Assembly: GCF_000744285.1 (NCBI RefSeq) | Contig: NZ_JQLQ01000002.1 | Span: forward strand, 372,001 to 436,000 | Reading direction: 5' to 3' | Source: Carnobacterium pleistocenium FTR1 | GTDB taxonomy: Bacteria > Bacillota > Bacilli > Lactobacillales > Carnobacteriaceae | Length of the DNA: 64,000 nucleotides | Notes under the pieces: model-generated | Told to the model about the DNA's origin: nothing | The model's database searches: none | The model's input: only the letters and a program-made list of their open reading frames with translations | Shown: piece after piece, positions 1 to 64,000 of the stretch | How the letters are laid out: each line of letters opens with the position of its first letter | Numbering within the stretch: position 1 is the stretch's first letter | Position numbers and translations under genes: made by a program

Positions 1-196
1 TTTTCTTCATAAGTTCTAAGGCAAAACCAGTAAGCGGAGAATTTTTTGTTCTTCCACTGATAGAGTTATTTGCAATTGCAGCAATATAAGAATGTTCTTC
101 TTCAATTAAATGAAACACAATTTCATAATTAGTACCTAATGTTTTACCTAAAAAATAAACTAAATTCACGTATTGGTCGAATATCTCTTTTTTCAT
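1..196 (-). CDS. YheO/DauR-family transcriptional regulator (N-terminal part)
   Basis: The first 65 residues are visible; the gene runs off the left edge. They match the start of the YheO-type PAS-like domain: a helical lead-in, then the segments YEIVFHLIEE, SYIAAIANNSISGR and SPLTGFALELMKK, which are typical of this family (family knowledge; E. coli YheO, Pseudomonas DauR). The full protein should carry a C-terminal helix-turn-helix outside the window. The start ATG (194-196) has a modest RBS, agaggg. The gene is divergent from the RidA-permease-D-serine dehydratase genes, so it probably regulates them in response to a D-amino acid or derived imine; that role is inferred from position and from DauR being a D-arginine regulator. 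Confidence 0.8.
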   Translation of the reverse strand, partial: MKKEIFDQYVNLVYFLGKTLGTNYEIVFHLIEEEHSYIAAIANNSISGRTKNSPLTGFALELMKK

Positions 197-237
197 TTTA
201 CAAGCCCTCTTTTTTTTAATAGAAGTAAGTTAAAAAG

Positions 238-246
238 ATTATACCA
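238..246 (-). promoter_or_regulatory. extended -10 promoter for the YheO-type regulator
   Basis: On the minus strand the bases read TGG followed by TATAAT (238-243), an extended -10 element about 42 bases upstream of the regulator ATG. No good -35 hexamer is visible, which fits an extended -10 promoter. Confidence 0.45.
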
Positions 247-322
247 CAATGATAAAAAATGTGTATCTTAACTTTATATTTTAATAATGATTATAATTTA
301 TTTAAATGATAATAAAAAATTA

Positions 323-351
323 TTGACACCGTTTTCTTTTAGGGGTATAGT
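323..351 (+). promoter_or_regulatory. sigma-A promoter of ridA
   Basis: TTGACA at 323-328 and TATAGT at 346-351 are separated by 17 bases, a near-consensus housekeeping promoter 30 bases upstream of the RidA start. A 7-1-7 palindrome-like sequence (TAATAAT G ATTATAA, 282-296) lies just upstream and resembles a PerR/Fur box, but such matches are common in AT-rich DNA. Confidence 0.75.
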
Positions 352-380
352 AAAAATATAAATACGAGGAGGTGACATAT

Positions 381-740
381 ATGTACAATGTACCACAAGC
401 TATTGGTCCTTATTCTACATACCGAAAAGCAGGAAACCTACTTTTTACTTCTGGGCAATTACCTATAAATCCTGAAACAAATGAGCTAGAAGATACTTTT
501 ACAGATCAATGTAAAAGATCGCTAATGAATATTCAATCTATTTTAGAAAAAGAAAATTTGAAAATGGAAGATATTATTAAAACAACGGTTCTATTGAAGA
601 ATTTGTCAAATTTTGATGAAGTAAATAGATTGTTTGCAGAATTTTTTGAAGAACCTTATCCAGCGCGTACTGCTTTTGAAGTTTCGAAGCTCCCAAAGAA
701 TGCTATGATCGAAATTGAAGCTATTGCCGTTTTAAAATAA
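381..740 (+). CDS. ridA: RidA family enamine/imine deaminase
   Basis: A 119-residue RidA/YjgF/UK114 protein. The family hydrolyses reactive enamines and imines, such as 2-aminoacrylate, released by PLP-dependent dehydratases, and is a cytosolic homotrimer. Family marks are AIGPYS near the N-terminus, TSGQLPINP, the catalytic arginine in PYPARTAFEV (R96) and the acidic IEIEAIA stretch (E111/E113). The start is the ATG at 381, 7 bases after the GGAGG at 368-372; a GTG nine bases upstream lies inside that RBS. It is followed by a permease and D-serine dehydratase, whose product needs exactly this activity, so a dedicated role in D-serine breakdown is likely. Length is slightly below the usual 125-130. 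Confidence 0.92.
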   Translation: MYNVPQAIGPYSTYRKAGNLLFTSGQLPINPETNELEDTFTDQCKRSLMNIQSILEKENLKMEDIIKTTVLLKNLSNFDEVNRLFAEFFEEPYPARTAFEVSKLPKNAMIEIEAIAVLK

Positions 741-791
741 TTCATAATATAGAAAAGTAGTTTTACTAAAAACGAAAAATGAGGGAATATA

Positions 792-1847
792 ATGGATATA
801 TTAATTGGAACGGTTTTACTATTAGCGGTACTGTCTTTTTTCACGATATTCAATTACAAAGCACCACACGGATCGAAAGCAATGGGAGCGTTAGCTAGTG
901 CAGCTTGTGCAAGTTTTTTAGTAGAAGCCTTTCATTATGCTTTTTTTGGAAATGTACTGAATTTGAAGTTTCTAGGAGAAGTGGGTGCAGCTAATGGAAG
1001 CCTGGGAGGAGTAGCAGCAGCGATATTAGTTCCTTTAGCTTTAGGGGTTTCACCGGTATATGCTGTTTTGGTAGGTCTTTCTTTATCGGGTATGGGAATA
1101 TTACCTGGGTTTATAGCTGGATATCTTATATCATTTGTTATTAAGAAGATGGAAGAAAAGATACCAGGTGGATTAGATTTGATCGTTATTATTGTGGTAG
1201 CTGCTCCTCTAGCTAGACTGATTGGAGCAATCAGTTCCCCTCTAGTAGATGCTACACTACTTCAAATTGGTGAGATATTGACTGCTACTGCCAACTCTAG
1301 TCCCATAATGATGGGAATCATTTTAGGAGGAATTATTACAGTAGTCGCAACAGCTCCTTTAAGTTCAATGGCGTTGACGGCAATGCTAGGTTTAACCGGT
1401 GTTCCAATGGCTATCGGAGCATTAGCAGTGTTTGGATCATCATTTATGAATTATATTCTATTTAGCAAATTAAAATTTGGAAGTAAAAAAGATACAATAT
1501 CTGTAGCTATAGAACCCTTAACTCAAGCAGACATTATTTCTGCAAATCCTCTTCCTGTTTATGGAACAAACTTTATTGGAGGAGCAGCAAGTGGAATCAT
1601 CGTAGCCCTTATGGGATTGGTAAATAATACTCCAGGTACAGCTACTCCAATTGCTGGTTTTGCCGTTATGTTCGCATACAATCCAGCAGGAAAGGTATTG
1701 ATCGCTGCTTTAGGAGTTATTATCGTAAGTGTAGCTGGCGGCTACCTTGGATCTTATATCTTTAGAAATACTAAGATCGTAACAGCTGAAGAAATTAGAT
1801 CAGACGATGGCTTGGCCAAAAAGAAAACGGTTGAAGTGGCAACTTAA
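792..1847 (+). CDS. PTS EIIC-type (EIIC_2 family) membrane permease
   Basis: A 351-residue, very hydrophobic protein with about nine or ten membrane segments and Gly/Ala-rich helices. It resembles the small EIIC_2 permease family that stands alone without EIIA or EIIB domains (family assignment by pattern). No phosphotransferase partner gene is present. It starts at ATG 792 behind gaggga and lies 51 bases after ridA, so the two are probably co-transcribed. Between a RidA and a D-serine dehydratase, the likely substrate is D-serine or another D-amino acid; that is inference, because family members have no well-defined substrate. The last 20 residues are hydrophilic and cytosolic. Confidence 0.7.
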   Translation: MDILIGTVLLLAVLSFFTIFNYKAPHGSKAMGALASAACASFLVEAFHYAFFGNVLNLKFLGEVGAANGSLGGVAAAILVPLALGVSPVYAVLVGLSLSGMGILPGFIAGYLISFVIKKMEEKIPGGLDLIVIIVVAAPLARLIGAISSPLVDATLLQIGEILTATANSSPIMMGIILGGIITVVATAPLSSMALTAMLGLTGVPMAIGALAVFGSSFMNYILFSKLKFGSKKDTISVAIEPLTQADIISANPLPVYGTNFIGGAASGIIVALMGLVNNTPGTATPIAGFAVMFAYNPAGKVLIAALGVIIVSVAGGYLGSYIFRNTKIVTAEEIRSDDGLAKKKTVEVAT

Positions 1848-2265
1848 CAGGTAACTTTAAAGAAGCAAAAGCTCTATTCTAATGAAATTATTGCATACGA
1901 AAAGCTGCCTATTTACTTTACCGCATTAAGTCCTTCATTTCGATCAGAAGCTAGAAGTATTGCAGCTATTATGATTTTCATGTAGGACTATTGTATTGTG
2001 TATAGGGGACTATGGGTTTTTCTGAGAAGAAACCACGTGTTATATATTCGTGATTTCCTTCACAAGATACTTATCGAGAATTACCATCTTGTTCCACCTA
2101 TCCTCATTTTTCTTATATGAATGGTATTGAAGCATTTCATTGATTATCAGATTTCATATTTTAATAAAAAATGGGTACGGCAAAAAGGTTTATCAGAAAT
2201 AATGGTCGGTCTAAAATTTGAAAATAGTAAAAAATACCACTAAAGTGACTTTAGGAGGAAATAAT
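1848..2265. other. 418-bp gap before dsdA
   Basis: No open frame of useful length. Short open runs (for example a minus-free plus-strand run ending near 2131) are broken by stops, and the stretch may be a degraded gene. No clear terminator follows the permease, so dsdA may be read from upstream or from an unseen promoter here. Confidence 0.35.
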
Positions 2266-3633
2266 ATGAATGAACAAGTTATTGCAGGCAAAACATTGAA
2301 AAATTGGAAAGAAGAGATTCCTGCTTTAAAAGATATCATGAACATGAAAAATGTTTTTTGGATTAATCGTTTCAAAAGTGATTTTGTACCGGCCTCAAAA
2401 AAAGTGAAACTTTCTAAAACTGATGTAGATGATGCTGAAGCCCGTTTAACCCGTTTTGCTTCATATATTGAAAAGGCATTTCCAGAAACCGAAAAAACGA
2501 AAGGTATTATTGAATCAAAAATATCGGCAATCCCAGTAATCAAGGAAGAACTGGAGAACTATTATGATACAACTATTGAAGGGAAACTATTATTAAAACG
2601 TGATGATACATTACCAATTGCAGGAACGATCAAGGCAAGAGGAGCAATTTATGAAGTACTAAAACATGCAGAGACATTAGCGTTAGAAAATGGTTTGTTA
2701 AAAAATATTGATGAAGACTATGTTGTTTTCGCAAGCAGTGATTTTCGTAATTTTTTTGCTAAACATAAAATTATGGTAGGAACAACTGGGAATCTTGGAA
2801 TCAGTGTAGGGGTAATGGGAGCAAAATTAGGATTTGAAGTCACTGTTCATATGTCTGTAGAAGCAAAGCAATGGAAAAAAGAGTTACTTAGATCCCATGG
2901 TGTAACGGTTGTTGAACACAATACAAATTTTACAAAGGCAGTAGAAAATGGAAGAATGCTATCAGACCAAGATCCATTGTGTTACTTTGTTGATGATGAA
3001 CATTCCGTGGATTTATTTTTAGGCTATACAGTAGCTGGAAGTCGACTTAAAAAACAATTAGATGAACAAAAAATACAAGTCGATAAAGACCATCCATTGT
3101 TTGTTTACTTGCCATGTGGAATTGGTGGCAGCCCAGGCGGAATCACATTCGGATTAAAACAAGTTTACGGTGACAATGTTCATTGTTTCTTTTCAGAGCC
3201 AGCACATATGCCTTCAATGATGCTAGGATTAATTACCGATGAGTATGACGGAGTATCGATAAATGATTTTGATATTGATGGTAAAACAGGAATGGATGGA
3301 TTAGCAGTTCCGAGAACATCAGGTTTTGTTTCAAAACTGATGAAAAACTTCTTTGATGGTGGTTTCACATTACAAGAAAAAGAAGCACAACATTTCTTGA
3401 CGGCCATGATTGATAAAGAAAAGATTTACTTAGAACCAGCAGCTTTAGCTGGTGTACCAGGAGTAGCTCGTTTATTCGGTACACTAGAAGGAAAACGTTA
3501 TTTAACAGAAAAAGGATTGACTGAAAAAATGAATCAATCAACACATATTGCATGGGCTACAGGAGGAAGTATGGTTCCTAAAGAAGATATGGTAGAATTT
3601 TATCGACAAGGATTAGAAAAAAGTAAAGTTTAG
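2266..3633 (+). CDS. dsdA: D-serine ammonia-lyase (D-serine dehydratase)
   Basis: A 455-residue fold-type II PLP enzyme that converts D-serine to pyruvate and ammonia. The PLP lysine is in AGTIKARGA (K123, near Lys118 of E. coli DsdA). The phosphate/cofactor loop TTGNLGISVG and the glycine-rich PCGIGGSPGGITFG are present, and length matches DsdA (about 440). The true start is ATG 2266 behind a perfect AGGAGG (2253-2258); a TTG 48 bases upstream lacks an RBS. The product 2-aminoacrylate is the substrate of RidA, encoded upstream, which supports a functional locus. A strong terminator follows. Confidence 0.93.
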   Translation: MNEQVIAGKTLKNWKEEIPALKDIMNMKNVFWINRFKSDFVPASKKVKLSKTDVDDAEARLTRFASYIEKAFPETEKTKGIIESKISAIPVIKEELENYYDTTIEGKLLLKRDDTLPIAGTIKARGAIYEVLKHAETLALENGLLKNIDEDYVVFASSDFRNFFAKHKIMVGTTGNLGISVGVMGAKLGFEVTVHMSVEAKQWKKELLRSHGVTVVEHNTNFTKAVENGRMLSDQDPLCYFVDDEHSVDLFLGYTVAGSRLKKQLDEQKIQVDKDHPLFVYLPCGIGGSPGGITFGLKQVYGDNVHCFFSEPAHMPSMMLGLITDEYDGVSINDFDIDGKTGMDGLAVPRTSGFVSKLMKNFFDGGFTLQEKEAQHFLTAMIDKEKIYLEPAALAGVPGVARLFGTLEGKRYLTEKGLTEKMNQSTHIAWATGGSMVPKEDMVEFYRQGLEKSKV

Positions 3634-3717
3634 ACTGATTTGACGAAACAATAGGAGCAAGTAAATTACGTCAAATGTTATGGATAAGCTAAATTTAGTT
3701 AAAAAAGTTTTATTTAG

Positions 3718-3752
3718 GTAGCGTAAGTTAATTTTCTTACGCTACTTTTTTT
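3718..3752 (+). terminator. intrinsic terminator after dsdA
   Basis: Perfect 10-bp stem, GTAGCGTAAG (3718-3727) with CTTACGCTAC (3736-3745), 8-base loop, then seven T. Confidence 0.9.
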
Positions 3753-3755
3753 ATT

Positions 3756-4357
3756 TTAAAACTAATTAAGATATGACATCTGAAATTTTGGGGATTTTGA
3801 TACTAAAAAGTAATGCATTTGGTGATTAAATCTTCTCATCAAGCTTAAGTAGTTAGTTGATAATCTTTGTGTCTACCAAGTGTTTTTTAATAAACCATGA
3901 TAATGGTATTCTTTAAAGTTCAAGTCGATTGAGTCTTTTAAAATGAGTTGTCAGTAATTTTAAGCTTTCTGTAGTTCTTATATCTTTTTGAAATCTCTTT
4001 TACCCTAAAACCCTAATATTACAAATAGTTCCAGTAGGTTTTAATCAGTTAAAGGATTTGACTGCCTTGTTTAATCAAATGGATTGTTTCTTCTTGCATT
4101 AATTTGTAGTTCACTTACTCTAAAATCAATGCTATTCCATTAATAACTTGAAAATATAAAAGCTTGTTTGTATTGTAAAAAAATTTGACAAATATATGAG
4201 TAAGAAATACCAACAAAACCATTAAATCAAAAAAGCAATTCACGCATTGATTGTGACCAACAATTTAATGGTTGAGGTCGTATTAGATGATAGTCCTTTC
4301 TTGTTCAGCTATACTGGATGATATAAAAGATGGTGGGTAAGGAAGGATGAAAGTAAA
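3756..4357. other. 600-bp gap without a recognisable gene
   Basis: AT-rich sequence with stops in all frames and no conserved motif that I can name. It may be remnant DNA. The RBS for the next gene (aaggaagg, near 4337) lies at its end. Confidence 0.4.
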
Positions 4358-5206
4358 ATGACAAAAATAGAAAAATTTGAATTAAACGATGGGACGAGTT
4401 TGCCGGCGATTGGATTTGGGACGGTAAACATTCAAGGAGCCCAAGGAGTAAACAGTGTTCTCACAGCAATTGATGCGGGTTATCGACTGATTGATACTTC
4501 AACTAATTATATGAACGAAGGAATGGTAGGAGAAGCAATCCGACGTTCCTCTGTTCCGCGTGAAGAAATAATGATCAATTCAAAACTACCAGGAAAAGCG
4601 CATGGATACGATAAAGCAATCAAAATGATTCAAGAATCTTTGTATCGTATTGGTATTGATTTCTTTGATAAATATTTGATTCACTGGCCGTTGCCTAAAC
4701 AAGGTAAATATGAAGAAGCTTGGCAAGCATTAGTGGATGCACAAAAATTTGGATTGATAAAAACGATTGGTGTATCGAATTTTTTACCTGAACACCTTGA
4801 ACGGATCATTGAAAAGACAGGGGTAAATCCTGCTACAAATCAAATTGAACGCCATCCTTATTTTAATAATAAGGAGTTAGTTAAGGCTAATAATGAGTTG
4901 GGAATTTTGACAGAAGCATGGAGTCCATTTGGCCGCGAAATTAATGATGTCTTGGAAAATGAAACTATTGTAGCAATTGCTGAAAAGTACGGCAAAGAAC
5001 CTGCTCAAATTATTATCCGGTGGAACTTACAAAATAATGTCATGCCAATTGTAAAAGCATCGTCTTTTAGCCATCAAAAAGCCAATCTTGATGTCTTTGA
5101 TTTTGAGTTAACTGAAGAAGATTGTCAAAGAATTGATGCTTTAGATAAAGGGGAAGACGGCAGAGTAGAAGGACAACACCCGAATGAATATGAAGAATTT
5201 GACTGA
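4358..5206 (+). CDS. aldo/keto reductase
   Basis: A 282-residue (beta/alpha)8 NADPH-dependent oxidoreductase of the AKR superfamily, similar in type to B. subtilis YtbE/YvgN. The catalytic tetrad is visible: D46 (LIDTSTN), Y51, K76 (INSKLPG) and H109 (LIHWPLP). The cofactor-binding C-terminal stretch with PIVKASS is also present. It reduces small aldehydes or ketones; the substrate cannot be read from sequence. The start is ATG 4358 after aaggaagg; an ATG 11 bases upstream opens only a 4-codon frame. A cupin gene follows after 37 bases, so they probably share a transcript. Confidence 0.9.
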   Translation: MTKIEKFELNDGTSLPAIGFGTVNIQGAQGVNSVLTAIDAGYRLIDTSTNYMNEGMVGEAIRRSSVPREEIMINSKLPGKAHGYDKAIKMIQESLYRIGIDFFDKYLIHWPLPKQGKYEEAWQALVDAQKFGLIKTIGVSNFLPEHLERIIEKTGVNPATNQIERHPYFNNKELVKANNELGILTEAWSPFGREINDVLENETIVAIAEKYGKEPAQIIIRWNLQNNVMPIVKASSFSHQKANLDVFDFELTEEDCQRIDALDKGEDGRVEGQHPNEYEEFD

Positions 5207-5243
5207 GCTTTTTGATTAGCAAGAACGGAAAGGAAGGAATGTT

Positions 5244-5747
5244 ATGGTAGAGGTGATGTATACCAAAGAAACTAAGCCATTTCCTAATAATTCACTGCCT
5301 ATTCTCTACTACCCAAAAGCAGTGGTTAATTTATTGGATGGACCTGAAGCAGCACAGCGTGTACTGGCTTTATTTGAGAAAAATGGTTATTCAAATGGCT
5401 GGACGAACGGTATTTTTTCGTATCATCATTTTCATTCCAATACCCATGAAGTGTTGGCCTGTATTACTGGCGAAGCGACTGTGCAGCTTGGCGGTCCTGA
5501 TGCACAAAAGTATTCTTTTGCCAAAGGAGATGTGTTGCTTCTTCCTGCAGGTGTAGCCCATAAAAGAATCGATGCCAGCAACGATTTTAAAATAGTAGGT
5601 GCTTATCCTGATGGGCTTGAGCCGGATATACAAAAAGGTGGAACGGAACATTACGAGAGTATCAAACAAACCATCGCTACGGTTAACATTCCAGCGAAAG
5701 ACCCACTTGAAGGGGAAAAGGGAGCGTTAGTAACCTCTTGGACCTAG
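5244..5747 (+). CDS. YjlB-like cupin domain protein
   Basis: A 167-residue single-domain cupin. Metal-ligand motif 1 is in the YHHFHSNTHEVLACITGEA region and motif 2 is GDVLLLPAGVAHKRID. The two histidines after YHH, the glutamate and the later AHK histidine form the expected metal site. It most resembles the B. subtilis YjlB group, whose reaction is not known to me. RBS aaggaagg precedes ATG 5244. Its position after an aldo/keto reductase suggests a shared small-molecule or stress role, but that is weak inference. Confidence 0.8.
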   Translation: MVEVMYTKETKPFPNNSLPILYYPKAVVNLLDGPEAAQRVLALFEKNGYSNGWTNGIFSYHHFHSNTHEVLACITGEATVQLGGPDAQKYSFAKGDVLLLPAGVAHKRIDASNDFKIVGAYPDGLEPDIQKGGTEHYESIKQTIATVNIPAKDPLEGEKGALVTSWT

Positions 5748-5803
5748 CGTTATGAATAGTAAAAGAGTTGAAATGGTGTTTGAGAAAATAGTTAAAAAAC
5801 GTG

Positions 5804-5832
5804 TTGACAAGATAAATAAGAAATGATATATT
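5804..5832 (+). promoter_or_regulatory. promoter of the T-box leader
   Basis: TTGACA (5804-5809), 17-base spacer, TATATT (5827-5832). It starts a leader of nearly 390 bases before the methyltransferase gene. Confidence 0.8.
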
Positions 5833-5874
5833 TAGTTAAATTAAATTTTGGTTATAAAATCATTTGAATCTAAT

Positions 5875-6191
5875 GAAACGCAGCGATAAGAAAAGTACAT
5901 TTAAGTGGAATCTGTACAGAGAACCCTGGTAGCTGAAAAAGGGAAGAGAAAGCTGAATGGAAAATGGTCTTTGAGTGGAGCAATTAAGTGTTCTGGAGAA
6001 TTTGTTACAGAATTTTAGATTGTTACGGGTGCACCCGTTATAGTGCTACAGTATGACAAGTAGAGTTTTGCTTTAGTACTGGAAAAGGTGGAAACTGTGA
6101 GGTTTTCATAAAACAAGGTGGTAACACGAAATCAATGATTCCGTCCTTGCACAAAAGAGTTTTCTTTTGTGTGAGGGCGGATTTTTTATTT
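5875..6191 (+). promoter_or_regulatory. T-box riboswitch, methionine type, with terminator
   Basis: Classic T-box leader. Stem I includes AGAGAACCCTGGTAGCTG, and the specifier side reads ATG at 5964-5966 just before GTCTTTGAGT, where T-boxes place the codon. The T-box proper, AAGGTGGTAACACG (6115-6128), carries TGGT (6119-6122), complementary to an acceptor end ACCA, as expected for tRNA-Met with discriminator A. The competing terminator is the long stem of CCGTCCTTGCACAAAAGA (6141-6158) with the arm ending at 6180, then a T run to 6191. Uncharged tRNA-Met should stabilise the antiterminator and allow transcription of the two methionine genes downstream. Confidence 0.93.
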
Positions 6192-6225
6192 GTTTATAAA
6201 TACTAAATAGAAAGAGGGAGGAAAA

Positions 6226-7344
6226 ATGACTGTAACGATAGAAGAATCAATCAGGACAACTGCACCATTTAGAGGAGATCAAGTAGGGAGTTTCTTACGT
6301 CCCAAAGCATTGAAAAATGCCCGTCAAGCTTTTACAGCCGGCAATATTACTTCAGAAGACTTACGTAAAGTGGAAGATAAAGAAATCAATAAGTTAGTTG
6401 ATAAACAAGTAGAAGTGGGACTCAAAGCAATAACTGATGGTGAGTTCCGCAGACGCTGGTGGCATTTAGATTTTCTAGAAGGATTAACAGGAATTGAAGG
6501 GTATGTACCAGAGCATGGTTATTTCTTTGAAGGAGTTGAAACAGAAAAATATGATGTCCGAAATGTGGGAAAAGTTGCCTTTAATCCAAATCATCCTTTT
6601 TTTGAACATTTTGTTTATTTAAAAAGAACTGTAGGAGATAGAGCACTACCTAAGGCAACTATTCCTAGTCCCAATCAACTATTGCACCAAGGGATTCGTG
6701 ATGAAAGCATCTACCCAACTGTAGAAGCATTTTGTGAAGATATCCAGCAAGCCTATCGCGAAACAATCCAAGAATTTTATCGTTTAGGCTGTCGGTATTT
6801 ACAAATTGACGATTGTTTCTGGGGTGTATTGTGTTACGACAACGTGGTAGAAGATATTTCTGAACAAGAATTAACATACTTGAAAGAATTATCCGCAAAA
6901 AATGTACAAGCTATTTTAAAAGATAAACCAGCTGATTTGGTCATTACAACACACATTTGTCGTGGGAATTATGCTTCTACTTATGCTGGGAGTGGGGCTT
7001 ACGAACCAGTGGCCAAAGAATTGTTTGGCCAAACAAATTATGACGGATATTTCTTGGAATACGATACTGCACGCTCTGGTGGATTTGAACCATTACGTTT
7101 TTATACAGGTGATGCCCAAATTGTTTTAGGGTTAGTAACCTCTAAATCAGGTAAGTTAGAAACGAAAGAAAACATTAAAGCGCGGATTCAAGAAGCTACA
7201 AAATACATTTCTTTAAATCAGCTGTGTTTAAGTACTCAATGCGGTTTTGCTTCAACGGAAGAGGGGAATCATTTAACAGAAGAAGAGCAATGGAGCAAAG
7301 TGAAATTGGTGCTAGAAGTTGCTCAAGAAGTTTGGGGAAATTAA
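6226..7344 (+). CDS. MetE C-terminal-type methionine synthase (YxjG/YxjH-like)
   Basis: A 372-residue single-domain cobalamin-independent methionine synthase-like protein, half the length of full MetE and equivalent to its catalytic C-terminal barrel, as in B. subtilis YxjG/YxjH. Zinc ligands appear in THICRGNY (His and Cys) and STQCGFAS (Cys). GDQVGSFLRP near the N-terminus is the family's homocysteine-site opening. It probably transfers a methyl group to homocysteine; the methyl donor is not certain because the folate-binding N-terminal half of MetE is absent. A Met T-box precedes it, so it is induced by methionine starvation. RBS gaggga, start ATG 6226. Confidence 0.9.
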   Translation: MTVTIEESIRTTAPFRGDQVGSFLRPKALKNARQAFTAGNITSEDLRKVEDKEINKLVDKQVEVGLKAITDGEFRRRWWHLDFLEGLTGIEGYVPEHGYFFEGVETEKYDVRNVGKVAFNPNHPFFEHFVYLKRTVGDRALPKATIPSPNQLLHQGIRDESIYPTVEAFCEDIQQAYRETIQEFYRLGCRYLQIDDCFWGVLCYDNVVEDISEQELTYLKELSAKNVQAILKDKPADLVITTHICRGNYASTYAGSGAYEPVAKELFGQTNYDGYFLEYDTARSGGFEPLRFYTGDAQIVLGLVTSKSGKLETKENIKARIQEATKYISLNQLCLSTQCGFASTEEGNHLTEEEQWSKVKLVLEVAQEVWGN

Positions 7345-7385
7345 AATAAGACAAAATTGGAAAAAACATTAGGAGGGGCTGCAGT

Positions 7386-8288
7386 ATTGTTCAAATAAAA
7401 AAAGTTAGGCATAGAAAAAAGCGAATTATTCTATCATCCATTTTAACCATAACATCTCTCTTATTGGCTGCTTGCAGTTCAATTGAAGGATCTTCGGAAA
7501 CCGCTTCTTCGAAAAAGGATGGTTCAAATGAAATACAATCAATAGTTGTCGGAGCACAAGCATCAGATTTTCAGGTTTGGAAATTCATTGCTCAATCTGA
7601 TGCTGCAAAAGAAGCAGGAGTTACCTTAGAAGTTGAAGAAATAATAGGTGGTCCGCAATTAAACATCGCCACAGACGAAGGCGAAGTGGATGTTAATGCT
7701 TTTCAATCATGGGCTTATCTGAATTCATTTAATAAAGAAAGCAAATCAGACTTAACCGCTTTTGCAACAACTTACTTAGAACCAATGGGAATTTATTCAG
7801 ATAAATTTGATTCTATGGAAGATGTTACCGAGGGATCGGTTGTAGCAATCGCTAACAACCCGTCCAACGCTTCAAGAGGTTTGTTATTGCTCGAAGCAGC
7901 AGGGCTAATTACACTACCTGACAATTTTGACGCACTAGGAACAACAAGTGATATTATTAATAACCCTAAAGATTTAACATTCGTTGAAATTGATGATACG
8001 ACCGGTCCACGGATTTTGCAAGATGTAGATCTGGTTTTAATAGGAAATACTATTGCGATGGAGAGTGGATTGAATGTCTTGAAGGATTCACTATTCCATG
8101 AAGAGGTCAATGATGAAACAAAAGATAACATTAATATTTTGGTTACTCAAAATGAGAATGCCGACAATGATGACATCTTGAAGTTAGGAGACCTGTACCA
8201 TAGTGAAGAAGTACAAGATTATATTGAGGAACAATTTGACGGTACAAAAGTACCTGTTCAAAAAGGGATTACTTATCTAGAAAATTGA
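7386..8288 (+). CDS. metQ: MetQ/NlpA-family methionine-binding lipoprotein, ATT start
   Basis: About 300 residues. The body is an NlpA/MetQ solute-binding protein (SIVVGAQASDFQVWK, VDVNAFQSWAYL, VAIANNPSNASRGLLLLEAAGLI, PVQKGITY) that captures methionine for a MetNI ABC importer. In frame upstream is a complete lipoprotein signal: Lys/Arg-rich start, hydrophobic core and the lipobox LLLAACSS. No ATG, GTG or TTG starts that signal. The ATT at 7386-7388 sits 7 bases after a perfect AGGAGGGG (7371-7378), so ATT is the best start; a TTG at 7464 lies inside the lipobox and would delete it. It follows the methyltransferase by 41 bases under the same T-box. MetN and MetI are not in the window. Confidence 0.85.
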   Translation: MVQIKKVRHRKKRIILSSILTITSLLLAACSSIEGSSETASSKKDGSNEIQSIVVGAQASDFQVWKFIAQSDAAKEAGVTLEVEEIIGGPQLNIATDEGEVDVNAFQSWAYLNSFNKESKSDLTAFATTYLEPMGIYSDKFDSMEDVTEGSVVAIANNPSNASRGLLLLEAAGLITLPDNFDALGTTSDIINNPKDLTFVEIDDTTGPRILQDVDLVLIGNTIAMESGLNVLKDSLFHEEVNDETKDNINILVTQNENADNDDILKLGDLYHSEEVQDYIEEQFDGTKVPVQKGITYLEN

Positions 8289-8293
8289 AAAAG

Positions 8294-8335
8294 TACAACA
8301 GATAATCATTAGTTGATTGTCGGTTGTATTTTTTG
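8294..8335 (+). terminator. intrinsic terminator after metQ
   Basis: TACAAC (8294-8299) and inner AATCA pair with TTGATT and GTTGTA (to 8328), followed by six T. The stem has a bulge. Confidence 0.75.
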
Positions 8336-8870
8336 CTGTTCACTTATGAATTATCTAATTTATTGGTACGATCGTGTATAACTGACTGTGAGGCATCGTT
8401 CAATTAGTTAGGAAGAAAAGGAGAGCTGTTTTTGGTATAAAAAGATAAAAGAAAGCTGTTGATGAAAAAAAGAAAATTCAGCATACCCATTTATTTTCAA
8501 AAGACATAAAGTTTTTAAAAAAATATCAGTTGGATGTGCCAACAAAGGTTTGAACAATTAAATCGATTTCTATTATTATGAAATATGATCAACTTTGGTG
8601 AATCAAACTAGCGCATTACGCGTATAGTTTAATTACTTAAAACAATGAAAGAATGCAGGAATTTGTCAAAAAAATAACAGGCAGAGCTTATCAAAATGAT
8701 CATAGATTTTGTTGGAAAAAGAAGAGATTGCTTTTTATGTAGCCGTTATTAGTGGGAAATACTGGTACTAGAAAAACAGTGTGTCGAGATGGTAAAATAG
8801 TTACTAGAATGAGATATCATTTATAAAAACTATCTATAGAATAAATAGAGAATTAAGGGAAGTGATAAAT
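8336..8870. other. 535-bp gap before topB
   Basis: No intact gene. Short open runs without starts, such as the one encoding HLFSKDIKFLKKYQLDV near 8490-8550, may be decayed coding DNA of unknown origin. The topB RBS aaggga is at the end. Confidence 0.35.
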
Positions 8871-10991
8871 ATGAAGCTGGTTATTTTAGCAGAGAAACCT
8901 TCTCAAGCGCAAGCGTATGCTGAATCTTTCGGGAAATTCTCAAAAAAAGATGGGTACATTATTTTAAATCCCTCTAATGATATCATCACTTGGGGATTCG
9001 GACATTTGATTGAATTGGCTTCTCCAGAAGAGTACAAAGATGAATGGAAAAAATGGAGTATAAAAGAATTACCGATCATTCCGCAGAACTTTAAATTTAA
9101 AGTAGGACAAGGGAAAGCAAAACAATTTAATGTAGTGAAAAAATTGTTGAAGGAAGCGGATCGAATCGTGATTGCGACTGATAGCGACCGCGAAGGGGAA
9201 AGCATCGCACGTTCAATTATCAATCAAGCAAAAGCAAGTAACAAAGAAATCAAACGTTTATGGATCAATTCACTCGAAGCAGATGAAATACAAAAAGGGT
9301 TCTCTAATTTAAGAGATGGAAAAGAATTCTATTCTTCTTATGTTGAAGCTCAAACAAGACAAATCAGTGACTGGTTGGTGGGAATCAATTTGTCTCGTAT
9401 GTACACACTGTCTTTGCAAAAAAAAGGAATCAATGAAGGGGTATTCAGTGTAGGACGTGTCCAAACCCCGACCCTTTACATGATTTATACACGTCAAAAT
9501 GAAATTGAAAACTTTATTCCAAAACCATTTTTTGAGATGCAGGCAACAGTGACAGCCGAAAATGGTGTATTTAAAGCCAAGTACAATAAAAAATTTCCGA
9601 CAAAAAAAGAATTACAGGATTTGATCAAAAAACATCACTTATTAGCTAGTAACCCTGGAGTTATTAAGGCTGTTGAAACGAAACGGATCTCACAGCCCTC
9701 ACTGCCTTTATTTTCTTTAAGTGATTTACAAAGCCTTGTAAACAAGAAATATAAAGTGAGCCCAGCAGATACATTGAAACACGTCCAATCGCTTTATGAA
9801 GCTAAATTAGTGAGTTATCCTCGAAGTGACTGTCGACACATTACTGATTCAGAGTTCCGTTACTTGCTAGAAAGAATCGACAAGTATCAAAGTGTGTTGA
9901 ATTATACTATTGAACAGCCTAATACAAGTAAGCGAAAACGATATGTGGATGGTTCAAAAGTTCAAGAGCATTACGCCATTATCCCAACAAAAAAGATACC
10001 TACGCAAAAAGATTTAGGTAAGCTGACATCTATTCAAAAAGAAATTTATTTCACCATTTTAAAGCGGACGATGGCTATGTTTGAAGCAGATTATAAGTAT
10101 GACGAAACAACGATTACGGTGGATATTAAAGAATTATCTTTTATAAGCAAAGGAAAGACTATTTTAGACAAAGGGTGGCGGAATCTGGAGTATTCAGGGA
10201 GCAAGAAGCCGGAAAAAGAAGAAAGGACAGAGCTGCCTTTAGTACAAAAAAATGAAACAGTTGAAGCGGTTCTTTCTACTTCAGAAGGATCCACTTCACC
10301 GCCGAAAGCTTACACAGAAGGTACTTTGATCACAGCTATGAAAACATGTGGCAAAGAAATGGAAAACGCAGAAGAAAAAGAAATTTTAAATGCAACAGAA
10401 GGGATCGGAACAGAGGCAACTAGAGCCAATGTTCTTGAGACGCTTAAAAAACAACAGTATATTGAAATTCAAAAAAATAATGTGACCGTTACTCAAAAAG
10501 GAACGATATTGTGCCAAGCAGTAGGAGATACCTTATTAAGTAGTCCTGAAATGACCGCTAAATGGGAGACTTATTTGAAGAAAATAAAAAAAGAAGAAGG
10601 TACGCAACAAGCATTTTTAGACAATATTCAAAAATTTATTCATCATACGTTAGAATCTAGTACTCAAGTTATTGAGAGCACAGATTGGTCTACGCATGCC
10701 AGTAGTCCGAATCAAACCAAGCAGGTGATTGGAAAGTGCCCTATATGTGGGCAAACAATAGTAGATAAAGGGAAATTTTATGGCTGCAGCGGCTACAGTA
10801 ACGGATGTAAGTTCACGTTGCCAAAACGATATATTGGAAAATTATTATCTGAAGCAACAATCAAAAAACTCTTAATAACAAAAGAAACGCAGTTGTTAAA
10901 GGGGTTTAAGAAAAAAACTGGACAAACTTTTTCAGCTGCACTTTTATTAACAGAGGATTACAAATTAACCTTTAAACCATTCTCTAACTAA
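8871..10991 (+). CDS. topB: DNA topoisomerase III (type IA)
   Basis: A 706-residue type IA topoisomerase that relaxes or decatenates DNA through a 5'-phosphotyrosine. The N-terminal Toprim domain has the acidic triad in DSDREGE (D104, D106, E108). The catalytic tyrosine is in LVSYPRSDCRH (Y316). VGRVQTPTL is the family's second conserved block. The C-terminus has one four-cysteine zinc finger, CPICGQ (C623, C626) with CSGYSNGC, absent from E. coli TopB but common in Gram-positive and plasmid or ICE versions. ATG 8871 has aaggga at proper spacing; a GTG nine bases earlier is too close to it. No conjugation genes are nearby, so a chromosomal housekeeping copy is likely. Confidence 0.93.
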   Translation: MKLVILAEKPSQAQAYAESFGKFSKKDGYIILNPSNDIITWGFGHLIELASPEEYKDEWKKWSIKELPIIPQNFKFKVGQGKAKQFNVVKKLLKEADRIVIATDSDREGESIARSIINQAKASNKEIKRLWINSLEADEIQKGFSNLRDGKEFYSSYVEAQTRQISDWLVGINLSRMYTLSLQKKGINEGVFSVGRVQTPTLYMIYTRQNEIENFIPKPFFEMQATVTAENGVFKAKYNKKFPTKKELQDLIKKHHLLASNPGVIKAVETKRISQPSLPLFSLSDLQSLVNKKYKVSPADTLKHVQSLYEAKLVSYPRSDCRHITDSEFRYLLERIDKYQSVLNYTIEQPNTSKRKRYVDGSKVQEHYAIIPTKKIPTQKDLGKLTSIQKEIYFTILKRTMAMFEADYKYDETTITVDIKELSFISKGKTILDKGWRNLEYSGSKKPEKEERTELPLVQKNETVEAVLSTSEGSTSPPKAYTEGTLITAMKTCGKEMENAEEKEILNATEGIGTEATRANVLETLKKQQYIEIQKNNVTVTQKGTILCQAVGDTLLSSPEMTAKWETYLKKIKKEEGTQQAFLDNIQKFIHHTLESSTQVIESTDWSTHASSPNQTKQVIGKCPICGQTIVDKGKFYGCSGYSNGCKFTLPKRYIGKLLSEATIKKLLITKETQLLKGFKKKTGQTFSAALLLTEDYKLTFKPFSN

Positions 10992-11153
10992 TTCAGAAAA
11001 TTGGAAGCAGCTAATATTAAAATAACATTCTTATAGCATGAATTTAATAGGATAAGTTATATAAATTTTTTTATGTTCAGTAGTGAATTATTTGCTTTGT
11101 TTTATTATAAATTGCCTTTAAAAATTAAAATTTTCAAATGTAGTTTTTTTTAG

Positions 11154-11340
11154 TTGCACATAGATAGAATATGGTCTATATTAAGGATAGATAAGTTAAG
11201 AGAAGATTGATAGTATAACATTTCACATTAAAGTGATGAGGTATTACTTTAGTGTGAAAATGATAGATTTAGAAAAATAGCACAATAAAAACAACTACTA
11301 TTAGGAACAAATAGGAAGTTTTCTTTCTATTTGTTTTTTT
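11154..11340 (+). promoter_or_regulatory. promoter and attenuator-like leader of the ABC exporter operon
   Basis: A promoter, TTGCAC (11154-11159), 17 bases, TATATT (11177-11182), starts a leader of about 210 bases. It contains a 12-bp inverted repeat, TCACATTAAAGT with ACTTTAGTGTGA (about 11223-11258), then an intrinsic terminator: ACAAATAG (11307-11314), short loop, CTATTTGT (11327-11334) and a T run to 11340. The terminator ends 61 bases before the first exporter gene, so it must be bypassed. A tiny GTG-started frame of eight codons (11254-11280) overlaps the region. Control by antitermination, as known for bmrCD in B. subtilis, is inference. Confidence 0.65.
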
Positions 11341-11401
11341 ATGTATGTGGATGTATTCCGACATAGGGTATGATGGAATACAAAATGAAAGGAATGAAAT
11401 A

Positions 11402-13156
11402 ATGTTTAATACATTTAAAAAGTATGGCTGGTTTTTTAAATTACGTTGGAAAAGTTATACTCTTGGAGTTACCGCTTTAATTATTTGTGCTATTTTACAA
11501 GTTATGAATCCAAAAATCATCGGTACCATTATTGATCATTTCATCGCTGGAACATTAAACTGGCAAATTTTGCTTTTTTGGGTCTCTTTGATCCTAATCT
11601 TTTCACTAGTAATGTATGGACTACGTTATGGATGGAGAATAGCATTATTTGGAAATTCTACGCTGATTGAATCTATTTTGCGTAACCGTTTATTCTCATT
11701 TTTCACACGAATGGATTCTGAATTTTATCATAAATACCGTACAGGAGATCTAATGGCCCATGCCACAAATGATTTGGCAGCCATTCGGTTTGTTGCAGCT
11801 GATGGCGTTTTAACGTTAACAGATGCCTTGTCGTTAGGTGGGGTGACACTTTTTTCAATGTTCTTTTTCATTGATTGGAAACTGACACTTGTGTCTATTT
11901 TGCCATTGCCTATCTTGATTTTTGTTTCAACGTATTTAGGTAAACTGATCCATGCACGCTATCGTGGTGCATTACAAGCTTTTTCTGCCATGAATGATCA
12001 TGTGCAAGAAAGTGTAACAGGTATGAAAGTTTTAAAAACACTTGGTGAAGAAGCAGAAGATTTTACGGCATTTAAAAAAGACACACAGCATGTTGTAAAT
12101 AAAAATCAACTTGTTTATAAATTAAAAGCGGCCTTAAACCCAAGCATAGAAATCATTATGGGAATGACTTATGTGATTGCTATACTTGTGGGTGGTAACT
12201 ATGTTCAAAGTGGACGAATCTCTATTGGGGATTTAGTAGCGTTTATTAGCTATATCGGCATGATGCAATGGCCACTGTTAGCTGTAGGAGGCTTGATCAA
12301 TACTTTGGAACGAGGAAGTGCAGCTTATGATAGAGTAGACATTCTACTGAATTATGAGCCTTCTATTGTAGAAATAAAAAATCCTTACCGTAAAGAATTA
12401 GCGGGTGATATCAATTTTGACCTGCATTCCTTTACCTTTCCGGATGATGCAAATCCAGTTTTAACCAATGTTTCTTTTCATCTAAAAAAAGGGAATATGT
12501 TAGGTGTTGTTGGAAGAACGGGTTCTGGAAAAAGCACGATATATAAACTTTTGATGCGGGAGTATGATGAGTATGATGGAAGAATCGCATACGATGATAT
12601 TGATATAAAAAAATACGCATTAGAATCTTTGAAAAATGGCATAGCAATTGTTCCGCAAGAAAACTTTTTATTCTCAACAACAATTCGAGAAAATATCCGA
12701 TTTGGGAATCCGAATTTATCTCAAGCAGCAGTTGAAAAATATGCCATATTAGCTAACATTCATGAAGATATTCTAGAATTTCCTGAAGGGTACGATACAA
12801 AAGTTGGCGAACGAGGCGTCTCTTTATCTGGTGGACAAAAACAACGGATCGCTATTGCTCGAGCTTTAGCTGTAGAACCGGAATGCTTGATTTTAGATGA
12901 CTCTCTCTCAGCAGTAGATGCTCAGACAGAAGAAACGATTTTACATTTATTGAAACAAGAAAGACGTAACAAAACAACGATTATTTCTGCGCATCGCATC
13001 AGCTCAATCATGAATGCAGATGAAATCATCGTAATGGAAAAAGGAAGCATCAGTGAACGGGGTTCTCATCAACAATTAATCGAATCAAAAGGCTGGTACA
13101 ACGATATGTACCACAAGCAACAACTTGAGAAAAAATTAGATGGGGAGGGAGTTTAA
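11402..13156 (+). CDS. ABC exporter half-transporter, degenerate catalytic site (BmrC/LmrC-like)
   Basis: A 584-residue protein with six membrane helices (about 1-320) and a nucleotide-binding domain. Walker A is GRTGSGKST (from G371), the signature is canonical LSGGQ (475-479), and Walker B reads LILDDS with Asp at 500 instead of the catalytic glutamate. This is the mark of the degenerate half of heterodimeric multidrug exporters. Start ATG 11402 has aaagga upstream; the longer frame from 11345 has no RBS. The stop codon overlaps the next gene's ATG by one base (TAATG), so the two are translationally coupled. Drug export is family inference. Confidence 0.9.
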   Translation: MFNTFKKYGWFFKLRWKSYTLGVTALIICAILQVMNPKIIGTIIDHFIAGTLNWQILLFWVSLILIFSLVMYGLRYGWRIALFGNSTLIESILRNRLFSFFTRMDSEFYHKYRTGDLMAHATNDLAAIRFVAADGVLTLTDALSLGGVTLFSMFFFIDWKLTLVSILPLPILIFVSTYLGKLIHARYRGALQAFSAMNDHVQESVTGMKVLKTLGEEAEDFTAFKKDTQHVVNKNQLVYKLKAALNPSIEIIMGMTYVIAILVGGNYVQSGRISIGDLVAFISYIGMMQWPLLAVGGLINTLERGSAAYDRVDILLNYEPSIVEIKNPYRKELAGDINFDLHSFTFPDDANPVLTNVSFHLKKGNMLGVVGRTGSGKSTIYKLLMREYDEYDGRIAYDDIDIKKYALESLKNGIAIVPQENFLFSTTIRENIRFGNPNLSQAAVEKYAILANIHEDILEFPEGYDTKVGERGVSLSGGQKQRIAIARALAVEPECLILDDSLSAVDAQTEETILHLLKQERRNKTTIISAHRISSIMNADEIIVMEKGSISERGSHQQLIESKGWYNDMYHKQQLEKKLDGEGV

Positions 13157-14946
13157 TGGCCACACAAAAACAAACAACCTTTTCCGCTAAAGAATCGAGA
13201 CATGTTTTACTTAGTCTGATTCGTTTTGCAAAACCAAATAAATTTATTTTCATCTTTTCTTTTCTGTTTCTGGCATTAAGTGCAGCAATTACTGCCTATT
13301 TACCCATCATCATTCAGCGTTACATTGACACGTATTTAACAAATGGAACAGCAACAATGGAAATCACAGTACGTATAGTCATTTTTTACGGAGTGTTGAC
13401 TATCCTTAGAGCGGTATCTTCTTATGCAAAAGATTTTTTATTTAACACAGCTTCTGAAAGAACGGTAGCCAATATTCGAAATCAATTGTACGAAAAAGTT
13501 GTCTCACTGGGAATGAGGTATTTTGACCAAACACCCGCAGGTACAGTTGTTTCTAGAGTAACTAATGATACAGAAACGATCAAAGATTTTTGGACAGTTT
13601 TTTTGAATATTTCTAATGGACTATTTAATGTTATTTCGATCACGATTGCTATGTTTGCTTTAAATTGGCGAATGGCATTAGTATTTCTTTTCTTCATACC
13701 TTTTATTGTATGGATCGCAGGAATCTACCGCAAGAAAAGTACCCTTGTTTATAGTCGTATGAGAACAGTATTGGGTCAATTGAATGCTAGTTTAAGTGAA
13801 TCTATTAGTGGGATGAGCATTATCCAGAAATACAATCAAGAAGAGCGTTTAATTAATGAGTTCAGTAATATCAACAAAGAGTATGTAGCTTCTCGGCGTT
13901 CAATGTACAGCATGAACGCGTTGTTACTAGCACCAGCTATTAATGTAATTGAATCAATCGCTCTAGTAGCCGTGTTGCTTATATTTGGTTATCAAGAATG
14001 GAACCAAAGTGCTGTCGATATTGGTTTAGTATATGCGTTTACAGCTTATTCTCGTTCGTTCTTTCAACCCATTAGTCAAATGATGAACAGTTTAAGTTCT
14101 TTACAAGATGGGATTGTTTCGGGACACCGCATTCAAGAGTTGTTGAAAAACAAAGAGCTTGCACCGCAATCTACATTAGAAGAAAATGGTGCGATTACAG
14201 AAGGCCATATTCAAGTGAAAAATCTGAATTTTTCATATGATGGTAAGAAACAAGTATTGCGCAATATCAATTTTGAAGTAAAACCAGGTCAAACAGTTGC
14301 CTTTGTTGGACAAACTGGATCAGGAAAAAGTTCGATCATCAATGTATTGATGCGCTTTTATGAATACAATGAAGGAGAAATCATTATTGATGGTCATTCT
14401 TTGAAAGATATGCCGATAGAAGGACTTCGAAAGGAAATGGGATTAGTATTGCAGGATAGTTTCTTATTCTATGGCACGATTGCAGATAATATTCGTATGT
14501 ACAATGCTTCTTATACAGAAGCAGAAGTTAAGAAAGCGGCTGAATTTGTTTATGCGGATGAGTTCATATCTGAAATGAAGAATGGTTATGCATCAAGAGT
14601 TATTGAACGAGGAGCAAGCTTATCTGCTGGAGAAAAGCAGCTGATCAGTTTTGCTAGAACGATCCTACGGTCACCACGCATTTTGATCCTTGATGAAGCA
14701 ACAGCTAATATTGATACAGAAACGGAAGAAAAAATCCAAAGAGGCTTAGCAAATATGCGTAAAAATCGGACTTCTTTGATTATCGCTCATCGATTGTCTA
14801 CTATTAAAGATGCAGATAAGATTATAGTATTGCATGATGGTGAAATTGCTGAACAAGGTAGCCATGATGAATTGATCGATAAACAAGGGAAGTACTATGA
14901 TATGTATCAATTGCAGACTTTTCAACAGAAAACTGGCGACCTATAA
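13156..14946 (+). CDS. ABC exporter half-transporter, catalytic partner (BmrD/LmrD-like)
   Basis: A 596-residue exporter half with six membrane helices followed by an ATPase domain. Walker A is GQTGSGKSS (from G385) and Walker B is LILDEA with catalytic E514, but the signature is altered to LSAGE (489-493). It is complementary to the upstream subunit, which has a canonical signature and no catalytic glutamate. A dimer therefore has one competent ATP site, from this protein's Walker motifs and the partner's LSGGQ, and one degenerate site, as in LmrCD and BmrCD. RBS GGGGAGGGAG lies in the end of the upstream gene. A terminator follows at 15072. Confidence 0.92.
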   Translation: MATQKQTTFSAKESRHVLLSLIRFAKPNKFIFIFSFLFLALSAAITAYLPIIIQRYIDTYLTNGTATMEITVRIVIFYGVLTILRAVSSYAKDFLFNTASERTVANIRNQLYEKVVSLGMRYFDQTPAGTVVSRVTNDTETIKDFWTVFLNISNGLFNVISITIAMFALNWRMALVFLFFIPFIVWIAGIYRKKSTLVYSRMRTVLGQLNASLSESISGMSIIQKYNQEERLINEFSNINKEYVASRRSMYSMNALLLAPAINVIESIALVAVLLIFGYQEWNQSAVDIGLVYAFTAYSRSFFQPISQMMNSLSSLQDGIVSGHRIQELLKNKELAPQSTLEENGAITEGHIQVKNLNFSYDGKKQVLRNINFEVKPGQTVAFVGQTGSGKSSIINVLMRFYEYNEGEIIIDGHSLKDMPIEGLRKEMGLVLQDSFLFYGTIADNIRMYNASYTEAEVKKAAEFVYADEFISEMKNGYASRVIERGASLSAGEKQLISFARTILRSPRILILDEATANIDTETEEKIQRGLANMRKNRTSLIIAHRLSTIKDADKIIVLHDGEIAEQGSHDELIDKQGKYYDMYQLQTFQQKTGDL

Positions 14947-15071
14947 GTGAATTAAATGGGTTGTTTAACAAATAATGTGGTATTTTAAAAAAGATTTGTT
15001 TTGGAATGATTCAGGTCTAAGCATTTCTAGCCACACTAAAAATGATAAATCCATTAAACTGAATTATCCAA

Positions 15072-15107
15072 AGAAGCAGCTGATTGATTTAGCTGCTTCT
15101 TTTTTTG
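15072..15107 (+). terminator. intrinsic terminator after the ABC exporter operon
   Basis: Perfect 10-bp stem AGAAGCAGCT / AGCTGCTTCT (15072-15081, 15091-15100), then a run of T. Confidence 0.92.
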
Positions 15108-15126
15108 TGGTCTGTTTTTATAAAAA

Positions 15127-15168
15127 TTGATTCCAATCAATTTTTTAATTAGCAGGACTACCTATACT
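15127..15168 (+). promoter_or_regulatory. FNR-type class II promoter of the metal island
   Basis: The palindrome TTGAT-TCCA-ATCAA (15127-15140) is a perfect FNR/FLP box. TATACT (15163-15168) is the -10. The palindrome centre (15133.5) is 29.5 bases before the first base of the -10, the class II activator position, and no -35 hexamer is needed. The same spacing recurs at 15497, 33869, 34179 and 42587. Confidence 0.85.
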
Positions 15169-15199
15169 AAAGATAACAAAGGACAGGAGGAGAACAAGT

Positions 15200-15421
15200 A
15201 TGAGTAAAGCTGTATATCAATTAGAACCGTTAACTTGCCCGTCATGTATCAAAAAAATCGAGACGACCTTAAATAAAACTGACGGTATTGAATCTGCTAA
15301 AGTGATGTTCAACTCTAGCAAAGTAAAAACAGAATTTGACGAATCTAAAATCAAAGTTGAAAAAATTCAAGAGACCATGCAAAAATTGGGTTATCCAGTG
15401 TTGGCATCTAAACAAAACTAA
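15200..15421 (+). CDS. HMA-domain metal carrier (CopZ-like), CPSC
   Basis: A 73-residue single HMA domain. The metal-binding loop is LTCPSCIKK (C13, C16), placed as in CopZ, and the beta-alpha-beta-beta-alpha-beta pattern fits the family length. Such proteins bind Cu(I) or other soft or divalent ions and pass them to P1B ATPases. The ATPase encoded downstream lacks its own HMA domain, so this protein probably serves it in trans (inference). It differs from the middle tandem copy at 34252 at 12 of 73 positions. RBS ggaggag precedes ATG 15200. It is driven by an FNR-type promoter. Confidence 0.88.
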   Translation: MSKAVYQLEPLTCPSCIKKIETTLNKTDGIESAKVMFNSSKVKTEFDESKIKVEKIQETMQKLGYPVLASKQN

Positions 15422-15496
15422 CGTAAGAAAAAATTCTGATCTTTAAGAGTTTGAATCTTTCTTTTATCCAACAAAAATAAAATAGTTTAGCCATTC

Positions 15497-15538
15497 TTGA
15501 CCTTAGTCAATTTTTAATCGCTTCTTGAGCGGTAATCT
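15497..15538 (+). promoter_or_regulatory. FNR-like class II promoter, variant box
   Basis: TTGAC-CTTA-GTCAA (15497-15510) is a perfect palindrome differing symmetrically from TTGAT-N4-ATCAA at one base per half. TAATCT (15533-15538) lies at the same 29.5-base spacing from the palindrome centre. It should drive the second HMA gene and the ATPase. Confidence 0.7.
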
Positions 15539-15577
15539 AAAGATACAAAGAAACAAGGAAAGGAAGGAGAAAGTTAT

Positions 15578-15799
15578 ATGACTAAAATCTTATTTCAAAT
15601 TGACACGCTCGATTGTACCGGCTGTGCAAAGAAAATAGAAAATCAGGTCAATGAATTAAATGGAATCGAGTCTGTAAAAGTCTTTCCTCAACTTGGGAAG
15701 ATACGTACAACATTCGATAACAAAAAAGTAACGATCCAACAAATTGAAGAAGCCATTTTACAGGCAGGTTATTCTGTCTATTCAAAAGAAACTGCATGA
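15578..15799 (+). CDS. HMA-domain metal carrier, CTGC variant
   Basis: A 73-residue HMA domain with LDCTGCAKK (C13, C16). It is clearly diverged from the CPSC protein upstream, so the two are not a recent duplication. RBS ggaaggag before ATG 15578; the ATPase gene starts 20 bases after its stop, so these two form one unit. It probably acts as the detached N-terminal metal-binding domain of that ATPase, or senses the ion; both are inferences from family and neighbourhood. Confidence 0.87.
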   Translation: MTKILFQIDTLDCTGCAKKIENQVNELNGIESVKVFPQLGKIRTTFDNKKVTIQQIEEAILQAGYSVYSKETA

Positions 15800-15819
15800 A
15801 AAAATAAGGAGGAAGAAAA

Positions 15820-17727
15820 ATGATTGCACATATCAATCACCATAAAAATCACATTACTGCTCTAGCAGGTATTTTAATCATTAGTGGATTCATTTCCGGG
15901 TTTATAGGAAGCGGAGAACTAAAGGATATTGCCTTAATTAGCGCAACCATTATTGCCAGTATTCCTATTTTTATTAAAGCTATTCAAGCTTTACGGATGA
16001 AAGCTTTCAGTATTGATCTGTTAGTTAGTATCGCTGTTTTAGGTGCTTTATACATCGGAGAATACACAGAATCATCTGTTGTAACATTCTTGTTCTTATT
16101 TGGAGATTATCTAGAAATGAGAACATTAGAAAAAACACGTTCATCACTAAGAGAATTGGTAGATATGGCACCTCAAGAAGCTACCGTTTTGCGAGCTGAT
16201 GGTAAAACAGAGATCATTCCAGTTGAAGACGTTAAAGAAGGCGACCGTGTGGTCATTCATCCAGGTGGAAAAATCCCTGTTGACGGTAAAATCGTTACCG
16301 GTAAGGCTTCTATTAATGAAGCAGCTATTACTGGTGAATCCGTTCCAGCTTCAAAGGCTACCAATGATAAAGTATTCAGTGGAACGATTTTAGACAATGG
16401 CTACATCGAAATGATCGCTGAAAGAGTTGGTGACGATACGACATTTGCTAAAATTATTGAACTTGTTGAAGAAGCGCAAGAATCAAAATCTAAAGCAGAG
16501 AAATTTTTGGATAAATTTGCTAACATCTACACACCAGCTGTAGTTATTCTATCGATTATTGTGTATCTCTTTACCAGAGATCTGCATTTAGCCATCACTT
16601 TCTTAGTAATCGCATGTCCAGGCGCTTTAGTCATTGGAGCTCCAGTTTCAAATGTTGCAGGTATTGGAAATGGTGCGAAGAACGGTGTTCTGATCAAAGG
16701 TGGAGAAATCATGGATAAATTCTCTAAAGTAGATACATTAGTTTTTGATAAAACGGGGACCTTAACAAAAGGAAAACCAGAAGTAACTGATATTCATGTA
16801 TTTAACAAAGCTGATAAAGATACTTTATTGGGACTTGTTGCTAAAGCAGAAACGATTTCTGAACACCATTTAGGACAAACAATAGTAAAAGCAGCCCAAA
16901 ACCGTGATATGGATCTTGCTTCAATGGAATTATCTGATGGAGAAGCAATCAAAGGAAACGGAATCAAGGCTAATGTGAACAACCATAAAATTGTTGCTGG
17001 AAACCGTAAATTAATGAAAAACGAAAATATCTTATTATCATCTGCTGCTGAACATTATGCAGTGACGCGTGAAAAAGCCGGAAACTCCGCTATCTTCATC
17101 GCTGTTGACGGAAATATTGATGGCATCATTTCCATTGCTGATCAGATTCGTGACGACGCTAAAAGAGCCTTAACTCAAATGAGAGGAAACGGCATCAAAA
17201 AAATCGTTATGTTGACTGGTGACAATAAACATACTGCTGAAGCAGTCGCTACTGAACTTGGATTAGATGAATTTCATGCTGAATTATTGCCAGAAGATAA
17301 AGTAGAATACGTGAAAAAATTGAAAAGTTCGGGTCACATCGTTGCTATGGCAGGAGATGGAATCAATGATGCCCCTGCAATTGCAACAGCTGATATTGGT
17401 TTAGCAATGGGTGAAGGTGGAACAGATATCTCAATGGAAACAGCAGATGTTGTTTTAATGGCAGACAAATTAATGCAATTCTCTCATGCCTACTCATTGG
17501 CTAAAGTAACGACTAGAAATATGAAGCAAAATATCTTTATTGCAGTCGGTGTTGTGGTTATCTTACTAACAGGAGTTTTAATGGGAAGTGTTCATTTAGC
17601 TTCAGGTATGTTCATTCATGAGGCCAGCGTATTGATCGTTATTTTAAATGCTATGCGTTTGATTCGCTTCAACCGTAAAAATATGCAGCCTGATAAAGAA
17701 CCAGCTGCAGTCCCTGTAAAGGCTTGA
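15820..17727 (+). CDS. P1B-type heavy-metal ATPase with CPG motif and no HMA domain
   Basis: A 635-residue P-type ATPase. The sequence has the actuator motif ITGESVP, phosphorylation motif DKTGTLT (D310) and hinge GDGINDAP. Eight membrane helices are expected. Three features are unusual. The intramembrane motif is C266-P267-G268 (ACPGALVIGAP) rather than CPC, CPH, SPC or TPC. The nucleotide-domain HP is replaced by HH (SEHHLG). There is no N-terminal HMA domain; two are encoded as separate proteins just upstream. The last helix has FIHEASVL, like the HE of zinc/cadmium pumps. Metal specificity cannot be assigned; the Dps encoded downstream suggests iron or another divalent ion. RBS aaggagg, ATG 15820. 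Confidence 0.9.
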   Translation: MIAHINHHKNHITALAGILIISGFISGFIGSGELKDIALISATIIASIPIFIKAIQALRMKAFSIDLLVSIAVLGALYIGEYTESSVVTFLFLFGDYLEMRTLEKTRSSLRELVDMAPQEATVLRADGKTEIIPVEDVKEGDRVVIHPGGKIPVDGKIVTGKASINEAAITGESVPASKATNDKVFSGTILDNGYIEMIAERVGDDTTFAKIIELVEEAQESKSKAEKFLDKFANIYTPAVVILSIIVYLFTRDLHLAITFLVIACPGALVIGAPVSNVAGIGNGAKNGVLIKGGEIMDKFSKVDTLVFDKTGTLTKGKPEVTDIHVFNKADKDTLLGLVAKAETISEHHLGQTIVKAAQNRDMDLASMELSDGEAIKGNGIKANVNNHKIVAGNRKLMKNENILLSSAAEHYAVTREKAGNSAIFIAVDGNIDGIISIADQIRDDAKRALTQMRGNGIKKIVMLTGDNKHTAEAVATELGLDEFHAELLPEDKVEYVKKLKSSGHIVAMAGDGINDAPAIATADIGLAMGEGGTDISMETADVVLMADKLMQFSHAYSLAKVTTRNMKQNIFIAVGVVVILLTGVLMGSVHLASGMFIHEASVLIVILNAMRLIRFNRKNMQPDKEPAAVPVKA

Positions 17728-17841
17728 TCAAAAGGGGAAATAAAGTATACAAAGAGGTCATCATCAAAGTATTTAAGGGGGTGATCAGCTAAAAAGGTAA
17801 CCATATTAATTGAAACAAAAAATTATTAGGAGGAATTAAAA

Positions 17842-18429
17842 ATGACTGAAGAACACACACACGAATCACAACAACATGGAGAACACGAACACAAAGAACA
17901 AACAACAGAAGAACTGCACCAAGTGGAGATGACTCAAGAAAAACACGATCACCACAACCCAACGGCTGCCGCTATGACGAATCACATTATTTCAAATCAA
18001 GCTTTCTTACATGTGAAATTACACCAATATCATTGGTATGTTAAAGGTCCACATTTCTTTACGCTACATGCAAAATTTGAAGAATTATACGATGAAAATA
18101 GTAAGTATTATGACGAAATTGCAGAACGATTGATTGCCTCAGGTGATAAACCAGCATCAACGAATGAAGAGTATACGAAATATAGTTTGGTCGCTGAATC
18201 GCCTAAAGATAAATATTTATCAGGTGAAGAAATGGTCGAAAAATTAGTAGATGATTATCGCATGACGAGAGATTTAACAATGAGAACAATTCTTTTGGCA
18301 CAAAAAGAAGGCGACAACGGGCTAGAAGATGTTATGATCGGGTACAAAAAATACTTGGATAAAACAATTTGGATGTTGCAAGCTTTTCTAGGTAAATCAG
18401 CTCTTGAAGGGGAAGAAGACGATGAATAA
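17842..18429 (+). CDS. dps: Dps-family ferritin-like protein with His-rich N-terminus
   Basis: A 195-residue protein. Residues 45-190 match Dps (LHQYHWYVKGPHFFTLHAKF, EELYDE, DEIAERLIASGDKP), with the inter-subunit ferroxidase ligands His, Asp and Glu. Dps dodecamers oxidise and store iron and protect DNA. The first 38 residues form an extra acidic tail with nine histidines, not usual in Dps; metal binding by this tail is inference. RBS taggagg, ATG 17842. It follows the ATPase by 114 bases without a terminator, so it probably belongs to the FNR-driven unit. Its end overlaps the next gene's start. Confidence 0.92.
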   Translation: MTEEHTHESQQHGEHEHKEQTTEELHQVEMTQEKHDHHNPTAAAMTNHIISNQAFLHVKLHQYHWYVKGPHFFTLHAKFEELYDENSKYYDEIAERLIASGDKPASTNEEYTKYSLVAESPKDKYLSGEEMVEKLVDDYRMTRDLTMRTILLAQKEGDNGLEDVMIGYKKYLDKTIWMLQAFLGKSALEGEEDDE

Positions 18430-19165
18430 ACCCTTCTTGATAACAAGTGCAGCCACTTTGTCAGCAGTAGGAGTCATGTTTTTCGCACCTGTTACAGCGA
18501 GTGCGCATTGTGACACTATGGACGGTCCGGTTATTGGGGACGCGCAAACAGCTATTAAAGAAAACAATATCAACTATATCGCTAAATGGGTAACACCTGA
18601 AGAAGAATCCGAATTAACAGACATTTTTAACCAAACAATGGAAGTAAGGGATGATAGCCCAGAAGCGCAAGAACTAGCTGATCAATACTTATTTGAAAAT
18701 CTAGTTCGAGTTCATCGTGCTGGAGAAGGAGCACCTTATAGTGGAGTAAAACCAGAAGGAACTCCGATGGCTGAAGAAATAGTGGCAGCGGATGAAAGTA
18801 TTAAAGTAGGGAACTTAGATCCATTGAAAGATTTAGTAGAATCTGAAAAAATACCAGAATTAGAAGAGAGCTTGAATGATGTATTGGCAACAAAAGATTT
18901 TGATACGGATGACCTAGATGCAGGTAGAGAATACGTCATGAACTATGTGACATTCACCCACATGGCAGAAGGTGAGGAATTAGAAGGAGGACATGTTGAA
19001 GAAAGTCATGAAGCAGCAGAACAAGAAGAAGTAGAAGAAGAAGAAGCTGTTGAAGTCGATGAGACCGAAGTCGAAAAAGCAACAATAAATTGGCTTTCTT
19101 GGGGACTAGCAGGTCTATTCTTCATCACCACCATTATTGGATTCAGTAAAAAAAAAGCAAAATAA
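18422..19165 (+). CDS. DUF6448 family secreted protein with membrane anchor
   Basis: A 247-residue protein. Residues 1-32 form a signal peptide ending APVTASA; the mature chain would begin HCDTMDGPV. Residues 33-180 match the DUF6448 pattern (AHCDTMDGPVI, NYIAKWVTPEEE, VRVHRAGEGAPYSG). A very acidic linker (about 185-218) leads to a C-terminal membrane segment and KKKAK, with no LPxTG. ATG 18422 overlaps the dps stop by 8 bases and uses aaggggaag as RBS; a TTG at 18404 is less likely. No biochemical role is known to me. Coupling to dps and the metal ATPase suggests an extracellular metal-binding or redox role; the exposed His-Cys after cleavage fits that. Confidence 0.82.
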   Translation: MNKPFLITSAATLSAVGVMFFAPVTASAHCDTMDGPVIGDAQTAIKENNINYIAKWVTPEEESELTDIFNQTMEVRDDSPEAQELADQYLFENLVRVHRAGEGAPYSGVKPEGTPMAEEIVAADESIKVGNLDPLKDLVESEKIPELEESLNDVLATKDFDTDDLDAGREYVMNYVTFTHMAEGEELEGGHVEESHEAAEQEEVEEEEAVEVDETEVEKATINWLSWGLAGLFFITTIIGFSKKKAK

Positions 19166-19173
19166 GTAAAAAT

Positions 19174-19216
19174 AATACCCATCTCGAGTAACTTAATCGA
19201 GAAGGGTATTTATTTA
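19174..19216 (+). terminator. intrinsic terminator after DUF6448 gene
   Basis: AATACCC-A-TCTCGA (19174-19187) pairs with TCGAGA-A-GGGTATT (to 19210) with one A-A mismatch, then a T-rich tail. It separates the metal island from the signal peptidase gene. Confidence 0.82.
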
Positions 19217-19236
19217 AGTAAGAACAGGGGAAAATT

Positions 19237-19740
19237 ATGAAAAAAAACTTGAAACAGTATGTTATTTTTATCATACTTACCGTAATAATCTATTTATTCA
19301 TAAGAGGATTTCTATTTTTTATGATAGTCGTTCCTAGTCCCTCTATGTACCCGACCATTGATATCGGGGATCGGATAGTTACAACCCGCATTCACCAAGT
19401 AGAGAAAATCAATAGGGGAGACATTCTTGTGTTTGATTCCCAAGAGCTAGATGAAACACTCGTTAAAAGAGTGATTGGTCTTCCAAACGATCGGATCGAA
19501 ATTTTTGAGAATGGGGAAGTATGGGTGAATGGTTCGATACTAAATGAAGAATATGTTGCGTTCAATGGCACCGAATCTGGGTTATACACGGTACCTGAAA
19601 ATCATTATTTCTTTTTAGGAGATTACCGAATCCATTCGCTGGATAGCCGAAAATGGGATGATCCATATATTTCAGAAGAAAGTCTTCTCGGAAAAGCCCA
19701 ATGGATTCTTACTCCATGGGAGCGATCAGGAGAATTATAA
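19237..19740 (+). CDS. type I signal peptidase
   Basis: A 167-residue S26 signal peptidase with one N-terminal membrane segment (about 9-32). The catalytic serine is S36 in VPSPSMYPT and the general-base lysine is K77 in LVKRVIGLP. Box E reads GDYRIHSLDSRKW. It cleaves secretory signal peptides outside the membrane. Length matches short Gram-positive SipS/SipT types. It sits just after a secreted DUF6448 protein but behind a terminator, so a dedicated link is only possible. A weak AGGGG RBS precedes ATG 19237. Confidence 0.93.
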   Translation: MKKNLKQYVIFIILTVIIYLFIRGFLFFMIVVPSPSMYPTIDIGDRIVTTRIHQVEKINRGDILVFDSQELDETLVKRVIGLPNDRIEIFENGEVWVNGSILNEEYVAFNGTESGLYTVPENHYFFLGDYRIHSLDSRKWDDPYISEESLLGKAQWILTPWERSGEL

Positions 19741-19881
19741 AATGTCAAAATTTAACTAATGCACGAGCTAAATAAGAGATAGAATCAATTTAGGTAAGTC
19801 TAAAAATAAAAAGATAATAGCATAGTTAAATCCATCCTTTCCAAAAATAAAAAATTTGCTCATTTAGAAAGAAGGAAAATC

Positions 19882-20298
19882 ATGAATCAAATTGAAACGT
19901 ATAATGAAATATTAAATGGAAGCAGTTATTTAGCTTTGGCTACATCTGTTGAGGGAAGAGCCAATGTGCGAGTCGTGAATTATTATGAAAATCCGGTTAT
20001 ACCAGGAGTTTTATACATTCGAACAAAAAAAGATAAACAAAAAGTTGCTGAATTCACTGCAAATCCGGTCGTGGCTTTTTCAACTATCATCAAGTCTAAG
20101 TACGAGTATATTCGTGTGCAAAATGCCATTATTGAACAGTGTACAGAACCATTGTCAGAGGAAATAAAAATGGCATTTATAAAACGTGAGCCAAACTTTG
20201 TTGCAAAAAAAGATGGGACTATCTTTTTTGCCATCCATTTCCAATCTGCATCTGTTACAATAAACCCGACTAGTCCATCTTTAACAGTTAAGTTCTAA
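19882..20298 (+). CDS. pyridoxamine 5'-phosphate oxidase-fold protein
   Basis: A 138-residue protein of the FMN-binding split-barrel (PNPOx-like) family: LATSVEGRANVRVVNYYEN, LYIRTKKDKQKVAEF and NPVVAFSTI give the usual strand pattern. Members bind FMN or F420 and reduce or oxidise diverse substrates, so the reaction here is unknown. RBS gaaggaaa precedes ATG 19882. Neighbours give no clear functional clue. Confidence 0.8.
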   Translation: MNQIETYNEILNGSSYLALATSVEGRANVRVVNYYENPVIPGVLYIRTKKDKQKVAEFTANPVVAFSTIIKSKYEYIRVQNAIIEQCTEPLSEEIKMAFIKREPNFVAKKDGTIFFAIHFQSASVTINPTSPSLTVKF

Positions 20299-20368
20299 TA
20301 AGACTTTCAAAGTGGATTTTTAAAAATAAACCAGCATAATCAAATGATGAAAGAATTGGGGAATCAGC

Positions 20369-20971
20369 ATGCAGTATTATACAAAAAGAGGCGATCAAGG
20401 CAATACGAATATTATAACAGGTAGAACGGTACGGAAAGACTCTTCTCGAGTAGAAGCTTATGGTACGATTGATGAATTAAATTCCTTAATAGGGCTTATT
20501 ATCAGTCAGGTCGATGGGGGAAATCGGGAATTAAAAGATGAACTTCTTATGATTCAGCATTTCTTATTCGATTGTGGCACCGATTTAGCAGTACCTGATG
20601 AAAAAATACCCTATAAGATTACGGAAGAAGAAACTAGATTTTTGGAACAACGAATCGATTACTATACACCCATTCCTGTAGAAGTTGATAAATTTATTAT
20701 TCCAGGGGGTTCTCCTTTGGCTGCACATATGCAATTGGCTAGAACAGTGACTAGAAGAGCAGAAAGAAGAATTGTAACTTTTATTAACGAAGAAGAAAAA
20801 ACAAATAGGCACGTACTAATATTTGTGAACCGTTTGTCTGATTACTTTTTTGCATTGGGTCGAGTCGTAAACCATAATGAGGGCATCAAAGAACCGCTTT
20901 ATGAACGTGGAGGAACGGTATTTCATGAAAGTTTCAAAACAGCTGATAAAAGAATGAAAAAAGAAGACTGA
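20369..20971 (+). CDS. PduO-type ATP:cob(I)alamin adenosyltransferase
   Basis: A 200-residue PduO-type (MMAB-like) corrinoid adenosyltransferase, which makes adenosylcobalamin from cob(I)alamin and ATP. The ATP-binding N-terminus YTKRGDQGNTNIITG and the conserved RRAERR stretch with VNRLSDYFFALGR are present. Length is normal. It stands alone; no cobalamin-dependent enzyme or microcompartment gene is in the window, so it may serve a glycerol or diol dehydratase elsewhere. ATG 20369 has a weak RBS (ttgggg). A terminator follows. Confidence 0.93.
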   Translation: MQYYTKRGDQGNTNIITGRTVRKDSSRVEAYGTIDELNSLIGLIISQVDGGNRELKDELLMIQHFLFDCGTDLAVPDEKIPYKITEEETRFLEQRIDYYTPIPVEVDKFIIPGGSPLAAHMQLARTVTRRAERRIVTFINEEEKTNRHVLIFVNRLSDYFFALGRVVNHNEGIKEPLYERGGTVFHESFKTADKRMKKED

Positions 20972-21004
20972 CAGATGATTTAGTATAAGTATAGCTTGAA
21001 CTGA

Positions 21005-21048
21005 AGAGTATTCTACCGCTTAAAAGCAGTAGAATACTCTTTTTTTTA
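21005..21048 (+). terminator. intrinsic terminator after adenosyltransferase gene
   Basis: Perfect 12-bp stem AGAGTATTCTAC / GTAGAATACTCT (21005-21016, 21029-21040) followed by eight T. Confidence 0.93.
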
Positions 21049-21085
21049 ACTTTATTTTATAGTAAGTTAAAAAAATAAAAATAAA

Positions 21086-21126
21086 TTGATATTCATCTAT
21101 ATAAGAGTATACTAATCATATAGATG
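21086..21126 (+). promoter_or_regulatory. ArsR-type promoter/operator 1
   Basis: TTGATA (21086-21091) and TATACT (21108-21113) at 16-base spacing form a promoter. A perfect 9-bp inverted repeat, CATCTATAT (21094-21102) and ATATAGATG (21118-21126), spans the spacer and the -10, as expected for an ArsR operator. Confidence 0.75.
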
Positions 21127-21214
21127 GAATTCGATATCGATAATCATCAATGCTATTGTTATCTTTAAATAAATAAAAATTATTGTGACGACAATGACGG
21201 AAGGAGTGATTTTG

Positions 21215-21502
21215 ATGGAACAAGATTATAAAGTATATGCAAAAGCTTTAAAAGTTTTATCAGATGAAACAAGGCTAAAAATCATGGATTTGTTAGGAGA
21301 TGGTGAATTATGTGCTTGCGATTTATTGAGAGAATTTTCAATCACGCAGCCTACGCTTTCTTACCACATGAAAACCTTGTGTGACAGCGGTTTGGTTGTC
21401 AGCAGAAAAGACGGCAGTATGGTGAAATATACCATCGACCACGAATCTTTAGATGCTTTGAAGGCTTTTTTTAAGCACATGTCTAGTGGGATGCCTGTAT
21501 AA
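21215..21502 (+). CDS. arsR: ArsR-family arsenic-responsive repressor (copy 1)
   Basis: A 95-residue winged-helix repressor. ELCACDLL carries the As(III)-type cysteines C33 and C35 at the start of the DNA-binding helix, followed by the recognition region TQPTLSYHMKTL. The family releases DNA when As(III) or Sb(III) binds. ATG 21215 follows aaggag at good spacing; the longer in-frame start at 21185 lacks an RBS. It is the first gene after the inverted-repeat promoter, so it is probably autoregulated. Confidence 0.92.
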   Translation: MEQDYKVYAKALKVLSDETRLKIMDLLGDGELCACDLLREFSITQPTLSYHMKTLCDSGLVVSRKDGSMVKYTIDHESLDALKAFFKHMSSGMPV

Positions 21503-21523
21503 AAAATATAGGAGATGCAACTA

Positions 21524-22528
21524 ATGGACGCATTTACTTGGCTGAATAATCAGCTATTCAAAATGGTATGGTTAAATGATCTGATGGGCAAGTTGGTTGA
21601 AAATGTTTTTAGCTTAGACCTCAATAGCCGTAGCGGAGCTAGCTTGCAATTTTTCCTTTTTGATACTATAAAAATCTTTATCCTATTATCGGTATTGATT
21701 TTCATGATTTCTTATATACAGAGTTATTTTCCACCAGAACGGACGAAAAATATTTTGGGTCACTTTAGCGGGGTGACAGCTAGTATATTGGCTGCTTTAC
21801 TTGGTACGGTGACGCCTTTTTGCTCTTGCTCCTCAATCCCGTTGTTTATCGGATTTACCGGTTCTGGATTGCCGTTAGCAGTAACGTTTTCCTTCTTGAT
21901 TTCTTCCCCATTAGTTGATTTGGCATCTGTCATCTTGCTGGCAAGTATCTTTAATTGGCGGATTGCCTTTGCTTATGTAATTGTCGGTTTATTTTTGGCG
22001 GTAGTCGGTGGAACCATCATCGGAAAAGCACACTTAGAAGATCAGGTGGCATCTTTTGTTTATGGTAAAAGCAATGGGGATATTCCTGAAGAGAAATTAA
22101 CCAGAAAAGACCGAATTGCTTTTAGTGTAGAACAAGTAAAAGATGTCGTCAAAAAAGTATGGGTTTATATATTAGTGGGTGTTGGAATTGGTGCGGCTAT
22201 TCATAATTGGATACCAGAATCAATTATTACCGCTATTCTAGGTCAAGATAAATGGTACTCCGTATTGGTAGCAGCCATTATTGGTGTACCTATGTATGCA
22301 GACATTTTTGGGACTTTGCCAATCGCGGAAGCACTAGCTGTAAAAGGCGTCGGTTTAGGTACAGTCTTAGCCTTTATGATGAGCGTGACAGCTTTGTCTT
22401 TGCCGTCACTCATCATGCTAAAGCAAGTTGTAAAAACGAAACTATTGGCTGTCTTCTTCTCAGTCGTCGTTTTGGGAATTATCTTGATTGGCTACTTATT
22501 TAATTTCTTTACACCTTTCTTTATGTAA
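21524..22528 (+). CDS. ArsP-like permease (DUF318 family)
   Basis: A 334-residue membrane protein with about eight helices. TPFCSCSSIPLF, with its paired cysteines, is the hallmark of the ArsP_1/DUF318 permease family; some members export methylated trivalent arsenicals. The second half repeats the fold (MYADIFGTLPIAEAL). Start ATG 21524 is 9 bases after AGGAG; the in-frame ATG at 21515 directly abuts that RBS. It is 21 bases after arsR and precedes a CxxC protein, so the trio forms one operon. Substrate in this organism is inferred from context. Confidence 0.88.
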   Translation: MDAFTWLNNQLFKMVWLNDLMGKLVENVFSLDLNSRSGASLQFFLFDTIKIFILLSVLIFMISYIQSYFPPERTKNILGHFSGVTASILAALLGTVTPFCSCSSIPLFIGFTGSGLPLAVTFSFLISSPLVDLASVILLASIFNWRIAFAYVIVGLFLAVVGGTIIGKAHLEDQVASFVYGKSNGDIPEEKLTRKDRIAFSVEQVKDVVKKVWVYILVGVGIGAAIHNWIPESIITAILGQDKWYSVLVAAIIGVPMYADIFGTLPIAEALAVKGVGLGTVLAFMMSVTALSLPSLIMLKQVVKTKLLAVFFSVVVLGIILIGYLFNFFTPFFM

Positions 22529-22561
22529 AAAATACAACTATTAACTAGGAGGAATATTATC

Positions 22562-22798
22562 ATGGAAATCAAAATTTTAGGTTCAGGTTGTAAAAATTGT
22601 GTGAAATTGGCTGGAAATACAGAAGAAGCGTTGAAGACTTTAGGTATGGAAGCAACTATCACGAAAGTGACCGATTTGCAAGAAATAGTAGCTTACGGAG
22701 TTATGAGGACACCCGCACTTGTCATCGATGAGAAAGTTGTTTCTTACGGAAAAGTAACTAAACCGGAAGAAATCGTAGAGATAGTAAAAAATAGATAA
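22562..22798 (+). CDS. small thioredoxin-fold protein (GCKNC)
   Basis: A 78-residue thioredoxin-like protein of the MTH895/redox-active disulfide type: GSGCKNCVKL active site, cis-proline loop in MRTPALVID. These are frequently paired with DUF318 permeases (family knowledge). It probably supplies or relays thiols for the permease's cysteines or for an arsenical; this is inference. RBS taggagg before ATG 22562. Confidence 0.88.
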   Translation: MEIKILGSGCKNCVKLAGNTEEALKTLGMEATITKVTDLQEIVAYGVMRTPALVIDEKVVSYGKVTKPEEIVEIVKNR

Positions 22799-22805
22799 AG
22801 TAAAA

Positions 22806-22846
22806 AAAGTGCTGTGCAGGAAAATCTCCTGTATAGCACTTTTTTA
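22806..22846 (+). terminator. intrinsic terminator between the two ars units
   Basis: AAAGTGCT and CAGGA pair with TCCTG and AGCACTTT, with a small internal loop, then a T run. It divides the arsenic cluster into two transcripts. Confidence 0.85.
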
Positions 22847-22862
22847 TTTTTGACATTTGTAA

Positions 22863-22932
22863 TTGACTATATATGAATAAAGTTTTATAGTATATATAGA
22901 TATATATGTATCTATCTATATATATATACTAT
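22863..22932 (+). promoter_or_regulatory. ArsR-type promoter/operator 2
   Basis: TTGACT (22863-22868), 17 bases, TATAGT (22886-22891). A long TA-rich inverted repeat (about 22887-22932; ATAGTATATATAGATA opposite TATCTATATATATATACTAT) overlaps the -10. It contains the TATAGAT / ATCTATA core also present in operator 1, so one ArsR could bind both. Confidence 0.65.
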
Positions 22933-22975
22933 CTGCGCGTTTTAAATCGGTTAAGTCCAAAAGGAGAGATAAATA

Positions 22976-23311
22976 ATGACAGAATTGACATTATTCGAAC
23001 CAGCAATGTGCTGCAGTACAGGCGTATGTGGACCATCTGTTGATGCAGACTTAATTCGGATCACAAGTGTCTTGCAGCTAATACGTCCGTTAGATGGAAA
23101 ACAATTGGTGCGCTACAATTTGAGTTCGAATCCTAACTCCTTCGTACGCAATCAAAGCATCACAAAATTAATGCAAGAAGAGGGAATCGATTGTTTGCCA
23201 GTGACAGTATTAAATAACGAGACAATCGTAAAAAGCAAAGAGTACCCAACCAATAAAGAAATTTCTGAGTGGCTTAAGTTGCGTTTGGAAGAAGTAGAAG
23301 TCTCACTTTAA
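22976..23311 (+). CDS. arsD: ArsD arsenic metallochaperone
   Basis: A 111-residue ArsD-family protein. C12, C13 and C18 (AMCCSTGVCG) match the three As(III)-binding cysteines of E. coli ArsD. ArsD hands As(III) to the ArsA ATPase and weakly represses ars operons. No arsA gene is in the window; the efflux protein here is Acr3-type, so ArsD may act as a buffer or regulator. RBS ggagag precedes ATG 22976. First gene of the second ars transcript. Confidence 0.92.
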   Translation: MTELTLFEPAMCCSTGVCGPSVDADLIRITSVLQLIRPLDGKQLVRYNLSSNPNSFVRNQSITKLMQEEGIDCLPVTVLNNETIVKSKEYPTNKEISEWLKLRLEEVEVSL

Positions 23312-23331
23312 AAGTAGAAAGGAAGATGGAA

Positions 23332-23676
23332 ATGAGTTATGAAGAGTATGCGAAAATTGCCAAAGCTTTATCGGAACCAAAACGTGTGAAAATACTAGAT
23401 ATGTTGTCGTGCGGAGAAATGTGTGCTTGTGATATTTTAGAACATTTTGATTTCACCCAACCAACTTTGTCCCATCATATTAAAGTTTTAGCAGAAGCTG
23501 GTTTGGTAACATCTGTCAAGAGTGGAACATGGCAGCATTATTCAATCAATAAAAAAGTAGCGGATCAATACATTCAAGAAACCGTTCAATTATTGATACA
23601 CTCAGAAGAATGTGTCTGCAAAGTAGAAGGAGATAAGGTTGAGGCAGATAGTTTGTCTTCCGTTATTTCAGGTTGA
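23332..23676 (+). CDS. arsR: ArsR-family arsenic-responsive repressor (copy 2)
   Basis: A 114-residue ArsR protein, clearly related to copy 1 but distinct. EMCACDIL gives C31 and C33; there is a further Cys at 27 and a C-terminal CVC, so it may bind metal in an extra or different site. Recognition region TQPTLSHHIKVL resembles copy 1. ATG 23332 has the better spacing from aaagga; ATG 23326 is also possible. It sits between arsD and acr3 in one operon. Confidence 0.9.
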   Translation: MSYEEYAKIAKALSEPKRVKILDMLSCGEMCACDILEHFDFTQPTLSHHIKVLAEAGLVTSVKSGTWQHYSINKKVADQYIQETVQLLIHSEECVCKVEGDKVEADSLSSVISG

Positions 23677-23700
23677 AAATTTTTTTAATGGAGGAAAGTC

Positions 23701-24780
23701 ATGAAAGAAGCAGAAGTACAAGAAAAAGTCATACTAAAGAATAGCGGAATTGGATTGTGGGAACGTTACTTAAGCCTATGGGTTGCCCTTTCAATGGTTG
23801 TAGGTGTATTGCTAGGGCAATTTACACCTGCAATTCCAGAATTTTTAAGTCAATTTGAATATTATAACGTATCCATTCCAACAGCAATATTGATTTGGCT
23901 AATGATTTTCCCCATGATGTTAAAAATTGATTTTGGTAGTATAGTCCATGCGACAAAAAAACCAAAAGGGCTTATTTTAACGACGACCATTAATTGGTTG
24001 ATCAAACCATTTACCATGTTCGCCATATCTGCCTTTTTCTTTTTAGTTGTATTCAGACCGTTTTTAAGTCCAGATTTAGCTCGTGAGTACATAGCTGGTG
24101 CTATTCTCTTAGGTGCAGCTCCTTGTACGGCCATGGTATTTGTATGGAGTGAACTAACTAAAGGAGATCCAGCTTACACCTTATTGCAAGTATCAATAAA
24201 CGATATCATTGTTCTCTTTCTATATGCGCCAATTGTTGCATTGTTATTGGGTATAGGCAATGTCTCTGTGCCTATAAATACACTTTTACTTTCGATTTTT
24301 GTGTTCATTGTGATTCCGTTAGCGTTGGGGATCATTGTTAGAAAATATGTCGTTAAGAAAAAAGGAACAAATTATTTTGAAAAAGATTTTGTAAATAAAT
24401 TTGATGGGACGACGCGAATAGGATTATTATTGACCTTAGTTATTATCTTTTCTTTCCAAGGCGGACGTATTATAAGTAATCCGTTCCATATTTTGTTGAT
24501 TGCCATTCCGTTGATTATTCAAAGTTTCGTGATTTTTTTCCTTGGGTATGGCGGCGCGAAAGCGTGCAAATTACCATTTTCAATTGCAGCACCAGCAGCT
24601 ATGGTTGGAACAAGTAATTTTTTTGAACTTGCTGTAGCCGTTTCAATTTCACTGTTCGGATTAAACTCTGGAGCGACTTTAGCAACAGTTGTCGGTGTTT
24701 TAGTAGAAGTTCCCATTATGTTATTACTAGTCAGAATCGCAAATAAAACGAAGCATTGGTTTAAAGGATATGAATATTAA
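23701..24780 (+). CDS. Acr3-type arsenite efflux permease
   Basis: A 359-residue membrane protein with ten predicted helices. The Acr3 features are seen: WERYLSLWVALSM at the N-terminus, LGAAPCTAMVFVWS with the essential cysteine in helix 4, and the MVGTSNFFELAVA stretch. It extrudes arsenite using the proton gradient. RBS ggaggaaag, ATG 23701. Downstream is CoA-disulfide reductase, consistent with thiol supply for As(III) handling. Confidence 0.93.
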   Translation: MKEAEVQEKVILKNSGIGLWERYLSLWVALSMVVGVLLGQFTPAIPEFLSQFEYYNVSIPTAILIWLMIFPMMLKIDFGSIVHATKKPKGLILTTTINWLIKPFTMFAISAFFFLVVFRPFLSPDLAREYIAGAILLGAAPCTAMVFVWSELTKGDPAYTLLQVSINDIIVLFLYAPIVALLLGIGNVSVPINTLLLSIFVFIVIPLALGIIVRKYVVKKKGTNYFEKDFVNKFDGTTRIGLLLTLVIIFSFQGGRIISNPFHILLIAIPLIIQSFVIFFLGYGGAKACKLPFSIAAPAAMVGTSNFFELAVAVSISLFGLNSGATLATVVGVLVEVPIMLLLVRIANKTKHWFKGYEY

Positions 24781-24825
24781 ACTTAAAATGACAGTAGGGA
24801 CGATTAAAAGAAAAGAGGAGAAAAT

Positions 24826-26490
24826 ATGAAAATCATCGTAATTGGATCCGTTGCTTCAGGTACATCTGTAGCAGCTAAAGCTAGAAGAAACACAGAGGAA
24901 GCTGAAATTGTGGTATATGATCAAGGAAAAGATATTTCTTATTCTGTCTGTGGCATTCCTTATCAAATTGGTGGAGAAGTTGAAGAGTTGAGTGAATTAA
25001 CACCTAGAAATGCGGCATGGTTTAAAAAGAGATACAATGTTTCAGTATTTACTGAACATAAAGTAATTAAAATTGATCATGAAGCCAAACAATTAGAGGT
25101 TATGAATCTTATTACTGGTGAAAAAAAAGTAGAACACTATGATGTATTGGTATTTGCAACAGGTGCTTCTTCGTTCACACCACCTCCATTCAACCAAAGA
25201 AAGTATGATAATGTTTTCCAAATCCGTAATATCCAGGATGCACGAGATATCGGAGCTTTTTCAACAACGAAACAACCTAAAAAAGCGTTAATTATTGGTG
25301 CTGGTTTTATTGGTCTAGAGATGACAGAACAATTAGTGCATAAAGGTTTGGAAGTAACTGTTGTTCAATTAGAGGATCAAGTTATGCCGCCAATGGATGC
25401 AGATATGGCTTTCCGAGTAGAAGAGCATATGCGTGAAAAAGGTGTCAATCTTTTCTTGAGCGATACTGTAAAAACAATTGAAGGAGAAAGTTCGATTGAG
25501 AGAGTTATCACGACAAATGGCGTTACCATCGAACCAGATATCGTGATTCTTTCTGCAGGTGTCCGTCCAAATACTGAACTAGCTAAGGAAATTGGGGTAG
25601 AACTTGGGGCTTCAAGAGCGATTGCGGTAAACAAAAAAATGCAAACGAATTTGCTTGATGTCTATGCTGTTGGAGATGTGGCAGAGAGTTTTTCTGTAAT
25701 TACTGGCAAACCAATCTATCGTCCACTAGGTTCGACTGCTAATAAAATGGGTCGAATTGCTGGAGATGTCATCACTGGTGGAGATTTAGAACACAGAGGT
25801 GTATTAGGAACCGGAATCTTCAGAATTTTTGACCTTGATGTTGGACAAACAGGATTAACGGAAAAAGAAGCTAAAAGAGAAGGATATGATGTTGAAATTT
25901 TGCATAATATCAAATCTGATCACGCTGAATATTTAGGTGGTAAAGAATTAATCATCAAGGCATTAGCCGATAAAAAGACTGGTCGTATTCTTGGAGCACA
26001 AGCAGTTGGTCAAGGTGGGGTAGACAAACGAATCGACGTTATCGCAACAGCTATCACTTTTAAAGCTAAAGCAGAAGATTTATTCCATTTAGATTTAGCG
26101 TATGCTCCGCCATTTGCAACAACAAAAGATCCTATCCTCTATACTGGGATGGCGTTAGATAACGCCTTAAAACGTAATCCGTTACTAACACCAGCTGAGT
26201 TAGTTAATCGTCAAAATAATGGAGAATTACTGCAAATCGTTGATACGCGCTCCAAAAAAGACTTTGAAAAGGCTCATTTAGAAGGTGCGGTTCATATCCC
26301 ACTTGCAGAATTGCGAGAAAGAAATGAAGAGTTGAATAAATCCCTTGTGACAATCACTTATTGCAATAAAGGTGTCACCGGAAATGCTGCTCAAAACGTA
26401 TTGATCAATGATGGGTTTGAAAAAGTGTATAATTTATCTGGTGGAAATAAAAACTATCAAAGTTATGTCAAAATGTTAGCTCAAAAATAA
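24826..26490 (+). CDS. cdr: CoA-disulfide reductase with C-terminal rhodanese domain
   Basis: A 554-residue flavoprotein. The N-terminal FAD motif is GSVASGTSVA, the redox cysteine is C42 in SYSVCGIPYQ, and a second nucleotide motif is IGAGFIGLEM. The last 100 residues are a rhodanese domain with active-site loop TYCNKGVTG. This CoADR-RHD architecture reduces CoA disulfide, persulfide or polysulfide with NAD(P)H. It lies 45 bases after acr3 with its own RBS agagga, and ends at a strong terminator, so it belongs to the second ars operon; a role in keeping thiols reduced under arsenite is inference. Confidence 0.92.
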   Translation: MKIIVIGSVASGTSVAAKARRNTEEAEIVVYDQGKDISYSVCGIPYQIGGEVEELSELTPRNAAWFKKRYNVSVFTEHKVIKIDHEAKQLEVMNLITGEKKVEHYDVLVFATGASSFTPPPFNQRKYDNVFQIRNIQDARDIGAFSTTKQPKKALIIGAGFIGLEMTEQLVHKGLEVTVVQLEDQVMPPMDADMAFRVEEHMREKGVNLFLSDTVKTIEGESSIERVITTNGVTIEPDIVILSAGVRPNTELAKEIGVELGASRAIAVNKKMQTNLLDVYAVGDVAESFSVITGKPIYRPLGSTANKMGRIAGDVITGGDLEHRGVLGTGIFRIFDLDVGQTGLTEKEAKREGYDVEILHNIKSDHAEYLGGKELIIKALADKKTGRILGAQAVGQGGVDKRIDVIATAITFKAKAEDLFHLDLAYAPPFATTKDPILYTGMALDNALKRNPLLTPAELVNRQNNGELLQIVDTRSKKDFEKAHLEGAVHIPLAELRERNEELNKSLVTITYCNKGVTGNAAQNVLINDGFEKVYNLSGGNKNYQSYVKMLAQK

Positions 26491-26518
26491 AGGTCATGCA
26501 GTTAGGTAGTTTAAAAAC

Positions 26519-26566
26519 AAAAAGAGCAGTAAATCTATTATTGATAGATTTACTGCTCTTTTTGTT
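26519..26566 (+). terminator. intrinsic terminator after the ars operon
   Basis: Perfect stem of at least 17 bp, AAAGAGCAGTAAATCTAT (26521-26538) with its complement ending at 26560, loop ATTG, then TTTT. It could act in both directions. Confidence 0.95.
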
Positions 26567-26677
26567 TGCTATTTAATGGAGATAGATCAATGTAAAAGTA
26601 GATAAACATAATTGAACTTACTTTCTCGTAAGTACAAAAATTTTTTTATTGCACTGTTTAAGTCTACTAGTTATTTT

Positions 26678-26968
26678 TTAGACTAAGCCTGTTAAAAAGG
26701 CCAGTAATTCATACTGTTTTTCTTCAGGCAAGTGTTTAATTTGAGAAATAAGTTTTTTTTCCACTGGACTTGTTTCTGAATTGAAAAATTCAGAAAGCGT
26801 CACACCTAAAACGTTACAAATTGAAGTGAGCGTTTTTAGGGATAATTTGGTTGCATTATTTTCAATTGCTGAAATAAAAGGGGGAGAAACATTGATCTGT
26901 TCTGCTAACTCCTTAGCCGTCATATTATTTAATTTGCGAAGGTCTTGAATTCTATTACCGGTTTCCAT
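26678..26968 (-). CDS. XRE-family helix-turn-helix regulator
   Basis: A 96-residue protein. Residues 6-60 form a Cro/CI-type HTH (IQDLRKLNNMTAKELAEQI, SPPFISAIENNATKLSLKTL); residues 70-96 are a short helical tail. Start ATG (26966-26968) follows AAGGAG on the minus strand; the longer frame reading has no RBS. It is divergent from the SulP transporter and probably controls it or itself. No ligand domain is present. Confidence 0.87.
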   Translation of the reverse strand: METGNRIQDLRKLNNMTAKELAEQINVSPPFISAIENNATKLSLKTLTSICNVLGVTLSEFFNSETSPVEKKLISQIKHLPEEKQYELLAFLTGLV

Positions 26969-27159
26969 TGTATTCTCCTTAGATAGAAAATTTATTTTCA
27001 CTTGATTATATTAACATACTCTATCCGGAATTATATCATAAAAGTAATTTTTAGTTATTTAATATATCTTAAGATATATTTTTGTTTAATTTTATTTACT
27101 TATATGTTAATATGTTTTATTGTGAGCTGTTTCTTAAATGTTTTAGAAGGAAGGTATTT

Positions 27160-28593
27160 ATGGAAAAGTATCAAAATGAATGGTTTGGTAATATAAAAGG
27201 AGATATCCTAGCAGGAATTGTTGTTTGCTTAGCTTTATTTCCTGAGGTGATTGGCTTTATGCTAGTTGCTGGTGTGGCACCAATTGTTGGAATCTATGCA
27301 ACATTTTTCATTACAGCAATATCTGCATTTTTTGGAAGTCGACCAGGACTGATTTCAGGAGCTGCAGGATCAATCGCTTTAGTACTAGCGTATCTAGTAG
27401 CTGAGTATGGTGTAGAATATCTTTTTGCTGCGACTATTTTAGCCGGAATCATACAAGTCATATTGGGTTTATTTAAGGTAGGAAAGTTAATGCGCTACAT
27501 ACCAAAACCTGTGATGCTTGGTTTCGTAAATGGATTAGGTATTATGATGTTCTTGTCTCAATTGGATCATTTCAAAGGGAATTCCATCTTACTTGTACTT
27601 GGGTTTATTGGAATTGCTATTATATTTTTAGCTCCCAAGCTAACAAAAAGAATTCCTGCACCTATTATTTCAATTATAGTCATTACAGCTCTTGTTTTAG
27701 GGTTAAATCTAGATGCACAATTATTAGGTGACTTAGGAGCTATTTCAAGTGACCTACCTAAATTTGGTATTCCAAGTGTGCCTATGAATCTAGAAACATT
27801 AAAAATCATTTTACCCACATCACTCTCTGTAGCAATAGTTGGATTAGTAGAATCATTATTGACAGCACAATTGGTAGATGAACTGACAGACAAGCCAAGT
27901 AATAAAAATCAGGAGTCTATGAGTCAAGGACTTGGAAATATGGTAGCTGGTTTCTTTGGTGGAATCGCTGGTTGCGGTATGATCGGTCAAACCATCATTA
28001 ATCTTAATTATGGCGGAATTGGGCGTTTAGCAACATTTTTGTCTGGCTTCTTTATGTTAATGTCTGTAGTATTATTCAATCAAGTAGTGGTACAAATTCC
28101 AATCGTTGCATTGGCTGCGGTAATGGTAGTCGTAGCTTATGAAACGATTGACTGGAGATCTGTTAAACGATTAAATGTCATGCCGAGAGATGAAAGTTTT
28201 GTTATGATTTTAACAATTGGAATTGTTTTAGTTACACATAATTTAGCCTATGGTGTGGTTGCTGGGACTCTAACAAGTGCTGTTTTTGCAGCCTTTAAAA
28301 TGACCCATTTCCAAGTAGAAAAAGGGACAGCGAACGATGAATATCACTACAAGGCACATGGACATCTTTACTTCGCATCAGCTGAAAAGTTTTTAGATTT
28401 TTTTGTTCATGACTTTGAACATGAAGGTGAATTAATTATCGACGTTAGTGCTATGACCTTATGGGATTCAACAGCTGTTGAAGCTATTGATAAATTAATT
28501 AGTAAAAATAAAAAATCTGGCTTAACGTTTATCAATGCTAATAAACAAAGCAAAGATTTATTTAATAAGAACTCAACGCATGATTTGAAATAA
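27160..28593 (+). CDS. SulP-family anion transporter with STAS domain
   Basis: A 477-residue transporter with 10-12 membrane helices (WFGNIKGDILAGIVVCLALFPE, FGSRPGLISGAAGSIALVLAY) and a C-terminal STAS domain (about 385-470, LIIDVSAMTLWDSTAVEAI). SulP proteins carry sulfate, bicarbonate or other anions; the substrate is not readable here. Start ATG 27160 follows agaaggaagg; the longer frame from 27082 has no RBS. Divergent from an XRE regulator. The STAS phosphorylatable-serine region reads LWDSTAVEA. Confidence 0.92.
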   Translation: MEKYQNEWFGNIKGDILAGIVVCLALFPEVIGFMLVAGVAPIVGIYATFFITAISAFFGSRPGLISGAAGSIALVLAYLVAEYGVEYLFAATILAGIIQVILGLFKVGKLMRYIPKPVMLGFVNGLGIMMFLSQLDHFKGNSILLVLGFIGIAIIFLAPKLTKRIPAPIISIIVITALVLGLNLDAQLLGDLGAISSDLPKFGIPSVPMNLETLKIILPTSLSVAIVGLVESLLTAQLVDELTDKPSNKNQESMSQGLGNMVAGFFGGIAGCGMIGQTIINLNYGGIGRLATFLSGFFMLMSVVLFNQVVVQIPIVALAAVMVVVAYETIDWRSVKRLNVMPRDESFVMILTIGIVLVTHNLAYGVVAGTLTSAVFAAFKMTHFQVEKGTANDEYHYKAHGHLYFASAEKFLDFFVHDFEHEGELIIDVSAMTLWDSTAVEAIDKLISKNKKSGLTFINANKQSKDLFNKNSTHDLK

Positions 28594-28646
28594 ATCCGCT
28601 AGTAATTTTCCTTATTTCGTTTTTTCTAATGAAATCGAGCAATTTC

Positions 28647-28688
28647 AAAAAAATCCGATTCTATTATGTAAATAGAGTTGGATTTTTT
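28647..28688 (+). terminator. probable terminator after SulP gene
   Basis: AAATCCGATTCTATT pairs imperfectly with AATAGAGTTGGATTT (loop ATGTA), flanked by A and T runs. Confidence 0.75.
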
Positions 28689-28818
28689 TGTGAGCTTCAA
28701 TAATTTATTTTTAAGAATAATTCAGAAATCTGATTTTTGGCTATTTACTAAACGATATTGGTGAAATGAGACTCCTTAATGGGAAATTAGAGTGGGGACC
28801 TCTAATATTTCACTTCAT

Positions 28819-28989
28819 TTATAAAGATTTATTTTTAGGTTCCCTCACTGTACCATCAGATACGCATATAAAAATGGTTTTGCCTTTATATACTAAAGTG
28901 TTCTTATCAATTGATTGAATAAGAAGCGGTGCGCCTAAAAAATCAGTAAGTAACGGATACAGATTAACGTTAAGAAGAGTATAGTTCTT
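28819..28989 (-). pseudogene. start-less 56-codon open run, probable gene remnant
   Basis: Minus-strand open run ending in TAA (28819-28821). It reads protein-like (PLLTDFLGAPLLIQSIDKN, TLVYKGKTIFICVSDGT) but has no start codon, no RBS, and a stop immediately upstream. It looks like the C-terminal end of a lost gene. I do not recognise the family. Confidence 0.35.
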
Positions 28990-29237
28990 TTATAATTTTA
29001 GACCACTTTATTAAGTACAAATAACAGAGCCCCCACTAGTCATTTCTTAAATTAATTATACTTGTTATCCTATTTTGATACCAGTAAAATAAAGCATGTT
29101 ATTAATGAAGCATTCTCTACTGAATAAGCATTCTAGCGATTTCAGGGTGAAAATAGAGGGATACATAAAAATTGTATAAAATAAAGTGTCAAATTTCTCA
29201 TTAGTGATCACTTAAATAAGAATTAAATTGCTATTTA

Positions 29238-29267
29238 TGCTACAATCATAGAAGGTTATGATTGTAG
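29238..29267 (+). promoter_or_regulatory. extended -10 promoter with overlapping perfect inverted repeat
   Basis: TGC-TACAAT (29238-29246) is an extended -10. An 11-bp perfect inverted repeat, CTACAATCATA (29240-29250) and TATGATTGTAG (29257-29267), covers it and the start point, which suggests a repressor operator. Confidence 0.5.
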
Positions 29268-29591
29268 GAAATATTCTGAAAATTATTAGTGAAGGTTATT
29301 AAAATAGGAACATTCTGATGAAAGAAAATTGAGTTAGTTCTACCTTGGACAGAGTAGTTTAGTTATTTTTTAGTTCCCGTTTCCATTCATTAATAATAGA
29401 GAACAGTGTTTTCGTAACACACATCCTAAATTCCTAATTAGTTTTTACTAGCCAAGTAGTAGCTAATGAGGCAAAAAATTATTTTGGGGTGTTTTGACCA
29501 CCTACTCTTAGGAGTCTTTCAATCTCAAACGATTGAGACTCTGATTATAACAATAAAAATAGTTGGTAGGATTCTACTAGCTATTTTTTTT
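29253..29591 (+). ncRNA. candidate small RNA of about 340 bases
   Basis: From the promoter above to a terminator there is no credible coding frame. Near the 3' end are two adjacent hairpins: GAGTCT/CAATC pairing with GATTG/AGACTC (29511-29541), then AAAAATAGTTGGTAG with CTACTAGCTATTTTT (29555-29587) followed by T residues. Promoter, operator-like repeat, no ORF and intrinsic terminator are the pattern of a regulatory RNA. It is not 6S RNA, tmRNA or RNase P as far as I can tell. Confidence 0.45.
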
Positions 29592-29596
29592 GTTAT

Positions 29597-30285
29597 CAAA
29601 TTTTTAGAGAACGAATAAATTGTTGAATAATATTAACTAATTTAGCACTCAATGAAGGCGTAAGAAAACAACTGTGTTTTTTTACAAAGATGTTTGAGCA
29701 TAAAAAATAGTAAACGAATATTTAATATTAATATGTGAATAATTAGCTGAATGAATTGGTAGCGTTTTATTTTTAGGGTAACTTTGAAGTGTCAAGGAAG
29801 TAAATTGATTGAAGGAACAAAGTAGGCTTTTTAGTTATACTTTTTTAAACGTATAATAAATTTGAATTAGAAATATGATACTCGAATTAAATGTAAGCAT
29901 AAATAGTAAGCTATCTATTGTTAGATTGAACTGCTTATATAAAAACCTAAAAAAAAGTTAGCAGAAACCAAAAGAATTAATAAACCTATTGGAATGATTA
30001 AATCTACTATAAAGAAATTAGCTATTATAAACTCCACCATTCTTTTTTTATTTCTAAAGACTTATTCCGAAATTTTTAACAAAAGAGGAAGAATAGTCGA
30101 CTCTAGTAGCGTGAAAAATATAAAATCTCAACATTCAGCAAATTCTGATTGGACTTACTTTATAAAAGCATGTATACTTTCATGTATTGAAAAAATAGTA
30201 TGAGTAGGCTAGATTATTTAGCTATTTTAAATTTTGGGGGAAGGCAAGACCTTTCATCCTGTTAGGGAAGGAACGATTTTTAAAA
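29597..30285. other. 690-bp gene-poor stretch
   Basis: Very AT-rich. One 69-codon frame (29994-30203) has only a weak RBS-like attgga and no recognisable domain, so I do not call it a gene. The dus RBS (agggaagg, near 30263) is at the end. Confidence 0.4.
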
Positions 30286-31302
30286 ATGAAAGAAAATTTT
30301 TGGCAAGATTTACCGCGTCCGTTTTTTGTGCTGGCACCAATGGAAGATGTTACGGATGTAGTCTTTCGACATGTTGTCAGTGAAGCTGGCAGACCAGATG
30401 TCTTTTTCACTGAATTTACAAACACAGTGAGTTATTGCCACCCAGAAGGGCGAGACAGTTTACGTGGGCGTTTAACTTTTACGGAAGATGAACAGCCGAT
30501 TGTCGCTCACATTTGGGGGAATCAACCGGAACACTTTCGTCAAATGAGTATTGGTATGGCAGAAGAAGGGTTTAAGGGTATCGATATCAATATGGGTTGC
30601 CCTGTCCCCAATGTAGCCGGAAAAGGAAAAGGTAGCGGCCTTATCAATTACCCAGAAGTAGCTGCAGAATTAATCCAAGCGGCCAAAGCAGGGGGCTTGC
30701 CGGTTAGTGTGAAGACGAGACTTGGTTACACGAATATTAGTGAATGGCGTGATTGGTTGACGCATGTGTTGAAACAGGATATTGCGAACCTCTCCATTCA
30801 TTTGCGAACAAAAAGAGAAATGAGCAAAGGGGATGCTCACTGGGAATTAATTCCAGAAATTAAAAAATTGCGTGATGAAGTAGCACCGAACACGTTGATA
30901 ACGATAAATGGAGACATCCCAGATCGTGAAACAGGCATGAAGCTTGTGGAAAAATACGGTATTGATGGCGTTATGATTGGACGTGGCGTTTTTAAAAATC
31001 CATATGCATTTGAAAAAGAACCGAGAGAGCATAGCAGTAAAGAGTTACTTGATTTATTCCGATTGCATTTGGATCTGTTTGACCACCACTCAGCCAAAGA
31101 AGATGAACCTCATTCATTTAAACCGCTACGTCGCTTTTTCAAAATCTACGTTCACGGCATTCGTGGAGCAAGTGATTTAAGAGTTCAATTAATGGAAACA
31201 GAAACAACAGATCAAGCGCGAATTTTATTAGATGAATTTGAAGCAAAAAATTCAGATATCATGTTAGAGGAACAAAAGGATTCTCAAGTTGTTAATAACT
31301 AA
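30286..31302 (+). CDS. tRNA-dihydrouridine synthase
   Basis: A 338-residue FMN-dependent TIM-barrel enzyme that reduces uridine in tRNA to dihydrouridine with NAD(P)H. Family marks are [13 protein letters not shown] at the FMN site, [13 protein letters not shown] with the catalytic cysteine, SVKTRLGY, and [13 protein letters not shown] at the phosphate site. The C-terminal helical domain is present. The subtype (DusB or DusC-like) is uncertain. ATG 30286 is preceded by agggaaggaac at slightly long spacing. A perfect 19-bp hairpin lies 7 bases after the stop. Confidence 0.93.
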
Positions 31303-31309
31303 TGATAAG

Positions 31310-31357
31310 ACAAGGCGAGCCCACTTATGAGTTTATTTATAAGTGGGCTCGCCTTGT
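31310..31357 (+). terminator. 19-bp perfect hairpin after dus, no U-tract
   Basis: ACAAGGCGAGCCCACTTAT (31310-31328) and its exact complement (31339-31357) around a 10-base loop. It is far more GC-rich than its surroundings. No T run follows, so it may be an RNA-stabilising stem or a transcription barrier rather than a standard terminator. Confidence 0.6.
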
Positions 31358-31431
31358 ACTGGTTAATAAACTTTATTTGAAAATTTTAAAAGTAGCTAAA
31401 AAAGTACCAATGAAGTCTTAAAATAGAATTT

Positions 31432-31470
31432 TATTAGCTTTATGGATATACTGTACCCATAAAGCTAATA
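31432..31470 (+). promoter_or_regulatory. 14-bp perfect inverted repeat abutting the SRAP gene RBS
   Basis: TATTAGCTTTATGG (31432-31445) and CCATAAAGCTAATA (31457-31470) flank an 11-base loop containing TATACT. The second arm touches the GGAGGG RBS. It could be an operator over the -10 or an RNA hairpin controlling translation. Confidence 0.5.
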
Positions 31471-31482
31471 GGAGGGATTCTT

Positions 31483-32043
31483 ATGTGCGGACGTTATCAA
31501 TTTGTACCCAATGAAAATGATGAAATCAAACGTATTTATGAGCTAGCAAGAAAAGACGCTCCGGATATAAAAACGGGTGAAGTGTTTCCATCTAATACAA
31601 CGGCCATTATTTTAGTGGATGAACAAAAAAAGGTACAAGTCACAGGAATGAAATGGGGTTTTCCTGGTTTTAAGTCTAGTCAATTAATCATTAATGCGCG
31701 TAGTGAAACGGTAAATGAGAAAAAAATGTTTTCTTCAGATTTTCAGGCTACACGTTGTGTCTTCCCTACAACAGGATTTTTTGAATGGACAAAAGAAAAA
31801 TCGAAGCACCTGTTTACTCTAACTATGCAACCAGTTTATATTTGTGGTTTATATAAGGAATTTAAGGATGGAACAAGAAGTGTTATTTTGACAACTGATT
31901 CAAATGAATCGGTAACACCTATTCATAATCGTATGCCAATCCTAATTGAAGAATCAGATATAAAAGATTATTTAACCAATACCGACTTTGCCAATGAATA
32001 TATAAAAAGAAAAATGCCTAAATTAGAAGTAAGAAAAGCATGA
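31483..32043 (+). CDS. SRAP/HMCES (YedK-like) abasic-site DNA-protein crosslink protein
   Basis: A 186-residue SOS response-associated peptidase family protein, which crosslinks to abasic sites in single-stranded DNA through Cys2. MCGRYQF at the N-terminus supplies Cys2. NARSETV, FPTTGFFEWTK with the glutamate, and HNRMPILI with the histidine complete the active-site set. It is shorter than E. coli YedK (about 220), mainly in loops. RBS aggaggg; start ATG 31483. Terminator-flanked single gene. Confidence 0.92.
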   Translation: MCGRYQFVPNENDEIKRIYELARKDAPDIKTGEVFPSNTTAIILVDEQKKVQVTGMKWGFPGFKSSQLIINARSETVNEKKMFSSDFQATRCVFPTTGFFEWTKEKSKHLFTLTMQPVYICGLYKEFKDGTRSVILTTDSNESVTPIHNRMPILIEESDIKDYLTNTDFANEYIKRKMPKLEVRKA

Positions 32044-32149
32044 AATCGATTAATAGCAAATTAGTGATTTCAAAAAATATCTAAAAAGCGAATTTTGAAT
32101 TTGGCATGATTGAAGGGGCTATCTTGAAAAAGAAATGTTTTTGAAAATA

Positions 32150-32195
32150 AAAAAGAAGAGGAGTTTGTATCTTATAAAACTCTTCTTCTTTTTTA
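32150..32195 (+). terminator. intrinsic terminator after SRAP gene
   Basis: AAAAGAAGAGGAGTTT pairs with AAAACTCTTCTTCTTTT, loop of about 8 bases, T run after. One mismatch. Confidence 0.85.
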
Positions 32196-32309
32196 TATGA
32201 CGACTTTGCTTTGACAATCTTTTATCAATAGTACATACTGAAGAGATAGTTTTTTTCACTGGGTAAATTAGGTGGATTAATACATAAATAAAAGAAAGGA
32301 AGTTAGGGC

Positions 32310-32378
32310 ATGTTTTTGTGCAATACTACAGGGGGCATTGCCTATTATCGTATGACTAATTTTACTTCAACACTATAA
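32310..32378 (+). CDS. possible 22-residue leader peptide before nhaC
   Basis: ATG 32310 follows aaaggaag/ttaggg and opens a 22-codon frame ending TAA at 32378, 18 bases before the antiporter start. Peptide begins MFLCNTTGG. The RBS and position suit a leader peptide, but length and composition give no independent support. Confidence 0.3.
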   Translation: MFLCNTTGGIAYYRMTNFTSTL

Positions 32379-32396
32379 AAATTAGGAGTGTATAGA

Positions 32397-33773
32397 ATGA
32401 AAAAATTATCCATACGAGAAGGTTTTGCTTTACTGATTTTGTTATTACTGTTGATAGGTGTCAGCATTATCAAGTTTAATTTAGATCCACAAACGCCTTT
32501 ACTATTGGCCATTACGTTGCTGATTTTCTGGGGAAAATTCCGTAAATATAGTTGGGATGACATCCATAAGGGTATACAAAGAGGCGTTAGGACGGGTATC
32601 ATACCAATGATTATCTTTATTCTAATTGGTGCACTCATTTCTATTTGGATCGCTGCTGGGATTATTCCTTCTATGATGGTCATTGGGTTTAAATTATTGA
32701 ATCCCAGCTTTTTTATTCCATCTGTCTTTTTGATTTGTGCTGTGGTTGGGACGTCCATCGGTTCAGCCTTTACCACCGTTTCTACAATTGGCTTAGCTTT
32801 TCTTGGAATGGGAACAGCAATGGGTTTTACTCCTGGTCTGGTGGCAGGAGCTATTGTATCAGGAAGCGTTTTTGGAGATAAAATGTCACCTTTATCCGAT
32901 AGTACAAATTTATCTGCGGCGGTTGCTGAAGTTGATCTATTTAGACACATAAAAAATCTAATGTGGACAACGATCCCGAGTTTGATTTTATCTACTTTGC
33001 TATTTTTATTTTTTGGTATGAATAAACAGCTTGCAACAACGAATCAAGTTGCAGGTTTGACGAAAGTTATAGAATCTAATTTTCAAGTAAATTGGCTAGC
33101 TGCAATTCCAATTATCTTCATTTTTATTTTTTCATGGAAACGAATCCCAGCTATTCCAACATTACTGATTAATATTGTCTTATCGATTGGATTATTAAAA
33201 TTTAATTCGCCAAATGTTAAACTTTCGCAAATTTCAAGTTACCTTCAAGAAGGATACATTTCGACGACAGGCAATGAAATAATCGATGCGCTATTATCAA
33301 GAGGCGGAGTGCAAAGTATGATGTGGTCAATTTCACTTATTATTTTAGCCTTGGCTCTTGGAGGATTATTGATGGAGTTCAATATTATTGATACAGTCAT
33401 GTCTCCTATCTCTAATGCTAACATGTCTACCGGGAGACTAATCCTGGTCACTGCGTTGTCTGCTGTCGGAGTGAACGCTTTGGTCGGAGAACAGTACTTG
33501 GCGATCGTACTTCCAGGTAATGCATTTAAGAAGACGTACAAGCAAATGGGTTTATCACCGCTAGCTCTTTCCCGTGTATTAGAAGATGCCGGTGCAGTTG
33601 TTAATTCCATGATTCCCTGGGGTGTGAGTGGCGTATTTATTTCTACAGCTCTAGGTGTCCCAACGTTGACTTACTTGCCGTATGCTTTCTTTTGTCTTCT
33701 TTGTCCTGTTTTAACTGTCGTTAGCGGATTTACAAATATAGGAATCAAGAAACTTGAGACCACAACTTTATAA
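32397..33773 (+). CDS. nhaC: NhaC-family Na+/H+ antiporter
   Basis: A 458-residue membrane protein with 11-12 helices of the NhaC family. Signature regions are GTSIGSAFTTVSTIG and SGSVFGDKMSPLSDSTNLSAA, plus EDAGAVVNSMIPWGVSG near the C-terminus. Members exchange Na+ for H+, or in some cases malate/lactate or other solutes. ATG 32397 has AGGAG 8 bases upstream; an in-frame GTG nine bases earlier sits in the RBS. A perfect terminator follows. Confidence 0.9.
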   Translation: MKKLSIREGFALLILLLLLIGVSIIKFNLDPQTPLLLAITLLIFWGKFRKYSWDDIHKGIQRGVRTGIIPMIIFILIGALISIWIAAGIIPSMMVIGFKLLNPSFFIPSVFLICAVVGTSIGSAFTTVSTIGLAFLGMGTAMGFTPGLVAGAIVSGSVFGDKMSPLSDSTNLSAAVAEVDLFRHIKNLMWTTIPSLILSTLLFLFFGMNKQLATTNQVAGLTKVIESNFQVNWLAAIPIIFIFIFSWKRIPAIPTLLINIVLSIGLLKFNSPNVKLSQISSYLQEGYISTTGNEIIDALLSRGGVQSMMWSISLIILALALGGLLMEFNIIDTVMSPISNANMSTGRLILVTALSAVGVNALVGEQYLAIVLPGNAFKKTYKQMGLSPLALSRVLEDAGAVVNSMIPWGVSGVFISTALGVPTLTYLPYAFFCLLCPVLTVVSGFTNIGIKKLETTTL

Positions 33774-33780
33774 TGTTATT

Positions 33781-33821
33781 AAAAGTCGAAAACACGGTTG
33801 ATAAGTGTTTTCGACTTTTTT
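33781..33821 (+). terminator. intrinsic terminator after nhaC
   Basis: AAAAGTCGAAAACAC with GTGTTTTCGACTTTT (33781-33795, 33805-33819), perfect 15-bp stem and T tail. Confidence 0.95.
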
Positions 33822-33868
33822 ATGTTGTTTTTTTGTAATAACACTAACTATAAAATAGGTCAGAAAAA

Positions 33869-33910
33869 TTGATTGAGATCAATTTTTTAATTAGCAGTGC
33901 CGACTATACT
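33869..33910 (+). promoter_or_regulatory. FNR-type class II promoter, tandem unit 1
   Basis: TTGAT-TGAG-ATCAA (33869-33882) and TATACT (33905-33910); centre-to--10 distance 29.5 bases. Confidence 0.87.
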
Positions 33911-33941
33911 GAAGGTACAAACAAATAGGAGGAAAAAAATT

Positions 33942-34163
33942 ATGAGTAAAGCCGTATATCAATTAGAACCGTTAACTTGTCCATCTTGTATCAAGAAGAT
34001 CGAGACTACTTTAAATAAAACTGAGGGCATCGAAACGGCTAAAGTGATGTTCAACTCTAGCAAAGTAAAAACAGCATTTGATGAAACAACGATTGATGCT
34101 AGTAAAATCCAAGAAACGATTCAAAAATTAGGTTATCTAGTGTTAAATTCAAAAGTTTCTTAA
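33942..34163 (+). CDS. HMA-domain metal carrier, tandem copy 1
   Basis: A 73-residue CopZ-like HMA domain with CPSC (C13, C16). It differs from copy 2 at one residue, Leu instead of Pro in the C-terminal GYPVL. That proline is kept in the other CPSC copies. Start ATG 33942 follows AGGAGG; an upstream in-frame extension to 33897 lies in the promoter. It is probably another carrier for the HMA-less ATPase encoded 18 kb upstream, since the copies resemble the HMA gene there; that pairing is inference. Confidence 0.88.
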   Translation: MSKAVYQLEPLTCPSCIKKIETTLNKTEGIETAKVMFNSSKVKTAFDETTIDASKIQETIQKLGYLVLNSKVS

Positions 34164-34178
34164 GTAGTCTTGCAGAAA

Positions 34179-34220
34179 TTGATAAAGATCAATTTTTAAA
34201 TTATGAGTACTACTTATACT
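34179..34220 (+). promoter_or_regulatory. FNR-type class II promoter, tandem unit 2
   Basis: TTGAT-AAAG-ATCAA (34179-34192) and TATACT (34215-34220); spacing 29.5 bases, as in unit 1. Confidence 0.87.
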
Positions 34221-34251
34221 GAAGGTACAAACAAATAGGAGGAAAAAAATT

Positions 34252-34473
34252 ATGAGTAAAGCGGTATATCAATTAGAACCATTAACTTGTCCATCTTGTA
34301 TTAAAAAAATCGAAACGACTTTAAATAAAACTGAGGGCATCGAAACGGCTAAGGTGATGTTCAATTCTAGCAAAGTAAAAACAGCATTTGATGAAACAAC
34401 GATTGATGCTAGTAAAATTCAAGAAACGATTCAAAAATTAGGCTATCCAGTATTAAATTCAAAAGTTTCTTAA
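34252..34473 (+). CDS. HMA-domain metal carrier, tandem copy 2
   Basis: A 73-residue CopZ-like HMA domain with CPSC (C13, C16). It differs from the copy at 15200 at 12 positions and from copy 3 at 5, so the triplication is younger than the split from the metal-island gene. RBS AGGAGG. No terminator separates it from copies 1 and 3, so readthrough transcripts across the array are possible. Confidence 0.88.
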   Translation: MSKAVYQLEPLTCPSCIKKIETTLNKTEGIETAKVMFNSSKVKTAFDETTIDASKIQETIQKLGYPVLNSKVS

Positions 34474-34489
34474 GTTACGCTTACAGAAA

Positions 34490-34530
34490 TTGATGAAATC
34501 AATTTTTGAATTATGAATATCAGTTGTATT
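34490..34530 (+). promoter_or_regulatory. decayed FNR-type promoter, tandem unit 3
   Basis: TTGAT-GAA-ATCAA (34490-34502) has lost one spacer base, giving 13 bases instead of 14, and the -10 aligns with TGTATT (34525-34530) instead of TATACT. Activity should be reduced or lost. Confidence 0.6.
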
Positions 34531-34561
34531 GAAGACACCAACAAATAGGAGGAAAAAAATT

Positions 34562-34783
34562 ATGAGTAAAGCGGTATACCAATTAGAACCATTAACTTGT
34601 CCATCTTGTATTAAAAAAATCGAAACGACTTTAAACAAAACTGAGGGCATCAAAACGGCTAAGGTAATGTTCAATTCTAGCAAAGTAAAAACAGAATTTG
34701 ATGAAACAACTATTGAAGCTAGTAAAATTCAAGAAACAATTCAAAAATTAGGCTACCCAGTATTATCTGCTAAAGTATCGTAA
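34562..34783 (+). CDS. HMA-domain metal carrier, tandem copy 3
   Basis: A 73-residue HMA domain with CPSC intact. It differs from copy 2 at five positions (EGIKTAK, TEFDE, IEAS and a C-terminal SA in place of NS); TEFDE matches the copy at 15200. RBS AGGAGG, ATG 34562; the frame extends upstream to 34529 without an RBS. Its promoter looks damaged although the coding sequence is intact. A terminator follows. Confidence 0.88.
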   Translation: MSKAVYQLEPLTCPSCIKKIETTLNKTEGIKTAKVMFNSSKVKTEFDETTIEASKIQETIQKLGYPVLSAKVS

Positions 34784-34822
34784 GACTACTTGGACATATA
34801 AATACTGAAAAATAGTCTGAAT

Positions 34823-34858
34823 AAGGATTCCAACTTTTAGGAGGGGAATCCTTTTTTT
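34823..34858 (+). terminator. intrinsic terminator after the HMA array
   Basis: AAGGATTCC (about 34824-34832) pairs with GGAATCCTT, followed by a run of T; 13-base loop. Confidence 0.85.
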
Positions 34859-34888
34859 TGGAAAAACAGGTGAATGGAGTAGTTTAAA

Positions 34889-35749
34889 ATGGGATTAACA
34901 TTAGGAATTATTGACCCACATGCTATAGAGATAGGTTCGTTTATTATCCATTGGTATGGTGTTATTATTGCTGCAGCAATGTATTTAGCTATTCATTTAA
35001 GTGCAAAAGAGGCAAAGAAAAAAGGACTTAAAGAAGATACAGTTGTCGATATGGCATTATGGGCTATTCCGATTGGCTTTATAGGCGCTCGTCTTTATTA
35101 TGTTTTATTTGAACTAGATTATTATCTACAAAAACCAGCAGAGATACTAGCTATTTGGAATGGTGGAATTGCTATTTATGGAGGGTTGATTGCAGGTGGC
35201 CTCACCTTGTATTGGTACACAAAGAAACATAAAATCTCTTTAGCTTTACTATTAGATGTTTTGGCACCAAATGTTTTATTGGCGCAGTCTATCGGTCGCT
35301 GGGGAAATTTCATGAATCAGGAAGCGCATGGAGGGCCCGTCAACCGTTCGTTTTTAGAAAATCTATATTTACCGGAATTTATCATTGACCAAATGAATAT
35401 TAACGGTACCTACTACTACCCAACATTTTTATACGAGTCTTTATGGAGTCTATTGGGTTTTGTCCTCATTGTTATTTTACGGAATCGTAAGAACGTATTG
35501 CGACAAGGAGAAGTAGCACTAAGTTATGTACTTTGGTATTCGGTAGGGAGATTCTTTATTGAAGGTATGAGAACAGATAGTTTATGGGTCGGCGATTTCA
35601 TGCGTATTTCGCAGGTGTTATCCCTTATCTTGTTTATTGGAGCCATCATTATAGGATATCTTCGCAGACAGGATTACCCTCCAATCCCGTATTATACTAA
35701 TGAAGTAGAGCAGCAAAAAGAAGGAATGAAAGTAAAGCATCAAACGTAA
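34889..35749 (+). CDS. lgt: prolipoprotein diacylglyceryl transferase
   Basis: A 286-residue membrane enzyme that moves diacylglycerol from phosphatidylglycerol to the lipobox cysteine of prolipoproteins. The Lgt signature GRWGNFMNQEAHGG is complete, with IGARLYYVLFE and VGRFFIEGMRTDSLW as further conserved blocks. About seven helices. The N-terminus begins with the usual IDPHAIEIGSFIIHWYG. RBS tggag with ATG 34889. The long hydrophilic C-terminal tail is common in this group. It serves the lipoproteins encoded elsewhere in the window. Confidence 0.96.
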   Translation: MGLTLGIIDPHAIEIGSFIIHWYGVIIAAAMYLAIHLSAKEAKKKGLKEDTVVDMALWAIPIGFIGARLYYVLFELDYYLQKPAEILAIWNGGIAIYGGLIAGGLTLYWYTKKHKISLALLLDVLAPNVLLAQSIGRWGNFMNQEAHGGPVNRSFLENLYLPEFIIDQMNINGTYYYPTFLYESLWSLLGFVLIVILRNRKNVLRQGEVALSYVLWYSVGRFFIEGMRTDSLWVGDFMRISQVLSLILFIGAIIIGYLRRQDYPPIPYYTNEVEQQKEGMKVKHQT

Positions 35750-35868
35750 AAAACAGGTTCCGCAAAACTATCCCGGGATTTTTTATTGATAAGTTTCAAT
35801 GTTAATCTTAATGAAATCTCTCAGCGCAAAACTTATAATAGATTATTTTTTGAAGGAGGTTAAGGCAA

Positions 35869-36063
35869 ATGAAAAACAAACTAATTTTTGTTATCGGAAT
35901 AATTGGAATGGTCAGTGGGTTTACAGCAATATTTTATCCATCATTTGGACTAGCACTTCTAGCTTTATTGACAGGTGTCCTGAGTCTATTTCATTCTAAA
36001 AAAGAAATGGGTATTCATAATATTGTTTTGGGGATTTTAGCTAGTGCAATACTATTTATATGA
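35869..36063 (+). CDS. small two-helix membrane protein
   Basis: A 64-residue protein with two membrane segments (about 5-38 and 47-64) joined by HSKKEMG. RBS gaaggagg is excellent, ATG 35869. I do not recognise a named family. A terminator follows 100 bases later. Confidence 0.7.
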   Translation: MKNKLIFVIGIIGMVSGFTAIFYPSFGLALLALLTGVLSLFHSKKEMGIHNIVLGILASAILFI

Positions 36064-36166
36064 AAAAACTAAAAAGAATTGAAATTTAATCATTAAATCA
36101 AATTAGCTTGAACTTGATTTTTTATTTTAAGTTTCTCGAACAAAGGCTTAATCTTAATAAATAAAA

Positions 36167-36214
36167 AAACAGCCTGCTACAGAAGGACTTCATTTCTGTA
36201 ACAGGCTGTTTTGA
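36167..36214 (+). terminator. intrinsic terminator
   Basis: AACAGCCTG and TACAGAA pair with TTCTGTA and CAGGCTGTT with one bulge; T tail. Ends the small membrane protein transcript. Confidence 0.88.
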
Positions 36215-36330
36215 ATAACTATAGGTGCAAAAATAGTCAACTTTAATCTAAGAATAAGTTTTAAGTGTTATACTTAAGGCAATTGCTGTAAGTAGTAATC
36301 TCAAGAAAGTATTTTATTGGAGGAAAAAAA

Positions 36331-37035
36331 ATGAATAAAAGTAATGCACATCATCACCATACCGATGGGTCACATAAAGCTTGCGTATCTTTAGTTCCAA
36401 TTTTTAATCATTTAGAAGATGAGCAGTTAGATGAAATTATGGCAGCCACGCAATCTGTTTCTTATGAGAAAAATGAACTTATTTACCGTGCTGGAGATGA
36501 ATCGGATTCTCTTTATATCATTAATAAAGGAAAAGTACGGATCTACAGATTATCAGAATCTGGAAAAGAACAGTTGGTTCGCATTCTGAATCCTGGTGAT
36601 TTTACTGGTGAAATGGCATTGTTTTCTGAAGCCACACACGAAGCTTATGCTGAAGCTGTAGTAAATACAAAAATCTGTTTAATTAAACGCGCAGAGCTAC
36701 AAGAATTCTTGTTGAAATATCCTTCTATTTCTTTAAAAGTGATTGCTGAATTTTCAAGTCGCCTTGAGGCCTCTGAAAAGCAAACTACCCGTTTTTCAAC
36801 AGAAAAAGTTGAAACGCGTATCGCTTTATATTTAGCTGAAAGTCTCGATGCTGAAGATGCTGGAACGGTTGAACTTACGTTAGCGATGAGTAAAAAAGAT
36901 TTGGCCTCTTATTTAGGAACCACTCCTGAAACAATCAGTCGTAAATTTAATGATTTAGAGGAACGCGGTTACATCAAACAAATTACTCATAAACGGATTA
37001 AAATAATTGATTTGGATGGATTGTTATTAGTTTAA
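36331..37035 (+). CDS. FNR/CRP-family regulator (FLP-like), copy 1
   Basis: A 234-residue regulator with a cyclic-nucleotide-type beta-barrel (about 25-140), dimer helix and winged helix (KKDLASYLGTTPETISRKF). The recognition helix has E-x-x-S-R (ETISR), the FNR signature for TTGAT half-sites. It has only two cysteines, C18 (HKACVSLVPIF) and C116, so it cannot hold the four-cysteine Fe-S cluster of E. coli FNR. An FLP-like dithiol switch is plausible. The N-terminus has HHHH plus another histidine before C18. RBS ttggagg. Probably controls the TTGAT-N4-ATCAA promoters in this window (inference). Confidence 0.9.
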   Translation: MNKSNAHHHHTDGSHKACVSLVPIFNHLEDEQLDEIMAATQSVSYEKNELIYRAGDESDSLYIINKGKVRIYRLSESGKEQLVRILNPGDFTGEMALFSEATHEAYAEAVVNTKICLIKRAELQEFLLKYPSISLKVIAEFSSRLEASEKQTTRFSTEKVETRIALYLAESLDAEDAGTVELTLAMSKKDLASYLGTTPETISRKFNDLEERGYIKQITHKRIKIIDLDGLLLV

Positions 37036-37170
37036 GTTAAGAAAAATATTTTTCAACTGCACCTTGGCAATTAAAATTTCTTAAATAGGGAAAAATTGCC
37101 GAAGAAAAAATATGAATTCTATTTATTTGTTTTAGGCATGAAAAGATTTACTTACTGGAACTTCACTTTT

Positions 37171-37920
37171 TTACTTGGTAAAAACATAAGCCGCAAGCCA
37201 AGCTGTAATGGGTATAACCAGAATTGCACCAGTCCCGATACAAAAAATCGAAATAACTTCCGAACTAAATACTTTGGAATTGATTACTTCACCGAGTGAG
37301 TAGGATAGGTCGTTAAACCATAATAACAAGGCTAAATATCCGCCAATAAAGGCAAAATACAGCGTGTTTGTAGTTGTACTTAAAATATCTTTCCCTATAT
37401 TCATGCCAGATTTGAAAAGATTGGATCGACTTAGTTTAGGATTGTGTACCCATATTTCATTCATAGCAGAAGCAATAGAAATAGCAGTATCTGTAATGGC
37501 ACCAATAGATCCCATAATGATCGTACTAATGGCAATCTCAAGAAAATCTATTCCGATATAAAGGTTGAAGAAATTAAATTCTTCAATCTCTTCTATTCCA
37601 AACCCCTGTATGTTTGCTCTCTTAACGATGAAAAAGATGACAATTACTAAAAAAAGTAATGTGATCATGGTAGAAATGAAAGCGATCATTGATTTAAGGT
37701 TGATTGTATTTATATAAAATAAATTAATGCAACTAATAATGATGCAGGCAAGCAAGGTTAAGAAAATTGGATTGCTTACTCCTTTAGCCATCAATAATAT
37801 GGTCAAAAGTATAATACCAAAGTTTAAAAAAAGGGCAATAAACGATTTTGTGCCTTTTTCCCCACTAATGATCTTCATTAGTACAAATAAAATAATTGAT
37901 AAAAGAATTAATACGTTCAT
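37171..37920 (-). CDS. YibE/F-like membrane protein (second of pair)
   Basis: A 249-residue protein with six or seven helices, matching the C-terminal membrane part of the YibE/F family (MGSIGAITDTAISIASAMNE, GMNIGKDILSTTTNTLYFAFIGGYLALL). Its start overlaps the upstream gene's stop by four bases (ATGA), so the pair is translationally coupled. Function is unknown; transport is assumed for the family. Confidence 0.85.
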   Translation of the reverse strand: MNVLILLSIILFVLMKIISGEKGTKSFIALFLNFGIILLTILLMAKGVSNPIFLTLLACIIISCINLFYINTINLKSMIAFISTMITLLFLVIVIFFIVKRANIQGFGIEEIEEFNFFNLYIGIDFLEIAISTIIMGSIGAITDTAISIASAMNEIWVHNPKLSRSNLFKSGMNIGKDILSTTTNTLYFAFIGGYLALLLWFNDLSYSLGEVINSKVFSSEVISIFCIGTGAILVIPITAWLAAYVFTK

Positions 37921-39029
37921 TTAGCTACGCTCCTTCTACGAATAAAATAAAGCGTCGTTTGGATACTTATTGGAATGGTCAGCACGATCCCGATGCTTCC
38001 AACAAGTGCTCTAGTCAATTCTAAGGATAAATTCATTGATAAAGTGTACCCCCATGTTGAACCATTTTTTAAATAGAGCAAAATCATAGGAATACCGCCA
38101 CTAACATAGGCAAAGAATAACACATTCGTCATTGTTCCCATGATATCTTTACCTATTTCATTTCCTGATACTTTTAAATCTTTTAAGGAAATAGCATTGT
38201 TTTTATCATATAGCTCATATAGTGAAGAAGTTATGGTAATTGCAATATCCATTACCGCACCTAGAGAACCAATTAGAATACTGGCTAAGAATACCTTTTG
38301 CGGGGATCTTGTGATAAATGCCATTTCTTCATATCTTAGACCTTGTTCTGCTGTCAGCCACATTGTAAGATAAGCTATGAGAAGAGCAGAAAAGGTGCCC
38401 ATTATGGTTGCCAAGATAGCAACAAGAGTTTTCTCGTTTTTCCCATTAACTAATAATAAAGATGTTACGGTGAAAAAAATGGCTAACCCGCTAGAGATAA
38501 GCAATAAACTTGCTCGTTCTGAATTTATGTAACTGTTTAAGGCAAGGTACAATACAAGTATATTGATTGCTAAACTAATTAATGAAAACAAGCCACTCTT
38601 TTTCCCAACAATTAAGACAGTTAGTATAAATAACCAGGCTGCGGCTAAAACATATTTGTCTCGTTTGGGTCCATCGATAGTACCGGTTAATTGAACGCTT
38701 TCGCTGCTTTGAATGGCAACAAATAGATTGTCGCCAACTTGATAACGGTGATCAAAAGCTCCAGATGAAGAGTAAGTATTTTCTAGCGAAATCAATTGAT
38801 CTTTTTGTGCTCCATTCTTAATTTTGCCAACTAAAGTTTGAACAAATAGCTCATCCTCGTTTATTGTTTCAGCAACACTCTTTTTTTCTTTAAGGGTCAC
38901 TGTTACAACTTCTGCTATCGGTTGATCGTATAGGTTAAAGTTATTTTGAATAAATAACATAGATGCAACAATACATAACAGGCCAAAGCCATATAATAAA
39001 ACTCTTTTTCTCTTCTCGTTACTGTTCAA
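37917..39029 (-). CDS. YibE/F-like membrane protein (first of pair), TTG start
   Basis: A 370-residue protein: N-terminal membrane anchor (about 8-27), an extracytoplasmic beta-rich domain (30-120, YQVGDNLFVAIQSSES), then a run of helices with the YibE/F motif SLGAVMDIAITITSSLYEL and GKDIMGTMTNVLFFAYVSGG. The best start is TTG at 39027-39029, seven bases after GGAGG; upstream in-frame codons overlap that RBS. It shares the duplicated DI(M/L)(G/S)T motif with the second gene. No function assigned. Confidence 0.85.
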   Translation of the reverse strand: MNSNEKRKRVLLYGFGLLCIVASMLFIQNNFNLYDQPIAEVVTVTLKEKKSVAETINEDELFVQTLVGKIKNGAQKDQLISLENTYSSSGAFDHRYQVGDNLFVAIQSSESVQLTGTIDGPKRDKYVLAAAWLFILTVLIVGKKSGLFSLISLAINILVLYLALNSYINSERASLLLISSGLAIFFTVTSLLLVNGKNEKTLVAILATIMGTFSALLIAYLTMWLTAEQGLRYEEMAFITRSPQKVFLASILIGSLGAVMDIAITITSSLYELYDKNNAISLKDLKVSGNEIGKDIMGTMTNVLFFAYVSGGIPMILLYLKNGSTWGYTLSMNLSLELTRALVGSIGIVLTIPISIQTTLYFIRRRSVAK

Positions 39030-39159
39030 CTCATTACCTCCATTACTCAACTGAATACACTAAATCAGCATGTTTACTATAACATATATTTTTTGACAAG
39101 TTGATTAGGCTTAGATTTCTAAACTCAAATGCGCTGAAAAAAGTATTAGGAGGGAAAAA

Positions 39160-40350
39160 ATGAATGAATCTATAAAAAATATTCTTTTTGAAAGAATGAA
39201 TGCAAAACAAGACCGTATGATTAAAATACGTCGTCAGTTGCATGAAAACCCTGAATTGTCTTTTCAAGAAGAAAAAACGGCAGCGTATATTGCTGACTTT
39301 TATTCAGATAAAGACTGTGATGTGCGTACAAACGTAGGTGGACGAGGGATAGTCGTAACAATCAATTCTGGTAAACCGGGGAAAACAATTGCGATTCGGG
39401 CTGACTTTGATGCATTGCCAATTCAAGAAGAATCTGGTCTAGCATTCCAATCGAAAAATCCGGGAGTAATGCATGCTTGTGGTCATGATGCACATACAGC
39501 ATACATGCTGATTTTAGCTGAAACTTTGATTGAAATAAAAGCTTCATTGGCAGGGAAAATTGTTGTTTTACATCAACATGCTGAAGAAATGCCTCCAGGC
39601 GGAGCAATACAGATGATTCAAGATCACGCATTAGATGGCGTGGACACTGTTTTTGGTATTCATGTGATGTCTCAAATGGAAACAGGTAAACTATTTTATC
39701 GTCCTGGAAACATTCAAACTGGACGTGCAAATTTCCACATTAAAATCCAAGGGGTCGGAGGACACGGTTCTTCTCCACATAAAGCAAATGATGCAATTGT
39801 AGCTGCAAGTTATTTTGTTGTAGCAACGCAATCAATAGTGAGCCGTCGCTTAAATCCATTTGATGTGGGTTCAATTACAATCGGAAACTTTGATGGCCGT
39901 GGATCTTTCAACATTATCAAAGACTCAGTTCTCCTAGAAGGTGACGTACGTTCAATGTCTGAAGAAGTTCGTGCAATCATCGAAAAAGAAATTCGGGCTA
40001 AATTAGACGGTATAGCAGCTATGTTTGATGTTACTTATGAATTGAAATATGAAAATGATTACCCTGTTTTATATAACGATTCTGATCTGACAGAAGAGAC
40101 AATCAGTAAATTGAAACGAACGGCGATTCCTGAATTAAAAGGAATTGAAATGTGTGATGCACAACCCCCTTCAGAAGATTTCGCTTACTATGCAAAAGAA
40201 CGTCCAAGTATGTTTTTTTATGTTGGTGCTGCTCCTGAAGAAGGCGAAGCTTATCCGCACCACCATCCTAAATTTAACATCAGTGAATCAAGTTTGATTG
40301 TTGCTGCCAAAACAATGGGTTCGATTGTAGTGGACTATCTAATAGGATAA
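39160..40350 (+). CDS. M20-family amidohydrolase / aminoacylase
   Basis: A 396-residue metallopeptidase-fold amidohydrolase of the M20D type (N-acyl or IAA-amino acid hydrolase-like). Visible features are MHACGHDAHTAYML (metal-site Cys and His), HQHAEEMPPGGA (metal-site Glu), IHVMSQMETGK, and HHHPKFNISE at the C-terminal metal ligand. It removes N-acyl groups from amino acids or peptides; the exact substrate is unknown. RBS taggaggg, ATG 39160. It begins a run of three same-strand genes, with an acetyltransferase 96 bases downstream. Confidence 0.92.
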   Translation: MNESIKNILFERMNAKQDRMIKIRRQLHENPELSFQEEKTAAYIADFYSDKDCDVRTNVGGRGIVVTINSGKPGKTIAIRADFDALPIQEESGLAFQSKNPGVMHACGHDAHTAYMLILAETLIEIKASLAGKIVVLHQHAEEMPPGGAIQMIQDHALDGVDTVFGIHVMSQMETGKLFYRPGNIQTGRANFHIKIQGVGGHGSSPHKANDAIVAASYFVVATQSIVSRRLNPFDVGSITIGNFDGRGSFNIIKDSVLLEGDVRSMSEEVRAIIEKEIRAKLDGIAAMFDVTYELKYENDYPVLYNDSDLTEETISKLKRTAIPELKGIEMCDAQPPSEDFAYYAKERPSMFFYVGAAPEEGEAYPHHHPKFNISESSLIVAAKTMGSIVVDYLIG

Positions 40351-40446
40351 AAAGAACTTTTAAGTAAAGTTAGCAAAGTATTTGGAGTATATGAATTATT
40401 CAGCATCATGTGAAATGAAAAAAATTAGCAAAAGGAGAGATTTAAG

Positions 40447-41097
40447 ATGTCAGAAAAAGAGAGAATGATAGCAGGTCGACTGTACCGTGCACAGGGAGAA
40501 GAATTAAGAGCTATAAGACAAAAAGGACAACAATTGATTCGATTATTTAATACTACTACTGAAGAGGAAAAACCGTACCGTACGAAATTGTTAATGGAAA
40601 TCTTCGGTAAGGTATCAGGTAAAATCTACATTGAACCAACTTTACGGATAGACTATGGGCAAAATATTACCATCGGAGACAATTTTTATGCTAACTTTGA
40701 TTGTGTAATGATAGATGTTGCTCCAATTACGATTGGAGACAACGTTATGTTTGGACCGCGAGTATGCCTTTATACGGCAGGCCATCCAATTGATCCGACA
40801 GTGCGCACTAATGGATTGGAATTCGGTACATCAATTACGATTGGGAATAATGTTTGGATTGGTGGAAGTGCCGTAGTGAATCCTGGTGTTACCATAGGAG
40901 ACAATGCTATTATCGGATCTGGATCAGTGGTCACTAAAGATATTCCGGCTAATACGATTGCAGTTGGGAATCCGTGTCGCGTTATTCGAGACATCACCCA
41001 AGCGGATAAAAAAAATTGGGAAGAAAAGCAAATAGCTTATTGGGCAGAAGTTGCTATTGAGCAAAATGCTGAAATTCAAGGAGGGACTATTGTATGA
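40447..41097 (+). CDS. maltose/galactoside O-acetyltransferase family protein
   Basis: A 216-residue left-handed beta-helix acetyltransferase. An N-terminal Mac domain (MIAGRLYRAQGEEL) precedes hexapeptide repeats (ITIGDNFYANFDCVMIDVAPITIGDNV is typical). The catalytic histidine is in YTAGHPIDP. It uses acetyl-CoA to acetylate sugars. RBS aaaggaga, ATG 40447. The stop overlaps the next gene's start (ATGA), so they are coupled. Confidence 0.92.
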   Translation: MSEKERMIAGRLYRAQGEELRAIRQKGQQLIRLFNTTTEEEKPYRTKLLMEIFGKVSGKIYIEPTLRIDYGQNITIGDNFYANFDCVMIDVAPITIGDNVMFGPRVCLYTAGHPIDPTVRTNGLEFGTSITIGNNVWIGGSAVVNPGVTIGDNAIIGSGSVVTKDIPANTIAVGNPCRVIRDITQADKKNWEEKQIAYWAEVAIEQNAEIQGGTIV

Positions 41098-41477
41098 AAA
41101 TTTCACATGTAGCATTATGGTCTAAGGATATTGAGCAGTTACGTCATTTTTATGAAACCTACTTTAACGCACAAGCGGGAGAACGTTATGAAAATACGAA
41201 TAAAGGATTTGCTAGTTATTTTTTAACGTTTCCTGGATCAGAAGCGAAATTAGAATTGATGCAGCAGTCTGTAATTACTTACCAACCAGAAGAAACACCA
41301 CTAGGATGGGCACATTTAGCCATTAGTGTTGGAAGTGAAAAGAAAGTTGATAACTTAACGACTGTCATTACAGAAGATGGGCACACGATTATCGGTCAGC
41401 CTCGTTGGACTGGAGATGGGTATTACGAAAGTGTTGTAGCCGATCCAGAAGGTAATTGGATAGAAATTACGATTTAA
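41094..41477 (+). CDS. glyoxalase/VOC-family protein
   Basis: A 127-residue VOC superfamily protein. ISHVALWSKDIEQLRHFYETYF gives the first metal histidine, and GWAHLAISVGS and DPEGNWIEI (with metal Glu) give the others. Similar to lactoylglutathione-lyase-like proteins, but reaction unassigned. It overlaps the acetyltransferase by four bases. Confidence 0.9.
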   Translation: MKISHVALWSKDIEQLRHFYETYFNAQAGERYENTNKGFASYFLTFPGSEAKLELMQQSVITYQPEETPLGWAHLAISVGSEKKVDNLTTVITEDGHTIIGQPRWTGDGYYESVVADPEGNWIEITI

Positions 41478-41790
41478 AAAGAAAAAATTGTGGTATAAGT
41501 TCTAAACTCTTTGTTTATCCAATTATTAATTCTAAAAGTAGCCTCGTGGGTAGAATTTGAGACGGTTATACGGCTCTACACAGGCAAACTTGTTATTCCA
41601 GAAGTCCAGAAGGAAGAAATTTCTTTTAAAACACCAATTCTATTTTTGAATAATCGAAATACATAACAAAAAAGAGTCTGTTAACCAGCTTCCTGATAAA
41701 CAGACTCTTTTTAATTGTTGCTAATTATGCTTTAGTTTTTCTTTTTTTATTGTTTGGTCCACTTCTAAATTAAAATAAAGAATAGTCGTA
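41478..41790. other. intergenic DNA with a bidirectional terminator
   Basis: No gene. A hairpin, AAAAAGAGTCTGTT (about 41669-41682) with AAACAGACTCTTTTT (to 41714) and A/T tails on both sides, can terminate the VOC gene on plus and the regulator on minus. Confidence 0.8.
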
Positions 41791-42489
41791 TTATGAAAAA
41801 TTTAATAATTTAATTTTTCCATATGAAATTTCTTCAATAATTTTTTCTTTTTCTAATCGGGCGAATTCTCGGCTTAATGATTCAGAGGTGGTTCCTAAAT
41901 AAGAAGCTAAGTCTTTTTTAGCCATCTTTAATTCAACAATCGGTTCTGTTTCTTTAGAGTCAATTAAACTAATCAAAAAATGCAATAATCGATCTCTAAC
42001 AGTTTCGGTAGTAGCCCAAGCGGTCTGCTGCTCAGAAATTGCCAATCTTTTTGCGATCGTAGCTAACATTTCAACTGATATAGCGGGATATTTTAGAAGC
42101 AACTCACGAAAATCCGAGTGCTTAATGGCGCAAACGAAACAATCGGTTAATGCTTCTGAAAACGCCTCATAAATACCTTCTTTAAATAAAGCTAATTCTC
42201 CAGTAAATTCTCCTTGAGTTACAATACGTATCAGCTGTTCTTTACCTGTATCAGCTAATCGATATATTCGGGTCTTGCCACTTTTTAGTACATAAAGGGA
42301 GTCAGCAACTTGTCCAGGGCGGTAAAGCGTTTCGCCTCGAAGAAAGTGTTTGTGTTGGATTAATGGATGTATTTTTTTCTTTTGTTCGTCTGTAAGTGAT
42401 TGAAATAAGGGAATAGCATCTATGCAATGATGTTCTGTATTTCCGCATATAAACGTCTGCTGTTCAGACTTTACATATTTTTTTTTCAT
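41791..42489 (-). CDS. FNR/CRP-family regulator, copy 2
   Basis: A 232-residue regulator with the same architecture as the copy at 36331. The recognition helix TSESLSREF keeps E-x-x-S-R. It has four cysteines, C15 and C22 (FICGNTEHHC) and C117 and C120 (DCFVC), unlike copy 1 with two. Four could support a metal or Fe-S cluster or two disulfides. RBS gaggagat, ATG 42487-42489. It is divergent from the acyl-CoA dehydrogenase operon, whose promoter carries a perfect FNR box about 100 bases away. Confidence 0.9.
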   Translation of the reverse strand: MKKKYVKSEQQTFICGNTEHHCIDAIPLFQSLTDEQKKKIHPLIQHKHFLRGETLYRPGQVADSLYVLKSGKTRIYRLADTGKEQLIRIVTQGEFTGELALFKEGIYEAFSEALTDCFVCAIKHSDFRELLLKYPAISVEMLATIAKRLAISEQQTAWATTETVRDRLLHFLISLIDSKETEPIVELKMAKKDLASYLGTTSESLSREFARLEKEKIIEEISYGKIKLLNFS

Positions 42490-42586
42490 CTCATGATCTC
42501 CTCAATGAATCTTCACTTTACATCTATAGTGTACCAGTAATTTATATATTAGAAAAGAGGTCATTATCTTTATAAACTAATTGTAC

Positions 42587-42628
42587 TTGATTTAAATCAA
42601 GTATATCCCAAAAAAAACAAGGTATAGT
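42587..42628 (+). promoter_or_regulatory. FNR-type class II promoter of the acyl-CoA dehydrogenase operon
   Basis: TTGAT-TTAA-ATCAA (42587-42600), a full palindrome including its centre, and TATAGT (42623-42628). Centre-to--10 distance 29.5 bases, identical to the HMA promoters. Confidence 0.88.
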
Positions 42629-42687
42629 TAGTTTATTAGATATGTCGTATTTATTATTGTGCATATTTGAACAAAGGAGTGTAAAAA

Positions 42688-43818
42688 ATGAGTATAAAAT
42701 TAACACAGTCTCAAGTAATGTTACATCAGATGGTTACAGATTTTGCTGATAAAGAAGTAAAACCACTGGATATGTTGATTGATAAACAAAGAGATTTCCC
42801 TAAAAAATTATGGGATGATCTTGTGAACACTGGCTTTTTAGGCTTAGTTTTGCCAGAAGAGTATGGTGGCGCCGGGTTTGATACTATTGCTAGTTCTCAA
42901 ACTATCTATGATTTAGCTAGTCGGAATGCAAGTGTTGCTTTTACCTTAGAAGGTCATTACAAAACAGTTGATCAAGTACTAAAATATGCCACACCTGCAT
43001 TAAAAGAAGAATATTTGCCTCAAGCAAATCACCGAATCTTTGGTTTCGCTTCAACAGAACCACAAGGTGGATCTAATGTAATGGGACATACTGCAAAAGC
43101 AGTCAAAGAGGGAGATAAGTGGATTTTAAACGGTAACAAAACGATGATTACAAATGGCGGATTGGCACAAGTATACTGTGTACTTCTTAAAACAGCTCCA
43201 ATGGAATTATCTTGCTTCCTTGTGGATGAAGATATGAACGGATTTAAACATGGAAAAAGGGAAGAGTTTATTGGAATGAATGGCACACCTGTAGGCGAAA
43301 TTTTCTTGGAAGACGTTGTTGTCAGTGAAGAACATCTACTTGGGAAAATTGGACAAGGTGTAGAAATTGGGGATAATGCCCATTATGACGCTCGTATTTT
43401 AATGGGAGCGATTGCAGCTGGTATTACTGAACATGCTTTAAACATTGCGGTTGAGTACGCAAAAAAACGTGAAGCAATCGATACTCCTATTATTCAATTA
43501 CATTCTATTCAAACAAAAATTACAGAAATCGCTATTGCAAAAGAAAATACACAGTTGCTTTACCAAGAAGCTGCTAAGTTAAAAGAAGCTGGTAAATCTT
43601 ATGCTAAAGTGGCCACTATGGCAAAATCATATGGTAGTCGTGCAGCAGTAACTGCCGCTGACCATGCATTACAAGTATTAGGTGCATATGGTTACAGTAA
43701 AGAATATCCAGTGGAACATTTGATTCGTGATGCTCGTGCTTTACAACTTGCCGAAGGATCGTTAGAAAAAATGATGATTGAAATAGCTAAAGAAGTTGTA
43801 AACGAGGGAGAGGAATGA
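42688..43818 (+). CDS. acyl-CoA dehydrogenase
   Basis: A 376-residue FAD acyl-CoA dehydrogenase. The N-terminal helical domain, FASTEPQGGSNVM middle domain and C-terminal ALQVLGAYGYSKEYPVEHLIRDARALQLAEGS are present, and the glutamate of LAEGS is at the usual catalytic-base position. Electrons go to EtfAB encoded immediately downstream (overlap of four bases). Length is normal. Most lactic acid bacteria lack beta-oxidation, and no thiolase or hydratase is nearby, so it may work as an anaerobic enoyl-CoA reductase; this is inference from the FNR promoter. RBS aaaggag. Confidence 0.93.
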   Translation: MSIKLTQSQVMLHQMVTDFADKEVKPLDMLIDKQRDFPKKLWDDLVNTGFLGLVLPEEYGGAGFDTIASSQTIYDLASRNASVAFTLEGHYKTVDQVLKYATPALKEEYLPQANHRIFGFASTEPQGGSNVMGHTAKAVKEGDKWILNGNKTMITNGGLAQVYCVLLKTAPMELSCFLVDEDMNGFKHGKREEFIGMNGTPVGEIFLEDVVVSEEHLLGKIGQGVEIGDNAHYDARILMGAIAAGITEHALNIAVEYAKKREAIDTPIIQLHSIQTKITEIAIAKENTQLLYQEAAKLKEAGKSYAKVATMAKSYGSRAAVTAADHALQVLGAYGYSKEYPVEHLIRDARALQLAEGSLEKMMIEIAKEVVNEGEE

Positions 43819-44618
43819 GTTCAATGGGCTTAAAAATTGTAGTATGCATTAAACAAGTACCTGTTTCTAATAACTTGAAAATTGACCCAATTACTAAAAA
43901 CTTAATTCGTTCTGGAGAAGCTGGGATCATGAATCCCTTTGATAAGAACGCCATTGAAGCAGCTTTACGTTTAAAAGATAAATGGGGTGGAGAAATCATT
44001 CTTATTTCTATGGGACCTCCTGACTTCGAAATGACGTTACGTCAAGGTTTAGCTATGGGATGTGACGATGCAGTACTCTTAAGTTCTCGACAATTTGGTG
44101 GAGCAGATACTTTAGCAACTGGATATGTTCTGTCACAAGCTATAAAAGAATTGGGAGATGTAGATTTAGTATTATTTGGTCGCCAATCAGTTGACGCAGA
44201 CACTAGTCAAGTTGGACCCATTGTATCTGAATTTTTAGATTGGCCGCAGATCACATTTGTTAGCGATCTACACAGTTATTCTAAACAAGCTATGACTGCA
44301 ACTCGATTATTAGAAAATATGCAACAAAAAATTGAATTCCAACTACCAGCAGTAGTAACTGTTCGCAGCGAAATGAACGAACCACGTTATCCAACACCAC
44401 GTAATATTCAACAAAGTTATAAAAAAGATATCCGTATTTGGGATGAAAATAGTTTGTCAGCTGATCCTAATAGAATCGGTCTGAAAGGTTCTCCAACAGT
44501 CGTACGTAGTGTTTGGGCACCTGAAAAAGAAGCGAAAGCTACGAAGTTTCTTAAAGGGACAGCAGATGAAGCAATTCGTGAATTACTAATACAATTAACA
44601 GCCAACAATTTACTTTAA
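43815..44618 (+). CDS. etfB: electron transfer flavoprotein beta subunit
   Basis: A 267-residue EtfB: VVCIKQVPVSNNLKIDP at the N-terminus, MNPFDKNAIEAALRLKD and FGRQSVDADTSQVGP in the nucleotide-binding core. ATG 43815 overlaps the dehydrogenase stop (ATGA), with gagggagagg as RBS. It pairs with EtfA to carry electrons; whether the dimer bifurcates cannot be decided by eye. Confidence 0.95.
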   Translation: MSSMGLKIVVCIKQVPVSNNLKIDPITKNLIRSGEAGIMNPFDKNAIEAALRLKDKWGGEIILISMGPPDFEMTLRQGLAMGCDDAVLLSSRQFGGADTLATGYVLSQAIKELGDVDLVLFGRQSVDADTSQVGPIVSEFLDWPQITFVSDLHSYSKQAMTATRLLENMQQKIEFQLPAVVTVRSEMNEPRYPTPRNIQQSYKKDIRIWDENSLSADPNRIGLKGSPTVVRSVWAPEKEAKATKFLKGTADEAIRELLIQLTANNLL

Positions 44619-44633
44619 AAGAGGTGGAAAAAA

Positions 44634-45602
44634 ATGACTAGTCAAGAAATTTGGGTATACGCAGAGAAACATCTAGGAATCATTCAACCGGTTACCTATC
44701 AATTAATAACTAAAGCAAATGCAATTGCAAATGGTAAAAAAGTTATTGTTATCCTATTTGAAGCAACAGATAATAATCTTGAAGATTCTATTAAAGAATA
44801 TGGTCCCGATGAAATCGTTGTAGTAAAAGATGATCGTCTGAAAGATGCAGCTGATTCTGAGATTGCTTTCTTAATGGCAGAATTAGCCAATCGTCGCCAA
44901 CCAAACAGTATTCTTTTTGGAGCTACAGTTGTGGGTCGTTCAATCGCACCTAGACTGCAAGCAAAGTTAAATACAGGTTTGACTTCGGATTGTTTAAACT
45001 TATCATTTGATGGAGAATTATTAGTTCAAACGAAACCATCTTATGGAGATAACATTATGTGTGAAATTATATGTCCAGATCATCGCCCACAGATGGCTTC
45101 TGTAAGACCAAATACTTTTGTAGCTACTAAAGTCAGCGACAAGTCAGTCATAGTGACTGAAATAACTGATTTACCTTTTAAAGTAGCAGATCGTATAAAA
45201 GTCATGGAAGAGACTCCTTTACTTTCTAAAAGCGATAGTATTGCAAATGCCGAACGCGTAATCGCGTTAGGACGAGGTGCTGTAGACGATAAGGTAATTG
45301 CTATGGCTGAAGAACTCGCTCGCAAGTTAGGATCAAAAATTGGAGTTACCCGTCCACTGACAGATCATCCTAAATTTAGTGGAGATGATCAAATTGGACA
45401 ATCTGGTAATACCATTGCACCTAAATTATTAATTAATTTAGGTATCCATGGAGCTGTACAATATACAACCGGAATTGAACATGCGGAATTAGTGATTTCT
45501 GTTGATAAAGATCCAGAAGCACCTATCTTTAAACATTCTGATTACAGTTATGTTGGAGATTCAGCTGACTTCTTAAAAGGCTTTTTAAAAGTAGTTCAAT
45601 AA
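44634..45602 (+). CDS. etfA: electron transfer flavoprotein alpha subunit
   Basis: A 322-residue EtfA. The C-terminal FAD domain shows VIALGRGAVDDKVI, TRPLTDHPKFSGDDQIGQSG, APKLLINLGIHGAVQYTTGI and VDKDPEAPIFKHSDY. RBS agaggtgg, 15 bases after etfB. It completes the dehydrogenase-EtfBA operon, which ends in a terminator. The GDDQIGQSG loop differs slightly from the common QIGQTG. Confidence 0.95.
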   Translation: MTSQEIWVYAEKHLGIIQPVTYQLITKANAIANGKKVIVILFEATDNNLEDSIKEYGPDEIVVVKDDRLKDAADSEIAFLMAELANRRQPNSILFGATVVGRSIAPRLQAKLNTGLTSDCLNLSFDGELLVQTKPSYGDNIMCEIICPDHRPQMASVRPNTFVATKVSDKSVIVTEITDLPFKVADRIKVMEETPLLSKSDSIANAERVIALGRGAVDDKVIAMAEELARKLGSKIGVTRPLTDHPKFSGDDQIGQSGNTIAPKLLINLGIHGAVQYTTGIEHAELVISVDKDPEAPIFKHSDYSYVGDSADFLKGFLKVVQ

Positions 45603-45682
45603 AAATAGATTTCAAAAAAGTTCAAAAAGTAAGAAATACCTCTTGAATGATGAAAGTTGCTTGATCAAAAAATTAATTTATT

Positions 45683-45722
45683 AAAGACATCGATACCAAT
45701 TTTGGTATCGATGTCTTTTTTG
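45683..45722 (+). terminator. intrinsic terminator after etfA
   Basis: AAGACATCGATACC with GGTATCGATGTCTT around AATTTT, then TTTT. Perfect 14-bp stem. Confidence 0.95.
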
Positions 45723-45742
45723 CTTTTACTGATTATTAAGGC

Positions 45743-45816
45743 TCTAGGTCAAATAATAGGATGCTTCAAAATAAGTTTTTTCTGGAATGGGAAAGTTTGT
45801 TTGTGGAAAGCCAAGA
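45743..45816 (+). mobile_element. insertion-sequence end remnant, copy A
   Basis: TCTAGGTCAAAT...TGCTTCAAAAT...TTCTGGAAT...TTGTGGA-AGCCAAG, about 74 bases, is repeated in the same orientation at 46883-46959. The pattern resembles ends of ISL3-type elements. Sequence after it (to about 45975) contains no transposase frame. Confidence 0.5.
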
Positions 45817-46126
45817 GATCCTTGAAGGATTGTTATAAAACGTGTTCCAAAAAGCAAATTCAACATCCACTTGTCATGACTGTAGTTGCTTCAACTACGT
45901 ATAGACATTTTACACTTAGGCTTAGCCTGAAGGGTTTTCGCTCGATGGTCGGTGACCATCCTACTTTTATTTGAATCTAGAAAACAATATAGTATACTTA
46001 ACATATAAGAAATTTCCATGAGCAAGAGAGTAATAGATCATAGTTTATACAGCTACTAAACTTACTAACAAGATAGAAATTGAACAGTTGGTAGAGATAG
46101 CTAAATCATAGGCGGAGGCTAAAAAA

Positions 46127-46834
46127 ATGGAAAATAAATCAGAAACTCCTAGGAACCGTAGTGGGCAATACATCAAGAGCATTGTTTATGGTGGATTAGA
46201 CGGTATTATTACAACTTTTGCTGTAGTAGCGGGAAGTTTTGGTGGAGACTTGTCTTTTAGAGTTGTTTTAATTTTAGGCTTTTCAAATCTACTAGCTGAT
46301 GGATTTTCGATGGCGGTGGGAGACTTTCTTTCTACAAAATCACAAAATGAGTATGAAAAAAATGTGCGACATAAAAAACAAATTGCTATAACGCAACATC
46401 CTATACAGGAAAAAGGACAGCTTAGAAACTCACTTATTGAACAAGGGGTCAATGAAGAGGATGCCAACTTATTAGTAAATACACTTGCCAAGTATGATAA
46501 GCCATTTGTAAACCAAGTCATGAAATTGGAATACGGTTCTAATACTACTGAAGACTCACCGATGAAAAATGCTGCAGTGACTTTTTTGTCTTTTAGCGTC
46601 TTTGGTGTAGTTCCGCTTTTGATTTATATAGTTGCCATGTTTATACCAAACTTATTGGAAAATAGTTTTCTTATTGCATCAACCCTTACTGGAATGACAT
46701 TATTTAGTTTAGGAGCAATGAAATCTAAAGTTATTCATACTAATTGGTTGAAATCAGGTTTTGAAATGTTACTAGTCGGTGGTCTGGCTGCTCTAGTTGC
46801 GTACGTTGTTGGCGCTATGTTAGGAAGTATCTGA
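46127..46834 (+). CDS. VIT1/CCC1-family transporter
   Basis: A 235-residue membrane protein of the VIT family (vacuolar iron transporter-like). GGLDGIITTFAVVAGSFGG and ADGFSMAVGDFLSTKSQNEYEKN are its signature, followed by a cytosolic helical metal-binding region and three more helices ending in LVGGLAALVAYVVGAMLG. Family members export Fe2+ or Mn2+. RBS ggcggagg. It stands alone between two insertion-sequence scars. The possible link to iron fits the other metal genes in the window but no FNR box is seen here. Confidence 0.92.
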   Translation: MENKSETPRNRSGQYIKSIVYGGLDGIITTFAVVAGSFGGDLSFRVVLILGFSNLLADGFSMAVGDFLSTKSQNEYEKNVRHKKQIAITQHPIQEKGQLRNSLIEQGVNEEDANLLVNTLAKYDKPFVNQVMKLEYGSNTTEDSPMKNAAVTFLSFSVFGVVPLLIYIVAMFIPNLLENSFLIASTLTGMTLFSLGAMKSKVIHTNWLKSGFEMLLVGGLAALVAYVVGAMLGSI

Positions 46835-46882
46835 TATTAGGAGTGGCAAAATTTAGTTTAAAAGAAATAGAAAATAGAAAGG

Positions 46883-47160
46883 TTCTAGGTCAAATGCTGA
46901 GGGTGCTTCAAAATCAAATTTCTTCTGGAATAGACGGGTTTGCTTGTGGAGAGCCAAGGGAACGCCTGAAGCCTAAAAAGAAGTCTTACAGGCTTTCAAG
47001 CTTCAAACGAAACGTAATCCCGCTAAAGCGTCAACGTTTTGTAATTCTCATTGAATCCTTTACATGGCTACAAGCAACCTTATTCCTCCAAAAATTTTGG
47101 GTAAGTAATTCAATTGATTTATTTATCCACACCAAAAATTATACAGCCAATAGAAATGGG
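46883..47160 (+). mobile_element. insertion-sequence remnant, copy B
   Basis: Begins with the same block as copy A (46883-46959). It ends near 47130-47150 with TTATCCACACCAAAAATTAT, resembling an ISL3-family transposase or end segment. The interior is deleted, and no intact transposase remains. The open frame across it (46843-47232) is an artefact of this scar. Confidence 0.45.
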
Positions 47161-47335
47161 GCGCTAGATGGAAAACATCTAGTGGCTTATTTTTTTAGGA
47201 ATCATCCTCATTCTACTCTAATCTCTTTTTAATTTTCCAAAAAAAAGATTTATGCTAAAAAACTTGGTAAATATAAAAAAACTAAAAAAACACGAACGTT
47301 AAAAATTAAACTTAAATATATATTCGTTAATTTCG

Positions 47336-47364
47336 TTGCTCGCTCTTTTATAAACGGGTATACT
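47336..47364 (+). promoter_or_regulatory. promoter of the Pot-like ABC operon
   Basis: TTGCTC (47336-47341), 17 bases, TATACT (47359-47364), 100 bases before the first permease. Confidence 0.65.
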
Positions 47365-47463
47365 AATTTGTATGGAGTCATTAATGTTAAGAAATAAAGA
47401 GAAATATGCAAGTTTTTTAAAGAGGATTTGTACTTTTTTTATTTTCTAAGGAGGAATTGTTGT

Positions 47464-48297
47464 ATGTCGAAAAAAATCCCGTATTTAATTCTAGCTCCGG
47501 GATTTATCTTATTGATTTTATTCTTGTTGGTACCGTTAGTATCAGTTATCTGGCCAACTTTTTATGATGGAGCATTATCGTTTAATTCTTACACTTCTTT
47601 TTTTCAAGATTCATATAACGTAGGGGTTTTTGTTCGTACTATTCGTATTTCGCTTATTGTGACTATCAGTTGTATTCTTTTAGGTGTTCCCACAGCCTAT
47701 TATATATCTGGAACAACCCCAAAGTGGAGAGGATTACTAATGGCACTCACGTTATTTCCAATGTTAACCAATTCCGTCATTCGAAGTTTTGCTTGGATCA
47801 ATCTACTAGGGCAAAACGGTGTAATCAATAAAGTGTTGTCTAGTATTGGGGTCATCTCTAAACCATTAACCTTGTTGTATACGGAATTCTCAATTGTTAT
47901 TGGTTCAATATACTTATTTTTACCAATTTTAATTATTACATTAGTCGGCATAATGGAAAATATCAATCCAGAAATTATGGAAGCAGCTGAAACACTTGGA
48001 GCTAGCCGTATAAAAGCTTTCATTAAAGTAGTTTTGCCATTAAGTAGCCCTGGGATTATTGTAGGAAGTGTTTTAGTATTCACAGGAACTCTAACGGCTT
48101 ATACGACTCCTCAATTGCTTGGAGGTAACCGCAATATGATGCTGTCAACATTTCTTTATCAGAACGCAATGACTCTAGGTAATTGGAAAGATGCAAGTGT
48201 CATTGCACTACTGATGATTGTTACCACTTTAATTGTGATGAAAGTTTTTAACTTAATTGCCAATCGAATTGACAAACGAGGTGAACAAGATGCGTAA
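47464..48297 (+). CDS. Pot-type ABC transporter permease (PotB-like)
   Basis: A 277-residue permease with six helices. The ATPase-contact EAA loop is EAAETLGASRIKAFIKVVLPLSSPGI. It resembles PotB/spermidine-putrescine importers of the MOI family. Start ATG 47464 follows aaggagg; the longer frame to 47428 lacks an RBS. The stop overlaps the next permease by 8 bases. Confidence 0.9.
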   Translation: MSKKIPYLILAPGFILLILFLLVPLVSVIWPTFYDGALSFNSYTSFFQDSYNVGVFVRTIRISLIVTISCILLGVPTAYYISGTTPKWRGLLMALTLFPMLTNSVIRSFAWINLLGQNGVINKVLSSIGVISKPLTLLYTEFSIVIGSIYLFLPILIITLVGIMENINPEIMEAAETLGASRIKAFIKVVLPLSSPGIIVGSVLVFTGTLTAYTTPQLLGGNRNMMLSTFLYQNAMTLGNWKDASVIALLMIVTTLIVMKVFNLIANRIDKRGEQDA

Positions 48298-49069
48298 ACA
48301 AAGAGGCTTATCATTAGTTGCAGGAGCTGTATTTTCTTTCTTATTCATTCCCCTAATTATTATAACTATAACCTCATTTGGAGAAAAACCGACCATTCAA
48401 TTTCCTATTACTGGGTTTACCTTTAGTTGGTTTGCAGCTGTTTTTGAAAATCAATCTTTCATAGATAGTTTCTTTTTAAGCTTGGAAGTTTCTCTTCTTG
48501 CAACTTTATTAGCCTTAGCCGTTGGAATTCCCGCTGCATATGCATTAACAAGACAGTCTGTTAAAGGGAAAAATTGGATCAAAAGTTTTTTCTTATCGCC
48601 AACCATCATTCCGGGTGTAGTAGTAGGGTATTCTTTGTTTCAATTTATCGTTATTCGTCTGCAAGTACCTATATTTCAAGGATTACTATTGGGACACTTT
48701 TTAATTAGTATACCGTACATTATTCGAGTAGTAGGCTCTAGTCTAGAGCAGCTAGATTTTTCAATAGAAGAAGTAGCCTGGACATTAGGAAGCACAAAGG
48801 TTAAGGCTTTTATTAGTATCGTATTACCGAACATCTCTTCCAGCATATTTGCTGCCTTTATGTTGGCATTTATTAACTCTTTTAATAATATACCTGTTTC
48901 GCAATTCTTATCTGGCCCTGGAATTTCACTTTTACCAACTACTTTAATGAATTACATTGAGTACAATTATGATCCAATCGTTTCTGCTTTATCAGTACTT
49001 TTAATGTTGGGAACGATTATTTTAATGTTTGTAATTGAAAAAACACTTGGGTTGGCAAAAGTAGTCTAG
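48290..49069 (+). CDS. Pot-type ABC transporter permease (PotC-like)
   Basis: A 259-residue permease, six helices, EAA loop EEVAWTLGSTKVKAFISIVLPNI. ATG 48290 has gaggtg upstream and lies within the end of the preceding gene. It forms the second half of the transmembrane channel. A gap of 114 bases follows before the ATPase. Confidence 0.9.
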   Translation: MRKQRGLSLVAGAVFSFLFIPLIIITITSFGEKPTIQFPITGFTFSWFAAVFENQSFIDSFFLSLEVSLLATLLALAVGIPAAYALTRQSVKGKNWIKSFFLSPTIIPGVVVGYSLFQFIVIRLQVPIFQGLLLGHFLISIPYIIRVVGSSLEQLDFSIEEVAWTLGSTKVKAFISIVLPNISSSIFAAFMLAFINSFNNIPVSQFLSGPGISLLPTTLMNYIEYNYDPIVSALSVLLMLGTIILMFVIEKTLGLAKVV

Positions 49070-49183
49070 TGAATGACTTAGAAAGTAGACTGGTGAGCTG
49101 CACTAGTGGTGAAAATAAAGTTAAATACTTACCGTAAAAGACAAGGGTTTAGTTAAATATCCTTAAGGAGGACATGTACTGTT

Positions 49184-50224
49184 ATGTCATTTGTTGATTT
49201 AGAAAATATTCGTGTTAGTTATGATGGGAAAAATAACATACTGAAAGAACTTAATCTTTCCATTGAAAAAGGGGAGTTGGTCTCTTTACTAGGACCATCA
49301 GGTTGTGGAAAGACCACCACTTTACGGGTTATTGCAGGTCTAATTGAGCCCAATGATGGAACCTTTACTGTAGGTGATACTAATTTGACAAAGATTCCGG
49401 TTCATAAACGTAACTTTGGTATGGTATTTCAAAGTTACGCTTTGTTTCCACATTTAACGGTTAAAGAAAATGTTGGTTTCGGATTGAAGATGAGAAAAGA
49501 AAGAAAAGACAACATCGAAAAAAAAGTACAAGCCATTTTAGCGGCTACGGATTTATCTGATTACGCTGAGCGTTATCCAAAACAACTTTCGGGAGGGCAG
49601 CGTCAACGTGTAGCTCTCGCTCGAGCGTTAGTGATTGAACCGCAATTGTTGTTACTCGATGAACCCTTAAGTAATCTGGACGCTAAATTGCGTATCAACA
49701 TGCGCATCGAAATCAAACGAATTCAGCGCAAATTGGGTATTACAACAGTCTTTGTTACACATGATCAAGAAGAATGTTTCTCTATTTCAGATAAAGTAGC
49801 AGTCATGAACAACGGGGTCATTGAACAATATGATTCTCCTGAAGAAATCTACAAAAATCCAAAAACAGAGTTTGTAGCTCGTTTTATTGGATTTGAAAAT
49901 TTTTTCACTTTAACAAAACAGGATTTGTATTCGTACACAACAGTAGATGGAACTCAAATCGAGACAGTGCATACAGCAAACAAGCAACAAGTAACGGGAA
50001 CGATTCGCCCAGATGATATTGAAGTTCTTGCTTACGCTCAAGAAAAATTGGCTAATAGCTTATCAGGAACTATCCAAGTTCGTACTTTTTTAGGAAACAG
50101 TTATCAGTATGAAATAGAAACAACTATTGGAAAGCTTTTAGTTAATGATGCTCAGTTACAAGCCTATCAGGTTGGAGATAAAGTTCGTTTAGTTATCCCA
50201 AAGGAAAAGTTAGTTTTAGTGTAA
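49184..50224 (+). CDS. Pot-type ABC transporter ATP-binding protein (PotA-like)
   Basis: A 346-residue ATPase: Walker A GPSGCGKTTT, Q-loop VFQSYALFPH, signature LSGGQRQRVA, Walker B LLLDEPLSNLD, H-loop VTHDQEE. A C-terminal TOBE domain (about 240-346, TGTIRPDDIEVL) is present. RBS aaggagg, ATG 49184. It drives the two permeases upstream. Confidence 0.95.
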   Translation: MSFVDLENIRVSYDGKNNILKELNLSIEKGELVSLLGPSGCGKTTTLRVIAGLIEPNDGTFTVGDTNLTKIPVHKRNFGMVFQSYALFPHLTVKENVGFGLKMRKERKDNIEKKVQAILAATDLSDYAERYPKQLSGGQRQRVALARALVIEPQLLLLDEPLSNLDAKLRINMRIEIKRIQRKLGITTVFVTHDQEECFSISDKVAVMNNGVIEQYDSPEEIYKNPKTEFVARFIGFENFFTLTKQDLYSYTTVDGTQIETVHTANKQQVTGTIRPDDIEVLAYAQEKLANSLSGTIQVRTFLGNSYQYEIETTIGKLLVNDAQLQAYQVGDKVRLVIPKEKLVLV

Positions 50225-50252
50225 GCAATTATAAAAAGGGGGATTTTAAGTA

Positions 50253-51299
50253 ATGAAGAAGAAAATAGTGTTGGCAAGTTTAACCGTTATGAGTGCACTA
50301 ATGTTGGGGGCATGTGGACAAGAAGCAAGTGGAGAAAATAAAGAGTTAGTAATTTCGACGTTTGGATTAAGTGAAGATGTTATGCAAGAAGATATATTTT
50401 TACCGTTCGAAGAAGAATATGGAGTAGATATTGTAGTGGAAACAGGTACGAGTTCTGAGAGATATACTAAATTTGAAAACAATCCTAACTCTACTATTGA
50501 TATTATTGATCTGCCTCAATCTAATGCTTCTCAAGGAGCAGCTGAAGGACTATTTGAAGAAATCGATACAGAAAAAATTCCAAATTTAGCTGATTTAATC
50601 GATAGTGCAAAAGTTTTAAGTGAAAATGGTTCTGGAGCAGCATATACCTTGAACAGTATAGGAATCATTTATGATGAAGAAGCTGCCGGCATGAAGATTG
50701 ATGAATTTTCTGATTTGTGGGATCCTTCACTTGAAGGGAAAATCTCGATTCCAGATATTGCTACAACTTTTGGACCTTCTATGATGTATGTTGCTAGTGA
50801 TTATAAAGGTGTAGATATTACAACCGATAATGGAGCAGCTGCTTTTGAAGGACTGGAAGAACTCGCTCCTAATGTTGTTAAAACATATGCTAAATCCTCT
50901 GACTTAGCCAATATGTTTCAGTCTGGTGAAATTGTTGCAGCAGTTGTAGGTGATTTTGCAATTCCAATGATCTCTGAAGCTCAACCATCTGTTCAATATG
51001 TTGTTCCCCTTTCTGGAACGTATGCAAACTTTAATACCATAAATATTAATATCAATTCTGAAAATAAAGAAATGGCTTATAATTTTATAAACTGGAGATT
51101 AAGTAAAGAATTACAAATGATTACTGCGGCTTCTTTAAATGAGGCTCCTACAAATAAAAACGTTGAATTAAGTGGAGAAGTTGCTGAAAATAAAACATAT
51201 GGTGATATTGCTGAATTAACAAAATTAGTTGATTTTGATTTTGTAAATACACAACTGGACGATTGGATCGACATGTGGAACAAAACGATGAATCAATAG
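50253..51299 (+). CDS. ABC transporter substrate-binding lipoprotein (PotD/Ibp-like)
   Basis: A 348-residue extracellular solute-binding protein. Signal peptide and lipobox MLGACGQ give a lipidated N-terminal cysteine (about C21). The body resembles PotD/PotF-type binding proteins (LVISTFGLSEDVMQEDIF, SIGIIYDEEAAG, IVAAVVGDFAIPM). The acidic residues that bind the amines of polyamines are not clearly seen. Adenine-type deaminase and another deaminase follow after a terminator, so a purine or related base is a possible substrate (inference). Confidence 0.85.
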   Translation: MKKKIVLASLTVMSALMLGACGQEASGENKELVISTFGLSEDVMQEDIFLPFEEEYGVDIVVETGTSSERYTKFENNPNSTIDIIDLPQSNASQGAAEGLFEEIDTEKIPNLADLIDSAKVLSENGSGAAYTLNSIGIIYDEEAAGMKIDEFSDLWDPSLEGKISIPDIATTFGPSMMYVASDYKGVDITTDNGAAAFEGLEELAPNVVKTYAKSSDLANMFQSGEIVAAVVGDFAIPMISEAQPSVQYVVPLSGTYANFNTINININSENKEMAYNFINWRLSKELQMITAASLNEAPTNKNVELSGEVAENKTYGDIAELTKLVDFDFVNTQLDDWIDMWNKTMNQ

Positions 51300-51318
51300 A
51301 TTAAGGTCTGATAATAGA

Positions 51319-51347
51319 AAATAACCTCTTTAGGAGGTTATTTTTTT
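51319..51347 (+). terminator. intrinsic terminator after the ABC importer operon
   Basis: AATAACCTC pairs with GAGGTTATT, then a run of seven T. Allows partial readthrough into the deaminase genes. Confidence 0.88.
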
Positions 51348-51380
51348 AGCTTAGGAAGTTAGTAGAAAGGTGGAAACGAT

Positions 51381-53087
51381 ATGAAAGTAGATACACTTAT
51401 TTCAAATGTCCAAGTATTTAATAGTTTTTTAAAAGTATTTGAATGGAAAAATGTTGCCATTCTTAATGGTAAATTCTTTTCAACGGGGATAGATACTCTA
51501 ACAGATTTGAAACCAAGTGGTGTAATTGATGCAAAAGGGAGCTACATGATTCCAGGATTAATTGATATTCATATGCATATTGAAAGCTCCATGGTACCTC
51601 CTGCTATTTTCTCTAAAGCAGGTTTATCCCATGGAATAACAACGGTTGTTGCAGATGCTCATGAAATGGTGAATGTTTTTGGTGTAACAGGCATGGACGC
51701 ATTTATGAAGGAAGAAACAGAAATGGATATTTTTTATGCAATACCTTCTTCGGTCCCTTCAACTACTTTAGCATTAGAAACCACTGGTGGATTTATGGGA
51801 ATAAAAGAAGTTCAACAATTATTGAACCACCCTAAAGTGATTGCTCTTGGAGAAGCAATGAATTTTGACGGTATCGTAAATGATTCTGATTCTTTGATTC
51901 GTCAAATCTTACACACAGTCCAACAAGAGAAACCATTTATGCCGATTGAAGGACATGTACCGTTAGTATCAGGAATAGAGTTAGCCAAATTTATGTACCA
52001 AGGAATAACAGCTGATCATACACAACAAAGTCCGCAGTCCATATATGAGAAAATTAGCAGTGGGATGTTTGTTGAGCTGCAGCACAAATCGATAACTAAA
52101 GAAAATATAGCAGCCATCGTTCAAAATCACTTTTATGAATATTGTGCCATTGTGACGGATGATATTATGGCAGATGAGTTACTGAATGGGCATTTGAATA
52201 AAAATGTTCAGTTGGCTATTGAAGCGGGTCTCCCTATTGAACAAGCAATATACATGGCAACCTATACTCCTGCGAGAAGGATGGGTTTCCAAGATCGAGG
52301 GGCAATTGTTTCTGGTTTTAAAGCTGATTTTATTCTATTAGAAGATCCAGAAAAAATGGAAGTTACAGCTGTTTATAAAGCTGGAAAATTGGTACATGAA
52401 AAAGGGAATGAGATAGGTTATCCTGAAATGAAACCAAATTTTCCTGATTATTTTTATTCTTCCGTGCATTGTGAGAAAGCTGAACAGAGTGATTTTCAGA
52501 TACGAGCTGAAGGAAGCTCAGCAGTCTGTAACGTAATCCATATATCTGAAGTAGGAACATTTACAGAATGCATTCAAAAAGAACTGCCAATAAAAGAGGG
52601 ATATTTAGATTGGGAATCAAGTGGTTTAGCATTGATTGTAGTAATGGAACGTTATGGAAAAAACGGAAATAAAGCATATGGCTTAGTTGAGAATGCATTG
52701 ACAGAAAAAGGAGCGATAGGAACAACCTGGGCACATGATCACCATAATTTAATGGTTATGGGAACATCTATTGCAGATTTAATAGTAGCACAAAATAAGT
52801 TGGTTGAAATACAAGGAGGCTATCTGACAGTTCAAAATGAGCAAGTAGTCAGCTGTTGTCCCCTTTTGATTGGAGGGATTATCAGTGATGCACCTATTCA
52901 AGTCATTGGACAGCAATTAAGCGAAGTAAGACAGAGCATGGTTGATTTAGGCTACCATAACTCTAATGTGATCATGTCATTTTCAACATTGTCTCTACCT
53001 GTGTCTCCTGCTATTAAAATCACGGATAAAGGTATGTTTGACGTGCATAGTCACTGTCTTATTCCATTACTGGAGGAAATTAGATGA
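51381..53087 (+). CDS. adenine deaminase-family amidohydrolase
   Basis: A 568-residue protein with the two-domain layout of adenine deaminase (Ade). Metal ligands appear in IDIHMHIESSM, GEAMNFDG and GHVPLVSG. The usual SDHE box is ADHTQQ, and VTDD supplies the aspartate. The C-terminal domain (about 390-568, LDWESSGLALIVV, TTWAHDHHNLMVMG) is typical of Ade. The changed SDHE suggests altered substrate or activity. ATG 51381 follows aaaggtgg. It overlaps the next amidohydrolase by four bases. Confidence 0.85.
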   Translation: MKVDTLISNVQVFNSFLKVFEWKNVAILNGKFFSTGIDTLTDLKPSGVIDAKGSYMIPGLIDIHMHIESSMVPPAIFSKAGLSHGITTVVADAHEMVNVFGVTGMDAFMKEETEMDIFYAIPSSVPSTTLALETTGGFMGIKEVQQLLNHPKVIALGEAMNFDGIVNDSDSLIRQILHTVQQEKPFMPIEGHVPLVSGIELAKFMYQGITADHTQQSPQSIYEKISSGMFVELQHKSITKENIAAIVQNHFYEYCAIVTDDIMADELLNGHLNKNVQLAIEAGLPIEQAIYMATYTPARRMGFQDRGAIVSGFKADFILLEDPEKMEVTAVYKAGKLVHEKGNEIGYPEMKPNFPDYFYSSVHCEKAEQSDFQIRAEGSSAVCNVIHISEVGTFTECIQKELPIKEGYLDWESSGLALIVVMERYGKNGNKAYGLVENALTEKGAIGTTWAHDHHNLMVMGTSIADLIVAQNKLVEIQGGYLTVQNEQVVSCCPLLIGGIISDAPIQVIGQQLSEVRQSMVDLGYHNSNVIMSFSTLSLPVSPAIKITDKGMFDVHSHCLIPLLEEIR

Positions 53088-54403
53088 AGACTTTAATAAA
53101 AAATAGCCATATTTTAACAATGGATGATAAACGAACAGAATATTCTGATGGTTATCTAATAATAGAAGATAACGCAATCTTGGAAATTGGGTCATATGAT
53201 CAATTAGTACAAAAAGAGACCGAATTTGATAAAGTAATTGATGGTGATCAAACCATTGCAATACCTGGAATGATAAATACTCATACTCATATTGGAATGA
53301 TTCCTTTTCGCTCATTAGGAGATGACTGCCCTGATCGATTGCGTCGTATTCTATTTCCTCTAGAAATCGCCTGCATGACAAAAGAATTAGCATATCATAG
53401 CGGCAAATATGCGATTGCGGAAATGCAGTTAGCTGGTATTACAACGTTTGTAGATATGTACTATTTTGAAGATACTTTAGCACAAGCTACCGATGAAATG
53501 AAGTCACGAGCCATCTTAGGGGAAACAGTTGTTGACTTTCCGACTTGTGATACCCTAATAGCTCATGGCGGTATTGATTATGCTGAAAAATTTATTCCAA
53601 AATGGCTTAACCATGAATTGATCACACCGGCGATTGCCCCACATGCCCCGAATACTAATGATCCAGAAGCAATAAAAGAAGCTGCTGCGTTAGCAGAAAA
53701 ATACGGCATTCCATTAATCATGCATGTAGCAGAAATGGATTATGAATTAAACTATTTTAGAAAAAAATATAACACTACACCAATTGGATTTTTACAGTCG
53801 CTTAAAGTTCTCAACCCTCGCTTTATTGCAGCCCACTGTATCCATTTATCAGATCAAGATTTGCAAATTTTAAAAGAGGAGGGTGTCGGTGTGGCTCACT
53901 GCATCGGAGCGAACACCAAGTCTGCTAAAGGAGTTGCTCGCATAAAAGATATGCTTGAATTAGCTATTCCAGTAGGTTTAGGAACAGATGGACCCAGTAG
54001 CGGCAACACACTTGATTTATTTACACAAATGAAATTGACTGCTAATTTTCATAAAACAACGCTCCACGATAGAAGTGTTTTTCCAGCTAAAGAAATTTTT
54101 GCAATGGCGACTATTGAAGGCGCAAAAGTATTGAATATGGCAAATCAAATTGGCTCTTTGGAAGTAGGGAAAAGAGCTGATATAGTATTAGTTGAAACAA
54201 GTTCTGTAAATATGTTTCCAATTTTTGATCCTTATGCAGCACTAGTTTATTCTGCGAATGCGTCAAATGTGCAGGATGTTTTTATTAATGGGACATCAGT
54301 TGTTCGAAACAAACAACTAGTAAATAACAATTTATCTGATTTGCGTTCAAACCTAGCAGCTGAAATGACAGATTTTTCAAAAAAAGCTAGAGAGTTAATT
54401 TAA
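53084..54403 (+). CDS. SsnA/TrzA/MtaD-type amidohydrolase
   Basis: A 439-residue metal-dependent deaminase-type amidohydrolase. Metal ligands are in NTHTHIGM (HxH), IMHVAEMD, AAHCIHLSD and LGTDGPSSGN. Relatives deaminate S-adenosylhomocysteine, 5'-methylthioadenosine, guanine or atrazine-like rings. The exact substrate is unknown. Start ATGA overlap with the upstream gene; RBS ggagg is within its end. With the adenine deaminase-like protein it suggests purine ring breakdown. Confidence 0.88.
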   Translation: MKTLIKNSHILTMDDKRTEYSDGYLIIEDNAILEIGSYDQLVQKETEFDKVIDGDQTIAIPGMINTHTHIGMIPFRSLGDDCPDRLRRILFPLEIACMTKELAYHSGKYAIAEMQLAGITTFVDMYYFEDTLAQATDEMKSRAILGETVVDFPTCDTLIAHGGIDYAEKFIPKWLNHELITPAIAPHAPNTNDPEAIKEAAALAEKYGIPLIMHVAEMDYELNYFRKKYNTTPIGFLQSLKVLNPRFIAAHCIHLSDQDLQILKEEGVGVAHCIGANTKSAKGVARIKDMLELAIPVGLGTDGPSSGNTLDLFTQMKLTANFHKTTLHDRSVFPAKEIFAMATIEGAKVLNMANQIGSLEVGKRADIVLVETSSVNMFPIFDPYAALVYSANASNVQDVFINGTSVVRNKQLVNNNLSDLRSNLAAEMTDFSKKARELI

Positions 54404-54487
54404 AAAAAATCATGCTTTAGACCGATACGTTATAGTGGAATTGCAGCTATACTTGACTTAATCAAATTATATGGAGGTCATATAAAG

Positions 54488-54769
54488 ATGAAAATGAAGA
54501 CAAAACAAATGAAGACTCCAATGTCGCAAGTGAAATCTCTGATCCTTTCCTTATTTAATACAAAAACAAGCGGAAAAAAGAAACTAATGGTAGCAGGGAT
54601 CATTCTGTACATTATTAGTCCTATCGATTTTGTGCCCGACTTCATTCCGGTAGTCGGATATGCAGACGACGTTATCCTACCGATTCTTTTCCTAGTTGCT
54701 AATAAACTCCTTTCAGAGGATCTACAACCTAATACGCCTCAAGTAAGAAAAGAAGCTGAAAAGGTTTAA
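54488..54769 (+). CDS. YkvA/DUF1232 small membrane protein
   Basis: A 93-residue protein. IDFVPDFIPVVGYADDV is the DUF1232 motif with conserved acidic residues and prolines around a short hydrophobic helix. Function unknown in the family. RBS tggagg, ATG 54488. Confidence 0.88.
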   Translation: MKMKTKQMKTPMSQVKSLILSLFNTKTSGKKKLMVAGIILYIISPIDFVPDFIPVVGYADDVILPILFLVANKLLSEDLQPNTPQVRKEAEKV

Positions 54770-54824
54770 CAACTGAATTAGAAAAAAATAAATCCTGGAG
54801 TAATTCTAGTCTTACAGCACGTTC

Positions 54825-55000
54825 AAACCTTGCTTTTCCACGGAAAAGCAAGGTTTATTTGGTTTACTTATCTATGAAACTAACTTTCATAGATAAGTAA
54901 GAAACGTTTTGTTGTCACTCCGCCGTGAAGAGTCATTTCATAGATATGTAGCTTCACTTTATACTCCAACTCTTCCATCAAGGATTAGTTGGAGTATAAA
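54825..55000. repeat. three consecutive perfect inverted repeats
   Basis: Hairpin 1: AAACCTTGCTTTTCC (54825-54839) with 54842-54856. Hairpin 2: TTACTTATCTATGAAA (54864-54879) with 54885-54900. Hairpin 3: TTTATACTCCAACT (54957-54970) with 54987-55000. Arms are 15, 16 and 14 bp without mismatch. Only 7 bases separate the first two. None has a proper T run. The intervening stretch also repeats TTTCATAGAT (54939-54952) from hairpin 2. Confidence 0.85.
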
Positions 55001-55113
55001 TGAAAACGATTGCTTAATTTGGTTTTTTTTAGTACGCTTTTTGTAAAGCGATAAGATGTTATTTTTAAGACTGTATTAGAGCAACTAAGTGAGAATGAGA
55101 GGAAGTTCAAAAA

Positions 55114-56115
55114 ATGAATAAATTTAAAGCATTATGGGCTGATGTAATTGAAGAAGGAAAAGTTGTAACGAAGGTGAAATTATTATCAAAAGATGATTTA
55201 CCACCAGGAGAAGTCCTTATCAAGGTACATTATTCTGGTGTGAATTACAAAGATGCACTTGCAGCGACAAATAGTAAAAACGGAGTTATTCGCTCTTATC
55301 CAATCGTTCCGGGAATTGATCTGAGCGGCGAGGTAGTAGAGTCTACAACAGAAGATTATTCAGTTGGCGAGAAGGTCATTGTAACGAGTTATGGTTTAGG
55401 AATAAACCATTTGGGTGGCTTTAGTGAGTATGCTCGTGTTCCAAAAGAATGGGTAGTGAAATTGCCACAAGGTCTCAGTTTAAAAGAAGCAATGATTATC
55501 GGAACAGCTGGCTTTACAGCTGGGCAATCTGTTCAGGCCCTTGAGAAAAATGGATTAGAAAAAGCAATGCTTCCCGTTCTTGTGAGAGGCGCTACTGGAG
55601 GGGTCGGCAGTATGGCTGTTCAGATCCTCTCAAAATTAGGTTACCCTGTTGAAGCTGAATCACGTAAAAAAGCAGAACAGCAAGATTACTTAGTGGCTAT
55701 TGGTGCGGATAAAGTTATTCACCCAGACGAGTCGCATTTAGAAAAACGAAAGCCATTAAGCAAGCAAAGATGGCAAGCAGTAATAGATCCAGTTGGTGGA
55801 GAGTATCTTTCTGATTATCTTGCTCAACTTGCTTCAAATGGTGGAGTTGCTTTAAGTGGAAATGCGGGAGGAATAAAATTTGAGGCTACTGTTTTGCCAT
55901 TTATTTTACGAGGTATCGATATCTATGGAATTAATTCAGTAGATTTTAATTTGACCGAACGAATAGCATTGTGGAATCGTCTTGCAACAGATATGAAACC
56001 TGAACAGTTAGAACGTATGATTGATCACCAAGTCACACTCGAAGAATTACCAAAATCTTTTGCTAAGATTATGGCGGGTGAAATGAAAGGAAGAACGTTG
56101 GTTAAAATAGTTTAA
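55114..56115 (+). CDS. YhdH/AcuI-type NADPH oxidoreductase (MDR superfamily)
   Basis: A 333-residue medium-chain reductase of the YhdH/YhfP group, whose characterised relatives reduce acrylyl-CoA or quinones. VHYSGVNYKDALAATN, PIVPGIDLSGEVVE and the NADPH loop VRGATGGVGSMAVQILSKLGY are present; catalytic zinc ligands are absent, as usual here. RBS gagagga, ATG 55114. An acyl-CoA dehydrogenase is 11 kb away, but no direct link is seen. Confidence 0.92.
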   Translation: MNKFKALWADVIEEGKVVTKVKLLSKDDLPPGEVLIKVHYSGVNYKDALAATNSKNGVIRSYPIVPGIDLSGEVVESTTEDYSVGEKVIVTSYGLGINHLGGFSEYARVPKEWVVKLPQGLSLKEAMIIGTAGFTAGQSVQALEKNGLEKAMLPVLVRGATGGVGSMAVQILSKLGYPVEAESRKKAEQQDYLVAIGADKVIHPDESHLEKRKPLSKQRWQAVIDPVGGEYLSDYLAQLASNGGVALSGNAGGIKFEATVLPFILRGIDIYGINSVDFNLTERIALWNRLATDMKPEQLERMIDHQVTLEELPKSFAKIMAGEMKGRTLVKIV

Positions 56116-56294
56116 CTTTGGCAGAGAAAATAATTTAATGGTAGGTCATCTATACTAAAAACTATAAAACCTTTTTTGTTTATTATTAGATGAAATACCT
56201 TTATTTTTAAGTATAAATCAAATCCTTTGAAATTTTTATCTGTTTTTTCTATTCTTAAGGCGTACTACAAATAAATGAAAGAGGAGATGTTAGG

Positions 56295-56483
56295 ATGAGT
56301 CAAAAATTTGATGAATTGAAACAAAAACTCAAAAGTGTAGACAAAGAAAAAGCAGGACAATTAATAAAAGAAGTAAAAAGAGCTCATGAAGATGGTTCTA
56401 TTGATAAAAATGAAAAAAAGGAATTAATGGACGAAGCTAAAAAAACGGTTGGCGGTAATCCTTTAGGCGGATTAGGAAAATAG
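56295..56483 (+). CDS. small charged helical protein, function unknown
   Basis: A 62-residue, Lys/Glu-rich protein, mostly helix (FDELKQKLKSVDKEKAGQLI) ending in a glycine-rich tail GGNPLGGLGK. RBS gaggagat, ATG 56295. Composition resembles small stress proteins, but I recognise no family. Confidence 0.65.
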   Translation: MSQKFDELKQKLKSVDKEKAGQLIKEVKRAHEDGSIDKNEKKELMDEAKKTVGGNPLGGLGK

Positions 56484-56894
56484 TAATAAGAATGTTTAAA
56501 AGTCTGATACAGTAATGACTTTTAAAAGCAAAAGTTCTTACTACGCAATCAATTAGCTAGTTTGAGTTCAGCGATTTACTGGACATAAGCTAGCTAATGC
56601 TACTTTTAATAAAAAGTTATCACCATAATTAGAAGTGTTTTTCAGATATTCACAATGAATTTCTTTCCATGGTACACTTTTTTTTGTATCGAATTTTTGT
56701 TTGGTAACTAGCGAGTATAATAGTAAACTTGAATAAATATAAAAGAAAATCAAATCAAAATAATCATCTATGTTGCATTTCTTACATGGATGATTTTATT
56801 TATTTTCAATAATTATTAAATAAAGGCATATAATTTGAAGTTCTTCAATGGACACTTTAAGATAGTTTTATTCTACGAATAGAGGAGAGAGATA
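56484..56894. other. 410-bp gap
   Basis: No gene. A hairpin (AATCATC-ATGT with ACAT-GATGATT, about 56759-56795) may terminate transcription. The RBS gaggaga of the next gene is at the end. Confidence 0.4.
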
Positions 56895-57785
56895 ATGACA
56901 GATAAAGAATTAGAAAACCCATTAAAACAATTTTTTGCAGATGATTTTCCAAAACAATATCAAGAACCTCCTGCCTTACAGAATAAAATGGAACCTCGTC
57001 CAGATTGTGGTGAAGAATCTTATAAGGGTAATGAGCAATTAGTTGGACGAAAAGCTTTGATAACAGGAGGAGACTCTGGTATAGGTCGGGCTGCAGCTAT
57101 TGCATATGCGCGTGAAGGTGCCGACATAGCATTAAATTATCTTCCAGAAGAGTAGTCAGATGCTGAGGAAGTTAAGCAGTTAGTTGAAGCAGAGGGACGA
57201 AAAATAGTTCTTATTCCTGGTGATTTAAGTGATGAGGTTTTTTGTAAGCAATTAGTTGATAAAGCATACAATGAACTTGGCGGGTTAGATATCTTAGCCT
57301 TAATTGCAGGCAAACAACAAGCTGTTAAAGATATTGCTGATATTACAACAGAACAATTACGTCAAACATTTGAAATTAATGTATTCTCTCTTTTTTGGGT
57401 CATCAAAGCTGCTTTACCGTATCTTCCAGAAGGTTCTACAATCATCACAACATCTTCTGTGCAAGGGTATAATCCAAGCGCAAATTTATTGGATTATGCA
57501 GCAACTAAATTTGCCATTAACGGATTCAGCCGTGGTTTAGCAAAACAACTAGCACCCAAAGGGATTCGAGTTAACGTTGTAGCTCCAGGACCTATTTGGA
57601 CACCATTGCAAATTTCTGGTGGACAGCCAAGTGAAGCTATTCCAACGTTTGGTCAAGAAGCGCCATTAAAACGTGCTGGTCAACCGGTAGAACTTTCAGA
57701 CGTTTATGTTTTCTTAGCTTCTGAAAAATCTAGCTATGTCACAGCTCAAATTTACGGTGTAACAGGCGGTATCGAGTTAGCTTAG
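56895..57785 (+). pseudogene. SDR-family oxidoreductase interrupted by an in-frame TAG
   Basis: A single reading frame of 296 codons encodes a YhdF/YhxD-type short-chain dehydrogenase: [11 protein letters not shown] nucleotide loop, ITTSSVQGY serine, DYAATKFAI Tyr-Lys pair, [10 protein letters not shown]. Codon 87 is TAG (57153-57155) in LPEE*SDAEEV, where relatives usually have Gln; CAG to TAG is one transition. The NNAG motif also reads LIAG. It is probably a recent pseudogene, unless the stop is read through or the base is a sequencing error. RBS gaggagaga is intact. Confidence 0.85.
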
Positions 57786-57801
57786 TAACGTGAAATTAAA
57801 T

Positions 57802-57845
57802 AAAAAGGTAGTATGGTCTTATTCTAATGACCATACTACCTTTTT
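57802..57845. terminator. bidirectional intrinsic terminator
   Basis: AAAAAGGTAGTATGGTC (57802-57818) with exact complement 57829-57845, 10-base loop, T run on plus and A run mirrored. Serves the SDR gene and the glycosyltransferase remnant. Confidence 0.93.
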
Positions 57846-57846
57846 A

Positions 57847-58451
57847 TTATTCTGTTACTTCTTTTTTATAAAAAATGTCCCAATAAAATTTACCCAATCC
57901 TATGTTTTTAAGGGTAATCACGCAACTTTTTCTTAAATTTTTATCTTTATGTTCGGTCATACTATAGTAGGGTAACTTATTTTTAAGTTCAGCTATTAAG
58001 GGATCATTTACATTTTCTGAATTTACTAAGAGAAACAATGAAGAAAGAGTCAATTGAATATGGTAATTTTTTAATACACTTGTATCGATTGAAGAGTCTT
58101 GGGATAATAAATCAATGGCTTTTTCTAGGACCTTTAATCCTGTTAATTTTTCTTTGTGCTTTAAAACATTTACTGGCAAATGGTGACTAATAGGTCTTCA
58201 TAAAACTCACTGTCCTGATCAAAAGAAAGACCAGTGTTTTTAGCCACGGAAAGATTGCTGCTTTCTATATGAATGACTTTAAAGCGAGAGTCAGATTTAG
58301 TGAATTTCCTACAAATTTCACTGCTTTTATCAATGGAACCATTATCAATTAAGATAACTTGTAAATTGCGATACGTTTGCCCTTTGATACTGTGTAGGCA
58401 TTTAGGTAATGATTTTTCAACATTTTGAACGGATACAATAATTGAAATCAT
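57847..58451 (-). pseudogene. GT2 glycosyltransferase remnant, frameshifted and deleted
   Basis: Begins with ATG (58449-58451) after AGGAGG and encodes a normal GT-A start (ISIIVSVQNVEKSLPKCLHS, VILIDNGSIDKSSEIC, LSVAKNTGLSF). The DxD region is missing: SF is followed by DSEFYEDLL, as if about 10-20 residues were deleted. A stop then occurs at 58170-58172 and the frame changes; the rest (57847-58179) reads as a C-terminal helical part, VNVLKHKEKLTGLKVLEKAI. Not functional as a transferase in this form. Confidence 0.75.
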
Positions 58452-58713
58452 AGCGTTTCCTCCTAATAGGAATGTTTTGAAAATAGAATAGGTTCTATTA
58501 AAGCATGAAAACGCCAAATCTATGTATCGGGTTACAATGAGTCTACGATTTTAATCTCTTTTGTTGACTAATGGAATCTATCCTGCTAAATTGAAAGAAA
58601 TATCTAAGTCGAGAATTGGCATATCTAAATTTAGCTGTCCATTCATCTAAATTTAGACAGAAGCAAGCATTTTCCTCTAATCGATAATCAACTAATAGAA
58701 AGAAGAATGAAAA

Positions 58714-59043
58714 GTGAATACATTTTCTCAAGCATCATCCATAGAAGAAGTTTTACAGGTTATAAAAGAGAACACTCTTGTTTTTGTTTATATTTCAAGA
58801 GAAAATTGTGGTGTTTGTCATGCTGTTCAACCACGAGTACAAGAGATGCTAAAAGAATTCCCATCTATTAAACCTATTCAAGTCAGTGCAGATGATATTC
58901 CCGAAGTTGCCAGCCAATTCACAGTATTCACTGTTCCAGCATTATTGCTATTCGCTGAAGGAAAAGAAGTGATTCGCGAAGCTCGGTTTGTTGTAATGGA
59001 TGACCTGCATAAGAATTTCCAGCGAGTTGTTGAAAATAGTTAA
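58714..59043 (+). CDS. thioredoxin-family protein (CGVC)
   Basis: A 109-residue thioredoxin fold. Active site ENCGVCHAVQP (CxxC with GV instead of GP), cis-proline in FTVPALLLF. GTG start at 58714 with agaaaga upstream. It probably reduces or isomerises disulfides in the cytosol; CGVC types are often YbdE/YtpP-like. The plus-strand gene stands alone amid decayed neighbours. Confidence 0.88.
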   Translation: MNTFSQASSIEEVLQVIKENTLVFVYISRENCGVCHAVQPRVQEMLKEFPSIKPIQVSADDIPEVASQFTVFTVPALLLFAEGKEVIREARFVVMDDLHKNFQRVVENS

Positions 59044-59049
59044 ATCAAT

Positions 59050-59096
59050 TAGCCTCACCTTCTAGACTCTGTTAGAGCAGCTATAAGGTGGGGCTA
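59050..59096. terminator. probable terminator after thioredoxin gene
   Basis: AGCCTCACCTTCTAG pairs with CTATAAGGTGGGGCT (one G-T pair and one mismatch), with a T-rich tail. Sits between convergent genes. Confidence 0.6.
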
Positions 59097-59116
59097 GTTT
59101 GTTCGGATGATTATTT

Positions 59117-59460
59117 TTATTTGGAACGAATCATGCGCTTTAAAGATTGGGGATTGGTCGGTGGATCACTCAAAATAGCACGAACAGCAGCTAAATCTGG
59201 TACATGTTTGATCCGTGTTTTGCCTGAAATTTTATCCGGATAAAAAGCACTATTACCAGCAGCCCAGATAGAGGGATCCTTGGTACGCAAGTATTCATCA
59301 ACAGAAACACCATCGTCTGTTTTAAGACCGGTTTGTTCAGCTAACGATACACGAGGGGAGACCCCTAAGCCGATAACGAACGCATCCCCTTCTACTGTAG
59401 ACCCATCATCAAGATGAAGAGTAGTATTGATTTCCGTCGTTCCTGAGGGAGTATTGTTAT
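59117..59460 (-). pseudogene. FAD/NAD(P)-dependent oxidoreductase fragment
   Basis: About 115 residues of the middle to C-terminal region of a pyridine nucleotide-disulfide or ferredoxin-reductase-type flavoprotein: HLDDGSTVEGDAFVIGLGVSP and SIWAAGNSAFYPD (FAD-binding ATG-like motif). No N-terminal FAD domain. The reading frame continues upstream only through 12 codons lying over the end of the neighbouring gene, so this is a remnant joined by deletion. Confidence 0.8.
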
Positions 59461-59867
59461 CGAGGGTCTTGTACGCCTGGTTCATCACTGAAATCATCTA
59501 CGAGAATAACAATAGAACCGCTATTAATATCCTCTTTATAATCACTCAATACAGCTTCATCCACTTCGTAACCATCATCCATTTCGTCATAACTGTCATC
59601 TGTTGTGTCTACGTTTGCATTTTCAGCTTCGTCATCACTCATTGTAAAGATACCTTTCACCTTGTCCATGAATGATTCATCTTCGCTACCATCATTGTCA
59701 GCGTGCTCAATAGAGACACCCACATCTAAATCATTGGGTAAGTTATCAGCAGTTTCTCTGTTTGTGACAAGTGTGATCAATTTTCTGTCATAGCCTTCAG
59801 CCACCACTTCGTCAACGGCGATTCTAGCTTCTTCTAAAGTGAGGTAACTTCCTTTTACAAATTTCAT
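59457..59867 (-). CDS. YflT/general stress protein 17M-like protein
   Basis: A 136-residue protein. Residues 1-70 match the YflT domain (KGSYLTLEEARIAVDEVVAEGYDRKLITLVTNR is typical, quoted here only as start and pattern), then an acidic Asp/Glu-rich segment (about 75-110) and INSGSIVILVDDF. Start ATG (59865-59867) with ggaggaa RBS. The C-terminus GVQDPR ends at the junction with an oxidoreductase fragment, so the natural end may have been lost by the same deletion. Stress-related by family. Confidence 0.75.
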   Translation of the reverse strand: MKFVKGSYLTLEEARIAVDEVVAEGYDRKLITLVTNRETADNLPNDLDVGVSIEHADNDGSEDESFMDKVKGIFTMSDDEAENANVDTTDDSYDEMDDGYEVDEAVLSDYKEDINSGSIVILVDDFSDEPGVQDPR

Positions 59868-60339
59868 AATATTCTATTCCTCCCTAAGATTAATTTGTTT
59901 GACTCATGGTTATTATATAAAAGTTAAGGAAATTAAAGCAAAAAAAAGAGCTTAGGAAAAGGGAATCTAAAAAAATAGGAGTATGAATGTAGAAGCATTC
60001 AAAGTTCTAATGATAGCTAAAAAGTTTAATAAAAATTATTTGGCTATCTAAAAACGTAGGTATATGTTTTTTAGAAGCAAGAAACCCTTTTAAGGTAAAA
60101 TGATTTCAAGAGGTACATAAAAAAACTAAAAGAATAACAGTCAAGTTTATTTAAACTATTGGTTTTAAAAGCACAGTCAACGACAGTTTCAAAAAAGATA
60201 TCTACTTTCTTAAACAAATGGTTATAAAAATATGAAAGCAATCATTTTTTTTACTAGACCAGATAAAGTATACTGTTAACAAGGTTAGCAATTCGGTTGC
60301 TGATGAAAAAAAGTGATAATTAATTATGAGGTGGAATAG
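59868..60339. other. 470-bp gap upstream of the phosphoesterase
   Basis: AT-rich, stops in all frames. TATACT near 60270 may be a -10 for the next gene. No other feature recognised. Confidence 0.4.
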
Positions 60340-61266
60340 ATGTTTATAGATAGAAGGTTAACGGAAGCTTATAAAAAAGCTAGAGTAGAAGAGTTTGATG
60401 AGAATTCTAAATATATATTTTTTAGCGATGTTCATCGCGGAAATGGAAATATAACAGATGAGTTTACGCGAAATCGAAATGTTTTTCTGCATGCTCTAAA
60501 GTATTATTATAAAAATGAGTTTACTTATATTGAAGCTGGAGATGGTGATGAACTGTTAGAGTATTCTGATTTTACTTTCACAAAAAATGCACATAGTGAA
60601 GTGTATAATGTCATTAAAAATTTTTTTGATGATGGTCGATTAATAAAATTGTATGGCAACCATGATATTGCTTTAAAAAATCCGAAGTTTGTGAAAGAAA
60701 ATTATTACACAAATTACGATGAATACACTGAAGAATTTTTTGATTTCTTAAAAGGAATCAAACCGATTGAAGCACTGGTATTGAGATACAAAAAAACAGG
60801 ACAAGAAATTTTGACCGTACATGGCCACCAAGGTGATGCGCCAAATGATCAATTTGCTTTTTTCACTATGTTATCATTGAAATTCTTTTGGCGTTTTCTG
60901 CATGGATTTGGTATTCGAAATCCCACAAGTCCAGTGAAAAATGTAGCAAAACGGCATAAAATTGAAAGGAACTTCAACAAATGGATCACAAAGAATAAGA
61001 TAATGCTTATTTGCGGTCACACACATCGATTTAAATATCCAAAAAATAAAGATCTTCCATATTTTAACACCGGTTGCTGTGTCTATCCCACGAGCATTAC
61101 GGGAATTGAAATAAAAGAAGGTAAAGTCCAGTTGATAAGATGGGAAACTCAAGTAAGTGCAAAAGGTGTTTTAATCATTCAAAAAGATATCATGCGAGGA
61201 CCGGAACCAATTGAAGAATTTGATATGACGTTGGAAGGCTGGAATAAAAATAATAGTAAGATATAA
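60340..61266 (+). CDS. metallophosphoesterase
   Basis: A 308-residue calcineurin-like phosphoesterase. Motifs in order: SDVHRGNGN, GDGDELLE, GNHDI, VHGHQGDAP, CGHTHRF. These are the dimetal ligands. Similar to the UDP-2,3-diacylglucosamine-hydrolase-like branch by layout, but substrate unknown in a bacterium without lipid A. RBS gaggtgg, ATG 60340. A shared terminator separates it from the aldolase. Confidence 0.9.
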   Translation: MFIDRRLTEAYKKARVEEFDENSKYIFFSDVHRGNGNITDEFTRNRNVFLHALKYYYKNEFTYIEAGDGDELLEYSDFTFTKNAHSEVYNVIKNFFDDGRLIKLYGNHDIALKNPKFVKENYYTNYDEYTEEFFDFLKGIKPIEALVLRYKKTGQEILTVHGHQGDAPNDQFAFFTMLSLKFFWRFLHGFGIRNPTSPVKNVAKRHKIERNFNKWITKNKIMLICGHTHRFKYPKNKDLPYFNTGCCVYPTSITGIEIKEGKVQLIRWETQVSAKGVLIIQKDIMRGPEPIEEFDMTLEGWNKNNSKI

Positions 61267-61427
61267 ATGTAATGAACACGAAGATAAAGTTTTATACTAT
61301 TTAGTTGTGGTGAATTATCTTGGTACACGGATACCAACGCCTTTAGTTAATGATTAGAAATAACTATTAACTAAAAATGTCGTGTTTTGATTTTTTATGT
61401 AAACAAGAGTATACTGTTAAAAGTGAA

Positions 61428-61473
61428 AACACAACGTATAATAAAGGGATTACCTTATTATACGTTGTGTTTA
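61428..61473. terminator. bidirectional terminator between convergent genes
   Basis: AAACACAACGTATAATAA (61428-61445) pairs with TTATTATACGTTGTGTTT, loop about 11 bases. Ends the phosphoesterase (+) and aldolase (-) transcripts. Confidence 0.88.
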
Positions 61474-61499
61474 TTCTGTAGCTTCCTAACATTAAATTA

Positions 61500-62387
61500 T
61501 TAAGTGATCGAAGCGTTATAAATTTGTTTAATCGATTCTTTTAACGATGCATTGTACTCCTCACTTGACTGACCAGCGCTTAACCCCTCAGATAAGGCTC
61601 TTGAAAAACTAGCAACTAAACCATGGTTACGTGTTAATGCTTCATTAGCTTTTTCGCGGGTATAACCACCAGAAAGAGCTACTACTCGTATAACTTTTGG
61701 ATGATCAATCAATTCTTTATAAAAATCATCGATGGTTGGAATCGATAATTTCAACATGACATTTTCTGATTCGCTCAAAGTATCTAGCTGAGCCAAAATC
61801 TCATCTTTCAAAAGGGTTTCAGACTGTTCCTTATCTTTACTATTAATATCCACTTCTGGTTCAATAATTGGAACAAGTCCGGCTGCAATGATTTGTTTGC
61901 CGACTTCAAATTGTTGGGTAACCACTTTTTTAATGGCTTCAGGATTAGCTTCTTTAATCAACGAACGCATTTTTGTTCCAAATATGTGACGTTCGTTAGC
62001 TCTTTTTAATAATTCATCGAGGTCAGGGTTAGGTTTCATTAACTGAACACCATCTGTTTCCTCCGCTAATCCTTTATCAATTTTCAAGAATGGGACTACA
62101 CCTTTTTTCTCCCATAAGTAATCGGCTGTATAAAGGCCTTCAACTTTGCGATCCATTGTTTGTTCAAATAAAATAGCACCTAAGATTGTATCAGAATTAA
62201 AAGCTGGAGAAGTCATTAGACGAGTTCGCATATCATGGACTAAATCAAACATTTCAGTTTCATTTGAATAAGTCTCAGGTGCTATGCCATAGAGTTCCAA
62301 AGCTTTTGGAGTACTTCCACCGCTTTGGTCTAATGCTGCAATAAAACCCTTACCATTCTTCATTCGTTCGAATTGCTCTTTTTGCAT
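61500..62387 (-). CDS. fda: class I fructose-bisphosphate aldolase
   Basis: A 295-residue class I aldolase of the bacterial FdaB type (as in staphylococci). [27 protein letters not shown] and the Schiff-base lysine in VMLKLSIPT are visible; [13 protein letters not shown] closes the active site. It cleaves fructose 1,6-bisphosphate in glycolysis. Start ATG 62385-62387 after aaggag. Presence of a class I enzyme does not exclude a class II aldolase elsewhere. Confidence 0.95.
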
Positions 62388-62589
62388 AATTTCAGCTCCT
62401 TAGATTAGTTTTAAGAACAGTAAATAAGAAAGCTCAACCCGTTAAATGGGTAATGAATCTTTCAATAGTTAGTATAGCATTCCGTAGTCTAAATTAAAAA
62501 AATAAGCTATTATAGAGTGCTTTTCCTTTGGGTGATTAGATGAAGAGAAGGGAAAAAAAGATACAAAAATTGAATAAAGGAGAAAAGCT

Positions 62590-64000
62590 ATGATTCAAGC
62601 AAAAAATCAAAATATACCATCCGCACAAGTTAAATCTATTTTAGGAGTTATTTTAATGGGGTCCTTTGTGACCATATTAAATCAAACGCTTATGAGTACT
62701 GCTCTTCCAAGTATAATGAAAGAATTTTCGATTACTGCCACTCAAGGTCAGTGGTTAACGACGGCTTATATGCTGATCAATGGAATCATGGTACCTATTA
62801 CGGCCTATCTCGTTAACCGCTTTACAACGCGACAACTGTACTTGTTTTCGATGATTGTTTTCTCAATGGGTACTTTTGTAGCGGCTACTGCTAATATTTA
62901 TGCAGTACTGATCATTGGCCGAATGATTCAGGCAATAGGGGCAGGAATTGTTTTGCCATTATTGATGATTGTTATCTTATATCTTTTTCCAATTGAAAAA
63001 AGAGGTTCAGCAATGGGACTAGTTGGTTTAGCAATGAATTTCGCTCCAGCTATTGGACCGACATTTTCAGGATGGGTCGTACAAAACTACCATTGGAATA
63101 TGCTGTTTTACTTCATTTTACCATTTGCTGTTATAGATGTTGTGGTTGCCTTCTTTGTTTTAAACAACGTTGGGGAAACGGGTCATCCGAAATTAGATGG
63201 TATCAGTGTCATTTATTCAACGCTAGGTTTTGGTGGGTTGTTGTTTGGACTTAGCAATGCATCTTCAAATGACTTTATAAGCGTTAATGTAGCTTTATCA
63301 CTGATCATTGGAATTATTTCTTTAGTTCTATTAGTCAATCGCTCTAATCATTCAAAAGAACCTTTACTGAATTTTGGTATTTTTAAATATAAAGGGTATC
63401 GGTTAAATCTTATTATTTCATTTGTACTAACAGCTGGAATGTATGGAGCTATCATGTTGTTGCCGATTTATTTTCAAACTATCCGCGGGATGACGCCACT
63501 GGAATCAGGAATGATTCTTTTGCCAGGATCGATTCTTATGGCTATTATGAGTCCTGTCACGGGTAAAATGTTTGATAAATATGGCTCTAAAAGGTTAGCC
63601 ATGAGTGGGCTATTACTGGTCACAATTGGAACTTTTATCATAGGACTGATTGATTTAAACACACCAATCAAATATATTGTCTTGCTTCAAATCGTTCGAT
63701 CATTAGGCTTTTCACTGACATTGATGCCTATCCAAACAGCTGCTTTCAATGCTGTTCCATTAGAACTTGCAGCCCATGCATCAGCAATGTTTAATACGCA
63801 ACGCCAGTTAGCGGGTTCAATGGGAACAGCTTTATTCGTTGTTGTGATGACAGTTGTTTCTCAAGAAGGTGTTGCACAGCAGCTATCAACTGAATTGTCT
63901 GATTTAGCAGGATTTCAAATGGTTTTCAAATTAGTAGGACTGTTTTCGCTAGTGGCCTTTATTATGACCTTATTCATTAAAGAGAATCCGTACTTACCAG
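62590..64000 (+). CDS. DHA2-family MFS multidrug transporter (C-terminally cut by window)
   Basis: 470 codons are visible and open to the right edge. It is a DHA2 (14-helix, EmrB/QacA/LmrB) exporter: motif C-like NQTLMSTALPSI, GRMIQAIGAGIVLPLL, MGLVGLAMNFAPAIGPTFSGW. ATG 62590 follows aggagaaaag. Exports cationic drugs or other compounds using protons; substrate unknown. Only the last helix or two should be missing. Confidence 0.92.
   Translation, partial: MIQAKNQNIPSAQVKSILGVILMGSFVTILNQTLMSTALPSIMKEFSITATQGQWLTTAYMLINGIMVPITAYLVNRFTTRQLYLFSMIVFSMGTFVAATANIYAVLIIGRMIQAIGAGIVLPLLMIVILYLFPIEKRGSAMGLVGLAMNFAPAIGPTFSGWVVQNYHWNMLFYFILPFAVIDVVVAFFVLNNVGETGHPKLDGISVIYSTLGFGGLLFGLSNASSNDFISVNVALSLIIGIISLVLLVNRSNHSKEPLLNFGIFKYKGYRLNLIISFVLTAGMYGAIMLLPIYFQTIRGMTPLESGMILLPGSILMAIMSPVTGKMFDKYGSKRLAMSGLLLVTIGTFIIGLIDLNTPIKYIVLLQIVRSLGFSLTLMPIQTAAFNAVPLELAAHASAMFNTQRQLAGSMGTALFVVVMTVVSQEGVAQQLSTELSDLAGFQMVFKLVGLFSLVAFIMTLFIKENPYLP

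Follow-up and report, generated by a model that had tools for sequence, protein, structure and literature searches.

The class II promoters of Escherichia coli FNR carry a TTGAT-N4-ATCAA box centred at -41.5, and the protein has an N-terminal cysteine cluster and an E-x-x-S-R motif, which in the recognition helix is linked to the reading of TTGA. FLP works through a disulphide switch. FLP of Lactobacillus casei and FlpA/FlpB of Lactococcus lactis are FNR-like regulators of lactic acid bacteria (references in PMC5039431), and FlpS of Streptococcus suis is described in that paper as an FNR-like, two-cysteine, oxygen-linked activator whose known target is the arginine deiminase system. The FlpA regulon of the Lactobacillales is among the metal-homeostasis regulons that have been expanded by comparative genomics (Ravcheev et al. 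2013, PMC3616900), in a paper whose main text does not mention Carnobacterium. On the Listeria plasmid pLM58, a block of Dps, Crp/Fnr, Lgt, copper chaperone and P-type ATPase genes is listed in the annotation table of PMC5663981.

We examined a 64-kb stretch of the Carnobacterium pleistocenium FTR1 genome (the window), for which a first-pass annotation had reported five promoters with FNR/FLP boxes at identical distance from a -10 hexamer. Pattern searches placed all five where they had been described, each on the + strand: box TTGATTCCAATCAA with TATACT at 15163-15168 (15127..15168), TTGACCTTAGTCAA with a weak TAATCT at 15533-15538 (15497..15538), TTGATTGAGATCAA with TATACT at 33905-33910 (33869..33910), TTGATAAAGATCAA with TATACT at 34215-34220 (34179..34220), and TTGATTTAAATCAA with TATAGT at 42623-42628 (42587..42628). 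The box at 15497 is TTGAC-N4-GTCAA and the other four are TTGAT-N4-ATCAA. At all five sites the hexamer starts 36 bases after the first base of the box, 29.5 bases from the box centre, leaving a gap of 22. The window contains TTGATN4ATCAA five times, compared with 0.35 expected, and none of 100 shuffles reached five; the fifth exact occurrence, at 53238, is absent from the first-pass annotation, falls within an ORF of 439 aa, with TAAATA at the -10 distance.

That annotation had also proposed a genome-wide search for the box with a -10 at 29.5 bases, and this pattern search returned seven exact layouts, compared with one for the backward-read control pattern. The seven are the window's five, a back-reading of one of them, and a sixth promoter, located 174 kb ahead of the window and upstream of an FMN-binding flavoprotein (FMN_bind) gene; its box is TTGATCTAGGTCAA, with a right half of the metal type (GTCAA). 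Six of the seven lie ahead of genes and outside ORFs, and the reverse-strand match at 33869 (TAGTGT) was put down to chance, the same box being read backwards. The box pattern alone, TTGATN4ATCAA, occurs 30 times in the genome and 7 times when read backwards. We excluded 26 of the 30 as promoters because they are inside ORFs (the ORF has at least 213 codons for 25 of them and 102 aa for the other), which leaves just the window's four in non-ORF sequence.

The sites at 15127 and 15497 precede genes for two 73-aa HMA metal-binding proteins, copy c1 with CPSC (15200..15421, +; PF00403, 1.6e-15) and a second protein with CTGC (15578..15799, +; family scan). These are followed by a 635-aa heavy-metal P-type ATPase with CPG in TM6 and HEA in TM8 (15820..17727, +; sequence comparison), whose nearest solved structures are of the ZntA and CopA types, a Dps-type ferritin-like protein (17842..18429, +; family scan) and a DUF6448 protein (18404..19165, +; family scan, start codon uncertain). 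A survey of related loci gave no box of their own to the Dps and DUF6448 genes in this genome, and their expression would rely on upstream read-through. At the sites at 33869 and 34179 the HMA genes are c2 (33942..34163, +; the ORF is listed from 33897, and the ATG at 33942 was taken as start) and c3 (34252..34473, +; family scan), with c4 behind them (34562..34783, +; ORF translation and locus survey). The box at 42587 stands before genes for an acyl-CoA dehydrogenase-like protein (acd; 42688..43818, +; scoring under the cut-off of every named NCBIfam model) and for EtfB-like (43815..44618, +; from translation and position, named after the first-pass annotation) and EtfA-like (44634..45602, +; below model cut-offs) subunits.

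The first-pass annotation had judged identical spacing at five sites to be very unlikely by chance. The spacing is indeed exact, but three of the sites are copies of one HMA-gene promoter: alignment of 15127, 33869 and 34179 gave 78-92% identity over 295 columns of promoter and gene, and c1-c4 are 75-92% identical over the same parts. Because these three are duplicates, the window offers about three independent cases rather than five, and the tandem HMA sites were dropped as independent evidence for spacing once the alignment had revealed the copies. A fourth duplicate, TTGATGAAATCAA (34490..34530, +; identified by alignment and boxless in the locus survey), has TTGAT-N3-ATCAA, with a spacer of 3, and TGTATT where the -10 should be, showing that a copy may lose the layout. 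The idea that the shared spacing is a mere product of gene duplication is scarcely credible: it holds for three of the five sites, but acd, the FMN-binding protein and the second HMA gene have promoters of their own rather than copies (that of the second HMA gene is 47-51% identical to the others), and as a whole explanation it is refuted by the gap of 22 in other genera.

The genome has two strong Crp/Fnr matches, both encoded inside the window; we refer to them as FNR1 (36331..37035, +) and FNR2 (41791..42489, -), each identified by profile search and translation. A neighbour of FNR1 is lgt, for prolipoprotein diacylglyceryl transferase (34889..35749, +; sequence comparison). PF00027, PF13545 and PF00325 score above cut-off in both regulators, indicating a cNMP-binding-type sensor and a Crp helix-turn-helix, and both carry the E-x-x-S-R motif that had been ascribed to them (ETISR in FNR1, ESLSR in FNR2). 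A third Crp-like protein in the genome is distant, with 28% identity to FNR2. FNR1 has a His-rich start and the cysteines Cys18 and Cys116, the latter aligning with the central cysteine of FNR in structure 5cvr (near-identical chains aligned), and 50 of 51 FNR1-type sequences keep the N-terminal and central cysteines of the FLP two-cysteine type. The remaining sequence is cut at its start, and some of the set have further cysteines. FNR2, a candidate for the [4Fe-4S] FNR type, has Cys15, Cys22, Cys117 and Cys120; C-x6-C and C-x2-C occur in eight of nine relatives of at least 66% identity, a tenth (39%) having been left out. No box was found upstream of the FNR1 gene in this genome, and so there is no sign of autoregulation here.

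In place of the argument from five sites we followed the spacing in other genomes, leaving the gap free between 8 and 36 in 18 family genomes. A gap of 22 was found in 73 of 106 box/-10 matches (49 of 82 distinct strings) and any other gap in at most 4, with 15 matches for the backward control. With TATANT as the -10, the layout is present in 15 of the 18 (no control matches) and, across the order, in 40 of 118 genomes (a total of 6 control matches). On nine plasmid records, which were retrieved via the regulator protein and not the box, a perfect box at gap 22 stands ahead of the HMA and cassette ATPase genes in 18/18 cases. This set and the gap-free search are free of gap-22 retrieval bias, whereas most loci of the locus survey were retrieved with the box pattern and are biased towards gap 22. 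Boxes are not universal there: a perfect box and -10 precede 38/47 HMA, 26/36 ATPase, 8/16 Dps, 13/49 FNR1, 9/21 98-aa protein and 3/5 PNPOx rows of the survey. Our chosen -10 threshold there was at least 4/6 matches to TATAAT, and the 15497 site was missed because its TAATCT matches at 3/6; orthologues of the site carry TAATAT or TAAGAT.

On the plasmids, FNR1-type genes have a box at gap 22 in four of nine cases and at gap 21 in one, lgt adjoins the regulator gene in 4/9 records, and fetB iron-export genes lie nearby in 3/9 stretches, with no box found ahead of fetB in the nine records. Among pump ORFs or fragments of the surveyed loci, some of which are the same gene twice, 47 of 51 have CPG in TM6; the other four, further pumps in the same stretches, have CPH, CPH, CPC and SPC. 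Where the end of a CPG pump is complete (26 cases), TM8 reads HEA or HEG in 25 and HEL in one. It is clear that the layout is real, useful and of a known kind: many related bacteria carry it, as do their plasmids, chiefly ahead of genes for metal handling, and its FNR1 part forms a cassette that is order-wide and often carried on plasmids.

The layout also co-occurs with the regulator. Calling FNR1 relatives at E 1e-25, we found both in 37 of the 118 genomes, neither in 67, the layout only in 3 and the relative only in 11 (Fisher 2.5e-17; outside the family 26, 64, 2 and 11, 1.4e-13), p-values that overstate independence, since orthologues and copies of a single mobile cassette account for many of the sites. 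One layout-only genome (G010) has a deletion scar fusing the HMA start to the ATPase end. All 29 genomes with a relative of at least 47% identity, a limit chosen after the data were seen, have the layout. Across 95 distinct gap-22 sites, the best match to TTGACA at spacing 16-18 is 4/6 in 2 and at most 3/6 in 93: a good -35 hexamer is lacking.

With the gap conserved order-wide, the co-occurrence with FNR1 relatives, two window proteins bearing E-x-x-S-R and the lack of a good -35, the class II assignment made in the first-pass annotation is supported, and the five sites are very probably FNR/FLP class II promoters that depend on an activator. In this scheme TTGAY-N4-RTCAA, with its centre at about -41.5, would be bound by a Crp/Fnr-type dimer, which would sit next to RNA polymerase and compensate for the missing -35 element. 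The sites, their spacing, its conservation and the co-occurrence with the regulator are observed; binding, start points, activation and redox control at the five sites are what we infer. We consider it improbable that the boxes serve another regulator, or are repressor operators, with the FNR proteins as bystanders. The exact layout is missing from 11 of 48 genomes with an FNR1 relative, but those 11 hold only relatives of at most 45% identity, the constant -41.5-type position and missing -35 fit activation, and on plasmids from several genera layout and regulator gene move together.

A central TA is present in 15 of 16 boxes before acd, FMN_bind or PNPOx genes as opposed to 10 of 89 before others, and within the family in 14/14 as opposed to 2/41, where it is common to unlinked promoters. 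In the family, acd occurs in 8/8 genomes with FNR2 and the unlinked FMN_bind gene in 6/8, and each in 0/10 without it. The FMN_bind box of one genome (G002) is weaker, with one mismatch and gap 21, and the survey found no box for the PNPOx-like gene of the present genome. Judged by the box cores, the cysteines and the genes concerned, there seem to be two sub-regulons, with metal genes under FNR1 and flavin/acyl-CoA genes under FNR2. In the division that we favour as probable, FNR1 would act on the HMA and P-type ATPase genes, followed by Dps and DUF6448, whereas acd-etfBA and the unlinked FMN-binding flavoprotein would fall to FNR2.

It is less likely, though a reading with arguments of its own, that there is one regulon in which FNR1 and FNR2 read every box alike and in which chance or common ancestry accounts for the TTGATTTAAATCAA class. 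Both proteins have E-x-x-S-R, and cross-binding is likely because this recognition motif is common to both; all boxes share TTGAY/RTCAA and the same gap, this genome's flavoprotein box has the GTCAA right half, and outside the family TTGATTTAGATCAA precedes the 98-aa gene of a genome (G069) whose sole relative in the FNR1 search is of the FNR1 type. Against it stand the central TA shared by unlinked promoters, the finding of the flavoprotein and acd, within the family, only alongside FNR2, and the single exception among the 16 boxes, which sits in a genome (G070) whose only relative found is FNR1-like at 50%. The local regulon of the first-pass annotation survives only in part: a sixth site is outside the window, and the FNR1 part is order-wide and often plasmid-borne. 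A single regulon joining metal carriers to acyl-CoA dehydrogenase/EtfBA is doubtful, as the acd/flavin boxes form a distinct class that goes with FNR2.

Only tentatively do we suggest a push-pull at -41.5, in which two paralogous regulators of differing redox chemistry would use one rigid geometry with different cores: FNR1 (two-cysteine, His-rich, FLP-like) might drive the mobile metal/iron-defence cassette when oxidised or metal-loaded, and reduced FNR2 (four-cysteine, FNR-like) might drive electron sinks based on flavin, namely acyl-CoA dehydrogenase/Etf and the FMN-binding protein. TTGAY-N4-RTCAA, 22 bases and TATANT make a simple signature for FLP-type targets in Lactobacillales and their plasmids, a widespread metal cassette is tied to its likely regulator, and target separation by two FNR-like proteins in one cell becomes testable. 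No earlier description of the two-class layout was found in the literature searched, a weak negative given that most subscription papers lay outside its scope.

The locus shares the box, its predicted centre and E-x-x-S-R with E. coli FNR, but FNR1 lacks the N-terminal cysteine cluster. FNR1-type proteins keep two cysteines; in contrast to FLP and FlpA/FlpB, FNR1 has a His-rich start and FNR2 four cysteines. FlpS is likewise FNR-like with two cysteines; it differs in its known target, the arginine deiminase system. As in the FlpA regulon, metal genes with boxes lie near an Flp-type gene, a likeness of gene type and not of site lists. A Lactococcus plasmid carries the ATPase, HMA, Dps-type and regulator genes consecutively and has the layout ahead of the first two, and the pLM58 block, compared by its listed annotation rather than its promoters, is the same gene cassette as on the plasmids analysed here.

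Re-reading of the window sequence, which is 35% GC in a host genome of 2.66 Mb, showed that the first-pass annotation had all five box coordinates and -10 hexamers correct. At 15127, 15497, 33869, 34179 and 42587, an FLP box (TTGAY-N4-RTCAA) is followed by a 22-base gap and a -10 hexamer, with the box centre 29.5 bases before the hexamer. The claim that the same spacing had arisen five times holds for the spacing but not for the independence of the cases. The genes downstream of 15127, 33869 and 34179 are duplicates of one 73-aa HMA gene, promoter included (78-92% identity), while the promoter at 15497, which precedes a second HMA gene and a P-type ATPase gene, is separate (47-51% identity to those of the copies), as is that at 42587, which precedes the acyl-CoA dehydrogenase-like gene (acd) and etfBA and lies outside the HMA-copy group; the window therefore holds about three independent cases. 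The hexamer at 15497, TAATCT, is weak (3/6), and its orthologues read TAATAT or TAAGAT.

A fourth HMA copy, at 34562, has a box one base shorter and TGTATT at the -10 place. This natural double change (spacer 3 for 4; -10 TGTATT) in the promoter at 34490-34530 makes it a built-in negative control. Because two intact promoters precede the copy and a search between 33700 and 37200 of the window gave no terminator-like site, it may be transcribed by read-through from upstream.

A genome-wide search (the box, 22 bases and TANNNT, both strands) gave 7 matches, and the same pattern read backwards gave 1. The matches comprise the five promoters, a reverse reading of the 33869 box with a poor hexamer, and a sixth promoter at C2:197958, upstream of a gene for a 361-aa protein with FMN-binding and PAS domains that adjoins a divergent ApbE gene. 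An identical 42-base one-mismatch match occurs on the main contig (G000:C2:1408735) and on a small contig (C3:4505), perhaps reflecting a repeated element. A genome scan with a Crp helix model found two proteins, both within the window; a third, distant Crp-like protein (28%) was found by protein-query search.

Across six genomes of the genus we found 5 to 11 layout matches per genome, some of them non-promoters, and 0 to 2 for the backwards control. With TATANT as the -10, 15 of 18 family genomes had matches and none had control matches. When the gap was left free from 8 to 36 in these 18 genomes, 73 of 106 matches fell at 22 (49 of 82 distinct strings), every other gap had at most 4, and the control totalled 15. 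Among 118 genomes of the order, 37 had both the layout and a relative of FNR1 (the Crp/Fnr regulator at 36331..37035, plus strand), 3 the layout only, 11 the relative only, and 67 neither. The relatives in those 11 genomes are all 45% or less; with a relative of 47% or more, a limit chosen after the data were seen, 29 of 29 genomes had the layout. In G010, a layout-only genome, the box is kept before the first 45 HMA codons, which are fused to the terminal part of the ATPase gene (L230 3447-4018). No FNR1 relative was found in G010, and the fusion is a deletion scar.

The boxes and spacers of a cassette with four to five such promoters are the same or almost the same in different genera (L100, L106, G008, G014, G015), which suggests recent transfer. 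One box set occurs three times in G015 (C1 802591, 875714, 948837) in 73,123-base steps, either a tandem amplification or an assembly artefact.

The -10 was TATACT in 60 of 95 distinct gap-22 sites, among which the best -35 match was 4 of 6. FNR1, or FNR2 (41791..42489, minus strand), would act on these promoters by class II activation. By gene row in the compared loci, boxes precede HMA in 38/47, ATPase in 26/36, Dps in 8/16 and FNR1 in 13/49, several box-less rows lying within operons. A 98-aa protein with no Pfam match at 0.01 has a layout promoter upstream in 9 of 21 rows (e.g. L096, L098, L099, L103, L131).

FNR1 relatives (E 1e-20) were present in 474 of 72,556 plasmid records, mostly of Enterococcus, Lactococcus, Leuconostoc and Listeria. 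We read nine plasmid stretches, two from the listing of best matches and seven picked for differing hosts; they do not count as nine independent cases, since several of the cassettes hardly differ. The regulator, the ATPase, an HMA gene and a Dps-type gene occur in every stretch, although one Dps-type gene is annotated just as a DNA-binding protein, and four stretches have an annotated lgt. Upstream of the HMA and cassette ATPase genes the box is perfect, at gap 22, in 18 of 18 instances, an alternative hexamer at gap 27 also fitting the L223 HMA gene. Dps genes have their own box in 5/9; of the nine regulator genes, four have one at gap 22, with a mismatch in one case, and another has it at gap 21. 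No box was found in these stretches before the second HMA gene, second ATPase, lgt, VIT1 or fetA/fetB.

The boxes fall into two classes. For acd, FMN-binding flavoprotein and PNPOx-like genes, a central TA is present in 15 of the 16 distinct perfect boxes, and 12 of 16 are exactly TTGATTTAAATCAA; for HMA, ATPase, Dps, regulator, 98-aa and DUF6448 genes the figures are 10/89 and 0/89. Within the family alone, central TA occurs in 14/14 versus 2/41. Gaps of 19 and 17 at some acd and PNPOx sites reflect scoring that favoured hexamers nearer TATAAT; direct pattern search gives a gap of 22 both for acd in G011 and G013 (TATACT) and for the two PNPOx sites (TACAAT). FNR2 is present in 8 of 18 family genomes. 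Exactly these 8 also have acd, a co-occurrence that is linkage, since acd is the divergent neighbour of FNR2. The unlinked FMN-binding gene occurs in 6/8 FNR2 genomes versus 0/10 others (Fisher 0.0015), but shared ancestry is a partial explanation, as five of those six genomes belong to one genus. Against the split, the flavoprotein box of the host carries GTCAA as one half, the G002 flavoprotein box is weak, and the host's PNPOx-like gene lacks a box.

To judge from their residues, FNR1 and FNR2 may sense differently. Two cysteines (18 and 116 in the window FNR1) are kept in 50 of 51 FNR1-type proteins, most of which begin with a His-rich stretch, and an alignment pairs Cys116 with the central cysteine of an FNR of known structure; C-x6-C plus C-x2-C occurs in 8 of 9 close FNR2-type relatives. 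Two minus-strand membrane-protein genes, the larger YibE/F-like, adjoin FNR1 (37171-39050). Passages of PMC5039431 describe two cysteines as frequent in Gram-positive FNR-like proteins, and L. casei Flp as possibly active without a cluster, and mention a description of L. lactis FlpA as cluster-binding via non-cysteine residues.

Dps and nearby iron-export genes point to iron as a candidate metal; the HMA domains point to softer metals. The cassette ATPases (window 15820-17727 and related loci) have CPG in TM6 (47 sequences, some repeated), where other pumps from the same loci have CPC, CPH or SPC; of 26 complete ends of cassette ATPases, 25 show HEA or HEG in TM8. At 21185-22798 lie in a row a helix-turn-helix protein, ArsR-like by eye, a permease with weak, sub-cut-off similarity to the SO_0444 Cu/Zn efflux family, and a CxxC protein of 78 aa.

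This kind of regulation is already known: in 2013 a passage of PMC3616900 assigned an FlpA regulon of lactic acid bacteria to metal homeostasis. The present analysis adds a gap that stays fixed across genera, a co-occurrence test, a connection to the plasmid cassette and the split into two classes.
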